Shown: positions 1-64,000 of the stretch, in pieces
How the letters are laid out: each line of letters opens with the position of its first letter
Numbering within the stretch: the first letter of the stretch is position 1
Assembly: GCA_963680875.1 (NCBI GenBank)
Contig: OY804575.1
Span: 27,695,034 to 27,759,033 of the forward strand
Source of the DNA: Bathymodiolus brooksi
Lineage: Eukaryota > Mollusca > Bivalvia > Mytilida > Modiolidae
Length of the DNA stretch: 64,000 nt
Direction of reading: 5' to 3'
Translations under genes and position numbers: made by a program
The notes under the pieces: generated by a model
What the model was told of the DNA's origin: nothing
Database searches by the model: none
What the model saw: only the letters and a program-made list of their open reading frames with translations

Positions 1-94
1 ATCTGACAATATACATGAGAAGAGAAGTTTGAAATGGAGACAAGAGACTAAAATCCCTTTCACGAGTTGTAGATAGGATACCAATATGTTTTAT

Positions 95-640
95 GGCGAA
101 ATGTTTGTCATTTAGATAATTTAATCTGGTATCACACGAAGACCATTACTTTCGTTAGATGTTTATGACTAATTGATATTAAGCTTGTCTGAAAAGTCAG
201 CTATCATTTTTGTGTCCTATAAGTAATGGTCTTTAACCAACAGATTCAACCATCTGAGCTAACAGACAATTAAATACGAGCATTTACTGATACTGTTATT
301 GTAATGGCCATTGTTATTAATGTTTGTGTTGTAATGGCCATTGTTATTAATGTTTGTGTTGTAATGGCCATTGTTATTAATGTTTGTGTTGTAATGGCCA
401 TTGTTATTCATGTTTGTGATAGTGTGTGGTCCTTGAGTGGAAGCGAATTTGTGTACGTTTGGTACTGTTATGTTTGGTTATTAATATCTGTATTGGTGTT
501 GGAGATCCAATTATCAAGAGAGTTGATTTGATTACCATTGACTGGCTTAAACCCGCCACATGTGCTGCTCAGTTGATTGTAAGCTGAGGATCCATCACTT
601 GTTAACAACACGTGTATCAAAATTAACATCCTGACAGATG
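95..640 (+). repeat. retroelement 3' region remnant, copy 1
   Basis: This stretch aligns by eye with 8790-9180: the same order of blocks around cacgaagacc, ttatgact, agtgtgtggtc and ggagatccaattatcaagag. It therefore looks like the 3' non-coding end of the retroelement whose degenerate polymerase is at 8095-8720. No coding part remains here. A 30-bp internal segment has been amplified (301-420). The boundaries are approximate. Confidence 0.6.
301..420. repeat. 30-bp tandem repeat, 4 copies
   Basis: Four near-perfect head-to-tail copies of a 30-bp unit starting gtaatggccattgttatt. The unit has no stop in one frame, which gives a spurious 75-aa ORF at 304-531. A single diverged copy sits at about 9010-9045 in the related element, so the array arose inside the retroelement 3' region. 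Confidence 0.9.
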
Positions 641-2065
641 TCCTAGCAATATCAGTCAAGCAAAATAAGAAGATCTGTGTCAAGTGATCGGATAATAAGC
701 TCCCTACTTGATGAGGCATGTTTTGAACAAGTGTATAATTCTTGTATGTGCTTCGTCTTGGGATATTAATAACACACGCTTGTTATCTATCTGTATCGAC
801 ATCATGACTTGATAGACCAGCACACCTTTTTCCGAACACTAAGTGAATATGTCGGTTAAACATTAAAGGAACATATTTGCATGAATCATTCACTTAGTAG
901 TCATTTGATAAGCTCAGATTTATGACTGCTGTTCGACGTCATATTTTTCAATTGCTTGGTAGGATCATAAATTCCACCGGGGCTTACATCTTTAATATCA
1001 GGCCACGGCCTGTGATAGGTTATGGAAAGGGAACGTCATTATGCCTATTATATATGATAATTAGCAAACAAAAAGCAACTGCTTATTAAAATCCATAAAT
1101 TATCCCATGTATGTATGTATATAATGCCTTTTATCCAAATAATTCGTTATCAAATAATTAGAAAGCTCTTGGTATCTTTTATCTGTTTTAGTTTTTATTG
1201 AAAACCTTAAAGTGTCAAAATTTGAATGTATGTTCCTTCTTTTATCTATATAATTGTACATCAAATAATCGTAAATGTCATGATTATTAGTATCTGGTTT
1301 CGTTTTATTTTTGAAAATTTCAATCGTGGCCTAGGTGCTGGTAAACGATCATTGCCATATATGGTTAACAACATGTACTAAATAGATATCGGACGATCAG
1401 GAGGTGCGAAGATGACACGGGGTGTTTTAGAAATGCAACAATACCATTTTGCTGTTGTCGTATGTTTGAAAGTGGTTGTAACCCCTCTCTGGTAAACTTT
1501 CACTGAATGAGACAATTCTAGTCTCACAAAAGGTGTCGTTGAATGACAACAATAATCTTAACAGATACCACATTATTTTTCTTGTATTTATTAATAGATC
1601 TTTATGTGCTTTTTAATTACAGTTGGGTCTTTCGGGGTTTGTTTGGGGCTGTATTGTAGGCAGATTGTGTTCTTGTGTATTTTATTTGTATTTCGGTATT
1701 CTAGGTTTAAATTTTTTTTAAATACAACCAAGAAGCGTTGAAAATTCGTCAGCATTCTCGTGACTAGAGAAAAAGGGTTTCAATATATAACGTTAGCATA
1801 ATTATTTTTAAAACTCAATTTTCTTATAGCAAGTCAAACAAAAATTGGACCTCCAAACTGAGAAAAATCACTTTTGTGAGTGTGTGATTTTTCGCGAATT
1901 TGGATATTCGTTTATTGAATTAGTTCGAATGGTTTAAAGTGTTGCTTCTTTGATTGCAGAAACAATTTCACTGTTAATGAAGGTTGGAGTGATAATTTTA
2001 GTTATTAGAAAAACCGATTTCCATTCACACACAGTTGTTTGTAGCAGGGTTCATGTCCTATTAGT
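641..2065. other. no gene seen
   Basis: AT-rich sequence with no ORF of convincing composition, no splice-flanked exon and no clear repeat. A short tgtatgtatgta microsatellite lies near 1108. Confidence 0.5.
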
Positions 2066-2215
2066 GTTTTTTGGTGAGATCCGTATTGCTTATCCATTTA
2101 GTTTCTGTGTTGTGTTTTTGGTGAGATCCGTATTGCTTATCCATTTAGTTTCTGTGTTGTGTTTTTGGTGAGATCCGTATTGCTTATCCATTTAGTTTCT
2201 GTGTTGTGTTTTTTG
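2066..2215. repeat. 47-bp tandem repeat, about 3 copies
   Basis: The string ttggtgagatccgtattgct recurs at 2071, 2118 and 2165, a strict 47-bp period. Copies are nearly identical. The 73-aa ORF across it (1950-2171) is a product of the repeat. Confidence 0.9.
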
Positions 2216-2796
2216 TTTTGTTTGTCTTCGTTCTGCGTTTTGTGCCCAATATTGGCTGTGTTTTCTAGAGTGTCCATTCTTGATTACCCCTTCTGCTTTC
2301 TCTAGCCTTTATTTGATCTCATATATCAGACGGATTTTATCCATATTGCCAGTTTACGCCCATTTTTGAAAAGGTAATGGGTTATGGGTACTTTTTTTGA
2401 CATTTCGACGCTTCCCTTGAAATTGATTTGAATGAAAAAGACTTTTTAGATACCTTATATATTAAAGAATTGGGAGAAAATAACTCGTATACTTTTTAAA
2501 TATTTTAATACAAGGAATACCATGGCTCAAAACGGTATTTGAGAAATAATGAAATTGCAAGCATTTCCCATTTTGTTGTTTTAACAGTTATAAAGTACAT
2601 GGAGAAAGTCTCGACCAAGCAACAATTATGCTGTTTATTTTTGTTGAATATATCATAATCCCCGAAGGAACACATAATAGATATAATAAACCAGATGATT
2701 TGACAAAACTATTAAACAAAATAATAGACACTATGAGTTACTCCTTTACTGTTATAGCATTTTGAAAGTTAACTCATATATACTTATCACCGGGTT

Positions 2797-2962
2797 TGTA
2801 ACATAGATTAACACGATGGTTGTCACTAGTGGAGCAGGAACTGCTTACCCTTCTGGAGCACCTGAGTTCACCCCCGGTTTTTAGTGGGGTTCGTGTTACT
2901 CGATCTTTAGTTTTATGTGTATCTGATTACCCCTTTGGTATCTTCAAGCTCTTCCAACTCAT
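2797..2962 (-). repeat. dispersed repeat M1, reverse orientation
   Basis: The reverse complement of this stretch matches 27780-28010 block for block: the caaaggggtaatcag segment, then gatcgagtaacacgaacccc, then the gcagttcctgctccactagtg segment. The last part is a single-copy relative of the 39-bp satellite unit at 44824-49505. The 121-aa plus-strand ORF at 2820-3185 is non-coding repeat. Confidence 0.7.
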
Positions 2963-3285
2963 ATATACAATATACGTATGTTGTCGGAAAATATATAATT
3001 TATTTGTAAGAGTTTTAGAAACAGGTAGAAAAGTGAGTCTTTGGCCTCCTATACTGTTACCGTTTCTTTCTGTCGCTCTACATGAATCTGGTACCAGAAA
3101 TTCTTTATTAGGTCCATTACTAAATAATACTGAAGTTTATTTGACCCACTTTATTAGGATTCAAAATCACACAATTGCAGAATAAAACATTATCTCTGAA
3201 ATCATACAGTACAATTGTTATTTCTTCTAGATAAACAATGAAACAGTGAAATTATAAAGAAAAAAGTATTATGTAATATTGATAT

Positions 3286-3521
3286 TTATTTATAAATAGC
3301 TTCACATGTTCGCTTAAGTGGATGGAAAATTTCTTTCTTGTTTTCAAAATCGCACATATCGTGATATACAACTCTTTCATTACTGCAAACGGCATAATAC
3401 GGAGAACCTTCCCTTCCAACCCATGGATTAAGACCGTTCGGTAGTCCTTTACAGCTTGGATACCTCACATGACAAGGGATACAACCCATTGATGATCTGC
3501 AATGGTTTTCTTCGTAATCAC
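3286..3521 (-). CDS. Gene A exon 3: eight-Cys terminal domain
   Basis: 236 nt including TAA at 3288-3286. The first codon is completed across the junction to Cys, followed by DYEENHC. Then [37 protein letters not shown] and RTC. The motif GLxxGLNxW-x-x-REG is shared with genes B and C, and in modified form with D. An AATAAA signal overlaps the stop codon on this strand. Confidence 0.87.
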
Positions 3522-6500
3522 CTGCAAGTAACATATAATTCTTTGTGATATTTATCAGGAGAAAATATCATCACTGCATGTTCTTTCTTTTGATGTTTTT
3601 TTTTACGAAACTGTATTTATGTTGCATAACTTTCATTACGTCAAATGGAATTAATGGTCAATTATGTACAAGATAGTTGGATAGATAAACAGAGACTTTG
3701 ATTAAAAAATATCTTAAGCAGAAAGAACGGTTGTAAAAAAACACAAAAAACACAAAAAAGAAATGTAAGCATTATACTGGTTCACTGACCTTATCTTTTA
3801 TAATGCATATTCAGATATAAATTCAGTCGGTATAAGTACTTATCACAACTAAAGTTGTGAGTTCGAATCCCATTCAGGTGAGGTGTACTTGATGCAACAT
3901 TATGTGATAAAGTTCGTCGGTGACTTGCTGTAGGTCGGTGGTTTTCTCCGGATACTCCGGTTTCCTCCACCAATAAAACTGATGGCCAAGATATAACTGA
4001 AATATTGTTGATAGTGGCGTTAAACATCATAACCTTAACCCCATATAAATACTAATGAAATAACGTCTCCGAACCTACGAAAGCAGTTTATATATTGCTG
4101 ATAAGGTGTCGAAAAGTCTGGTGTAAGACTAAGTACTATGATTGCATTTTATATTTAACGATCTTACATTACGGAATATGTATCGATACATTTACTTACG
4201 TTACCATATACACGTACGATATATATAATCTCTAGCAATCTTACGTTACCATATACACGTACGATATATTTAATCTCTAGCAATCTTACGTTACCATATA
4301 CACGTACGATATATTTAATCTCTAGCAATCTTACGTTACCATATACACGTACGATATATTTAATCTCTAGCAATCTTACGTTACCATATGATATTTGTAT
4401 TTTCTACAATAGTACATTACCATATGCGATTAAGGTATTTCTAAAAAAAACGAAATAAAACAATTTATGCGGAATATATACATGTATATTCCCTAACAAT
4501 TTTGCGTGACCATATACGGTATATGCGCTGTTGTTGCTGTTCTACATCTCACAGTCACGATTATGTATTCCTTAGCAATCGTACGTTATTTTATACATGC
4601 AAATTATATGTATTCTTAACAATTGAATGTTAGTTTAACAAATACTATATTCTGTAGTCTGCTGTCAACATGGTCAGGATTGGCAATACAAATATAATGT
4701 TACATTGTAAATATTATTATTATTATTATATTGAATTTGAGTGTGTTTTTCTTTTATGTCTGGATTGGGATGTTATAAATATATTATTGTCTTCTCCCTC
4801 GAGAACAGTTTTCCTATTGTGTTGTCTGGTGAGGTATATTGCCCTCGCTATTGGCTCAGGCACTATACCACACCAGACAACACTATAGGAGAACAGTTCC
4901 CTCAGGAGTAGACAATAATAGAATAATATTCATTGACAATCTTGCATTGCAAATATACGATATTTATATTCCGAAACAGTCTTATTTTATCATATTTTAT
5001 CACATGTGCTATATATGAATTCTTAAAGCAATCAAATGTTACCTTATACGGTATGTGGTATTCCTTAACACATTATATTACCTTATACAGTATGTGAATT
5101 CCTTAACAAATTATATTACCTTATACAGTATGTGAATTCCTTGGCGAAGTTAAAACGATTCTCGTATCGCTATATAGAATGTTAGTTAACATTCTAATAA
5201 TAATATTTTGGAAAAGAAATACAGTCAAACCTGTCCATGCGGTCACCTCTATTAAGCAGTCATATGTATTAAAAGTCACAATTTTCTTGACCTGTCATAG
5301 AAATTTTCACCTGTCTTAAAAGACCAGCCACTTTTTCTTTGTCCCAAGGGTGACCTCTTAATACAGGTTTGACTGCACAGATCGTGGAAATATAATTTGA
5401 AAATAACAACAACGTCTACCATTACTTACATGGATCTTTAAAAACAATTCTGGTTCCACAATTAGCCTTCTCTAGATGAATACAACGTTTCTTGTCTTCA
5501 TCAAACAACAGTGGATATGGACATTCTTCTACACTGTTTAAAGTACAATCAATGTACTTAGAACAGCTGTCTTCATAGGCCATGAAGACAGACTTCTGTT
5601 GTTTACATCGGTCTTCTAAAGAAGAAGAAACTGGCATATCAAATTTCTTAGTACCTGAAAGAAAAATAATAAAAATCCATTTTCCGTATTGTCTCAATAT
5701 ATAATACAGCCAAACCTACCTTAAAGGGTACCTCTATATAAAAAATCACTGTCTGTAAAGGACAGTCTCAGTTTTCCCATTAATGAATAGTGCATATAAT
5801 TTTATCCTGTATATAAAGGCTATTAAAGGGCATATTTTCAGACTGCCTTTAGTGGCCTTTATATACAGGTTTGACTGTATGTACATGCTGTACATGTCTG
5901 ATCACAAATTTACATATTATATAAATAATCCAAATTACTGCTGTCAAAGAAAGACTTATTTATACATTGTGATAGGATTACAATGATGGGTGTTTAACGC
6001 CACTAATATTTTAGATATATCGTGGTGGTCATATTTATTGGCATGAACTGGTGATACTCAGAGATACTGTATCGCAGGGTTGTTTGGAATACATTTCGCC
6101 ACGGTCTGGATCAGACGGTGAATAACATTTAACATAAATGACAAATAGTTTAACAAAAGTCTAATTGACGTTTTATTATTTTATTTTTTTAGATATTTGA
6201 TAAAAAAAATATTCTTGTACACAATATCGCTAAGGAAACGTTGTTAATATAATTATACATCCGCTACAAAAACCGGAGAATATAATAATAAAAAAAAATC
6301 CGTTACTTTTGTGATCTTTTTTGTGGTTTTCTCTCTTAAAAGAAGTGTTGTGTTTCTAATAACGACAATATATTACAGCAACAAAAGAAGTGTTGTGTTT
6401 CTAATAACGACAATATATTACAGCAACAAAAGAAGTGTTGTGTTTCTAATAACGACAATATATTACAGCAACAAAAGAAGTGTTGTGTTTCTAATAACGA

Positions 6501-7117
6501 CAATATATTACAGCAACAAGTGAATCAAGTTGACTATCTATTTCATATAAAACATATGTGTCGATTACATTTCAGGAAGCAAAAACTTTCAAAAGAAATA
6601 TAAATATGAATATACATGTATAGGGTAATTTTGAAAACTCGACTCACTTTTGGCACAGGTAGAAGTGTTATATGATTTTACATCCACTGTATATTATCAT
6701 ACCGTAAAATATTTAATTTTTGGACACTAGTACCTAAAGTCTAGAGATCCAGACTAAAACAATGATATAATGGGAAAAGAACAAAGTGACGAAGGCAAAT
6801 TATTTTCTAAAAAAATGGTGAAGTCAAAGCAACCTTAATAAATCTATAAAAGAAATCTAGAGATAATTGGCTGAAATTATTGTTAGCTTACATTGATCTT
6901 GTTCTGACCCTTTACGTACACATGTCCGTACTTCCTCGTTGTAGACCATGTTTTTTGCGCAGTTGTATTTATGTTGTAAGGTTCCAAAGCACATGTAAAA
7001 CACACTACAATCTGCTGGATCACCTCTCCATTCAACGTTCTTAGTCCCATCACAAACTCTTGCAGACAAAACAGATGAAAGACACATCACAAAAGTCAAA
7101 ATTGACAAGTTATTCAT
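3286..7117 (-). CDS. Gene A: secreted three-domain chitin-binding protein, 228 aa
   Basis: Three exons on the minus strand: 7117-6892, 5654-5430 and 3521-3286. Joined, they give 687 nt, that is 228 residues plus TAA. The start at 7117 puts a typical signal peptide ([19 protein letters not shown]) just before the first Cys domain; the in-frame Met at 7180 would spoil it. Exons 1 and 2 encode peritrophin-A-type six-Cys domains, and exon 3 an eight-Cys domain shared with genes B, C and D. Donors are GTAAGC and GTAAGT, acceptors TTTCAG and TTGCAG; both junctions split a Cys codon as T|GT. The family binds chitin in extracellular matrices; binding here is inferred from domain type. Closest relative in the window is gene B, diverging head to head 2.6 kb away. 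Expression site (shell, byssus or gut) is not visible. Confidence 0.88.
3824..4037 (+). repeat. tRNA-headed SINE (RUDI/Meta type)
   Basis: In gene A intron 2. The plus strand reads a B-box-like gagttcgaatccc, then gaggtgtact, ggttttctccgg, cctccaccaataaaac, and the tail gatataactgaaatattgttg followed by gtggcgttaaac. The order, tRNA-like head then conserved central domain then tail, is that of the abundant mollusc SINE. The minus ORF at 3791-4030 is not a gene. Confidence 0.8.
4196..4390. repeat. 45-bp tandem repeat, about 4 copies
   Basis: A 45-bp unit containing gttaccatatacacgtacg recurs from about 4196 to 4390, in gene A intron 2. The period is divisible by three, so the minus strand gives a spurious 15-residue peptide repeat. 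Single diverged units continue on both sides (for example near 4420 and 4507), so this is the homogenised core of an older degenerate array. Confidence 0.88.
4783..4920. repeat. foldback (hairpin) MITE-like element
   Basis: Two arms of about 55 bp are inverted copies: tattattgtc at 4783 pairs with gacaataata ending at 4920, and gttgtctggtg at 4821-4831 pairs with caccagacaac at 4871-4881. The loop is about 25 bp. There is no ORF. It lies in gene A intron 2. Confidence 0.8.
5039..5142. repeat. 38-39-bp tandem repeat, about 3 copies
   Basis: The string accttata recurs at 5041, 5080 and 5118 with a shared gtatgtg...attcctt segment. Short imperfect array in gene A intron 2. Confidence 0.7.
5222..5375. 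mobile_element. pogo/Tc1-like MITE
   Basis: Perfect 12-bp terminal inverted repeats CAGTCAAACCTG (5222-5233) and CAGGTTTGACTG (5364-5375) enclose 130 bp without an ORF. A TA precedes the left end, as expected for TA-targeting Tc1/mariner relatives; the right flank is CA, so the duplication is imperfect. It sits 55 bp from exon 2 of gene A, in intron 2. Confidence 0.8.
5430..5654 (-). CDS. Gene A exon 2: chitin-binding domain 2
   Basis: 225 nt, a symmetric phase 1-1 exon. Cys pattern: [29 protein letters not shown], ending in DPC, whose Cys codon spans the next junction. The aromatic position after the second Cys (KYIDC) and the YPLLFD block match the second domain of gene B almost residue for residue. 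Acceptor TTTCTTTCAG. Confidence 0.87.
5708..5877. mobile_element. pogo/Tc1-like MITE
   Basis: Termini CAGCCAAACCT and AGGTTTGACTG are inverted repeats with one mismatch, flanked on both sides by TA. Same family as the element at 5222-5375. It lies in gene A intron 1, 53 bp from exon 2. No transposase is present. Confidence 0.8.
6338..6517. repeat. 45-bp tandem repeat, 4 copies
   Basis: The string aaaagaagtgttgtgtttct recurs at 6338, 6383, 6428 and 6473 with no visible differences between copies. It lies in gene A intron 1. The 70-aa ORF across it is an artefact. Confidence 0.92.
6892..7117 (-). CDS. Gene A exon 1: signal peptide and chitin-binding domain 1
   Basis: 226 nt, phase 1 at its end. 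Residues 1-19 are a hydrophobic signal peptide. The mature part shows the peritrophin-A spacing: VCDG, then [20 protein letters not shown] and QDQC. The F-Y-x-C core and preceding acidic residues are those expected of CBM14. The donor GTAAGC lies at 6891-6886. Confidence 0.88.
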
Positions 7118-8094
7118 GTTGTACGATGGGTATTGTACAGACAACTCACACAAACTAAAAAGACTGGATATGATTTCCAATATAAGATGTTAAAGATCCG
7201 CCTACCTTAATCACATAAATACCATCCCTAAAACAACCACGTCAATTCCAAATTTTAAAAGAATGTAACAACGTCTCTCCCAGATACCCCAGTATTTCAA
7301 TTGGATTTTTATCTTTTAATGAGTCTATTTTCTGTACTTTTACTTTTTAAAAATATCCTGTAATCTAGGGGATTAAGCAATTGGAGTTATTAAGTTGCTG
7401 ATTTAGATATTCACTTTTGACGGAGACTAGGAAGATTTTGTCATACCATTTTTTCACTTTTAGTTCAAATTTCCCATTGACATGTAAATGTATTCTGAGC
7501 TGTATAAAAGTCCCCCTCCCTAATGCATAGTAAACCCTAGCCGTTTTTTGCTATCCCGTTTAGGCTCTTTCGTTTTCTTGCTCCAAAGATGTTAAAATCA
7601 CGATGAGTGCCATGGATAAATCAAGAACGGGAAATGTTTACTGTTTGTAAGCACCTAGTGTCACTCATGGTTAACGGTGGTAGTTGGTGTTTTTCTATCC
7701 TCGTTACATTATACAAAAAACTTTAAACAGCAATAACCAAACTATTCCACCAATATAAACAAAACAAACAAGTACATCGCACATCTAAGTATTGACCCAA
7801 ACATTACTACAACATGTGAAGATAGTAATCCAAGCCCTTGATTGGCACATGTATAACATAGTGTTGGGGTTAAACCGGATAATGGGATATAAACATGTTA
7901 TAAATCTTAGCTTCCACTAAAAATGACCAAAACCATCACAGGAATGAACGACAACATTAACATAGACAATTAATTGAGATTGAATGCTAATTGTGCCTGT
8001 AGTCCTGTTGAAGTTCGGGTTTCAGTGGTTTGGGTCTTTTGATTTACCTTGTTTGTGACTATTCTGACTTGATGAATACACAAGAAATATTTTT
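7118..8094. other. intergenic, upstream of gene A
   Basis: Promoter side of gene A; only a weak TATA-like TATTTATG on the minus strand near 7221-7214. About 7540-7605 is a reverse-orientation relic of dispersed repeat Y (see 26560-26690). The rest shows no gene. Confidence 0.45.
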
Positions 8095-9310
8095 GATTCA
8101 TGGAAGACGATAATAATCTTATAATATTTCAATGCAACGACTCGTGTCAAATATTTGATTTAGATATATCCATTTTCCAAGGAAAATTTAACACACTCGT
8201 TTACAACAAAAGAGATGATTCTTCTTTCCCTATCGTCAATTTCTCTTTTTTTGGATAGTGACGTTCCCTTTTTAGTTCCATCATATGGCGTTTACATTTT
8301 CTCAGTTAGATAGTTTTGCACGTATTTGTAATGATGTTTCTGACTTGAATGACCACAATCTCGTGATAAGGGAAAAACCTTTACACTAAGGATATCGTTT
8401 TCATAAATTATTAAAAACTTTCACAATTTGTTTTTGCCGCTATAAATATTTTGTATTTAGATACAATTCTCCATCAAGATATCTGTTCAAATAAGTATTT
8501 GTCATCCATGTTTGATAGTGACGTAATTGATTTGCCATCCATGTTTGATAGCGACGTAATTGACAAAGCTAAAAAGTTCAAATCTGACACATCTAGACTT
8601 AAAATCCTTGAAAAATCTTATTCGTAAAAGCTATGATTTAGCAACTATAATTGCCTCTTTGCGGCAAGTTTCCTTTGCTAAAAACACAGTCAATCTGCTG
8701 GTACAACTAGTATGTACAATTAGCAATTAAATTAGTTCATCTATGTTTCATATTTTATTATTATTTTATGTTCAATATTTGAATCCAACAAATTCATGAC
8801 CTATTTATTCTGGTCTCTCACGAAGACCTTGTTTTCTTTAGATAGTTATGACTTTTTAATATTAAATACCCTGTATGTTAGAAGTATCAGTTATGATTCT
8901 TTGTCCTAAGAGTAGCGGTATAATTCTTTAGCCAACATATTCTATCTTCCTAGCTAGTAGTCATTAAACTACAACTTACAAGTATTCATTGACACAGCTA
9001 TTGTACTGTCAATGTTAATGTTGTCATTCATTTTTGTGACAGTATGTGGTCTTTTTGAATGATTATGAATATATTCAATTTGTTTTTATCGTTTGCATAT
9101 ATCTGTATTGCTGTTGGAAATTCAATTATCAAGAGGGGGGATCCCATTAACCAGTTTAACCCCGCAGCTTTTTGTATGCCTGTCCCAAGCCAGAACCTAG
9201 ATTTCCAACGTCATATGTAGTGGTCTTTTTTATGTTCAGTGAGTTGAGGTGAGATGCGATTATTCGTTTTCTTGATATTGTTGGAATTATTGACCATCAC
9301 TGCTTAAACT
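8095..9310 (+). pseudogene. degenerate reverse-transcriptase retroelement, 3' part, copy 2
   Basis: The plus strand still shows broken polymerase blocks: DLDISIFQGKF then YNKRDDSSFPIVNFSFF (about 8160-8260), after a frameshift VPSYGVYI, and near 8630-8715 DLATIIASLRQVSFAKNTVN. Stops and frameshifts interrupt it. These blocks resemble the C-terminal half of reverse transcriptases common in mussel and cnidarian genomes; the clade (Penelope-like or other) is unsure. A 33-bp segment is duplicated (8503, 8536). From 8740 to 9310 follows the 3' non-coding region, shared with 95-640 and, inverted, with 28080-28745 and 52705-52925. Confidence 0.7.
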
Positions 9311-9651
9311 GTTTTTTTCTCTCAGAAATGTATGGTATGTTCGTTATGTCAGGAGATACATGTTACAAATTGTTTATTTTTGTATTTTGTTTATCTAAAG
9401 GATACTCGCCTATAACGTTCTAATTCGTGACTAATAATAAATGGGAAGAGCAAAAAGAGCGGAAATCGCGATAGAGATGCACCTCTAATCGAGACTGTTT
9501 ATCATCAAAATTGTCTGGTAACTAGAGCCGAGACCATCAAAAGCTGTTTTGTAGTAATATTGCAAATTCAATAGTTGTACTATGGCGTGGTGTTGAATTA
9601 CTCGTGACAAAATATGTATACAAGTAGGTACGTGGGAGATACAAAAAAACA

Positions 9652-9659
9652 TATATAAG
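9652..9659 (+). promoter_or_regulatory. TATA box of gene B
   Basis: TATATAAG, 66 bp upstream of the gene B start codon. A transcript starting about 30 bp downstream would have a short leader of roughly 40 nt. No other core promoter element is certain. Confidence 0.55.
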
Positions 9660-9724
9660 GGATATATCTGTCTTATGAAAATCACTACTTGCTCAGTAAA
9701 ATCAAGGTTTCTTAAGATCTCAAA

Positions 9725-9950
9725 ATGAATACTCTGTCTGCTGTAATCTTGCTTGTGACTGTGGCATATTCTAAATCTGATAATATATGCGACGGGTCTA
9801 AGAAAATCAAATGGGTAGCCGATCCTTCTGATTGTAAAGTCTTTTATTTATGCTTTGGAAAATTACAGCATAAATATATATGTGAAGAAGATACAGTTTA
9901 TAATGAAAATGAACGAATGTGTGTAGAAAAGGGATCAACAGATGACAAAT
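9725..9950 (+). CDS. Gene B exon 1: signal peptide and chitin-binding domain 1
   Basis: 226 nt. The Cys spacing is NICDG, PSDCKVFYLCFG, HKYIC, RMC and DDKC, the last completed across the intron. Hydrophobic residues 4-15 form the signal core. The minus-strand ORF at 9807-9998 is a shadow. Confidence 0.88.
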
Positions 9951-12900
9951 GTAAGTATACATGTTTAATATAATTATATGCTTATATCTTCTACTCATAT
10001 CAAAAACGTCAAGGATTTACTGAAGATTTCTTACAATAGGTATGTTTCATTATTACGAATACAGAATTCCTAAATCAGAGGAATTTTCCAAGTAAAGGAA
10101 TTATTAAGATACTAAAATGTGTCACAGTGCCACAATATGAAACCATATCAACAATTATTCCTAAATGGTTTGCTGAATAGTTAAATACGACAATGTCTGC
10201 ATCTCTTTTGTATATACGAAATTTCATTTAATTTGGGAATTCATTGGCACAGCTCAGCGATAAAAGGTATTACAAACAACAACACTACAACACAAGGGTA
10301 AAATGAAATCAAAAGCTCGGACGATGTTGTATCCGAGATTGCAACCAGGTGCTCTGAAAGAGGCATCTTTTCCTATGCTATTAAGACTTCATTCACAATT
10401 CCATTTAATAAAATCCGAGATTGAAACCAAGATATATTTTGATATAAGGGTAATAACAAAATTACCGAACTCCGAACAATCTTACAAAGGGAAAGTCAAA
10501 ACTCATAATTATATAAACAGACAAAATCAGTCAACAACCGGAAAACTGTGAAAACCGTAATGACCCTGACTTGGTACAGGCATTTCTAAAGAAATGGTGG
10601 GTTGAATCAGATTTTAAGGCGCCAAACCTCCCGCTCTCATTACGGTTCAAAGATATGTTATTAACACCTTGACAGTTTAAAAATAGTCATTGATTTAATA
10701 TCTACTTTTTCTTAATAACAATAATATTGAATTAAGTGGTGTAATGCTACGAAAGACCAGAATGATCTTGGAGATTCAAGATTCGGAATTCGAAATTCAA
10801 TATCTGAAGCTAGAGATTCGAACTTCAATATTTGAAACAGTCAGTTACACAAGAAATTGATTACCGTATGTCATATGTTTATTAATTATATTTTTGTTTT
10901 GCTGTGTTTACTTATGCAGTAATTTGTTAAAGGGCATTTAAATGTTTAGAAGGAATCTGACTTTGTTGGCTTTCCTTCCATTGGTTATTAGGATACTGAA
11001 TTCCGAATGTCACATCTTTAATCTCGAATGATCCTTCTGGGCTTTCGCTTATAGTGCTGATCGAAAATCTGTGCATGCTTAGGTCATCAACAGGAACTGC
11101 TATATGATTTCTAGTACTTCAAATATCATGATTTGACCATGAACAAAATTAGAACACTACCGTTTTCCTACAATGATTTTTTTCTTTGTTTACAGGTACA
11201 AAAGAGAAACCACAGAGCCTTTCAATAAAGGACATTTGTAAAAGAGCAAGCTTCTTCCTCCTCCCACACGAGGACAGTTGTTCTAAATACATCGACTGTA
11301 CATCAAACACTGTAGAAGAATGCTATTATCCATTTTTGTTTGACAAAGAAATAAAACGTTGTGTACCACCAAACATAGCAGAGTGTGGATCAAGATCTGT
11401 TCCTAAAAATCCATGTAAGAATATAAGAATAATGTATAATTCATAGAATTAGGGGTTGTGGTTATGGTGCTTAACGCCACTTTCAACAATATTTCAGTTA
11501 TACCGGTCAGTTTTATTGGTGGAGGAACCCGGAGTACCCGATAAAACCACCAACCTGCCGCACGTCACTGACAATCTTGATCACATAATGATGTAATCGA
11601 GTACACCTCGCCATGAGCGAGATTCGAACTCACTTTAGTGATGATAGGCATTGATTGCACAGGTAGTTGTAAATCCAACTACAATACGATCATGACCATG
11701 ACGACCCCTTCTAATTCATGGCAACAATTGTTTTGAAAAATAATTTCCTTATGAATAATGGTAAACATGTTTCAATTTGGCAATGGTAAGATGCAAATTG
11801 AAGGAAGCAGTACTATGGATAACAAACCGAACAGACAAATGTAAATAATAGTAGCGTTCAACATTAAATCAAATACAGTGTAGACGTATCATAATAAGAT
11901 GTCGGAAATCACAACTTCCCACAAAAAACGGTAGTTAGACAAGGACAAACTGTCATTAAACTTTCGAGGGCGCATTTCGTACTTATGCTCTAAAACCATC
12001 CAAAAGTATTCCATATATTAGATACAGTGTTCTGATTGGTTATTAGTTTTGAGTACAAGATGAAAAATTGTACTTGAAATGTTTTGTGACCGTAAGACCA
12101 TGCATTTCTAAAGGGTAAACCTGTTTCACGTATTGTAACCGTTGTGGAATCTGCAGATATATCATGCAAATTGGGTCGAGAGGACCAAGACTTTAATAGT
12201 TACATTGTCAGCATGTCTGCAAACAATTGATATGTGGAAAAATGTAGTTTTCGTTTTCTAAGCTTTCATACCTCTCAAGTTTCGTTTCGTTGTTTTTTTG
12301 CATAGATTCTCTCTTTTTTGTTTGTATCGTACCTTATGTGTTATTTAATATTTATTAGATGTTCTCCAGGGTTTATTTTCAATCCTTTATTCGGCAAAAA
12401 AAACCCGTTTGTTTTATTTGCGTTTTAAAGAGTGCATGATGGAAATAAAACCCGCCGACATCTTTTTACCAGTAAACGATTTAAATGATTCGTATAAAAC
12501 TAATAAAACACGCCGACATCTTTTTACCAGTAAACGATTTAAATGATTCGTATAAAACTAATAAAACACGCCGACATCTTTTTACCAGTAAACGATTTAA
12601 ATGATTCGTATAAAACTAATAAAACACGCCGACATCTTTTTACCAGTAAACGTTTTAAATGATTCGTATAAAACTAATAAAACACGCCGACATCTTTTTA
12701 CCAGTAAACGATTTAAATGATTCGTATAAAACTAATAAAACACGCCGACATCTTTTTACCAGTAAACGATTTAAATGATTCGTATAAAACTAATAAAACC
12801 CGCCGACATCTTTTTACCAGTAAACGTTTTAAATGATTCGTATAAAACTAATAAAACACGCCGACATCTTTTTACCAGTAAACGATTTAAATGATTCGTA

Positions 12901-13669
12901 TAAAACTAATAAAACACGCCGACATCTTTTTACCAGTAAACGATTTAAATGATTCGTATAAAACTAATAAAACCCGCCGACATCTTTTTACCAGTAAACG
13001 ATTTAAATGATTCGTATAAAACTAATAAAACCCGCCGACATCTTTTTACCAGTAAACGTTTTAAATGATTCGTATAAAACTAATAAAACACGCCGACATC
13101 TTTTTACCAGTAAACGATTTAAATGATTCGTATAAAACTAATAAAACACGCCGACATCTTTTTACCAGTAAACGATTTAAATGATTCGTATAAAACTAAT
13201 AAAACACGCCGACATCTTTTTACCAGTAAACGATTTAAATGATTCGTATAAAACTAATAAAACACGCCGACATCTTTTTACCTGTAAACGATTTAAATGA
13301 TTCGTATAAAACTAATAAAACACGCCGACATCTTTTTACCAGTAAACGATTTAAATGATTCGTATAAAACTATGATAAAAGTTTTGAATTTCTTTTCAAA
13401 GGCAAGGTACAAAATGTAATTTAAATATTTTATTTTCAGGTGATTATGTGGAAAACGAGTGTAGATCGTCACAAGGATGTGTACCATGTTCTGCAAGATT
13501 TCCAAGTTGCGTAGGACTCACAAATGGTCTAAATTCATGGCCTGATAGGGAAGGAACTCCGTATTTTGTTGTTTGTAAGAATGAAAGAGTGGTTTATCAT
13601 GACCAGTGTGATTATGAACGCAAGAAGGAAATATTTCATCCAGAGAAGCTAGCTTGCGTATCGATGTAG
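9725..13669 (+). CDS. Gene B: secreted three-domain chitin-binding protein, 224 aa
   Basis: Three exons: 9725-9950, 11196-11414 and 13440-13669, 675 nt in total, 224 residues plus TAG. Exon 1 has exactly the length of gene A exon 1 (226 nt). Donors GTAAGT and GTAAGA, acceptors TTTACAG and TTTTCAG; both junctions split a Cys codon as T|GT. Signal peptide MNTLSAVILLVTVAYSKS, then two peritrophin-A-type domains and the eight-Cys terminal domain. It is the closest paralogue of gene A (shared DCxVFYxCFGxLQHKY and [11 protein letters not shown]), in opposite orientation. Intron 2 is largely a 58-bp minisatellite. A TATA box precedes and AATAAA follows. Chitin binding is inferred from the family; the tissue is unknown. 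Confidence 0.88.
10440..10620 (+). repeat. dispersed repeat Z, copy 1
   Basis: About 150 bp (taccgaactccgaacaatct ... aaccgtaatgaccctgactt) recurs in reverse orientation at 20360-20516 and 27067-27215 at roughly 90% identity or better by eye. Lies in gene B intron 1. The 82-aa ORF here and the 73-aa ORF at 27104-27325 share a C-terminal peptide only because of this repeat. Confidence 0.8.
11196..11414 (+). CDS. Gene B exon 2: chitin-binding domain 2
   Basis: 219 nt, phase 1-1. After the junction Cys come [41 protein letters not shown] and NPC. Two codons shorter than the gene A counterpart in the linker before the domain. Confidence 0.87.
11452..11708 (-). repeat. tRNA-headed SINE
   Basis: Reverse-orientation SINE in gene B intron 2: tail side gcttaacgccactttcaac first, then central gaggaacccggagtacc, then the head with cgagattcgaactcac (B box on the minus strand). 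About 257 bp, nearly full length. Confidence 0.85.
12453..13378. repeat. 58-bp minisatellite, 16 copies, in gene B intron 2
   Basis: The string cgccgacatctttttaccag recurs every 58 bp from 12453 to 13323, sixteen units. Units differ only at a few positions (cgattt or cgtttt; aaaaca or aaaacc; ccagt or cctgt). The array ends about 60 bp before the exon 3 acceptor at 13439. Confidence 0.95.
13440..13669 (+). CDS. Gene B exon 3: eight-Cys terminal domain
   Basis: 230 nt ending at TAG 13667-13669. Order: junction Cys, [48 protein letters not shown]. The last Cys lies four residues from the C-terminus. Confidence 0.88.
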
Positions 13670-13727
13670 CAAAAACGTTAAGAAAATGAAACGATGTTGA
13701 ATTTGTTTCCTCTAATTCATTGTTTAT

Positions 13728-13733
13728 AATAAA
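13728..13733 (+). terminator. polyadenylation signal of gene B
   Basis: AATAAA, 59 bp after the stop codon and followed by T-rich sequence, as expected for a 3' end. Confidence 0.6.
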
Positions 13734-13734
13734 A

Positions 13735-14074
13735 TTTCTTCAAATATATTTTTTTGTTCCTCCTAATCATCACATGTCTATTTACGTTAAATTAGAATAC
13801 ACAGATCAAAGGAAATTTCTATTTCTACATATTTTTTTCGGTATAATAATTGAAAATGTACTTTTCTTGTGTTCTTTCATATAGGAAGAAAGATGTAATT
13901 AGTGGAATAGAAGATATCTTAACTTCCGTATTATCTCATATTACCGCCTTTTATATGGAGGTTTGTCCAATGTTTGTTATATTTTGTTCTGTGCAAATAT
14001 CGTTTCCAGGACAGTGATTGTTCCAAATAGATTGATATTGATATTTCAGGATAGCGAAACATAAAATGAAATAA
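13735..14074. other. 3' flank of gene B, nothing seen
   Basis: AT-rich, no ORF, no exon-like signals. Confidence 0.45.
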
Positions 14075-14305
14075 AAAGGTGTTTAACTGTTCTTGCAACA
14101 ATATTCAGTTATATCATGACGGTCAGTTTTATTGGGAGAAGAAGCCAGAGTACTCAGAGAAAACCACCGACTTGTTGCAAGTCACAAAACAAACTTGATC
14201 ACAATTGTATCGAATACGGGATTCGAACTCCCAACGTAAATGGTGATAGATAATGATCACATAGCTAAATCTAACCCAACTACAATTTTGATAACAGCAA
14301 CGACG
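14075..14305 (-). repeat. tRNA-headed SINE, diverged
   Basis: Reverse-orientation copy: aggtgtttaactgttcttgc, gtcagttttattgg, cagagtactcagag, and head gggattcgaactccc. More diverged than the copies in the carrier gene. Confidence 0.75.
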
Positions 14306-17194
14306 ACCTCAAATAAACAAAAATAATGAAAAATAATCTGAAGACAAAAACTCCAACTAGCAGTATTCTGATTGACTGTTATTCCAGGATGAGTACAAAT
14401 ATCGTATTTGAAGTTTTTAGGGCCGTAATGGCGGTTGAATTAAACATATTTGATTAGCTCAAAATATTAGTGATTGAGATAATGTGTGCCAAATCCCAAT
14501 TGGTAATATGGCTGTTGTTTCCAAAAGTCGAGTTTTATTTCAATTTCCTTATAAAATTATATTTACAACATGTAATATCTACATGAAAATAATATTCTAG
14601 AATAGAAAAAGAATGCACTTTCAAACATTGATTTTACCTGGATTTCCAATTAATTTCATTAGACATACCTTACATTCAATGTCATTACGTGTACCAATTA
14701 ACATGCATAAGGTACGTTTAAACAAAATACAGACAAAAGTATCATATTACATCCAGTAATACAATTATTGATTCTATATTAAATTTGTATTACACAAAAT
14801 ATACATTGCATGGTTAATTTCAAAAGAAATCCTTGGTTGTTTATCGGTACCAAAGCAAAACAATAACCAAACTAAGGAAGCATGAAATTCAACCTCCTGT
14901 CTTATTTTCCTTGATGAATTAGGATCATAGTTGATTGACTGTACAACGGAAACTGTTTTAAATATGGTTAATACCCGTATCTATCAGACGATGCTATGAC
15001 AAATGTTTTTCCTGAATGTTTGTATTTCCGCTGCTACGTTAGTGTAGAACCTTTCTTGATTATCTGGGTTGGCATTGGGGTGGACCGATACATGTTCAGT
15101 CAAGCAAATGTTGTGAGAACAGATATCACTTTACAATGTGTACGATCGAACTCAGAGGTAGATTGATCCATATTTCATTCTGACGACAGTACCATATAAT
15201 TGAAATATTGATCCTTCAAAAAGGAAAAAAACCCGTTCCACTCCAGGTATTTGCGATCCGGTCTAGAGTCCTTTCTTGTGTTTGTACTATTTCTTCTCTT
15301 AATATATATATTTGCTTGGTATTTTGAGTTTGTATTCCAAATTAATCGATTCTTTGTAACTAGATGCAAAGTGTAGAAACTTAGTAACAGCAATTCCATT
15401 TTCCTTTATTTTGTGCAACAAATCAATGACGCCCATATTTTGTCGATCAGTTTACATGTATTTATGTATTTTAATTAAAGATGGCTATGTAAGTTTAAGT
15501 CGTCCCTAGCATGTGATCTTTCAAGGTCCCCTTTAGTGCAACATTTAATGGAAATAACATATTAACTACATTGTAAATTTTCCTATAATTTGTTCAAAAT
15601 TTAAATGTTGTAACAACTTGTGAATTTTATATCAGCTATGAAAAGTCAGAAGATACCAAAGGGGTAATTAGAAGACGTAAATAGGAATTGTACAAAAAGT
15701 ATATTCTCTCAAATTCGACAAATCTAAAAATGTTGTTTGAGATAATATCCAACCTACTTGGATTTTAATATGGCCAAACATCAATGGATACTGCTCACAA
15801 ATGATGTTTGTACCCAGGAAAATTTATCCAAACTTGGGAATGCAATATACATGTACAATGTGTCAATAGTGTGAATTGATGGAACTTACTCCACGTGTCT
15901 TATGTCTTGCCTCTTTTTTGCATGCTCTCTGTAAAGCTAACTTAGAAAGTGAAAGGTTGTCTGGTTTGATTATATAGCGTTCCCTGTGTCCAGTACAAAC
16001 ATTACAGGGAGAACCTGTCGTTGTTTTGGTCATACCAATTTGGAATTTGAAGAAGAGTTTGAAGATATCAAAGGGGCAATCAGAATCTGTATAATATTCT
16101 TTTTGTGCTGTGTTATTTGTAAATAAGGAATTTGTTTTACCTTTTGTTCAATTTGTTTATTAAGATTGTATTGTGTCCAAAACTATGTTTGTTTCGTCAC
16201 TACAGTACACGACAGATGTCATTAGTTGAGGAGGAGATGCTGGTTAATTAAAGGATTATATATTTTCCTTCTAGCCCAAGATAAGTGCGATAATTTGAAA
16301 TCTGCATAATTTTTGTATTTACATTAAAATGGAGAATTTTAAGCAAGCAAGTAACAACTAAAGTGTCTGTTACCCTGATTGACACAAATGAAGTTTTGAT
16401 TTTTGGCTTAACTTTCATTGAAATATGTTAATGACATTTTTATAAGATACATATATATGTGTGCTGTTTCTCTCTTGAACCGTTTAAAAGATGTAATGTA
16501 TGAGTAGAATGCCCATCTAGAAGGCAAAGATTCCCAGGCTGTAAAGCCAAAGATAATAAAATTAGTATTGGCAGATCGTCTTCTAAGCATGCAGCGAGCA
16601 ATGAATAGTTGGTTTCTACGCCTACTCGGAAGAAGAATTTATATGTCATACTTATAATTTTTGTTATTCCTTATTAATCACTGATCACACGATAACAAAA
16701 TGATTGAATATGTCATGCTATTATGATTTGTTATGTTGTCGACCATTGCTATATTGTTAAGCCTCTTGTTTTAAATTTTCAGTATCTACAATCCAGTGAC
16801 CAACAACATTAATAAATCAAACAGAAAACAACGAAATGAGTGGAGCAACCCAAATATACAAAACTAAATAAGAAAACCACAACAATCAAATGAAAAATGA
16901 AAAATACCACACTGTCGAAACAATTCCTAAATCAATATCAAAATCGCAGAGAGAGGCAAATTCGATACCCTTAGCACACAAACACACGAAGGTCAACTTT
17001 CCTGGCTTGGTACAGCAGTTTCAATAAAACGTGCTGGGATTAACCTCGCTTTATTGACCCAAATGACTATCATAGGAAATCTTTGAAAGTAAAAGTTAAA
17101 GAAAACCGAAGGAGCAATCAAGAAAGGACAATCCAGAGACATTGGTAGCATTGGGCACACAAGACACTGGAGGAAGACAAAAGAAAAAAACACA
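14306..17194. other. intergenic, short repeat relics only
   Basis: No gene recognised. Short relics of dispersed repeat M1 occur at about 15650-15690 and 16045-16095 (agatatcaaaggggcaatcag). The minus ORFs at 15175-15399 and 16408-16649 lack domain motifs and splice context and are not supported. Confidence 0.4.
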
Positions 17195-17510
17195 CAACCC
17201 AACATAGAAAGTTAAAAAGAAGAGCAACACGGACCCCACCACAAACTGGTGGTGAAGCCAGATTCTCCTATGAAACACCTGCCATGTTGTGGTTGTTCAT
17301 ATATTAATAAAAGAAAGTCGTACAACCTCAATACTTATCAATAACTAATACATTCTTGAAATGCGGCAAATTTCGAGATGACAAGAATGTAAAAAATTGA
17401 TATCCACAAAACATTACACAGAAAACCCCACTAAAATCGGGAGTTAACGCATGTGTTCTGGGATGGTAATCGGTTTCTTCACCACTAGCGACACATGTCG
17501 TGTTACACTT
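17195..17510 (+). repeat. dispersed repeat M1, two relic segments
   Basis: Segment 17215-17290 reads gagcaacacggaccccacca, then gaagccagattctcc. Segment 17424-17510 reads accccactaaaatcggga, then tcaccactagcgacacatgtc. Both are single-copy relatives of 27930-28010 and hence of the 39-bp satellite unit. Confidence 0.6.
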
Positions 17511-17804
17511 TTAGAAATTCAGATGACAAGATATGAACTAAGAACTCCACAAATAAATTGGAGATGTTTCCCGAAAGGCTTAGAATATCCAAATCCAGTT
17601 GTAGCACAGATCTGTCTGCTTATATACAATATCAATAAAGGTTGGGTTGACTGATTGCTTCCGTTACATTATAATACAGGTAGATTTTGGGGGGTTTGGT
17701 TAGAACAGTTTGATGGGCCGATTTCCTTTATTCAGCTTAAAATGAGTAAATTTGCAACCTCGTCTCTTCAATTTACAATACATAAAATACTTCCATTTAG
17801 TAAT

Positions 17805-18052
17805 TTATTTGGAGTGATATGAAGCTTTAACACAAACTCTTAATTTGGGATCAAATATTTGTTCCTCTGCATGTTGTTCATATGAGCATTTCCCCTGGAA
17901 AACTACCCTTTGTGATCTGCAGATTGCAAAGTAAGGGGATCCTTCTCGTCCTGACCATGCATTTAGTCCATCCGAAAGTCCTCGACATGATGGGAAGCGT
18001 ATGTCACATGGAACACAATGGGATTTCGTACAATGGTTCTCAGAATATTCAC
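17805..18052 (-). CDS. Gene C exon 3: eight-Cys terminal domain (no own ATG)
   Basis: 248 nt ending at TAA 17807-17805. The reading is CEYSENHC, SHCVPC, PSC, GLSDGLNAWSGREGSPYF, IC, QRVVFQGKC, RVC, ending in SYHSK. No internal stop. AATAAA overlaps the stop codon. The plus-strand 159-aa ORF at 17882-18361 runs antisense over it and is a shadow. Confidence 0.87.
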
Positions 18053-21000
18053 CTGAAATATTATATCAATGAAAATAAATTAATACAATTGTACTATTAT
18101 AATAACTATGTAATATTGATTTCAGCGGTCACTAATATGCGACAATATTTACTAATTATTGAATGTCATTGGTTTTATACAACAACGTCACAGTTAAAGG
18201 TTACCGAACTGGCCAGGTTATTTGCCTTTTTGACTGTTGTTCTATATATAATGCCAACAGAAACTTACATAAAGTATTATAATGCAGCATTTGCATTGAT
18301 TGTGGTATTCGTATCAATAATGTATCGCCATACAATGCATTTATTTGAAGACGTCACATGACTGCAAGATAAAAAAATACTTCAATAAAAGTTGGGTTTC
18401 GATGTCATATGAGCTCCGGATGGATTTTTATTTTGCTCATTTACATTACCGTCCTTTCCAGTAAATTTTTAATGTCAGAGTATGTCTTTTGTTCAATGTG
18501 AACTTGGTAAAAAAAAATATGTGCATTATTTACAGAGTTTTGGGAGTTTTCGGGCGTAGCATACTTATTTTATATACCTGAGCACTTGTTGTCGCTCCAT
18601 TTAGATTTTAGTTTCGGGAGTCAATTTGATTCCAATTTCAAAATTGTTTTAAACTGTCCGTTTAATCTTGTATATCATAATAAGTGCATTGTTGTTGTTT
18701 CTTATCTGTATTTGCTATTTTATTTTGATGTCCGATATATTGACAACAGTGCTTGTAATATCGCCATACCCGCATCAAATCATCTCTAGTAATATTGCCT
18801 TACCCGTATTTAATAATCTCTATGATATCCCTCCATCTGTGATAACGGCGTGGGGGTATTTGTATTTATCGTCACTTTCGGCAATTTTGAAGCTTTGTCG
18901 TGACAACCAGACTTGCTTGGGAGCAAATCCTTGGCAGATATAGCGAACTGGGTATGTCTCTTAACACGATATGTTAGTTATGGATGTAGTGTTTATCTGT
19001 TAGAAATCACAGTATCGCAGGCAAGTTGCCGCATTACACTCACTTTGAGGTATAAGTTATACTAGAGGCTAGTGGCCATATTGCACTCACTTTGAGGTAT
19101 AAGTTATACTAGAGGCTAGTGGCCATATTGCACTCACTTTGAGGTATAAGCTATACTAGAGGCTAGTGGCCATATTGCACTCACTTTGAGGTATTTGCTA
19201 TACCAGAGGCTAGTGTCCATCTTACACTCATTTTGAGGTACACTGATAAAAGGGTTCACAAATACATGGAGATGAAGAACAACAATGAAGTCTCGGTTCC
19301 TAAGCTTTGTTGCTTTTCACCGAGATTAGGATGTATTTTCTTTCATAATCATTTACATCGGCATCTTCAATTGTTAACTTTATTGGATATCTGATATTTT
19401 AGGGGTAAAATTTCAAGATATTGATCAAACTTACATGGGTCCATTGGTTCATATCTACTACCACACTTAACCAGTGCTGGCATTTCACATTTTCTGCTTT
19501 CTGTATTAAACAATTGAGGGTAGTGGCAATCCTTAAGTGATGCTGTAAGAGATGATGTACATTCGAAATACTGTGCACAGTTATTGGCAACTGCAAAAAC
19601 ACCAGAATTCTGACAAACGGGTACCCCGATTTTTCCAGGTAATGGTGTCGTTTCTATGATTTTCACTGGTAATGGCGTCGTTGCTAAGGTTTTCACTGGT
19701 AATGTCGTTGTTGCCATGGTTTTCACTGGTAATGGCATTATGGTGCTTTTTACATGTAATATTGTTGCGATTGTTGATTTCATTGCTTGCTGTATGGTAG
19801 TTAATAGATTGGTTTGTCTAACAGAACCTATAAGAAATGAATATATCAGTATCCATTACAAAATTGAAAGGACAAAAAGACAAACAATTGTCTGTAAACA
19901 CTACACTAAATATTGAGCAGAGCAACACGAACCTTATCAAAAACAGGGAATGAACTACTGTGCTACTGCAGGCTAAACAGTTCTTGATCCATCAATGGCA
20001 CCCGTCGTCTGACGAAATGTTTTCTATTCGTTGATTAGTTATAAACGAGGAAAGACAGAGAAACAACCATTAGAAGTTACAATAAAATTCAAGTACATAT
20101 CTGAGAAAAGGTTGGGAAAAAAAACACAATTCAGAGAAACAAAATAAAACAACATACAAATCAAAAGGCCAACTAGAATTCATATTACAAGCCAGGAGCG
20201 ATATTTGACATTCATATTAAATTATGACTAACATGATCTCATACCTGCGTTAAGAGACGAATAATGTTCATCACGGAAGACTTTACGGTGACTGAACATC
20301 AGTAAAAAGAGGTGTTATTTGACGTTTAATATTCGCATCAGATGGATTTTTTTAACATCCATATTCTTTAGAAATGCCTGTACCAAGTCAGGGTCATTAC
20401 GGTTTTCACAGTTTTCCGGTTGTTGACTGATTTTATTTGTTTATATACTTATGAGTTTTGACTTTCCCTTTGGAAGATTGTTCGGAGTTCGGTAATTTTA
20501 TTATTACCCTTATTTACTGTTAAATTTCAAGATAAGATTAAACCTATTTTACCATTTTTTGAAATTATGATAAATACATAAAGTGACATAAAAATGGTAA
20601 TATTATCTACGAAACTGCAACATGGCATGGTCAACATTAACCACCTCGTGTCTAGTTCAAGAAAGCAAGTAGAAGTTATCTCATATGAAAATGAATATAC
20701 AAATATAGTGCGAGTTTCTTTTGTTTTTAAACAACATGCATAAAGACAACTAGAAACTATTTTTATATGTTCCAATAACCTGGGAGCCATAAATAATACT
20801 AAGCTCCAGTTGATATCTGATTCAGACAAATATATGCCAAGATTTGCACTTTTCATTGTTAAAAGGCCATTGCTCTTACGCAAAATGAACATACGTATCT
20901 AAATGGCGTGCCATATAAGCTAGAAAGCTTAGAACACATATCAGAAATTATTAAGCAACAATTTTTTTCGTACATATATTATACTTACAGTGATCTAATG

Positions 21001-21208
21001 CCGATCTTTTTGGTACACATGTTTTACTGTTAACTTCAGCTACAAATCCAACTGGACAGGAATATGGCACTTTCTCACCATTCAAACACAAGTAAAACTG
21101 GTTACAGTTTAAAGAATTCGGCAACCAGGACATCCCAGAATTTGCACACAAAGATTGGGCTTCATATACGCTTAGCATTAAAACTACCAGAACTTTCAGT
21201 TGTGCCAT
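17805..21208 (-). CDS. Gene C: secreted three-domain chitin-binding protein, 286 aa
   Basis: Three exons: 21208-20989, 19827-19435 and 18052-17805, 861 nt, 286 residues plus TAA. The third exon has no ATG and was found by its acceptor (TATTTCAG) and its match to genes A and B. The start at 21208 gives signal peptide MAQLKVLVVLMLSVYEAQS. Both junctions are phase 1 inside a Cys codon (T|GT). Exon 2 is longer than in A and B because a Thr/Pro/Lys-rich repeat linker precedes domain 2. The first exon and promoter lie in the left arm of a 1.6-kb palindrome. Function inferred from the domains: extracellular chitin binding. All three exons are intact; whether the gene is expressed is unknown. Confidence 0.86.
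18380..19027. other. gene C intron 2, nothing distinctive
   Basis: AT-rich intron sequence. The plus ORFs at 18586-18943 have no support. Confidence 0.4.
19028..19245. repeat. 47-bp tandem repeat, about 4.5 copies
   Basis: A unit containing cactcactttgaggtataag and agaggctagtg recurs with a 47-bp period in gene C intron 2; the outer copies are diverged. Unrelated in sequence to the 47-bp array at 2066. Confidence 0.88.
19435..19827 (-). CDS. Gene C exon 2: Thr/Pro repeat linker and domain 2
   Basis: 393 nt, phase 1-1. The first 60 or so residues are a linker with about four imperfect copies of TTPLPVK-type units, encoded by a short coding minisatellite. The domain follows: VCQNSG, NNCAQYFEC, KDCHYPQLF, RKC, VKCGSR and PMDPC. 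The plus ORF at 19656-19916 is its shadow. Confidence 0.87.
19905..20516. repeat. repeat relics in gene C intron 1 (M1 and Z)
   Basis: About 19905-20010 is a relic of repeat M1 (gagcaacacgaacct ... ggcacccgtcgt). 20360-20516 is a reverse copy of repeat Z (compare 10440-10620). The minus ORF at 20527-20892 next to it has no recognisable domain. Confidence 0.6.
20989..21208 (-). CDS. Gene C exon 1: signal peptide and domain 1
   Basis: 220 nt. Mature part: LCANSG, LNCNQFYLCLNG, PYSCPVGFVAEVNSKTC, LDHC. The Q-F-Y-x-C core is typical of CBM14. The donor GTAAGT is at 20988-20983. The plus ORFs at 21064-21382 are shadows. Confidence 0.87.
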
Positions 21209-22716
21209 TATTCCAGAAGAATCAAAGTGGTCAGTACTATTTTCAAAGAAGACTGTCATAAAAGTATTTTAGGTATCAAATTGTGTTCAAAAGCACTAAT
21301 ATCTATTAAATATTATAAGTCCCAAAATTATATACTTAAATTTCATATCAGTTTCGAAATAATAGTTTATTTCTTGGTTTAAGCGGTATATATAGTAATA
21401 AACTGATTAGCTTGTGTAAAGGAACTCCTTATGTCCAAAATATCCCGACATCACAGGTATGATATTGGCTAAAACCTCACGAAATTAGGGTGGGTATTCA
21501 TAAGAGTATCAAAACAACAGGATTACCCCCGATAATTACTTAACAGTAATAGCAAAACAAATATTGTTCGTTTCAGCTACCCGTTATTCTGACCTTATTA
21601 CCACTCTACCTGACCAAAGATTTTATATTGCAGTAAAGAAAGTGAATGAAACTACTGGTAGGATACTTTGTAATCAATGTACCAGCAGAACCAGAACTAG
21701 ATATTTTTTTAAATCTTAGGAGCAGAATCAATTATTGCTCTTTTACTGAAGAACCTCTTTCTGATTTTGGGGAATATTAATATTTTACAGACTCGGATGA
21801 ACTCAATAAAAACGTATATGTCTAATTTAGTGCGTACGACACATTTCTGGAATAATCATCATCATCAATAATTAAACAGTTTTTGTCTGTTTAATTGGCA
21901 AATAAAATATGCTTAAACTAAACTGAAATATTGTTGAAATTAGGAAGACAACCTTAACAGATTTTGGCTATCCTGTTTATGCCCTTTTTGTTTACTGTTT
22001 AATTATTGATGATGATGATTATTCCAGAAATGTGTCGTACGCACTAAATTAGACATATACGTTTTTATTGAGTTCATCCGAGTCTGTAAAATATTAATAT
22101 TCCCCAAAATCAGAAAGAGGTTCTTCAGTAAAAGAGCAATAATTGATTCTGCTCCTAAGATTTAAAAAAATATCTAGTTCTGGTTCTGCTGGTACATTGA
22201 TTACAAAGTATCCTACCAGTAGTTTCATTTACTTTCTTTACTGCAATATAAAATCTTTGGTCAGGTAGAGTGGTAATAAGGTCAGAATAACGGGTAGCTG
22301 AAACGAACAATATTTGTTTTGCTATTACTGTTAAGTAATTATCGGGGGTAATCCTGTTGTTTTGATACTCTTATGAATACCCACCCTAATTTCGTGAGGT
22401 TTTAGCCAATATCATACCTGTGATGTCGGAATATTTTGGACATAAGGAGTTCCTTTATACAAGCTAATCAGTTTATTACTATATATACCGCTTAAACCAA
22501 GAAATAAACTATTATTTCGAAACTGATATGAAATTTAAGTATATAATTTTGAACACAATTTGATACCCAAAATACTTTTATGACAGTCTTCTTTGAAAAT
22601 AGTACTGACCACTTTGATTCTTCTGGAATAATGGCACAACTGAAAGTTCTGATAGTTTTAATGCTAAGCGTATATGAAGCCCAATCTTTGTGAGCAAATT
22701 CTGGGATGTCCTGGTT
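21123..22716. repeat. 1.6-kb palindrome (inverted duplication) over gene C exon 1 and promoter
   Basis: The left arm 21123-21879 (757 bp) is the reverse complement of the right arm 21995-22716 (722 bp), separated by 115 bp. The length difference is one 35-bp insertion/deletion (about 21288-21322, left arm only). Otherwise only occasional mismatches are seen, so identity is about 98% by eye. The left arm holds the start of gene C; the right arm holds a broken copy. The arms meet within a relic of dispersed repeat Y (tttctggaataatcatcatc). Confidence 0.93.
22612..22716 (+). pseudogene. truncated inverted copy of gene C exon 1
   Basis: In the right palindrome arm the plus strand repeats the gene C start region (ATG at about 22631). 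After the signal peptide the first mature Cys codon TGT is TGA, and homology stops at the breakpoint after 22716. Only about 26 codons of the exon are present, so no functional product is expected. The minus 88-aa ORF at 22492-22758 runs antisense. Confidence 0.8.
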
Positions 22717-22721
22717 CAGTC

Positions 22722-22800
22722 GTATATTAGTTGGATTTACATCTGCACATACCATCAACGTCTGTGACTACCAAAGCTACGAGTTCGATTCTCGTCAATG
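22722..22800 (+). repeat. SINE head fragment at the palindrome edge
   Basis: tcgtatattagttggattta followed by gagttcgattctcg is the A-box/B-box part of the SINE. It begins within about 6 bp of the palindrome breakpoint; central domain and tail are missing. Confidence 0.6.
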
Positions 22801-24235
22801 ATGAAGTAATACAATGCAACTCTCCGTGTAAAGGTATGTCATTATTTGTCACAGCGGCAGCCCGTAAGACAAACCTAAAATAAAATTCAAACTTCTAGCG
22901 TTTCTACAAAAATGTGTGTGTGGTAATGAGATTCCAAGTCAAGGAATATATTCCATTTCATTGTGGTTTAACAACACATATACTTTATATGAATAATAAC
23001 ATTAAGTTCTGAAACAGTGCACCAATTACTAGATTTGCTATCACTAGAAACACTCGTGTATTAGCTAAATGATATCCCTGTTTTAATGCGTAACAATCTA
23101 ATTAAAATTAGATTGGATACGTATGTAATTCGTTTTTATTCAAATATCATTGTAAAAACTGAACTGGTCTGAGGTCTTTCGAAAACAAAGGAAGCGTTTA
23201 CATGGAAACAAAAAATACACAAGTGTATCTTTCCATAATTGCATATTCTCGGTCAAACGTCTGTATGTAAATATTTATTGAAATTTTATTTTATGATTAA
23301 TCTAACCCCAAGACCATGTTAGTATTTCTAATCATTTTACATCTCTATTTTGTCTGCTTGTAAACAGTAATTCACGATCAGTCCTTTTCTCTAAAACCGA
23401 ATATTCACAACCCCTCATTTTGAAAATTATAGATGACTGCCACAACAGAACATGATCTAGTAATGAGTTAATGCTGAAAATGTTTTAAATATATATGCCT
23501 TTAAACAAGAACTGAACATACACTGTAATGGTAAATAAATACGAATGTTCATTTGATAGTCCGTATAAGTATTGCATAAAGTTTGTACTTGTTGGTGTCG
23601 ATCTGAAATCCAAGATGGACCACCATCATAAGACATAGTTCACATCATGATATTTAACCACATAGTAACGTATTAACATTGTTCTCGGACATGACAAAAA
23701 TGATTGAACTTCAAGTGTTCAAAAGTGATCCTTGTACGGTCTTTGACAAATTATAAAAAAGTTATGTTTTTTGTTTGGCGACAGGAAATCTATTGCTGTC
23801 TAGAATGTATATTCTCTATGAGTAAAACTAATGAGTAAATCTCAAATTATCTTAGAAATCTGTGCTTAAAGTGAGCCAGAGCAGTGGTCTCTGTTATGAT
23901 TGGAATATTTTTCGGCCATCGCTGTTTAAAGTAATTTAACTATTAGCCATATACGGAAAATAAAAAAAAGAACATCTCATCATAATTTTATTGTCCTTTA
24001 ACTTTAACCACAAAATTCTATTGCTTGTATCAAATTAATAAGTACGTGCATATTGAATCATCTGTACATAGCCACGTAATTTAGACTCGACCACATATTA
24101 AGGCGTTATGAATACGGAGAAGAATGACTAGATAATGAAAAGTATAATGTCATTCTTGTACAATATGTCGGTTTGCATGTTTTTGTTTGTTGGAGAAGTA
24201 GCGTCCTTTTTATTGAGTCGGTATTTGTTAAAATA
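22801..24235. other. no gene seen
   Basis: AT-rich, without an ORF of note or recognised repeat. Confidence 0.45.
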
Positions 24236-25014
24236 TTAGCTGGATATCGTATAACTATAAGAAAGATAATATGTTTTATTAGCTGGATATCGTATAACTA
24301 TAAGGAAGATAATATGTTTTATTTGTTAAAATATTAGCTGGATATCGTAAAACTATAAGGAAGAAAATATGTTTTATTTGTTAAAATATTAGCTGGATAT
24401 CGTAGAACTATAAGGAAGATAATATGTTTTATTTGTTAAAATATTAGCTGGATATCGTAAAACTATAAGGAAGATAATATGTTTTATTAGCTGGATATCG
24501 TATAACTATAAGGAAGATACATTTTAATATGTTTTATTAGCTGGATATCGTATAACTATAAAGAAGATAATATGTTTTATTTGTTAAAATATTAGCTGGA
24601 TATCGGATAACTATATGGAAGATAATATGTTTTATTTGTTAAAATATTAGCTGGATATCGTAAAACTATAAGGAAGATAATATGTTTTATTTGTTAAAAC
24701 ATTAGCTGGATATCGTAAAACTATAAGGAAGATAATATGTTTTATTAGCTGGATATCGTATAACTATAAGGAAGATAATATGTTTTATTAGCTGGATATC
24801 GTATAACTATAAGGAAGATAATATGTTTTATTAGCTGGATATCGTATATCTATAAGAAAGATAATATGTTTTATTAGCTGGATATCGTATAACTATAAGG
24901 AAGATAATTGTTTTATTAGCTGGATATCGTATAACTATAAAGAAGATAATATGTTTTATTTGTTAAAATATTAAATGGATATCGTATAACTATAAGGAAG
25001 ATAATATGTTTTAA
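24236..25014. repeat. composite minisatellite, about 16 units of two lengths
   Basis: The string agctggatatcgta recurs about 16 times. Short units are about 42 bp (ending atatgttttatt); long ones are about 55 bp because they add tgttaaaatatt. The two types alternate irregularly, suggesting repeated unequal exchange between them. Confidence 0.92.
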
Positions 25015-25073
25015 CCAAGTATCGGGTTGGATTTAGTTATTATCGTCACTCTCAACTATTTGTCAGCTATGTC

Positions 25074-25318
25074 ATGACTATTGGGTGGGTGACATTCCAA
25101 ACAGTGACCAACTGCTTAGAGAATCGCCCCACTTTTCCTACCATAGGTACATGTCTGGAAACTTTAACACTCGAAATAGGCAATGGAGTGCAAACCCACC
25201 TAAGTGGTGTTGGGCTTACGATCCACCCAGGTCCAAATGGGGCATCGGACTGTGTGTTACATTGTCTGAATATAGAAGTCGCATATTGATCGATCGACCT
25301 ACGTTTAACCTATATTAG
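25074..25318 (+). other. GC-richer open stretch of unknown nature
   Basis: One frame from 25062 to the TAG at 25318 reads as plausible protein (HDYWVGDIPNSDQLL ... PPKWCWAYDPP ... GIGLCVTLSEYRS), after an acceptor-like tttgtcag at 25055-25062. Composition is less AT-rich than the surroundings. No family is recognised. A diverged copy of part of it is at 25850-26160. Could be an exon remnant or part of a repeat. Confidence 0.3.
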
Positions 25319-25849
25319 CTGACATGTACACTTATTTGTAACTTTTGAAGCAAAATTATATGAAATATGCCAAAAAAAAGTGAGTGTATTGCCATCATAA
25401 GATGACAGTGCTATCCATCATTGATGTTAATTAACGTCAATTTGTATTTCTGTTATCTTTACCTTAATTCATATTCATTAATAATTATTACGAAATCAGC
25501 AATATATATACTGGATTGTCTGGTTTAACATATAATTCAAAACCTGGCTATGCAGAAAATAAATTGCGTTTGCTTTAAGGGATACTAAACATTTTCCACA
25601 AAGCACATGTGAGAGTGCATTCTATGAAAGAGAACATGTTATTATAGGTTATTGTGCAATATCTAATTCACTATAACTGTATATAATAAAATTCGTAATA
25701 CACAAAGGTTGAATGCAAACAACGTTAAGTTTGACCTTCATCATTAAGCTTATTTGCGGATTGGGTTATTGATATTAATAGTCACTTTCAACAATTTTAC
25801 AGCAATATCATTATCGAACTTAATGGGAAGGATAGCTCAGACACTTGTA

Positions 25850-26160
25850 GATGAACTGACTGGGGATACCCCGGTCCATGGTCGGCATTGGGAGGTGTAG
25901 GCACCATAAAAAAATTATAATCATTGCTGTTCTCTGTAAAACCTGCAATGTGTTGTGTGTACTTGAGCATCCGAGAGTGGATAACTCCATCACTGGGTCC
26001 CTTAAGCGTGGGGTCCAATTGGGAGCAATTGGTCCAATTTGCTTAAGGTCGGCAATGCCCCGGTCATTGGTAGATGTCTGGAAATCCTTAAGATTTGAGG
26101 TGTGTATCAGATCTTGAACTAACATCAGTGGTGTTATGCTTGTGGTCAGAAATATCCTAG
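25850..26160. repeat. diverged copy of the 25.1-kb segment
   Basis: On the plus strand tgtctggaaatccttaaga and agtggtgttatgcttgtggtc align with tgtctggaaactttaacac and agtggtgttgggcttacgatc at 25150-25225. Overlapping ORFs on both strands give no consistent protein. Confidence 0.4.
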
Positions 26161-26559
26161 GCCTCAATTATTTATTAAACACCATATGTAATTGTCTATG
26201 AGAGGACAACGAATGTAAGCTCCTACAACTGTACAAGCTTATTTTAATAAAACGTGCTTACGACGAAATTGCCTGTAACGCTATTCTATAGTTTCCTATT
26301 TGTTTTAGATTCTTCTATAATTGCTTCGTTTAAGTAAGTCTTAAAAATGCTTCTTGTCAATCAATCAGATTAAAAAATTCACACAAAAAAAACTTGTCAA
26401 AGATTAAGGTTCTACTTCTACTAATTACTAACTGCCTATAACATTACATTTTGATTTGGTTTCCTTCACCATTAAGGAATTCGAGCAATGTCAAGTTGCC
26501 TCGGAATCAGGACCGATTGGAGCGATATGTCTACCTGTGAAAACGTAGACATCCAACTG

Positions 26560-26690
26560 GAATAACCTTCATCAGGTACGCTCAAAGTCAAAAGATTGGA
26601 AAGCCAAATAATTTAATAATCTTTGGGAGCAAGAAAACCAAAGGGCCTAAACAAGTTAGCCAAAATCGGCTAAGGTCACCTTAGTTTGAA
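26560..26690 (+). repeat. dispersed repeat Y, copy 1
   Basis: About 130 bp beginning tggaataaccttcatcaggt and running through gaaagccaaataattta, ctttgggagcaagaaaacc and gccaaaatcggctaagg. The same blocks recur at 26877-27010, and as pieces at 7540 (-), 21845, 21955 (-), 32160 (-), 32815 and 39118 (-). Confidence 0.8.
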
Positions 26691-26876
26691 TAATAATTAC
26701 ATTATTAGGGAACTGAAATTTCAATAATAGATATATCTTAATAAATCATGTCAGTGCCGAAAAATTGACTACTGGGCGGATGACAGCCTCGGAGACTAAT
26801 AGTACATCAGCAAGGGTATAGACCCAGGGATAGCTATACAAACATAGATATCTAATTTAGTGTACATGTCGTGTTT

Positions 26877-27010
26877 CTGGAATAACCTTCATCAGGTACG
26901 CTCAAGGTCAAAAGATTGGAAAGCCAAATAATTTACAAAAGTCTTTGGGAGCTAGAAAACCAAAGAACCAAAAACAAGATAGTCAAAAGCGGCCGAGATC
27001 ACCCTATGTC
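26877..27010 (+). repeat. dispersed repeat Y, copy 2
   Basis: Second copy 317 bp downstream of copy 1 with the same block order (gtttctggaataaccttcat ... agtcaaaagcggccgagatc). Confidence 0.8.
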
Positions 27011-27066
27011 TGAGGGAGGAGAGCCTTAGTTTTAACGTAAAATTCCAACTCAATGTGATGGTTTAA

Positions 27067-27215
27067 TACAAATGTCTGTACCAAGTCAGGGTCATTACGG
27101 TTTTCACAGTTTTCCGGTTGTTGACTGCTTTTGTCTGTTTATATAATTATGAGTTTTGACTTTCCCTTTGTAAGATTGTTCGGAGTTCGGTAATTTTGTT
27201 ATTACCCTTATATAC
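27067..27215 (-). repeat. dispersed repeat Z, copy 3
   Basis: Reverse-orientation copy of 10440-10620: accaagtcagggtcattacg through tgttcggagttcggtaattt. Confidence 0.8.
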
Positions 27216-27413
27216 AGATGTGATGAGCGTTTCATTAAACAGTTACATGTTCTCGTCTTAAGATAGCGGTAAAAATACACACTTGACGCTAAAAAAAACC
27301 CAATCACTCTCTTACTCGAATACATCCCAGCTACATGATTGCATTTCAGTTATACAGATTGTATCTAGCTAAAGGTCTTAGATGGAAATTACTACAATAT
27401 AATATCTTTACTG

Positions 27414-27611
27414 ATGATGTGCCATAAAATCGTATGCCAAGACGAGACTGAACATTGCACAGAGGCCTTCGACCCAGATGACACTACACTAGTGGACCGC
27501 TACCCAACTTACCAACCATATACAGAATTTAGCGACCTACCACCAAAGCCGACTCAACAATGTCAACAGCATTATAAAGGAAGAGCGAGAAGAAAACAGG
27601 CGGCGCACTAA
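27414..27611 (+). other. GC-richer 65-codon open frame, unidentified
   Basis: Reads MMCHKIVCQDE ... FDPDDTTLVDRYPTYQPY ... KGRARRKQAAH and stops with TAA. Composition and amino-acid usage look protein-like compared with the AT-rich flanks. No family recognised; it borders retroelement-derived sequence (27716 onward), so it may be the tail of a mobile-element ORF. Confidence 0.3.
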
Positions 27612-27715
27612 TCTCCAAGAATGTTCATTAATCCGCAATATCCACAGATAGTAGCCGGACATTGAACCCCAATAATCAATAACCAATAAAAGACCCAATA
27701 TAGCAAGAAAACTTC

Positions 27716-28020
27716 AACAGTGATGGGCAACAATTCTACCAATATCAACAAAACAAACAATAACATCAAATCATTAAACATAAAAGAAGAGTTTGAAGAT
27801 ACCAAAGGGGCAATCAGAATTCGTATATCGAAGAAGAATAGACAACACAATGGCCAAAAGAAAAAGTACAATAGGACAAACAACGATCAACAAAACATAC
27901 ATATCAAACTAAAGATCGAGTAACACGAACCCCACTAAATACCGGAGGTGAACTCGGGTGCTCCGGAAGGGGAAGCAGTTCCGGCTCCACTAGTGAAACC
28001 CGTCATGTTAATCTAGTTAC
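27716..28020 (+). repeat. dispersed repeat M1, longest copy
   Basis: Starts like a retroelement 3' end in reverse orientation (cagtgatgggcaacaattct), continues through ataccaaaggggcaatcag, gatcgagtaacacgaacccc, gtgctccggaaggggaagca and ends with the ccactagtgaaacccgtcat segment, which corresponds to one unit of the 39-bp satellite. The overlapping ORFs at 27608-27923 are not genes. Confidence 0.7.
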
Positions 28021-28079
28021 AAACCCGGTGATAAGTCATGAACAAAAAATGCCACGACATGACGTTATGAAAAGAATGT

Positions 28080-28745
28080 TTACACAATGATGGTCAACAA
28101 AACAAACTATCACCTCTCACCTCCAATCAAAAGACCACGACATATGTCCTTTTGTACCTTTTTCTTTTGGCCATTGTGTTGTCTGTTCTTCTTCGATATA
28201 CGGATTCTGATTACCCCTTTGGTATCTTCAAACTCTTATGACGTCGGACATACAGGTCCTGGCTGGGGACAAACACACAAATGGTGCGGGATTAAAGGGG
28301 TCGGGATCGTAGCGTTCCCCTGTTGATAATTGGATCCCCAACGGTAACACAGATATCAATACACGATACAAAATTTGCACAGATTCGATTCCACTCAAAA
28401 CGACCACATACTATCCAAAAAATGAATGACACCATAAGCATTGACAGTACAATTGCAAGGTCAATGAATGCTCGTAGTTAACTGTCTGCTAGCTAGATGG
28501 TAGAATATGTTGGTTGTGACAGAAAGGTCATAACTGATACTTCTAACAGATTTAATATAAATATAGTCATAAACATCTAAAGAAATTATTGGTCTTCATG
28601 GGAGACCAGAATAAATAGATCATCAATTTGTTGGAATCAAATATTGAACATAGAATTGTAATATAATATGGTGAAATATAAATCTACTGATTTAATTGCT
28701 AGTTGGACCTACTAGTTGTACCAGCAGATTGTCTATATTTTAGCA
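28080..28745 (-). repeat. retroelement 3' region remnant, copy 3
   Basis: The minus strand runs from the polymerase tail (gttttctttgctaaaa at 28745, the FAKN codons of copy 2) through the 3' non-coding blocks (accttaatactt-type and attcattgacc-type segments) to gttgaccatcattgt at about 28100. An M1 piece (28149-28240) is inserted in it. Stops are present throughout. Confidence 0.65.
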
Positions 28746-29247
28746 AAGAAAACATATGTATGTTTTATAAAGAATGTAAAGGTTATCAATTTTATTTCAT
28801 TTATTGAAAATACTGGCAGAAAATCCATTCGGTGGTTTTCCATATTAAAATTGCATTATGTACACGCTTGTATCCGAACAGGCGACGAAACATATTAATG
28901 ATTTATTGCGAGAGAACATAAAAATAAAATAACATGCAATATGTCAATATTATAGAATATGACGGAAAAATCATATTTATATGAAATGTATTCTCTTTAT
29001 TAATTATATTAATATTATTATATCTCTGAATAATCAGATATACATGTATATCAAACAGGAATATCTAAAGAGGAACATGGACTGTAATCTTGACGTCTTT
29101 ATATTTACTTTGGCAGACTGGCTAGACGCGTCTTTGAACACCTAAGCATGCGCATAGCACTTTATAATTCACTTCAATGTTTTTGCATTCAAATACAAAT
29201 GTGTCATTTTCTGGATTTCAACACACAACATTTCTTCCATAGAAGTG
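28746..29247. other. 3' flank of gene D, nothing seen
   Basis: AT-rich; the plus ORF at 29148-29405 is antisense to gene D's end. Confidence 0.4.
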
Positions 29248-29253
29248 TTTATT
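29248..29253 (-). terminator. polyadenylation signal of gene D
   Basis: AATAAA on the minus strand (29253-29248), 39 bp after the TAA at 29294-29292. Confidence 0.55.
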
Positions 29254-29291
29254 TCGTTTTCGCTATATTTATCCATCTATCTCTAGAATAT

Positions 29292-31618
29292 TTATGGGTT
29301 TATACCCGAAAAGGTAAACGAGGTTGGTACATTCGACTTACGTTGTGCAAACACCTTACGCCTTTGGACAAAATTAGCAGTTTTCAAGGTTGCAAGTGGC
29401 AGTAGGCGAGACGCTTCAGGGACCCTACCGCGTCCACTTCTTCCAAGAAAATTCAATCGCTCAATTAGATCAGAATATTGGTGATTGTTTACCAACTTAC
29501 TACTACGCGTAGGGAGAACTTCTTTATGTTTGATTGCATCTGACGCCTTCACACCTAAAATGGAGTTTGGAAAATTGCTCTGGATTGTTTTAAAATTGAT
29601 CTCCTGAAACGGTTTATTTGTTTCTGCATTTCTAAGTGGGTCTGCATTTAATGCATTGCTTTGTTGGTTTCCTTGTGTTGTAGACGATTGTGATAAGGTA
29701 TGTCTATTGGTGTTTACAGTTCCACCGTGACTCTTTTGTTTTGATGAAAACTGGAAAGGCGTTAGGAATACTACCCGTGCAGGGCTCTTTACAATTCCTG
29801 TCTGTTTATTTTGAACATCCATTATATTATTCGAATTGGAATTATCAAAAGTATTCTGCATTTGTGTAACCACTCTCTCTATGTTGTCAATATGTTTGTT
29901 TGATAAAACATTTTTGTTAGGAATAACATCCATTGACAATACCTCAGTTGACTTTATGTCTTTAATGTTTACAGGAGGAGGTGTCACTCTTGCTTCTTTT
30001 ACTTGTTTTCCATTGTTTCCGTTGGTTATAGTATTTTTCTTCTCTAATTTGACTCCGTTTGTATTAGCAGTAACGCTACTATTTTGACCTTTTTGTTTAT
30101 ATATGTTTAGAACGTCTAAAAGTAAAGATACCAGTTGTGTTTTATTTTGTTCGGTGGATAGATAGTTGGTTCCTTTTCCAGAAGCTTTGTTATTTGTAAC
30201 GTGCAGGCCATTCTTTGAAATAGTTGATGCATGTTCTTTACTGATACTGTTGAAAATGGAATTTGGTAATAACTCTGTGTGATGATCTGGAAAACGTATT
30301 CGACTTCTTGACATCATTGCTGGATGTATTGGTTTTATATTTATCATTTCCGGTATATTGACTATAGGTTCGATGGTTGTTACGGGTTGAAAATATGGCA
30401 CGTCCGTTACAGGTTGGTTTGTTTGAACAAACGGTGCTTGGTGATTCTGCCTTTGGGTGATGAAAGGACCTGTGTTCGGAATGTTTTGCTCGACATGCTG
30501 TATTTTCTTTTCAATGTTATTTAGATGGTGTGAAACCATTATTGGTGTTATAGGCATTACATTTTTAATATTTGGTAGTGGTAGAATATCTATTCTTCTT
30601 CCCATATGTGAATAATCGGGTTGAATTTCTACGATTGGCTTGTTGGTAGCAGGTTTTAGTACACTTGGAATCTCAATAAGTGAGCGACTGTTAAAAGAAG
30701 CCCAACCATTTGGAACTACTCTTACTATACTCGACCGAGTGTTTAAAGGTTGTGTAATATTGTATGCATTTTGTAAAACCTCCCTATTGGGCATTGCATG
30801 CGTATTGCTTCCAATATTAACATTTGTTGACTTTGTTGCTTCTACCAGTATTGGAGTTTGTACCGTTCGAAACCCAAATATTTGAGGTGAAATTACATTT
30901 ATTCCAGAAAATCGAGGTGTCGTGTCTTTGTTATTTACAGAATTATTGTCTTGTTTGTTTGTCATTATTAAAATGGCCGACGGTGGAATTCGTAGATTCT
31001 GGTTCGTGACCTCTGGATATATTGGAACTTCTAACGTATGATTTTGAACATGGTGGTTTTGTAAAGGTCTTGGAAGTTGCAGAATGGGTTCTGGGTGTAA
31101 CATAGATGGTGATGGTTGATGGGCTGCAATCGTTTGGTTATGCATTCGTATTGGTGATGTTTGATTGGTGAACTGGGTTTGGTTTAACTGATGATATTCT
31201 TGTGTTTGATTTTGCTGTAGTATAATCTCTGTGTGTTGCATTTCCTTCGTCCCATTAGAGATAGTAGCGGTCCCGCTCAAATTCATCGAGTTTATTGTAG
31301 AGTTCGACTTACTGTTAACTGGTAGATTGACCAGTTGTAAACTTTGTAGAACTTTCACATTTGATTGTCTCGCCATTTGTGCCCTTTCTCTGTCCACACA
31401 TGACTGCAACTGTGTGCTGAACACCATATACTGACCAGGCTTTGATCCCTGACAACGCCCGTGAAAAATTACTCTCTCGTTTTGGCAGACGATGAAATAC
31501 GATGTCATTTCTCGGCCTCTCCATTGGTGAAGACCGTTCGGTAATCCTCGGCAAGTTGCATGTCGTATATGGCAAGGTAGACAATGGGACGATCGACATT
31601 GGTTTGTTAAATATTCAC
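29292..31618 (-). CDS. Gene D exon 3: Cys-rich domain and 701-residue Cys-free tail
   Basis: 2327 nt without a stop, far longer than chance allows in this AT-rich sequence. It begins CEYLTNQC, SHCLPC, ATC, GLPNGLHQWRGRE, VC, NERVIFHGRC and QSC. The REG-[ST] of genes A-C is REMTS here. The tail shows sequons (NQT, NHT, NIT, NKT), few aromatic residues and a basic end (RRKVFAQRK). The plus-strand ORFs at 29836-31434 and the minus ORF at 31315-31599 are shadows. Confidence 0.88.
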
Positions 31619-34600
31619 CTGAAATTAAATATATATACAAAATGTATATTCTGATACTAAAAGTAACTTTTATTAATGTGTAGCAATACATCTTGAAATT
31701 GGCATACCACCAGACCACACCAATTATAATGTATATATGATTTTAATTACCGGTACTTTGTAGTTTTCTTAATTGGCCACCATAATTTAGACTTACATAT
31801 GTAACCAAGGGCACCTGCTTTCATTGTCGTTTTTTTCTGGGACTTTGTCGTATTTTATTATTTTGGCTTATTCTAGATATGTTTATACTGTAGATATTTT
31901 TGTATTTATTTGTCTCATCATTCGTGTAGATGATAAATCTTCAATTATGTGTTGAATGTAAGAATAAACAAACAAAGAATCACATTTTATATGAAATACG
32001 ATATTATTGGGCAATTAGTCCTCGATGGTATCATTCTCCTATCACTCAGTACTTCGGCACAGACATGGTTCATTAGATATATGTATTATTTGAATGTACA
32101 GTTAGATAATGTAACTACTATTACAATTAAGGTTGATCTGCCTCAGACATAGATAATCGTAGCAGATTCTGGCTATCCTGTCTAAGCCCTTTGCTCTTCT
32201 TGCTCCCAAAGATATTATAATTGTTTTCTAATATTTTGCTTTTGAGCGTACTCGGTGAACGTTTTCCTGGAAGCGCTTTGACATGTGCTTCGTTTTTATA
32301 ACGACATCATTATGAGGAGAAATTTATTCATTATTTTAAATATTTTATAATTATTAATATTTCATTTGATATATATGTAAATTGAACTGTTTTTTTCAAT
32401 GTATAATTGCACTAATTTGTCGTTTTTTATATATTAATTATTCATAGAACAATGGCATATTATATAACTGGTACAATATTCCAAATTATTCTAAATAGCA
32501 TGTCAAAGACAAAACAAAGACAAAACAATTCCAATTTCTGAAAACTGTTGGTTTCTTTATAAAATATAATGATTGATCTTTTTTTTTAATGAAATATAAT
32601 GATTGATCATGATTAACAGTGTTGTGTTATTGTTTCTAAGTATTGTGATTATTGTTTAACTAGATATGGAAATAACAAAATTAGGTTATCGTAATGTGGT
32701 AAACTGTATAAGAACTAGTTTCGTAATCTTACAGTATTTTTGTTAATTGTCATAAGCTCAAATTTGATCGATATGTAGATACGTAGATATCTAACTTAGG
32801 TGCACAAGACGCATTTCTGGAATAATTATCATCAGGTACGCTCCAAATCAAAAGATAGGAAATGTACATTTGTACACAGATTTTTGTTGGGGGGAAATTA
32901 TGTTTCGAGTTTCGTGTTGTTGTTTTTTTGTGTATTTGTGTTGTAATTACAATGTCTGTTTATTTCAATATCTTTCCCGACTTGTGAAGTACTTTGTATT
33001 CGTTTAATATATGTATATATTTTCGTATACATGTATATACATATTAATTATGAAGAGAACGTTTAACAGTGATGGTCAACAATTCAACCAATATCCAAAA
33101 AAAAACCGAACAACCACACCTCGTTTAAAATAGCTGAACGTTACACAAAATACATGCCGAATAAAATCCAGGTTTGATAACAAATCGTCAGAAACATTAA
33201 CAGGAAAACTAAGTCTATTGAATAAACATGGAAATTCGACTTTCGCTACAACAAATTTTGTTCATTGAAAACGTCAGTGCAACCAATATATTACATCGAA
33301 AAGAAGATAAACAGTTGCACAGTTTTAACAGGTAATTGACAGGTAATGAAACACTAGACAAAGGTAATGTTGCATCAATTACAACTGATTTCATAACCTA
33401 TTGATAACAAAAAGTAAAAAGACCAGATTACATGCCACCTTTGTCATAAACTATTAATATTTCATATATGTACACCATAAGCAGTGGGATATATTTTTTT
33501 ATTTTCATATTACATTAATACATACAAATATCTTTAATTCCACGATGATAAAATCTTACATTAAGCCTTTCATCTCTAAAGAGAGGATGGTAACTGACTT
33601 ATGTTCTGGTACTCAATAACGAATAATATCGATTGCATTTTTAGATACCATGAAGGGTTACCAACAATGATTCACTTTTGATGTAGTATATATCATTTGT
33701 ACTTACAAGGATCCATTGGTTTCTGTCGAGTATTACATACAACTGCTAATGGTGAATCACAATCTTTTGTCAATTCATTGAATACTTTTGGATATGGACA
33801 TTCTCTAAGGTTCTCACCCCACCATTCTACCGAGTTTGTCTTGGAACAGTCGTAATATTGTGCACACTTTGTAGGGTGTGCATGTCTACCCACTGCTCCA
33901 GGTGGACAAAAGAACTTTGCAGACCATCGATCCATAGCGGCTGAAATTTCTGGAGAAGTCCGTGGTGGTGTAAGTTGGTGTTTCGAAGAAGGGGAGGTCA
34001 GTTCCAGTTTTTCAACATGGACTTTATGTTTATATTGTTGCAAACCTGAAATAGTTAGTAGATTATATTATACATGCGATTCATTTACCGTCTTAAATGT
34101 GCAGGAGTATTAAAACTTTTTCTGAACATTCAGAACTCAAACAAAATAAAAACATTTTATAATATGAATAGGATTGAAATTGAATTAAGCGACCATATCA
34201 ACCTCTCTCTATTTATATATAATACTCCTGCCACAGGAATCTATCATATGGGCTACAATTTGGACGAAAATACCCTAATGATGAAAAATTTTTTGTATCT
34301 AGTGTTTTATGTGTGAGTATAATTATGCAAATGAATTTATTGTTTACATTAAACACACATATATTTGCATAAATTTACTTGAATACATCGACATTTCATC
34401 TTCAGTGTGGGCCTGTGTCAAACATGTACTTGGTATAGTTTTCCCATTCAATTTACATAATTTTAATAATTATTTTTTTCATAAAGCTTTCAAAACTTGA
34501 GTTGTTTATGATATTTATTATGATAATCAATATATATGATGTGTTAGTTGTACTAAATCAATCACATTTTATAAATCAAGGATATTTATACATAAAAAAA

Positions 34601-37600
34601 AGCATTGTGCAGATTAAAATATTAATAAATTACAATCAATCGTGACTCGTCTTTGGTTGTTTTATTACCATATCTCTGTGTCTCATTTTATTAATTATTT
34701 TCATATTTTGTAATAATTAGCAAAAACATAAAAGACACACCCCAAACAATCTAGCTATAGAATTTACTTAAAACAATCTTTAACACACATAATATCTAAC
34801 AGGTCCAACCAATGAACATTCATGCACAGTTTTGCTTTTGTTGAAGTGAGTTCTGGTGTGGCGACCATCTTGAATTTCGACTGGAACAGCAAACATAAAT
34901 TTTGCAAACAACCACCCGAAATAACACAAAATTTGACAAAATAATACAAGACCTTGTTTAACACAGGACCACATTTCGAAAAATGACAATTTTCAAAGCA
35001 GATGGGTATCTCCAGTAATATGGTTTAATATACCGGTACTTTTAAATCAGGTGAGCCATACAGCCGGGGTCTTTGGAGCGTCTGATCTGGGTTTTTGTCT
35101 ATCAATTTGAAATATCAATCGCTATACGGAGTATTGAACGTTTGATAAGGTCGTCTATGACCTTTGACCTTGACTGACTTGAGGTCATTTTGATGGTAGC
35201 ATAGAATGATTTTGTAGAAGTAATAAATGTCTGACTTTCGCTTTAATAGTCAGAACCACTAACGATTTCTTTCAAACCTTTCATAAGGGTTGTTTCCCTT
35301 GAGTGAGTCAAAGCACTATAAAGTTGAGATTTGATGTCCCAAACATGCCCCACTATTTGATTCCTCTATGTTTATAACGTTTTCTGAGTTAGAGTAATAA
35401 CAAGAATTCAGATCAAAGGTCAATATCAATTTTGACCTCGAAGTCATTTTGAAAGTCAAATCTATCGATGATCATTCTTGAAAATCTCACGTGTTTACAA
35501 CTAACGGTTCGGAGATGTTCAAGTTGTGAAATAGCGAAAAGGTGTGGAATAACAACTAAAAAACATGTAGCGCTAATCCGCTGGCTAGCTGTAGCAAAAT
35601 TGAAAATTCCAAACATTTTATTAATAACACATTTTTTTTTATATTTCCCTTGCATGCTATATAGCATAATGTACCGGTATAAGAATCTAAATGTCATACC
35701 AATTGTTGATTGGTTGATTGTTGGTTGCTTAATGTTCAGGGGCAAATATTCCTAGCGTATTCAGGACGAGACAAGTTCAACAAAATCTAAAAATATTCAG
35801 AAATGAGGAGGGATAAGAATCAGAACAACGAGTTTTGACTGTCACTAGAAACTTTCAGGGATTTTGGTAGGGACTTAAACTTTAGCTGTTTATATCGTCT
35901 ATTATGTGTCCAATATTTTTTCGAAATCTACAAAAAGGTAATTTAATGTGCAGGAAGCGTTGTTCTGTCCAAGCATGTTTCCCACTATTGTCCAAGGTCA
36001 GGCTTTGTGCATTATGACCCGACAACCACACATCGAGAGGGCACCAACTATCCGCCACCTAGGAACGCGCTAGGCGGCTCTTTGACTGTTCAACTATGTT
36101 CCTGTCATCAGTACCCAGAAAATTGTCTTGAATAAACTGTTTATTCAGCTTTGTATAAAAAAAATATATCTCAGTTTTAAAAGAGTTCGTCAATCAAAAT
36201 GGCAAATAATCAACCATTTATAATTCATAAATAGATTTGGCTCTGTTAAATATGTTGATTCCGATTGGAATTATTTCAACGCATTTGTGCATTGGAAGCT
36301 TGTTGGCAACGTCAGACGGCTTGAATTTCCGACCAGTAATCAAAAGTGACAAACTGTGTAAAAAAAGGACTATGTCTTTTATACGAAATCAACTGAGGAA
36401 TGATAATTTACAAAATAATGTATTCATATTTAAATATTCCTGAGTCATGTTAATAACGTTTCCGTATTTTATATAGATTTAATGCATGTTAGATTGATGT
36501 GTTCTGTCCTAACTATTACAGTATGGCTATCATGTTCGTGTTATAGATATTTACATATCGAACTCTATAAATCACTTTGAATCATGAATTGAGCTTCTAA
36601 ATCATCAGCGAACGTGCTTTTGTAGAGAAGAAATCCTTGAAGAAAAATTGTCTAAAGCTGAGAATTGAGACACAATTTGTTTTCTGAGCTTTTGTAGTTT
36701 GAAGCGGACTTTAGATTTTATCTTCTTTTCGACATTTTAATGCAACCATCACTGAAATTGTATTTTCTCTATGCAAAATAGGTGGTGAAGTGTATACTAG
36801 ATACACCTTAATTATAAGTGTTTATGTTTGTCTGTAGGCTAGCCAAAGCAAGATCTGCATTCCAAAGATTACGACCCATTTGGAAGTCCAAACAATACAA
36901 ACGGAAGACAAAAATAAGGTTGTATAATAGCAATGTAAAATCTGTCTTACTGTATGGAAGTGAATACTGGAGAGTTACAAATTCAGATATGAGGGCGCTG
37001 TCAAGTTTCCACCACAGTTGCCTAAGACAAATTTGTAAAATTTTCTGGCCAATCCGTATTTCAAATGAAAACCTACTAGAAATGACAAATTCCACATGCG
37101 TCCTCAAAGAAATACAACAGAGGCGTTTCAGATGGCTAGGGCATGTTCTCAGGATGCCAGTATCCAATATAACCAGGATAGCCCTTAGATGGACACCCCA
37201 GGGAGAGAGACCAACAGGCAGACCAAAGATCACCTGGCGCAGAACTATTGAATCCGAACTGAAAGAGCTTGACATGACCTGGGAAGAAGCTGAAACAAAG
37301 GCTAAAGATAGAACTGGATGGCGTAATCTTGTGGCGACCTTATTCTCCGACGGGAGCGAAGAGGATAGGTAGGTAGGTATGTTTGTCTGTGGCTTTCTGT
37401 GTGTACTCTGGTTTTCTCCACCAATAAAGCGAACCACCGCGATATTACCAAAATATTGTTGAAGGTGGCGTTAAGTAATAAATCTGTAGAACGTGTACTT
37501 TTAAATTTAAACGTAATTTCAGTTAAAATAAACTTACTGATCATTGAACAAGTGTCATTGATAGATCCCTTGATAACACAAATTCGTCTTTCTTGATTCC

Positions 37601-37796
37601 ATGCCATCCCTGGGGCACAGAAAAGAGTCCAATCCTTCTTAGGACTGCATAAATGGTACTTTGAACAGTCTTCGAAATCTGGACGAAATGCTTGGCCCAA
37701 AACATTATCACAAACGTTTACAGTTTGTGTTCTACAGATATCGAGCCGTAAACCCAAAATGAAAATAACAATAATTTCCTTAAAATATATCTTCAT
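29292..37796 (-). CDS. Gene D: large secreted chitin-binding protein with long low-complexity tail, 974 aa
   Basis: Three exons: 37796-37538, 34045-33707 and 31618-29292, 2925 nt, 974 residues plus TAA. Residues 1-25 are a signal peptide (MKIYFKEIIVIFILGL...). Domain 1 is in exon 1, domain 2 in exon 2 (to residue 199), and the terminal Cys-rich domain at 200-273. Residues 274-974 contain no Cys and are rich in Asn, Gln, Thr, Ser, Pro and Ile with many N-glycosylation sequons; the last 50 or so residues are basic. Exon order and phases match genes A-C, so D is a paralogue that gained a long extension of the last exon. The junction 1/2 codon is A|GT (Ser), unlike the usual T|GT. Such a mix of chitin-binding domains and a disordered tail suggests a matrix scaffold; this is inference. 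Confidence 0.86.
31619..33706. other. gene D intron 2: repeat relics
   Basis: Pieces of dispersed repeat Y at about 32150-32275 (reverse) and 32800-32880 (forward), and a retroelement 3'-end fragment at 33065-33105 (cagtgatggtcaacaattca). The rest is AT-rich intron. Confidence 0.5.
33707..34045 (-). CDS. Gene D exon 2: domain 2
   Basis: 339 nt, phase 1-1. A basic/Pro-Ser linker of about 40 residues (LQQYKHKVHV ... PPRTSPEIS) precedes FFCPPGAVG, TKCAQYYDC, RECPYPKVF, KDC, VVCNTR and PMDPC. The open frame starts at a TTG (34043), not an ATG, consistent with an internal exon. Confidence 0.86.
34046..36822. other. gene D intron 1, left part
   Basis: No exon seen. About 35705-35790 (ggttgattgttggttgctta ... 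tattcaggacgagac) is a fragment of the same LINE 3' tail found at 63268-63740. Several palindromic AT-rich ORFs here have no support. Confidence 0.45.
36836..37377 (+). mobile_element. 5'-truncated RTE-like LINE insertion
   Basis: The plus strand encodes an uninterrupted C-terminal reverse-transcriptase tail: ARSAFQRLRPIWKS, VLLYGSEYWR, HHSCLRQICKIFWP, RRFRWLGHVLRM, GRPKITWRRTIE and a final DRTGWRNLVATL. It ends in a short ggta tandem tail. The 13-bp sequence tatgtttgtctgt stands on both sides (36823-36835 and 37378-37390), a target-site duplication. The clade (RTE or similar) is from family resemblance. It lies antisense in gene D intron 1 and interrupts SINE-derived sequence. The opposing minus ORF at 36808-37437 is a shadow. 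Confidence 0.85.
37391..37480 (+). repeat. SINE tail fragment
   Basis: ctctggttttctccaccaat, cgatattaccaaaatattgt and gtggcgttaag are the distal part of the SINE in plus orientation; the LINE at 36836-37377 inserted at or next to its truncated end. Confidence 0.7.
37538..37796 (-). CDS. Gene D exon 1: signal peptide and domain 1
   Basis: 259 nt. Mature part: NVCDNVLGQAF, FEDCSKYHLC, TLFCAPGMAWNQERRIC, NDTC, then SMI before the donor GTAAGT at 37537. The sixth Cys is three codons upstream of the junction, unlike in A-C. The frame that reads on into the intron (to 37302) is not coding. Confidence 0.86.
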
Positions 37797-38664
37797 TATG
37801 ATGTTATCTGTTCACGCACCTTTATGCAAGTGCTAATTTTTAATGATTTCGAAAATAGTTTAATTAAACTTCTAATTAAACAAAACTTATGATTAGTGAC
37901 GTATCCATGCCAAATTTTTGCATGTCTCAAAAAAGATTGACATTTGGATTGACAGCGAATGAAAAACTTTGATTGTTTTAGGATGTTCGAATTCAAATGA
38001 AATCATCTTAATTATTTTAATTATAAAATCATATGGGGTTGAATACGTTAAGACCTTTGACATTGTACTCACTACAAAGTAAATAAAAACAAGACTTAAA
38101 TTAATTTATTGACACAAAATTGGCGTCAGAAAAAAACACAGAGCATATTCATTTCCCGCATTCCAAACTTATTTCATCATATGTATCACATTTAAGGTTA
38201 TGTAGGTTATGGCTTGCTGTACCATCTAGCACACGTTTGAAACGTTCTCCTCCTTATAGAAAAAAGTCACTATAGTGGATTTCAGCTATCCTGCTGAGGT
38301 CCTTTTCTTGGATTTCTTGGTTTTAAGCTTACCTGACGACGGTTACTCCAAAAAATGTTTTAAACTAAAATAACTTTGCGACCTTCTTGGATTCTCCCAG
38401 TCAATATAGAAAGACCAATTTGATAAATGAAAAGAAATTTTGGGAGCAGTTTGACGTTTTCTGAAAAAGACTACATTTGTTCTGGTGTAATCCATAATAA
38501 AAGATAAAGTTATGGTGGTATGCTACAAGATCAGATTTTTTAAATTTGCGAGAAAGAATTACTACCAGTCTCCCAGTTCCTTGAGTCTATATATTTATTC
38601 AAACAAGTCAGATGTTGTTTCCGAATCTGCATCATTAATTGTTTATTATGCACCACTGTATTTC
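37797..38664. other. upstream of gene D
   Basis: No clear TATA box; GCATAAAGG on the minus strand near 37833-37825 is a weak candidate. A reverse relic of repeat Y lies at 38275-38345. No other gene. Confidence 0.4.
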
Positions 38665-39115
38665 GCATAGTGTACTACATAACCTTGCCTACTTATAGTA
38701 AAGTGACATAGTGTACTACATAGCCTTACCTACTTATAGTAAAGTGACATAGTGTACTACATAACCTGGCCTACTTATAGTAAAGTGACATAGTGTACTA
38801 CATAACCTGGCCTACATATAGTAAAGTGACATAGTGTACTACATAACCTTGCCTACTTATAGTAAAGTGACATAGTGTACTACATAGCCTTGCCTACTTA
38901 TAGTAAAGTGACATAGTATACTACATAACCTTGCCTACTTATAGTAAAGTGATATAGTCTACTACATAGCCTTGCCTACTTATAGTAAAGTGACATAGTG
39001 TACTACATAGCCTTGCCTACTTATAGTAAAGTGACATAGTGTACTACATAGCCTTGCCTACTTATAGTAAAGTGACCTTGGCCTACTTATAGTAAAGTGA
39101 CCTAGTTATAGTAAA
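38665..39115. repeat. 41-bp minisatellite, about 11 copies
   Basis: The unit tgtactacataaccttgcct ... acttatagtaaagtgaca recurs with a 41-bp period from 38671. The last two or three units are truncated and the array passes directly into a reverse copy of repeat Y at 39118. Confidence 0.93.
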
Positions 39116-39182
39116 GTGATCTTAGCCGATTTTGGCCCTTTGAATTTATTGCTCCCAAAGATTTTAAAATTATTTGGCTTTC

Positions 39183-41042
39183 AAATATTTTGGCTTTGAG
39201 TGTACCAGATGGAGGTTTTGGCTTTGAGTGTACCAGGTGGAGGTTTTGGCTTTGAGTGTACCAGGTGAAGGTTTTGGCGTTGAGTGTACCAGATGGAGGT
39301 TTTGGCTTTGAGTATACCAGGTGGAGGTTTTGGCGTTGAGTGTACCAGGTGGAGGTTTTGGCTTTGAGTGTACCAGGTGGAGGTTTTGGCGTTGAGTGTA
39401 CCAGGTGGAGGTTTTGCCTTTGATTGTACTAGGTGAAGGTTTTGGTTTTGAGTGTACCAGGTGGAGGTTTTGGCTTTGAGTGTACCAGGTGGAGGTTTTG
39501 GCTTTGGGTGTACCAGGTGGAGGTTTTGGCTTTGAGTGTACCAGGTGGAGATTTTGGCGTTGAGTGTACCAGGTGGAGGTTTTGCCTTTGATTGTACCAG
39601 GTGAAGGTTTTGGCTTTGAGTGTACAAGGTGGAGGTTTTGGCTTTGAGTGTACCAGGTGGAGGTTTTGGCTTTGAGTGTACCAGGTGGAGGTTTTGGCTT
39701 TAAGTGTACCAGGTGGAGGTTTTGGCTTTGAGTGTACCAGGTGGAGGTTTTGGCTTTGAGTGTACCAGGTGGAGGTTTTGGCTTTGAGTGTACCAGGTGG
39801 AGGTTTTGGCTTTGAGTGTACCAGGTGCAGGTTTTGGCTTTGAGTGTACCAGGTGGAGGTTTTGCCTTTGAGTGTACCAGGTGGAGGTTTTGGCTTTAAG
39901 TGTACCAGGTGGAGGTTTTGGCTTTGATTGTACCAGGTGGAGGTTTTGCCTTTGATTGTACCAGGTGAAGGTTTTGGCTTTGAGTGTACCAGGTGGAGGT
40001 TTTGGCTTTGAGTGTACCAGGTGGAGGTTTTGGCTTTGAGTGTACCAGGTGGAGGTTTTGGCTTTGAGTGTATCAGGTGGAGGTTTTGGCTTTGAGTGTA
40101 TCAGGTGGAGGTTTTGCCTTTGAGTGTACCAGGTGGAGGTTTTGGCTTTGAGTGTACCAGGTGCAGGTTTTGGCTTTGAGTGTACCAGGTGCAGGTTTTG
40201 GCTTTGAGTGTACCAGGTGGAGGTTTTGGCTTTGAGTGTATCAGGTGGAGGTTTTGGCTTTGATTGTATCAGGTGGAGGTTTTGCCTTTGAGTGTACCAG
40301 GTGGAGGTTTTGGCTTTGAGTGTACCAGGTGCAGGTTTTGGCTTTGAGTGTACCAGATGGAGGTTTTGGCTTTGAGTGTACCAGGTGGAGGTTTTGGCTT
40401 TAAGTGTACCAGGTGAAGGTTTTGGCGTTGAGTGTACCAGGTGGAGGTTTTGCCTTTGAGTGTACCAGGTGGAGGTTTTGGCTTTGAGTGTACCAGATGG
40501 AGGTTTTGGCTTTGAGTGTATCAGGTGGAGATTTTGGCGTTGAGTGTACCAGGTGGAGGTTTTGGCTTTGAGTGTATCAGGTGGAGATTTTGGCGTTGAG
40601 TGTACCAGGTGGAGGTTTTGGCTTTGAGTGTACCAGGTGGAGGTTTTGGCTTTGATTGTACCAGGTGGAGGTTTTGGCTTTGAGTGTACCAGGTGGAGGT
40701 TTTGGCTTTGAGTGTACCAGGTGGAGGTTTTGGCTTTGATTGTACCAAGTGGAGGTTTTGGCTTTGATTGTACCAGGTGGAGGTTTTGGCTTTGAGTGTA
40801 TCAGGTGGAGATTTTGGCGTTGAGTGTACCAGGTGGAGGTTTTGGCTTTGATTGTACCAGGTGGAGGTTTTGGCTTTGATGGTACCAGGTGGAGATTTTG
40901 GCGTTGAGTGTACCAGGTGGAGGTTTTGGCTTTGATTGTACCAGGTGGAGGTTTTGGCTTTGATTGTACCAGGTGAAGGTTTTGGCTTTGAGTGTACCAG
41001 GTGGAGGGTTTGGCTTTGATTGTACCAGGTGGAGGTTTTTCC
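39183..41042. repeat. 28-bp minisatellite, about 66 copies
   Basis: The unit ggaggttttggctttgagtg ... taccaggt recurs about every 28 bp over 1.86 kb. Since 28 is not divisible by three, the minus strand gives a 28-residue peptide period (PPPGTL, TSTWYTQ, LHLVQ) in the ORFs at 39181-39627, 40521-40748 and 40801-41061; these are not genes. Flanks on both sides are the two ends of dispersed repeat Y. Confidence 0.95.
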
Positions 41043-41060
41043 AGAAACGCCTCATGCCCA

Positions 41061-42505
41061 TTTAATTTGATATCTACGTTTTTATAATATAATTTTAAGG
41101 CTCACACCCAAACACGTTACTCGCCAAGCCAGTGATTTCAGAGAATAAAATGTAATGTACAGCAATGTAAAAAAAACTGTGTAAAAGAGACAAAAACTAA
41201 TGAATGATTTGTTAAATATCTCAAGTAGTAAAATATAACTCGTATTCTAATAATATATAAAGGATTGATAAACATATATGGTATGGGGTACTGTGTTAGA
41301 TCGCAAGCGGTCATACTAAGTATTTGCAAAATGTGTCTTGTTGCAGATTTGGATGGACATAAACAAAGTCATGGAGCACAACTTGATGTTCCTATATCAA
41401 ATTTAAACAAATCAAAATTCCCAAGAGTGGTTTGAGTGCATACTTAAAACCAATTCCGGTGAACAGGAAGGACAATTTACAGACAAAACAAAGACTGTGT
41501 GTTGTAATATCAAATATAGTGACGATTAAGGGGAAAGTGGTAATAAAGTGATGTGATTAATATGTCATTAATGAAAGGTGAGATAATAGGGGTTCTTTTT
41601 ATTAACCACAAAATAAATTAAATCTTTACACGAATGTATTAATCATGTTTCATATTAATTATAATTTTATATAATGGTTACTTTTATAAAGATTTATGTA
41701 TATATATATATATTTTTTTTTTTTATTGTTTATTACATTTGTTGACAAACTTTTAGTGGTGTAAACAAACAATCTTAATATAATGTAATTGTAACAAAGT
41801 AATTACAAATAAAAAAAAACTCGTCTGATTCAACATAAAGGAAATAAAGCCCAATTAAAGATTTATGATATAAAAAGAGATCTTACTCTTCTTAATATTT
41901 ATTTCTTTTAAAACAAACAAATACAACAAGACAACAATCATCTTGTTTCTAAAATAGGATGGCTGTACATCACATCTGTGGCATTATGTATACATGAGGC
42001 ACTCCCTTGCATCCAGTGCCTAGTGGAGGTTTTTGATTTGCCTTACTGACACCCCTCCCCTTTCAGTCGCAGAGAAACTATGGCATATGTCAATGCACAG
42101 GAGCTCCATTGTCTAAATAATATTTCTACTATACATTTCATATTTACTGGTAGTGTTATATTAATTAGACGTTACGCACGATAATGCATCTTATACGTTA
42201 ACGTCAGATTTCGACGTTTTAGGGAAAAAATTCGGGTATCAAAAGCAACGTCGCCTGAATACGTTTTCTTAAGTTCAAGATATATTTATCAATTTGTTTG
42301 CCTGTCTCTATTTATGTGTGTGTCCCTGTTGCTATCTATTATTTTGGTTTTCCGGTTTTTATCGATACGATCGAAGGGACGAACAAACGAACGAATGAAC
42401 GAACGAACGAATCGACGGACAGCTATTCCTAATACTGTATATCCATCGCTTCGTGAGATGGTAGTTAAACAATAATCAAGGTGTAGCTTTTATGATAACA
42501 TTTCT
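41061..42505. other. no gene seen
   Basis: AT-rich with short TA and T runs (about 41699-41725) and a gaac-type microsatellite near 42376-42415. Confidence 0.45.
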
Positions 42506-42510
42506 TTTAT

Positions 42511-43004
42511 TTATTGAATACGTGTATTTAAAGACTGAAGAATGTCAAGATGTAACTCTTCCGGAACAGTAATTGTATCTCCTTCTAATTCCACACAAAT
42601 GAAACAGATCGTGGCAGAATTACATGCGCCAGTTTTCCGAGAAATCAGTTGAAATAAAAATGGCTTGCTTTGTACCCTGCCGTAATACAATTTCTCTTAT
42701 AATTTTTGAAACACGATCAGAGGTGACACTCCAACTATCAGAAAAATTTCTGTTCAATTAATTCTGGACCAGTTGTCATTTTTTGAAGGTAGTACTCATG
42801 ATTCGGATCGGAAGCTAAAACTGCAATCACCATAACTTTCAACAATATTTTGGATTGTATCGGAATCAGAATCTATGCGTTCGTAATTGTTTTCACATGC
42901 AGTGTCTACCATTGTAACTCTCCTATGGTTACCAATGAACTCTACTTTTTCTCAATGTATATATACTTCTGCGAGAGTTCTGGAGATTTCCGTGAGCATA
43001 TCGT
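42511..43004 (-). pseudogene. decayed terminal exon of an unidentified gene
   Basis: The minus strand from an intact acceptor (tttacag, exon from 43004) to a stop at 42513-42511 carries protein-like blocks in changing frames: DMLTEISRTLAEVYIH, VDTACENNYERIDSDSDT, IQNIVESYGDCSFSF, SVTSDRVSKIIREIVL, QAIFISTDFSENWR and finally VELEGDTITVPEELH ... NTRIQ. They are separated by at least four frameshifts or stops. AATAAA signals overlap and follow the stop. The protein family is not recognised. The retained acceptor argues against a processed pseudogene. Confidence 0.55.
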
Positions 43005-43014
43005 CTGTAAATAA

Positions 43015-44689
43015 CATGATTAATTTATCTTTATGTTTAATGATCAATTATTATTTCTACATTTATACGGAAATCAAAAACTTTTTTCTTCAATTTTATA
43101 TAAATCAGTAATTGTTTGTAAAGGTATGATATGGCTAAATTTAGACCTTTGACGAGGTTAAAGGAAGTTCTCTAATAATATAGAAGTCGTGCGTCATATA
43201 AAGCTTCTGTATATCAAGTAACTTTCAAGTCGAGTCAACATTTTTGCCGTGTGCATTCAGTGGTTGAACATTAACAACGTACATAATGGATGTATAACGC
43301 TGACAACGTAAAAATCGCTTAGTGGACAAAACTGCAAGACATTCGGATTTGCTTCAAAAGACGTTATAAGAGTAGATACACTTTGTAAAAAATTGCTCTG
43401 TGTCTCATTCAGTATATGTACTTTCATAACAAACCACCATTTTTCACAATTTAAACATTTATTTTACAATATGACGTCTTACTATGACTGTTTCGTTACT
43501 TGGAATCGTAAAACTTCGACGTTGGACATTTGTGCAAGACATCCGAAAACAAACGTATTTTATACACGATTCATAGTATTTTTATTTGATCAAATATCAG
43601 AATCGAATGTTTTCTCATTTTATGATTATTATAAGTCTAACTTGAAGAAATTTACCACTCCTTAGAATCTTACAGAAGCAAGTGAATTCGGAATTTTCGA
43701 AAATATCCTCTTTTTCTTCAAAACGTTGTATTTTTTTCATGACATCATATAGAAAATATGACGTAAAATTGTCATGCAAAATTTCGCGAGTTTCACGCTT
43801 TCTGCAAGAGCGCACCTGTTTTTTGCTTAAGGAGAATGCATATAGTTTGCTACGTCTTACACGCAAAATTTTACGTTTTAGCTATAATTTATGACATTTT
43901 ATTAAATATTCCGGATAATTATGACAAAATTCTATCAATTCGTGGGAGGAGTAGATTCATACAAGTCTAAAATACAAAAAATGCATGTTTTGTGTCAACA
44001 AATTTAAATAGAAACTTCATATTCAGAGAAATATATAAGATTGCTCATCATTGACGCAATGTCGTGCGTAACGTCGTACAGAATGACTGTAATGTGCATG
44101 CTTTATTCAATGCTTTCATGGACAACTGCAATTTTTAGGTGTTTCATTCTTTTTCATTGACAATTTAATACAAGAGTATTTAAGGATGCATTTGATAAGG
44201 AATGGAAATTTAGAGTTTAAACATAAGATTGTATTGATTGTTTAATGTGAAGTGATCGATATCTCGGTCAAATAAAAAAAACATAGGTAAAAGCATATGC
44301 ACTTGTGGCGTGGAGTTACCCCCTTTTTTTCTAACTATCTGTTTACATATTTATTTTCAATAAATTTTCAATATCATTTCATCTTTATTTCTTTTATTTA
44401 GCATGTGTTGTGTCCATATCCATACGATATTATGGTAACAGCAGCTTCCCAAGTGCTGACCTCCTATACTCTTATTATCCACATAAAAGTATGTGGATAC
44501 AATTAAATAATAGCTCAAAATTGTATTTTTTATTTTCATTAATATTGTAAAACTTTTTGTTTTACAAATGTTTGTCTTCATTTGTTGTATGATTGTAATG
44601 TTCAAGAAATCAAGACAAGATTTAGCAGGTCTTGTGAGGACAGAAGAAACTAGAAGGGTAATCAGTAGCCATAAAGTGAAAGCCATCCA
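43015..44689. other. no gene supported
   Basis: ORFs at 43393-43894 and 44357-44695 have AT-driven composition and no domain or splice context. From about 44600 on, fragments of repeat M1 lead into the satellite. Confidence 0.4.
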
Positions 44690-44823
44690 ACACAAAGATG
44701 AAAAGACATCTAATAGTCCTCAAAACACAACATAGATAACTAAAGATTCAGCAATACCAACCCTACTAAAAATATGAGGTGAACGCATGTGCTTCCGAAG
44801 GGTAAGCAGTTTCTGCCCCAAAA
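44690..44823 (+). repeat. dispersed repeat M1, flank of the 39-bp array
   Basis: ccaaccctactaaaaatatg, gtgaacgcatgtgcttccga and agggtaagcagtttctgccc match 27930-27985 in order. The next segment of M1 (ccactagtg ... cccgtcatgtta) is the one amplified in the array. Confidence 0.7.
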
Positions 44824-47800
44824 GTGGCACCCATAATGTTACTCAAAGTTCCTTCCCCACTAGTGACACCCATCATGTTACTAAAAGTTCTTGTCCCACT
44901 AGAGGCACCCATCATGTTACTAAAGGTTCTTGTCCCACTAGAGGTACACATTGTGTTACTCAAAGTTCCTTCCCCACTAGTGACACCCATCATGTTACTA
45001 AAAGTTCTTGTCCCACTAGAGGCACCCATCATGTTACTAAAGGTTCTTGTCCCACTAGAGGTACACATTGTGTTACTCAAAGTTCCTTCCCCACTAGTGA
45101 CACCCATCATGTTACTCAGAGTTCTTGTTCCACTAGAGGCACCCATCATGTTACTAAAAGTTATTGTCCCACTAGAGGCACCCATCATGTTACTAAAGGT
45201 TCTTGTCCCACTAGAGGTACACATTGTGTTACTCAACGTTACTTCCCCACTAGAGGCACCCATCATGTTACTAAAAGTTCCTTTTCCACTAGTGACACCC
45301 ATCATGTTACTCAAGGTTCCTGCCTCACTAGAGGCACCCATCATGTTACTAAAGGTTCTTGTTCCACTAGAGGTACACATTGTGTTACTCAAAGTTCCTT
45401 CCCCACTAGTGACACCCATCATGTTACTCAGAGTTCCTGCCCCACTAGTGGCACCCATCATGTTACTCAGAGTTCCTGCCCCACTGGTGGCACCCATCAT
45501 GTTACTCAGAGTTCCTGCCTGCCTAACTAGTGGCACCCATTATGTTATTCAAAGTTCCTGCCCCTCTAGTGACACCCAGCATATTACTCAAAGTTCCTGC
45601 CCCACTAGTGGCACCCATTATGTTACTCAAAGTTCCTGTCCCACTAGTAACACCCATCATGTTACTCCAAGTTCCTGCCCCACTAGTAGCACCTATCATG
45701 TTACTCAAAGTTCGTGCTCTACTGATGGCACCCAACATGTTATTCAAAGTTCCTGTCCCTCTAGTGACACCCATCATGTTACTCAAAGTTCCTGCCCTAC
45801 TGGTGGCACCCAACATGTTATTCAAAGTTCCTGTCCCACTAGTGGCATCCATTATGTTATTCAAAGTTCCTGTCCCACTAGTCGCACCCATTATATTACT
45901 CAAAGTTCCTGCCCCTCTAGTGATGCCCATCATGTTACTCAAAGTTCCTGCCCCACTAGTGGCACCCATCATGTTACTCAACGTTCCTGTTCCACTAGTG
46001 GCACCCATCATGCTACTCAAAGTTCCTGCCCCACTAGTGACACCCATCATGTTACTCAAAGTTCCTGTCCCACTAGTGACACCCATCATGTTACTCAAAG
46101 TTCCTGCCCCACTAGTGGCACCCAACATGTCATTCAAAGTTCCTGTCCCATTAGTGGCACCCATTATATTACTCAAAGTTCCTGCCCCTCTAGTGACACC
46201 CATCATGTTACTCAATGTTTCTGCCCCTCTAGTGACACCCATTATATTACTCAAAGTTCCTGCCCCTCTAGTGGCACCCATCATGTTACTCAAAGTTCCT
46301 GCCCTACTGGTGGCACCCAACATGTTATTCAAAGTTCCTGTCCCACTAGTGGCACCCATCATGTTATTCAAAGTTCCTGTCCCACTAGTGGCACCCATTA
46401 TATTACTCAAAGTTCCTGCCCCTCTAGTGACGCCCATCATGTTACTCAAAGTTCCTGCCCCACTAGTGGCACCCATCATGTTACTCAAAGTTCCTGTTCC
46501 ACTAGTGGCACCCATCATGCTACTCACCGTTCCTGCCCCACTAGTGACACCCATCATGTTACTCAAAGTTCCTGTCCCACTAGTGACACCCATCATGTTA
46601 CTCAAAGTTCCTGCCCCTCTAGTGACACCCATTATATTACTCAAAGTTCCTGCCCCTCTAGTGGCACCCATCATGTTACTCAAAGTTCCTGCCCTACTGG
46701 TGGCACCCAACATGCTATTCAAAGTTCCTGCCCCTCTAGTGACACCCATCATGTTACTGAAAGTTCCTGCCCTTCTAGTGACACCCATCATGTTACTCAA
46801 AGTTCCTGCCTCACTAGTGGCACCCATCATGTTACTCAAGGTTCCTGTCCCACTAGTGACACCCATCATGTTACTCAAAGTTCCTGTCCCACTAGTGGAA
46901 CTCATCATGTTACTCAAGGTTCCTGTCCCACTAGTGACACCCATCATGTTATTCAAAGTTCCTGCCTCACTAGTGGAACTCATCATGCTACTCAAAGTTC
47001 CTGCCTCACTAGTAACACCCATCATGTTACTCAAAGTTCCTGCCTCACTAGTGGCACCCATCATGTTACTCAAGGTTCCTGTCCCACTAGAGACACCCAT
47101 CTTGTTACTCAAAGTTCCTGCCCCACTAGTGGCACCCATCATGTTACTCAAGGTTCCTGTCCCACTAGTGACACCCATCATGTTACTCAAGGTTCCTGCC
47201 TCACTAGTGGCACACATCATGTTACTCAAGGTTCCTGTCACACTAGTGACACCCATCATGTTACTCAAAGTTCCTGCCTCACTAGTGGAACTCATCATGT
47301 TACTCAAAGTTCCTGCCTCACTAGTGACACCCATCATGTTACTCAAAGTTCCTGCCCCACTAGTGGCACCCATCATGTTACTCAAAGTTCTTGCCCCACT
47401 AGTGGAACCAATCATGTTACTCAAGGTTCCTGTCCCATTAGTGACACCCATCATGTTACTCACAGTTCCTGTTCCACTAGTGACACCCATCATGTTACTC
47501 AAAGTTCCTGTCCCACTAGTGGCACCCATCATGTTACTCCAAGTTCCTGTCTCACTAGTGGCACCCACCATGTTACTCAAAGTTCTTGCCCAACTAGTGG
47601 AACCAATCATGTTACTCAAAGTTCCTGTTCCACTAGTGACACCCATCATGTTACTCAATGTTCCTGCCCCACTAGTGGCACCCATCATGTTACTCAGAGT
47701 TCCTGCCCCACTAGTGACACCCATCATGTTACTCAAAGTTCGTGCTCTACTGATGGCACCCAACATGTTATTCAAAGTTCCTGTCCCTCTAGTGACACCC

Positions 47801-49505
47801 ATCATGTTACTCAAAGTTCGTGCCCTACTGGTGGCACCCAACATGTTATTCAAAGTTCTTGTCCCACTAGTGGCACCCATCATGTTATTCAAAGTTCCTG
47901 TCCCACTAGTGGCACCCATTATATTACTCAAAGTTCCTGCCCCTCTAGTGACGCCCATCATGTTACTCAAGTTCCTGCCCCACTAGTGGCACCCATCATG
48001 TTACTCAAAGTTCCTGTTCCACTAGTGGCACCCATCATGCTACTCAAAGTTCCTGCCCCACTAGTGACACCCATCATGTTACTCAAAGTTCCTGTCCCAC
48101 TAGTGACACCCATCATGTTACTCAAAGTTCCTGCCCCACTAGTGGCACCCAACATGTCATTCAAAGTTCCTGTCCCACTAGTGGCACCCATTATATTACT
48201 CAAAGTTCCTGCCCCTCTAGTGACACCCATCATGTTACTCAAAGTTCCTACCCCTCTAGTGACACCCATTATATTACTCAAAGTTCCTGCCCCTCTAGTG
48301 GCACCCATCATGTTACTCAAAGTTCCTGCCCTACTGGTGGCACCCAACATGCTATTCAAAGTTCCTGTCCCTCTAGTGACACCCATCATGTTACTCAAAG
48401 TTCCTGTCCCTCTAGTGACACCCATCATGTTACTCAAAGTTCCTGCCCTTCTAGTGACACCCATCATGTTACTCAAAGTTCCTGTCTCACTAGTGGCACC
48501 CATCATGTTACTCAAGGTTCCTGTCCCACTAGTGACACCCATCATGTTACTCAAAGTTCCTGTCCCACTAGTGGCACCCATCATGTTACTCAAGGTTCCT
48601 GTCCCACTAGTGACACCCATCTTGTTACTCAAAGTTCCTGCCCCACTAGTGGCACCCATCATGTTACTCAAGGTTCCTGTCCCACTAGTGACACCCATCA
48701 TGTTACTCAAGGTTCCTGCCTCACTAGTGGCACCCATCATGTTACTCAAGGTTCCTGTCACACTAGTGACACCCATCATGTTACTCAAAGTTCCTGCCTC
48801 ACTAGTGGAACTCATCATGTTACTCAAAGTTCCTGCCTCACTAGTGACACCCATCATGTTACTCAAAGTTCCTGCCCCACTAGTGGCACCCATCATGTTA
48901 CTCAAAGTTCTTGCCCCACTAGTGGAACCAATCATGTTACTCAAAGTTCCTGTCCCACTAGTGGCACCCATCATGTTACTCACAGTTCCTGTTCCACTAG
49001 TGACACCCATCATGTTACTCAAAGTTCCTGTTCCACTAGTGGCACCCATCATGTTACTCCAAGTTCCTGTCCCACTAGTGGCACCCACCATGTTACTCAA
49101 AGTTCTTGCCCCACTAGTGGAACCAATCATGTTACTCAAAGTTCCTGTTCCACTAGTGACACCCATCATGTTACTCAATGTTCCTGCCCCACTAGTGGCA
49201 CCCATCATGTTACTCAAGGCTCCTGTCCCACTAGTGACACCCATCATGTTACTCAAAGTTCCTGCCCCACTAGTGACACCCATCATGTTACTCAAAGTTC
49301 CTGCCCCACTAGTGACACCCATCATGTTACTCAAAGTTCCTGTTCCACTAGTGACACCCATCATGTTACTCAAAGTTCCTGTCCCACTAGTGGCACCCAT
49401 CATGTTACTCAAAGTTCCTGTCCCACTAGTGGCACCCATCATGTTACTCAGAGTTCCTGCCCCACTAGTTGCACCCATCATGTTACTCAAGATTCCTGCC
49501 TAATT
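44824..49505. repeat. 39-bp satellite array, about 120 copies, 4.7 kb
   Basis: Unit: gttactcaaagttcctgccc cactagtggcacccatcat (39 bp). Variants alternate (gtgacac or gtggcac; catcatgtt or caacatgtt; cctgtccc or cctgcccc). The unit has no stop in several frames on both strands, so ORFs of 1559, 818, 815 and 507 codons appear. A 4-bp insertion near 45520 and a 1-bp deletion near 47968 shift the frame of the longest ORF without closing it, so it is not under protein selection. A block around 45713 recurs at 47741, exactly 52 units away. Confidence 0.96.
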
Positions 49506-49828
49506 ATTGGCACCAATCATTTTACTCATGTTAAAAATCCTTTTAAATGTCATATTCTATGATAAGTCATGAAAGAGGAATGGAAGGGATTTGACGGAGT
49601 AGATCCATGGTCATCTGTGACACAAGTTAGTTGATCCAGATGAATTCCAGTGTCACATAGGTAAACTCAATTTGTGACAGTAAAACCAGTAATTGACATC
49701 AACATAGCTTAAAATACAATTATCTCCTAATTATGACATGAATATGCCACATATATATGGTACTAGATAGAACATTGAATGGACAATAAATTACTATAAA
49801 CAAAACTAGTGTATAATATTTATATTTG

Positions 49829-49952
49829 TCATAAATATCCTTTTTCAAGTAAATTACCCCTCATAATTACTTTAACTTTGTCATAAACACCTAAAAACAC
49901 AGCACCACCTATTGATATCCACATAACTCTAGGTACTGTCCCAGCAAATAAT
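49829..49952 (-). CDS. SLC25A26: SLC25A26-like last exon
   Basis: 124 nt ending TGA 49831-49829. [20 protein letters not shown] then [20 protein letters not shown], helix 6 and C-terminus. No canonical AATAAA seen close downstream; the 39-bp satellite ends 323 bp further on. Confidence 0.92.
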
Positions 49953-52900
49953 CTGTAAAAACAATGTTAATTAAATTATAAATTAATTATATCATTGTTT
50001 AAGCTTTCTTTTCATAATATCGACGGTTATTAATAAATAAAAGATTTTTTTATTAATTTTTGTCTTCGTCATAATCTAAAATATATTCTGTTGCAAAAAA
50101 CATAAACTTTCTGTTTTCAAGACTTCGATTATTATTTAGATATAATATAGATCCCTCTCCCACTTTTATCAGGCCATCCCACCAAATTGCAATATCAGCA
50201 TGATAATATATCACAAAATAATACCAGGAACTTTGTCAATTGTAAATTTAATGCAGCAGACTAAAACAAGATTTATCCTTCGTCTAATCATAGTACACAA
50301 AATGCAGTACATCTATATCTATAATGAAATGTAATTATAATTACTGTAATTACATGTCTAGTTGAACAGCATTAAATACAGTACATTTTTATCATTTTAA
50401 TTGTAATTGAATTAATGTAATTACATGTCTACTTCAACCGGAGAGTGATATAAAGTATAATATCCATTAATGTAATTGTATGATAAAGAATAAGTCACTT
50501 TCTAATACTAAAATGTCTATTCATACAAATCACAATATATCACACGATATCCTACATCTCACATGATATCCTATACATCACATGATATCATACATATCAC
50601 ATGATATCCTACATATCACATGATATCCTACATATCACATGATATCCTACACATCAAATGATATCCTAAGCAGTATATCTTACCCTTTAATTCCTCTTTC
50701 TAAATAAATTGCCTTTAAAGCTTGTGGAATACTTCCTGAGGCCAATACATGGTTCTTCTGTTAATATAAGATAAGTCATTTATAAATACTGGTATTACAG
50801 TTTACTTATCACAGTTGTTACTGATTTGCTTTTTCTACATTTTAAAATTATATGTTATTCAAGTGCTAGACAGGGCATATAATGCCACATTATTGGCTTC
50901 AGATTTATATACCTTGAGCCATCAGGTGAGGAGTATAAAATCTGGAGCCAGGAATGTGACATTATATACCACTCCTAATAGTTGAGAAATAATTTTAATT
51001 GCCATATTATTTTATTTTTTTATCTTTGTCTTGTATTGAACATTTCTAGCATTAACCAATCAGTAAACTTCAGCTGTATATATTAAAATAATGTCGTGAT
51101 GCTAAATATAGATGAGAGGAGCGACAAACAGATGTGATGGCACAACCATGCATGACCAACAGTGTAACATAAATTTGTACTACTCCACAAACTGTGGGTG
51201 GGATGATATAAACTGATGTCAGGATCACCATTTTGTTAAAATTTAACCATGGAGTTTAAGGCTTTTAATCTAAAACAATTCAGTTGTTCTCAAGTAAAAG
51301 ATGTTTAAACATTTTCCCAGAGAATCCCATGTTAAACCATATCTGGTTGTGGTGGCCATCTTGGATATCCAGTCTATTCAGAAAACACACAATTGGTACA
51401 GAACCATGTGGTGGCCATCTTGAATATTCAGTCTATTCAGAAAACACACAATTGGTACAGAACTATGTTGTGGCCATCTTGGCTATCCAATCTATTCAGA
51501 AAACACACAATTGGTACAGAACTATGTTATGGCTATCTTGGCTATCCAGTCTATTCAGAAAACACACAATTGGTACAGAACCATTCAATCATCATTTAAC
51601 TTGTTTGACGTTGCAGTATTAACACAATATACATAACTTGTCTATGATTATAAAATTTATTCATACTCGGCCCCGAACAGGTGAGAAATGCTCTGCAAGC
51701 CTCCTACATGTATTTCTACCTGTCCCTTAGCATTATACAAATAAGCTTTATATCCAGGGAGGGTTAGGGTTATGGTGTTAATGCCACTTTCAACATTATT
51801 TCAGCTATATCGTGCCGGTCATTTTTATTGGTGGAGGAAACCAGAGTACCCAGAGAAAACGACTGACCTGCCACAAGTCACTGACAAACTTTATCACATA
51901 ATGTTGTATCGAGTACACCTTGCTATGAGGGGATTCGAACTCACATCGTTAGTGGTGATAGGCACTGATTGCATAAGCAGTAATAAATCCAACTACCATA
52001 CGATCACGACCATGACGGCCCTTTCAGATTTGAAAATAATTTTGACCGTAATACAGCACTTACCTCTGCTAACATAATCCTGGTCTTAGCTACATCTAGA
52101 GGTGTTGTTATACCTGAGGCTAGTGCACCTAGAGGAAAAATCATTATCATATTGTCTACCAATGATAAAAACTTCATAAGCAACATTTCAAATTAGATAT
52201 GATATCGTTTTTGTTTATAAAGATGCTAGATGATTATAGGGGCTAGGGCTATGGTGTTCAACGCCACTTTTTCAACAATATTTCAGTTATATCATGGTGG
52301 TCAGTTCTATTGGTGGAGGAAACTTGAGTACCCTAAGAAAACCACTGACCTGCTGCAAGTCACTAACAAACTTTATCACATAATGTTGTATTGAGTACAC
52401 CTTATCTGAGCAGGATTCGAACTCACATCGTTAGTGGTGAAAGGCACTGTTTGCACAGCTAGTTTTAAATCCAACTACCATATGATCATGACCACGATGG
52501 CGGCTAAATGATTACAATAACCACCAATGTGAATTCCATTAAAGTAAAATTAAAAAAAGATTTTTAAAGAAATATTTGGAAGAAAATATCTTAATTTTGC
52601 TTTGAAACAGTAAGACTGCCTAAAACAAACATCTTTTAGATTTACATTTTTGTTTGAAATAGACACTGGGGTGTTTGAATTAGACAATTATATCTATGAA
52701 AATAAAGCTTAAACAGTGACAGTCATTAATTCCACCAATATCAACAAAACAAACAATCGCATCTCACCTCAACTCATTGAACATTTAAAAAAACCTACGA
52801 CATATAACATTAGAAATCAAGGTCCTGGATGGGACAGGCACTAAAAAGTGGCAGGGTTAAAAGGATCCTTTCTCTTGATAATTGGATCTCCAATGGCAAT

Positions 52901-55900
52901 ACATAATATTGTTTGATTTACACAGGTTCCTGATGTATTCAGAGTTCAGATTAGACAGGTTTCATTGTATTTAGATTCCATTGAACAGAAAATCATGTAT
53001 GAAATGGATTATGACTGATTAATGTCAGTTTTTGCAACAATATTTCACTTATATCGTGGCAGTTGTCAGTATTATTGGTGGGGGGATCGGAGTACTAGGA
53101 CAAACCAACCAATCCTATTTGAATATGCGAGTAAAAAAGTATAACAATTTTCAGAGAGAGATTGCAGTATATAATTAAATATATTTTGAAGACAGTCAAA
53201 CAAAATGTAGCTGTAAAATGAATGTATGTTTCTATCTCTGTATAATGTCATCCTTCATTTAAACATAAAAATTACTACAAATCTTACAGAATATATACTC
53301 TTAATTCTTACCTGAAATAGCACCACATATTGATGACTGCCATGGATCTACTGATCTTCCTTGTTTGTTTGACCATGAAATCTAAACAGATAAAAAAGAT
53401 ATTAAAAAATTTTGCAGTCATATAAAATGAATGGATATAACAGTCTCAATGTTCACCTTAGAAAAGATAGATCCTGCAAAAAAAGTACTGTGACTATAAA
53501 TATGATAGATTATTCTGGAATTACTCATTGTGAAATTATCATCAATAAATCTAAAACACAGAGAAACATCATTATTTTTTTATAATAAAAGTTGTAGAGA
53601 AATACAGGAATAGCCATGAACAGAACAATCATTGCACCTCTGATTTATTTAATTTACGAACTTATATTTCATGTTTCAGCTATATATAGTTAATCATATT
53701 TTTTGTCCAACTGTACAAATTTAAAACTCTTAACAATATATTCTTTATTAAAAATATGAAAAAAATATCGCAAATATAAGAAATAATCATGTAACCAGAG
53801 GTTCCATGGTGTCTCATATTACTCATATGCTTAACATATGCCTTGCCTTAAATTTACTCAATTGGAAGGTTAGGGTATGGTGTTTAACACCACTTTCAAC
53901 AATATTTTAGTTATACTGTCGCAGTCAGTTTTATTGGTGGAGGAAACGGACAAGTCACTGACAAACTTTTAAAAAAACACATAATGTTGTATCGAGTACA
54001 CCTCGCATGAGTGGGATTCGAACTCACAACGTTAGTGGTGATAGGCACTAATTGCGCAGGTAGTCGTAAATCCAACTACCATACAATCACGACGGCCCCT
54101 TTACTCAATTGGAGAATTTGTGTCGAGATATTCTTATTAACATTTTACAAACAAATACATGTATTTTGATGAAAACCAGTATATATTAACTTTATTTAAA
54201 TTGCTACTTGTGTATTCCATTTAAAAAAAATTGCACTACATGTATAAAATCAATAAACAGTTGTACAATATTTAAAGTAGCAATAATAAACAGGGGAGAT
54301 AATTGTATATTTTTACTGGTAATTATTTACAAGGGAGATAATATCTACATTTGTAAACTAATTTGATTTTTCAGGACAGTTGTACAGAATTACTTTATAT
54401 TAAGCCATAAATTATATCTCATACAACTCTATGGAAACATTGAAGTTTCTTAAATTGTACATAAATAACAAATACAGTCGATCTTCGCTGGCTCGAACTC
54501 AAAGGGACTGTCAAAATGTGTTCGAGTATCGGAAATTCGAGCCACCAAGGTCCCGTCATTTCAGAGAGAGAAAAAAACCGATTCTGACACGGGACAGTTT
54601 CACTATGCTTTGATAACTGATGCACAGTACCATGGACCTTTGTCGTAAAAATATTGAATCCTTTAGAAAGTTCTCAAAGATTACGGCTTCTGAATACCTC
54701 TTTGGTATCTTAAAACATTCCTTAGAAACGTTTTTTAACTTTGTTCGCAATCTATTTTACATACAGGAAATACGAGGTTAGGTAATAACAGTTGGATCGA
54801 TATTGGTATAATGCGTGATAATTCGGATATATATTTTTAATGGTCAATTTTCAAATTTTAGCCAATGATGATTTTCTCTTTTTTTTTTATATTTGAATTT
54901 GAAGCAATTATATTTGTTTCTTTGGTATTATATAGACATGAAAACTCCGGTTAATCGGAAATTCACTACTAGTACATTTCTATTTTTGGGGTATTTAGAT
55001 GAACCTTGAGATCACGCAGTTTGATATTATTCGATTCCAGCAACTATAAAAATTAAAATAAACCACTCTCAATAATACTAATTAATGTAATAACAATTTT
55101 AAATATTGTTTTAATAAACTTTATACGATTGTACACATTTTATTGTTTTAATTATTGACAGGTGTAGGCTCGGCTTAGTACAATCAGCGACATGTGTCTA
55201 GGATTCAATAATCGTTCTTTATTACTCGTAATTAACCTGTTAATAATCAAGCCACAGCTGAATTTAATGACTAATTAACACAAATTATGACAAGTTTATC
55301 CTTCTACCTGTAATCGTTAAGTAAACAATTATCTGTCGGTAACCTGACATTTATCACACCTTGCTGGAAACACATTCAACCGTAACATACACCTGTCAAT
55401 TAAATTGCGATGTTCGAGTTTGGCATGGTAAAACTCATGATTTTATTATTGACAGGACCAGGGCATTCCACAGCAGCCGGGCACCGGGCAAATTGTCCGT
55501 CTAATTGCATTTCCCCCTGGCTACTTTGTTGTCAAAAATGAAAACGTCAAAGTGAAAGTAAAATACGGCTTTGTTTTGCATACTGGTTTAGCGTGATCGC
55601 CTCTCTCGTATGGTTTAGTGTGGTTTATTTCAGTAACCAGTTACGATTTCCGGTCAAGGTCGATTTTTCATCCTTGTCAATTAAACGTTTGAGACTATCA
55701 AGATTTTTCATCTAATGTGACAGATGTACGATGATACAGCTGAAATAAGAAGCATGGAAGGAGAATGAATGGATAGAAAATGAAGGGAATCTTTGAATTC
55801 CCAGGGCACCTTAGGTGCTTGGGTCATCAAAAAAACGAAAAAAGCTTATTTATTTCTTCCTTTCATAACATATATAATAATATACAAATTCGTGACAATT

Positions 55901-58900
55901 TGAAACTGTGAGCAGTAAGTGTAAGAGTTCGAGTTCCTTGTTTACCATTTATTCATACATTTTCCACAATGATATATAATATACACTGCGATAGTACATT
56001 GGTGCTCTTTGTTCCTTCGGATTTAAATCTCTAGTGTGTAGGAAGAAATCCTAAGGCACATCTTAATATCAGACAGGAAATCAGAACAGCTATAAAGGCT
56101 TTTGCAATTGAATTGGAAAATGACAATGAAATTGAGTCTGAATATGATGTTGAAGATGACTCTGAGTCAGAGAGTGACAATTATGAATATGAATATGAAA
56201 TGGAATATAATTAAAATTGCCAAAAGTTTTTTTTAATTAGATTACCATAATTAGTCAAGTTTGCTGAAGCTATAAGTATTAGGATTTAAAGAGCACTTCT
56301 AATGTCAGATAAAGTACACTTTTTTCAAAATACATGTAACATTTTTGAAAAAATTGTAGTTTTTATTATATATACCTGACATTGGAAGTGTATAATATTG
56401 GTGTTTTAAGTTTATTTCCCACTTTTTAATAGATAATACTTGTCTTGTTTCAACCTACTTGAAATTTCAAGCTATTTAGTTTTCTTGCCAAATGAGTTGA
56501 CAAAAATGATGCTGAAAATGAACATCCAAGAAAACTTAAAAAATTCTTACAGAAACTGAAAATGAACAAGAAAACAAAAATAAATACATGTAAAACTGAA
56601 AATTAACAAGAAAACCTGAAAAAATGCATGCAATAAAAACACTTTCTGCTGCTCAGGAGAGTACTTCTTTTGCCCTCTAAAATCCTTAAATTCGTTTTTG
56701 CTTTGCCCCCTACAACCCCCCCCTAGACATTTTGATTTTCACCTCCTACTTGAAAATGAGTGGCATGCCCTGCAGGACCATTTATGGAGTTCGACTGTTC
56801 GAGGTATCAGTGTTCGAGCGAAAGGGGTTTATTTTTACTTAGAAATATAAGGAAAATTGACGGGACTTTCAAATCAGTTCGAGCCATCCATAGTGTTCGA
56901 CCCATCCAAGTTTGAGGGACTGAAGTTTGACTATCATCAACAGGAATTTTTTTCAGCTAAGATATCTGTTACTACATGTATTATCATTATTTCATCTTTT
57001 TTGCTCTGAAGGTTCCACTTTACCTTGAAGAACTCCCACAAAGGAAACTGTAAGAATGAGAATGGAACTTCTCTTGCAACTGTACTGATGTAACCTCTAT
57101 AAAATCCTCTTATACCCTGAAATTACATAACATAAATCTTATCTTTATACAATAAAAAAAAACATCAACAGATGCTTACATAATAGTAAACTGTCTCTTT
57201 TTCACCAATGTTGACAATATTGGCACAATAATTTTCAAACCCAAGACCACCTTTAAAAAAATACTATTTTCTGTAATCCAGCTTACAATTTTTGATATCG
57301 GCAGATAAGCATGAAATTTATTTTTTATCTTTCAAATATCTAAAACATGTATGAACACAGATCTATGTCTTGTTTGCCCCCTATAAATTGTTTGTGTTAA
57401 ACCATGTACCATGTAACTGAAATTAGGTTAATGTGACATATGGATAAATATGTACCCTCTGACCTCACTGTGTGGACCTTTATCTCACTGCCACTGTCAC
57501 TTCAGTGGCTACCTAACTACAACAATAGACCACAGGTATATAGATATGTCTCTTCTCTCATACAAATTATCCCCATTCCAAAGTCAACCAATCTGTGCTC
57601 TTATTCCTTAATGCTGCATGTTAAGCAGATACCAAATATACACTACTGGTTTGGTTTATGGTGTTTAACGCCACTTTCAACAATATTTCTGTTATATCGT
57701 GGCGGTTAGTTTTATTGGTGAAGTAAACCAAAGTATCTGGAGAAAACAAGAGACTTGTCGTAAGTCACTGACAAACTTGATCACATAATGTTGTATAGAG
57801 TACACCTCGCCATGAACAGGGCTCGAACTTACAACTTTAATGGTGATAGGCACTGATTGCACAGGTAGTTGTAACTCCAACTACCATACAATCACGACGG
57901 CCCCAAATATACATGATTGCACAGGTAGTTGTAAATCCAACTACCATACAATCACGACCACGATGGTCCCAAATATATACTACTAACCCTAGTCAATAAT
58001 ATATACCTCTGACTGTAATGTACTCTTGAAAATTTTCTGAGATGACAATTCAGGAAATGCCTGAGCTCTCTGTTTCACCACTTCTACTGGCACCCTAATC
58101 AAACATGCCGCCTGAAAAAAAGCATAAAAATTCAATGTATCCATATCATGATCATAATGTCCCTTGTAATTTGTTGCAGAAGTTATTATTCAAACTCGGT
58201 TTTTCCATTTTTTTTTTAATTTCGAAAGATATTACTTACTGCACCAAATTTTCTCTCTGTCTTTGTAAGACCCATCAGGATTATGGGTGTTAAACACCAC
58301 TTTAAGCCAATAGTTCAAATGACAGTTTTATTTGTGGAGGAAACTGGTGTATCTTTCAGGGGAAAAAATTGCATTCATACTAAAGGGTTGACCCAACAGA
58401 ATACCACAATCAGCAAATGACAAATGGATTTCAAACTCGGTTTGCTAACAAATTTTAATTGCAAAATATTATGATGTTATTATCGTTGATATTACCCAAA
58501 AATCAATAGTTCTGATTGGACGATTTTAGGTGGTATATGAAATTATTATGACCATAAAACAAACACCCGTCGTTAAGACTTATCTCCAATTCTAACTTGA
58601 CGTCCTTCTTTCGCTCTGTAAACAAACTGGCGATTTATCGATTGGGTATAATCTCATTAACACATGCGCCAGTTCATGTGACTGACTTTCCCGTCGTAAA
58701 TGTACATGTTGATGAATTATCGTCTGCTCGAATTTGGCAGCATAAATTGTGTGCTACATTGTCCGCAAGCGTAAATATAAATTACCATCTTCCAATCAAA
58801 GTATACTACCGTATTTGTACTCTTAGACATATCAGAATCAAAATAATTCATGGAAGCCAGAATGTGTTTTGAGTTTTAACATGGGTTGGCGGTTATTAGT

Positions 58901-60224
58901 AAATTTTATCCCTCGCCAGATACATGTAAGTAGAAAACTTTTATACTTATGACATACTACTTCTCCAAATGATGCTCCAGTCATGTGTATAAATGGTGAT
59001 GATTTGTCTTTACACACTTTAGATGCCACATTCTTAACTGTTTCATATGTACAGAAAAATAAGGCAGCTAAAACAGAAAAAAATATTCAAATCACCAATG
59101 TCTTTCATTTACAAAATGAACTGTTTTTAACACAAATTTAATGAAAATAAAACCTTCAGAAAATCTGTTTTAACGAAAGCAAATGAATTGATTAAGAATT
59201 CTGAAGACAAGACATAATACACAACCAAGAATTTATTGAAAGATATTAAAAATTAAATTGTACAACAGAATAAGTTTTAATAAAAGTCCTATCAAAAGAA
59301 TTGTGGTGGACATCTTGAATTACAGGTCAAAAAAACATTCATTTTCTAGAGAGTCATGTGATGAACTATCTTGTCAGGTAACAATTCTGAGGAAAATTCA
59401 TCCCATGAAGTGACATACTTGTTTGGTGTACTTTCCAATGAACATTTCGGTCAAGTTTAAAGTCTAGTAGTTTCAAAGAAGAAAACTGAAAACATGAACG
59501 ACATTCTATAGTTAATGACAATAGCTTATGTGGCCTTTCTGACCAGTAAGGCTAGCATGATGTATGCTGATTGACTTCTACTTCTACCAAGTACTGACAC
59601 CCCTTCAACAAATTCAAGATTATGATAGCTTTACTAAAAGTACAGGCGCTGTCGTGATCATATGGTAGTTGGATTAACTACCTATGCAATCAGTACCTTT
59701 CACCACTAAGGTTGTGAGCTCGAATCCCGTTCACTTGCGGCAGGTCTGTGATTTTCTCCGGGTATTCCTGTTTCCTCCACCAATAAAACGGACCGCCACG
59801 ATATAACTGAATTATTGTTGAAAGTGGGGTTCAAACCATAAATCTAACCTAAAAGTACATAATATAGTAAACACACATGATTGTTCTGTATATGTGTGTT
59901 GATATTAATACTAATATAGTAAACACACATGATTGTTCTGTATATGTGTGTTGATATTAATACTAATATAGTAAACACACATGATTGTTCTGTATATGTG
60001 TGTTGATATTAATACTAATATAGTAAACACACATGATTGTTCTGTATATGTGTGTTGATATTAATACCTGTAGGTGCTGACCCAATAGTAACTGACAGTA
60101 AACCAGAATATATGCCACGGAATCCACCAGACTTTAAGAATCCATGTTCACTCTGTAACCGTGTTTTGATGGTATCCAATGGAAACAATGAAATATCAAC
60201 TGATACCCCAGCTGCTGCTCCTGC
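49829..60224 (-). CDS. SLC25A26: mitochondrial S-adenosylmethionine carrier (SLC25A26-like), 5' end missing
   Basis: Eight exons on the minus strand: 60224-60068, 59067-58958, 58111-58007, 57116-57024, 53381-53312, 52128-52064, 50757-50684 and 49952-49829; 798 nt, 265 residues plus TGA. All joins keep frame with GT-AG borders. Only about ten N-terminal residues are missing compared with the human protein of 274 residues; their exon was not found up to 64000. The three carrier signatures are present: [23 protein letters not shown] and [12 protein letters not shown]. Family knowledge: inner-membrane carrier that brings S-adenosylmethionine into mitochondria in exchange for S-adenosylhomocysteine. 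Alignment with the human protein runs end to end (for example GVSVD, GEV-ACLIRVP, RGYxSTVxREVPFS, LGVYD). Introns are full of SINEs and other repeats. Confidence 0.93.
50535..50668. repeat. 19-bp tandem repeat, about 7 copies
   Basis: Unit atcacatgatatcctacat, period 19 bp, ending 15 bp before the donor of exon 7 of the carrier gene. Confidence 0.85.
50684..50757 (-). CDS. SLC25A26: SLC25A26-like visible exon 7
   Basis: 74 nt, phase 0 to 2. [20 protein letters not shown] then RGIK: matrix helix of repeat 3. No ATG-initiated ORF marks it; found by splice borders and alignment. Confidence 0.9.
51345..51590. repeat. 59-bp tandem repeat, 4 copies
   Basis: The segment agtctattcagaaaacacac recurs at a 59-bp period (unit starts 51361, 51420, 51479, 51538). 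In the intron between exons 6 and 7 of the carrier gene. The plus ORFs at 51284-51622 are artefacts. Confidence 0.92.
51764..52022 (-). repeat. tRNA-headed SINE, near full length
   Basis: Tail first (ggtgttaatgccactttcaa), central aaccagagtacccagagaaaa, head ggattcgaactcac and cgatcacgaccatgacggcc. The 101-aa plus ORF across it is not coding. It ends 42 bp from the donor of exon 6. Confidence 0.88.
52064..52128 (-). CDS. SLC25A26: SLC25A26-like visible exon 6
   Basis: 65 nt, phase 1 to 0. [20 protein letters not shown], the third signature. The 60-aa ORF at 52004-52186 extends it into introns on both sides. Confidence 0.92.
52236..52503 (-). repeat. tRNA-headed SINE, near full length
   Basis: Same order of blocks: tggtgttcaacgccactttt, cttgagtaccctaagaaaac, ggattcgaactcac, ccatatgatcatgacc. 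Confidence 0.88.
52705..52925 (-). repeat. retroelement 3' end remnant, copy 4
   Basis: acagtgacagtcattaattc, accaatatcaacaaaacaaa, ggtcctggatgggacaggca and ttgataattggatctccaat match the reverse-orientation end of copy 3. Confidence 0.65.
53018..53110 (-). repeat. SINE tail fragment
   Basis: Only the tail and central part remain (tgcaacaatatttcacttat, cagtattattggtgggggga, ggagtactaggacaaacc). Confidence 0.65.
53312..53381 (-). CDS. SLC25A26: SLC25A26-like visible exon 5
   Basis: 70 nt, phase 0 to 1. [20 protein letters not shown] then AIS: linker to the third repeat and start of helix 5. Preceded by a 3.6-kb intron with nested transposons. Confidence 0.9.
53864..54105 (-). repeat. tRNA-headed SINE with internal deletion
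   Basis: tggtgtttaacaccactttc, then the central gagtaccc segment is missing; the head gggattcgaactcacaacgt is intact. Confidence 0.85.
55459..56772. mobile_element. nested TIR element (hAT-like?)
   Basis: Termini CAGGGCATTCCAC (55459-55471) and GTGGCATGCCCTG (56760-56772) are 13-bp inverted repeats with one mismatch. The direct repeat caggac stands immediately outside both ends (55453-55458, 56773-56778); counting two terminal bases it extends to caggacca, 8 bp. CAGGG ends and an 8-bp duplication would fit hAT, but the class is not certain. It contains a residual acidic ORF (56044-56214). Confidence 0.65.
56044..56214 (+). pseudogene. residual coding fragment with acidic tail in the nested element
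   Basis: Open from 56035 after acceptor-like ctctag/gtgtag: [20 protein letters not shown] then AIELEND, ending in a run of Asp, Glu, Ser and Tyr ([21 protein letters not shown] in part) and TAA. The amino-acid pattern is not that of random AT-rich DNA. Probably the C-terminus of the element's own protein; family not recognised. Confidence 0.4.
57024..57116 (-). CDS. SLC25A26: SLC25A26-like visible exon 4
   Basis: 93 nt, 31 codons, phase 0-0. [20 protein letters not shown] then [11 protein letters not shown], the conserved loop and helix 4. Confidence 0.92.
57652..57902 (-). repeat. tRNA-headed SINE, near full length
   Basis: tggtgtttaacgccactttc, aagtaaaccaaagtatctgg, head ggctcgaacttacaacttt. 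The 89-aa plus ORF at 57440-57709 ends in it. Confidence 0.88.
57915..57968 (-). repeat. extra SINE head, tandem to the previous copy
   Basis: gattgcacaggtagttgtaa and accatacaatcacgaccacg repeat the 5' head of the neighbouring SINE after a 12-bp spacer. Confidence 0.7.
58007..58111 (-). CDS. SLC25A26: SLC25A26-like visible exon 3
   Basis: 105 nt, 35 codons, phase 0-0. [19 protein letters not shown] ... FKSTLQSE. The second signature has Val-Glu (PVEVVK) where human has PSEVVK. Donor GTATAT. Confidence 0.92.
58284..58450 (-). repeat. degenerate SINE
   Basis: gggtgttaaacaccacttta and gacagttttatttgtggagg are recognisable; the head is eroded. Confidence 0.5.
58958..59067 (-). CDS. SLC25A26: SLC25A26-like visible exon 2
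   Basis: 110 nt, phase 1 to 0. [16 protein letters not shown] ... [12 protein letters not shown]: end of helix 2 and start of the second carrier repeat. Confidence 0.92.
59649..59850 (+). repeat. tRNA-headed SINE, forward orientation
   Basis: tcgtgatcatatggtagttg (A-box side), gagctcgaatcccgttca, then ggcaggtctgtgattttctc, caccaataaaacggaccgcc and gatataactgaattattgtt. The gaggtgtactcg segment is deleted. It is the only forward copy in the carrier gene region. Confidence 0.85.
59862..60069. repeat. 52-bp tandem repeat, 4 copies, abutting a splice donor
   Basis: The unit tatagtaaacacacatgatt ... gttgatattaatac recurs at 59862, 59914, 59966 and 60018. The last unit runs into the donor GTATTAATATC (minus strand) of carrier exon 60068-60224. 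The other junctions carry TTA followed by the same GTATTAATATC. Confidence 0.93.
60068..60224 (-). CDS. SLC25A26: SLC25A26-like visible exon 1
   Basis: 157 nt, phase 0 to 1. [20 protein letters not shown] ... [19 protein letters not shown]: transmembrane helix 1, the first carrier signature and helix 2. Acceptor TTTGTAG; donor GTATTA lies at the edge of the 52-bp minisatellite. The plus ORF at 60037-60267 is its shadow. Confidence 0.92.
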
Positions 60225-60366
60225 CTACAAACGTAAATATTCGTTTTATAAATCAATCAAATACTAAAAAACGCAATCTGCAATAATTGTACACATTCTG
60301 GTAAAGATTTGCCACATGACATTCTGATGATAATAAGCCGCCGCTACCTACAAATTAATACATGAA

Positions 60367-60638
60367 TGTGGTTTGGTTTGGTTGATGGTGTTTAACACCA
60401 CTTCCAACAATATTTCAGTTATATCGTGGCAGTCAATTTCATTGGTGGAGGAAACCAGAGTACCCAGAGAAAACCACTGACCTGTCGCAAGCCACTGACA
60501 AATTTTATCACATAATGTTGTATCGAGTACACTTCGCCTGAGCAGGGTTCACCTCACAACGCTAGAGGTGATAGGCACTGATTGCATAGGTAATTGTAAA
60601 TCCAGCTACCATACGATTACAATCACAATTGCCCCTGT
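60367..60638 (-). repeat. tRNA-headed SINE, near full length
   Basis: tggtgtttaacaccacttcc, aaccagagtacccagagaaa, then cagggttcacctcacaacgc, where the B box is mutated, and tccagctaccatacgatta. Confidence 0.85.
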
Positions 60639-60639
60639 A

Positions 60640-62029
60640 CTAAAGTACAATAAATCAAATACTAAGAAACATTATCTGAAATAATAGTTTATTCTGGTAA
60701 AAATTTGCCACATGAGACACCCCTCAAAATGAAAATTTGAATTTACTGGTCCAAATCAAATTCTTTAATTTATATTTATATAGTTCTTAAAAAAAAAGGA
60801 AAAATTTACAGGTCCGAACAAAGTTTTACTGGTTTTGGGCAGGAGGACTGGTGCTCATCGTGAGGACTGATGACATTCTGATGATAATAAGGCTCTGTTA
60901 CCTTTACATTAATACATGAATGTGATTACTATTATCAAGAGATAACTTTAATAACATATATGTTTCTATTGTTTTCATGCCGTGTCCTTTTTATGTATTT
61001 GTTTCTTTTTGATATGTAATGAAATGCATTAACCACTTAAAGTATACCATTGTTGTCTCGATTTCTTTGTAGATAAAAACTTCTCAAATGTGTGTGTCCT
61101 ATTCTGTGGTCCTATTTTCTTTATAGATAACACTAACTTTAAGTTATTATTTTATACATACTATCAATGCTACTCTGAAGTCTGTATAATTTGTCATTGC
61201 CACAATATCACACCATTGTTTTCTCTAAATCTACAAATAAAATATATATGTAGGTTATCTTAAAGCAATGAATTCTATAAATAATTCACATTACATGTAA
61301 TTCCTACAGAACAAACATAAACTTTTATCAATATAAAGAAATAAAAAAATGTACCTGGTAAGTACATGAACTTTCACAAATATAAAGTTGAACCAGGCCA
61401 ACCATATCAAATTTTCCATATTAAAAAAAAATCAATGTGGAAATAAAGATAGGCAACATTATTTTCTTCAAAAAAAAAATATAATTTGATTAATCTTGTT
61501 AATGAGGATTGGTAATGAAAAAAACCCCCTTTTTTCTGGAAATTGATAAAATGTTTGATATTTGGGAGGAAACAGATTAGCTGAATCAGGAACCAGTAAA
61601 CGAACAAATTTGACAGATGGCCTGAATATTAAAATTCAGCTGACCATGCAGTAAAAATCCATTTTAAATAGCAGGTTTCATTATTAAATATATCTCTATA
61701 AGAATCTAAATAGATCAGTCAAGGTAATATTATTTAAAGCATCATTGCCCACTACATTTTAAAAATTCACTTTTTTTAATTTTCAACTGGATGCTCGTCT
61801 TTGCTTATGCAAATCAAATATTATAATATAAATTTGTTAATAGATTATATTTATGCTACCATGGTTACCGGTAAATAAAAAGAAATCAAAGAATAGTAGA
61901 AATTAATATCCTCTCCTAATATAATAATGCTTAACTATATGTATATATCTTGTGGTGGTGTGGTTATCTTAGGAGTTTCAACCCATACAAAACAAGACTT
62001 AACTGTAGAAGACCATTAAAAAATGTAAT
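60640..62029. other. no gene seen; expected site of carrier 5' exon not identified
   Basis: AT-rich. ATG-led frames on the minus strand were examined (for example at about 61420), but none resembles the carrier N-terminus joined to a phase-0 donor. Confidence 0.4.
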
Positions 62030-62240
62030 ATTAGTGAGTGAGTGAGTGATTGTTGTTTAATGCCAGCTCAGCAATTTTTCAGCTATATCATGGCGACAAC
62101 AAATTAATTTTCAATGCAATGATGATGAGGTCCACTTTGTACTAGACCAACACGCTTAGTTGGATTTTTATAGTGCTAACTCACTGAATCAACAGTTTGC
62201 GGATTGACATGTCGCTCCACTCGAGGCGAGCATTACACCA
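62030..62240 (-). repeat. second SINE-like family
   Basis: gtgagtgagtgagtgattgt, then ttgtttaatgccagctcagc and tttttcagctatatcatggc, ending around ctcgaggcgagcattacacc. A gtga-repeat end followed by a caatatttcagctatatca-type block is a common mollusc repeat layout, different from the RUDI-type copies. Confidence 0.55.
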
Positions 62241-62700
62241 CTGATTTTAACACCATTCCTGCCAAATTTGGTTTTCAAAAGGTTCAAACATTTCGTAGAG
62301 GATATATAAACATTTTTGCATAGGATATTAAATTTCTAATTGACATAAAAAAAAAATAATATCAAAACAATCCTATAATAATTTCAATATATGCTCTAAG
62401 AATGTACATGTAAATTGTTTTTACATGTTTCTACTTTAGAGCCCATATCAGAACAAAAGCCAATATTTCAATATTATCCTTCTGTACCATTTTGCTTTAA
62501 ACAGTTTTGTGATTTCTGAAAATGTTACAATGGTGACTTTTTTTTGGAAGATTTTAAAATACTTTTTGATCAAGTATTATTTAACCTTTGTCTACTGGTG
62601 GTAACGATCTTGGTTTCCTAATGAGACCTTCACAATGCACCATTCTCTGGAGTTCATCCAGGTCAGAACATCATACTTTTCAGAGATATAGCAGAATCAA

Positions 62701-62768
62701 CAGAATATTCCTCTGGTGTCTAGTATTTAAGTAACAGAATATTCCTCTGGTATCTAGTATTTAAGTAA
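62701..62768. repeat. 34-bp direct duplication
   Basis: cagaatattcctctggtgtc ... tagtatttaagtaa occurs twice in tandem (62701, 62735) with one difference. Confidence 0.8.
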
Positions 62769-63267
62769 CTGAATAACCTATGATGGAACAGCACAGAAAA
62801 ACTGAGAGAGAAGTATTATGTGAGAAGTTTGAATGTTGAATATGATGAGCTTGATTGGCATAGATACTCTACTCAGTCTTCATGCTTAACTTTTTGGAGC
62901 ACAGGCCAAGGGGGGTCTGCATTTTTTTTATAAATTTTTACAGGCCCACATGAAATTTTACAATCCCAAAGATCTTGGGTCATTTTGTTCGTGAGAAACC
63001 CCTTTTACTTTATCCAATCTACACAAAAATTCATAGCCCCTGAATGATTTGTGGTATTTGGTATACACTTGGGTATTTCTAAATTTTATAACTAAGCTAT
63101 CATACTATCATTTTTTTAATTGATACAAACACTGTGAAGCCTGTGAGGTCTCGGTTTTTATGGTTGTTTTTTTTTGCAGTTATGAACTTTTGAACGTAAA
63201 TTTTGTTAGCATTTTGTTTGTCTTTATCTCCAGTTGTTTGTAGGAGGGCACATGTCTTATTTACGTT

Positions 63268-63788
63268 ATTTGATTGATTGATTGGTGTTTAACGTCCAGC
63301 GACAAATTTTTCAGCTATATTCAGGACGAGAACATTTAAAAATTTAAACGCCACGGGACTCGAAACAAGGAAAGGTGATGGGTAGGGACGGATAATTTTG
63401 CCAGTGCAACAGGTCTCTTATGGACCACTCATCATGAGCATAATGCTCATAATGAACTGTTACACTGGGTTCTTTAACGTGCAGAGAGGGTGGCAATCTC
63501 TCAACACGGGACCTCGGTTTTATTTACGTCTCATCCGCAGGACGGGTTGGTTGTGAATTTATACATCCCGCACAACCAACGGACGCCCAATCAAGCCGAA
63601 GAAACTCTCGGTCCCATTTCTATACACCGGGGTTCCCGTGGGGTTGACCCCTTTTAGAGGACTAGTGCCTCTAGGGCGGAGAAACCTTGTGCCTATTCTA
63701 CCCCCGGCACACCCTCTATGAGGGGGGTTGTACAAATAAAAGAAACATTAAAAAGATAAAAACCATACATCTAGAACATGTTATATAA
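63268..63788 (-). mobile_element. LINE 3' tail, reverse orientation
   Basis: The minus strand ends in a caat/aatc-type tandem tail at 63268-63290, preceded by the ggacgttaaacacc and ttgtcgctgg blocks and about 450 bp of GC-richer non-coding sequence. It follows directly after the LINE ORF end at 63789. A fragment of the same tail is at 35705-35790. Confidence 0.6.
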
Positions 63789-64000
63789 CTATATTTTTGT
63801 ATATAAATCAATTTCTTTTAATAATTGCAAAATTGTTTCGCCTGCGACATTTGTAAATAAATTAGATAAACTGTTGGCATTGTAGAATGTCTGCCGAACA
63901 CCGGCAACATCCACACAATCAATCAAGACATGTTTTAATGAAAAATTAGAATTACACGGAATACATTCCGGTCGTTCATCATTATTTAACAAATAGCTAT
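63789..64000 (-). pseudogene. C-terminus of a LINE ORF2, running off the window
   Basis: The minus strand reads NNDERPECIPCNSNFSLKHV then LIDCVDVAGVRQTFYN and ends ILQLLKEIDLYTKI. The CxxC...KHxLIDC pattern with a final LLKEI is the usual C-terminus of mollusc LINE polymerases with a terminal Zn-knuckle-like motif. Intact in this window, but most of the ORF is outside. Completeness unknown. Confidence 0.65.

Follow-up and report, generated by a model that had tools for sequence, protein, structure and literature searches.

A molluscan family of three-domain proteins whose third domain is a putative CBM14 variant with an exchanged set of disulfides

CBM14 domains (PF01607, also named peritrophin-A) often bind chitin, and the secreted CPAP3 or obstructor proteins of arthropods typically carry three of them, all canonical. 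Three domains of this fold also occur in a molluscan protein, EHEP, which is secreted by the sea hare Aplysia kurodai and has a mass of 25 kDa (8IN3, 8IN6). According to the available part of its description, every EHEP domain has the canonical six cysteines, paired 1-3, 2-6 and 4-5, so that C2 and C6 are partners, and the protein binds tannins and not chitin; Der p 23 is given there as a second case that shares the CBM14 fold yet does not bind chitin (PMC10619976).

Other parallels come from molluscan hard parts. In the accessible text on the shell matrix, Pif/BMSP proteins combine CBM14 with poorly scoring “CBM_14-like” domains (PMC11291548), and an excerpt on the abalone Haliotis laevigata includes, in its table of low-abundance shell proteins, one “Similar to IgGFc-binding protein” that bears 23 chitin-bd_II domains (PMC6003135). 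In the scaly-foot snail, the part of the report available ranks a “chitin binding peritrophin-A” gene highest among those up-regulated in the scale-secreting epithelium (PMC7142155).

The locus described here lies in a stretch of 64,000 nucleotides (hereafter, the window), part of the 2.0 Gb genome of Bathymodiolus brooksi. It contains four complete genes, A to D, modeled on open frames, splice signals and homologues, each with three exons, GT donors and AG acceptors. A reading made from the sequence only had placed a cluster of chitin-binding genes at 3286..37796, and these limits are exact, since gene A stops at 3286 and gene D starts at 37796. The four proteins share one layout, in which a hydrophobic leader is followed by two CBM14 domains (D1 and D2) and by a third, cysteine-rich domain (D3); exon 1 encodes the leader and D1, exon 2 encodes D2, and exon 3 encodes D3:

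6892..7117, minus strand: gene A exon 1, hydrophobic leader and D1 (CBM14 by Pfam), ending in phase 1 within a Cys codon
5430..5654, minus strand: gene A exon 2, D2 (CBM14 by Pfam and gene model)
3286..3521, minus strand: gene A exon 3, D3 (eight-Cys domain, by its motifs) and stop, without Pfam match
9725..9950, plus strand: gene B exon 1, hydrophobic leader and D1 (CBM14 match and gene model)
11196..11414, plus strand: gene B exon 2, D2 (CBM14 by its six-Cys pattern and gene model)
13440..13669, plus strand: gene B exon 3, D3 (eight-Cys domain, by its motifs) and stop, without Pfam match
20989..21208, minus strand: gene C exon 1, hydrophobic leader and D1 (CBM14 by Pfam and gene model)
19435..19827, minus strand: gene C exon 2, Thr/Pro-containing linker and D2 (CBM14 by Pfam and gene model)
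17805..18052, minus strand: gene C exon 3, D3 (eight-Cys domain, by its motifs) and stop, without Pfam match
37538..37796, minus strand: gene D exon 1, hydrophobic leader and D1 (CBM14 by Pfam and gene model)
33707..34045, minus strand: gene D exon 2, linker and D2 (CBM14 by Pfam and gene model)
29292..31618, minus strand: gene D exon 3, D3 (eight-Cys domain, by gene model), 701-residue tail and stop, without CBM_14 match

All eight introns are in phase 1, and in A, B and C both of them split a cysteine codon after its T (T/GT), as does only the second one in D. The predicted proteins have 228 (A), 224 (B), 286 (C) and 974 (D) residues; A and B are 57% identical, and the other five pairs 32-38% (first 290 residues). 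The length of D is due to the 701 residues that follow its D3, which are free of cysteine and have N, S, T, I and Q as their most frequent residues. A hydrophobic leader was found in all four proteins (best 11-residue Kyte-Doolittle mean 2.3-2.9) and, because of it and of their cysteine content, the proteins are probably secreted.

The motifs that had been read in the third domain (GC/HC, PC, GLxxGLxxW, RE, RV[VI][YF] and an aromatic pair, which stands two residues ahead of a cysteine) are present in the four copies of the window. The number of eight cysteines is right for the spliced product and not for exon 3 alone, which holds seven, the first D3 cysteine being in A to D the codon that intron 2 splits. 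Within the window the spacing is C-x6-C-x4/5-C-x2-C-x6-C-x21-C-x10-C-x15/17-C, with 24 invariant columns, and the D3 of B, C and D are 67, 52 and 44% identical to that of A. With a search pattern in which the spacings of 2 and 6 residues were set and the others could vary within ranges, it was recovered in 25 of 29 sequences (4/4 in the window, 21/25 homologues), the exceptions being P0008, where D3 lacks its start, P0016, whose end has diverged, P0019, which has no D2 and hence no first cysteine, and P0025, which has no D3. The two long spacings, left free in the pattern, were 21 and 10 in all 25, and the first was 6 in 23 and 9 in two. Across molluscs, 200 of the 222 unique copies retain all eight cysteines (rows that covered less than 85% of the model were removed and identical ones merged, which took 237 to 222, with orthologues and isoforms counted as separate rows here and in the pair counts below). 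Sixteen rows lack only the first or the last cysteine, many of these being alignment ends, and one apparent loss of the third is a shifted cysteine (CxC).

That D1 and D2 are ordinary CBM_14 domains was borne out by the six D1 and D2 exons scanned, all above the Pfam cut-off of 22.1 bits, and in gene B a match for D1 came from a separate comparison. D3 is indeed distinct from them: none of the four window exons matched CBM_14 at E≤1. Among the 19 D3 examined, three did at E≤10, the best with E 0.002, which is by scale below the curated cut-off, and no Pfam or NCBIfam model names the domain. Likewise, a D3 profile matched neither PDB sequences nor D1 of gene A, and in profile-profile comparisons the probability was 27% for D3 with D2 and 6% for D3 with D1, against 95% for D2 with D1. 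Since these comparisons are weak, sequence alone is no proof of a CBM14 origin of D3. In the portion available of the open-licence PMC literature neither D3 nor the three-domain layout was found described, and the accessible parts of PMC7333891 and PMC5105077 contain nothing on the domain.

Modeled alone, D3 shows two small antiparallel sheets (3+2 strands), as in the CBM14 fold; its best Foldseek match has E 0.11, and it compares with solved CBM14-fold structures with modest VIA-align scores, the list being a re-examination of Foldseek's own matches. D3 is thus predicted to have the CBM14 fold and is, according to the model, a variant of this known domain. An unrelated fold was also considered, and is disfavored by the model of D3 alone and by the comparison with solved structures. 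With respect to PF01607, D3 keeps C1, C3, C4 and C5, lacks C2 and C6, and has four additional cysteines at its N-terminus. D3 would therefore be a CBM14 fold with an exchanged set of disulfides, where the C2-C6 bond is lost, C1-C3 and C4-C5 are retained, and a four-cysteine N-terminal clasp is gained, most likely pairing its first with its fourth cysteine and its second with its third. We infer this pairing, and a few sequences speak against it: one D3 lacks the second and fourth cysteines together and two lack only the third or the fourth. In addition, C6 is missing while C2 is present in 11 of 252 CBM14 rows (reduced from 273 in the same way, D1 domains possibly among them), partly at alignment ends, and therefore the joint loss of C2 and C6 is not symmetrical. 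The clasp would start where the preceding CBM14 domain ends, so that D2 and D3 probably make up one rigid unit; as the first D3 cysteine sits at the end of the D2 linker, the clasp may fix D3 to D2.

This third domain sets A-D apart from the described systems. CPAP3/obstructor and EHEP proteins also have three CBM14-type domains, but the last one is noncanonical only in A-D. The likeness with Pif/BMSP is that of molluscan proteins in which CBM14 accompanies a poorly scoring domain; Pif/BMSP, however, carry a VWA domain, which was absent from the ten of twelve A-D exon frames that the Pfam scan covered (all except exons 1 and 2 of B) and from homologue P0001.

In the sequence-only reading the family looked lineage-specific, a view that does not hold. 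Three-domain homologues were found in bivalves (Mytilus edulis, Potamilus, Sinanodonta, Saccostrea, Solemya, Tegillarca) and in gastropods (Gigantopelta, Haliotis, Babylonia, Batillaria, Pomacea), the closest listed for gene A being from Mytilus edulis with 66% identity; some of the models are incomplete at one end, in D1 (P0004, P0006, P0014) or in D3 (P0008, P0016). Of the two findings that together would have refuted the sequence-only reading, one was obtained, as orthologues with this layout do exist across molluscs, and the other was not, since D3 does not score as a plain CBM14. All matches with a named organism are molluscs, in searches that detect only relatives sharing short exact words. 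In a tree of D2-D3 units (103 of 259, with every third unit of the array described below, midpoint rooted), 22 three-domain proteins, A-D included, form an exclusive clade (support 0.923). Gene A is nearest Mytilus, and D is nearest an unnamed sequence and next to Gigantopelta and Haliotis (support 0.65 and 0.80); by eye, the Mytilus coruscus protein P0019 looks like an orthologue of gene C. The three-domain family is an old one, present in both bivalves and gastropods. For some homologues, e.g., one of 242 residues in a contig of 954 bases, genes with introns like those of A-D would mean that the sequence is already spliced, which suggests that they are expressed.

It had also been proposed that the domain occurs once per gene and only in this order, which is true of the window and not of the rest of the genome. 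A genome search with the D3 of A gave at least 69 matches at E≤10 (72 candidates scored), and arrays were examined in 200 kb from six genomic places. On contig C4, 42 CBM14 and 42 D3 exons alternate strictly on one strand from 43.323 to 43.434 Mb, once a single stray D1-type match is excluded. A second search, with a C4 repeat as query, gave no C4 match beyond this interval among the 57 matches listed (69 candidates scored). Simple phase-1 splice criteria are satisfied by 83 of the 84 exons, for a few of them with a donor that is not at the usual place. A stricter control at fixed offsets gave the acceptor AG in 40/42 CBM14 and 41/42 D3 exons, compared with a mean of 1.2 exons at each of 59 other offsets, and the donor GT in 38/42 and 35/42 (control means 1.8 and 2.8). 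No D3 exon of the 42 has an in-frame stop within the 18 bases ahead of the usual donor position. Spliced together, the 84 exons give 6,214 residues without a stop, which is informative for the flanks only, as exon interiors were picked as open; 17 of the 84 either had to be spliced at a position other than the default or have a weak donor, and among the 42 D3 donors three are poor. On the same strand, 5′ of the array, lie frames for a thrombospondin type 1 (TSP1) domain, 0.3 kb away, and for a partial IgGFc-binding domain, 3.6 kb away. We infer that the C4 array is a single giant transcript.

Independent protein models are in agreement with this: one from Mytilus edulis presents PF17517, TSP_1 and seven CBM14-D3 pairs, and 4 to 18 pairs are predicted in proteins of Mytilus, Mya, Sinanodonta, oysters, Potamilus, Argopecten, Pinctada, Solemya, Gigantopelta and Babylonia. 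A further array on contig C2 has 11 CBM14 exons and 13 of D3 type, of which three are weak matches (15-19 bits); the Mytilus protein P0036 shows this same D3-like run, matched by domain order and not by alignment, and several of its units pair one-to-one with Solemya units in the tree. Another group of small D3 genes lies on contig C17. In the proteins examined, a CBM14 of D2 type immediately precedes 259 of 270 D3 matches, the remaining 11 having none within 25 residues and one of these following a D1-type domain. Considering this together with the arrays, the evolutionary unit appears to be the CBM14-D3 pair and not D3 alone. The hairpin of D3 carries an N-glycosylation sequon in 37 of 42 C4 units, in 3 of 13 C2 units and in none of the four of A-D, a hint that in the C4 protein D3 may serve as a glycosylated spacer, whose sequons might block binding there.

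Regarding function, we favor with moderate confidence the following reading: A-D would be clustered members of a family, old in molluscs, of secreted proteins that are rich in disulfides and bind glycans, with a D3 of exchanged disulfides and D2-D3 units that cross-link a chitinous matrix. Their domains would offer several points of binding to chitin or a related glycan, and the long tail of D would make of its D2-D3 unit a cross-linker of extracellular chitinous matrix, as would the 42 units of the C4 gene, perhaps in the organic matrix of the shell. Most likely A-D are secreted matrix proteins that bind chitin or other glycans, chitin binding itself being presumed from homology, and an extracellular matrix role is plausible. 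It is possible, if somewhat short of probable, that the CBM14-D3 pair is a pan-molluscan super-module, used singly or 42-fold in a giant protein as a clasp-locked, rigid cross-linker of chitin or glycan. The repeats of the C4 protein would then extend over at least 6,200 residues, preceded by IgGFc-binding and TSP1 domains. Since an abalone shell protein is similar to IgGFc-binding protein and has 23 chitin-bd_II domains, a link of the C4-type protein with the shell is suggested; the likeness is one of name and of many chitin-binding domains, compared by description only, and the available part of that source mentions no D3-type domain (PMC6003135). Gut, mucus and foot are possible sites too.

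Being a secreted three-domain protein that does not bind chitin, EHEP offers a different model, in which A-D would be digestive polyphenol binders whose three-domain pocket captures algal tannins. With the whole model as query, Foldseek ranks EHEP first (8in6, 8in3; E 7.8e-8), and it is also the best PDB sequence match (E 1.5e-5, and 9.3e-9 with a profile). Nevertheless, the sequence match lies chiefly over D1-D2, the whole-model arrangement differs (TM-score 0.28-0.30, rmsd 19 Å), the third EHEP domain is unlike D3, and a D2-D3 array accompanied by TSP1 and IgGFc domains does not have the look of a digestive protein. A bivalve, besides, is not a grazer of brown algae. We regard this explanation as improbable. 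A role as secreted immune lectins or antimicrobials of the tachycitin type, binding chitin or microbial glycans, with copies that diversified against microbes, would account for the several genes of the window and the small ones on C17, and tachycitin does share the CBM14 fold in the structure comparison. However, the near-constant cysteines are not suggestive of an arms race, and the long N/S/T-rich tail and the 42-fold repetition would better suit structural proteins, so that this role seems unlikely, although it deserves slightly more credit than the digestive one. The absence of C2 and C6 and the low scores against CBM_14 could also be taken as signs of a decaying domain under weak constraint and with no special role, which is very improbable given that the eight cysteines are so widely retained and that the long spacings do not vary in the pattern-matched sequences.

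These results point to D3 as a conserved domain, unnamed by Pfam, in many molluscan proteins labeled “uncharacterized” or “chitin-binding type-2”, and with a D3 profile the proteomes of shell, gut, foot and mucus could be re-read. Should the predicted fold and pairing hold, it would be a clear case of a small disulfide-rich domain that swaps its set of disulfides while keeping its fold. The CBM14-D3 pair, with its 42-fold array, is the larger and unexpected result, and the C4 repeat gene is a concrete candidate for one that encodes a protein cross-linking the chitin scaffold of molluscs.

Within the window, two introns of the four three-exon genes carrying the eight-cysteine third domain (D3) have contents of their own, and three further tandem repeats lie elsewhere in the stretch:

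12444-13372, 58-base repeat in intron 2 of gene B, 16 copies with 98% matches
36818-37372, open frame in intron 1 of gene D
38666-39076, 41-base repeat adjoining the 28-base repeat, 10 copies
39188-41039, 28-base repeat, about 66 copies
44808-49528, 39-base tandem repeat, about 121 copies

The open frame in gene D resembles, judging by eye, part of the reverse transcriptase of a retrotransposon. Very long open frames run on both strands of the 39-base repeat and are probably by-products of its period, which is a multiple of three.

The start codon of gene C, together with its upstream region, lies inside an inverted duplication (21123-22716), in which 21123-21292 matches 22547-22716 at 98%, and the arms 21323-21880 and 21994-22551 match at 99%.

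In the rest of the assembly, D3 exons occur at the following places, in part together with the peritrophin-A chitin-binding domain, CBM14:

C4:43323464-43434642, single strand, array in which 42 CBM14 exons alternate with 42 D3 exons
C2:147351594-147381058, second array, 11 CBM14 and 13 D3-type exons
C17:85.93-86.19 Mb, C5:98.33 Mb and C12:25.51 Mb, small-gene type, D3 and further CBM14 in a single exon
C19:49077061-49077282, lone D3 exon with its own stop

The exon layout of the small-gene type on C17 comes from one place only, that contig having at least eight D3 matches in the genome search. The lone exon resembles by eye the D3 exon of gene D, and profiles found no CBM14 exon in the 10 kb examined around it. 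The C2 array includes degenerate D3-like domains, three in succession, and protein models from Mytilus, Argopecten, Pinctada and Saccostrea contain a similar run.

Joined by predicted splicing, the exons of the C4 array would encode 6,214 residues, and upstream of them stand frames with thrombospondin type 1 (TSP1) and partial IgGFc-binding domains; array and frames probably constitute one giant gene. Some of its repeat units are nearly identical, which indicates that the duplications are recent.
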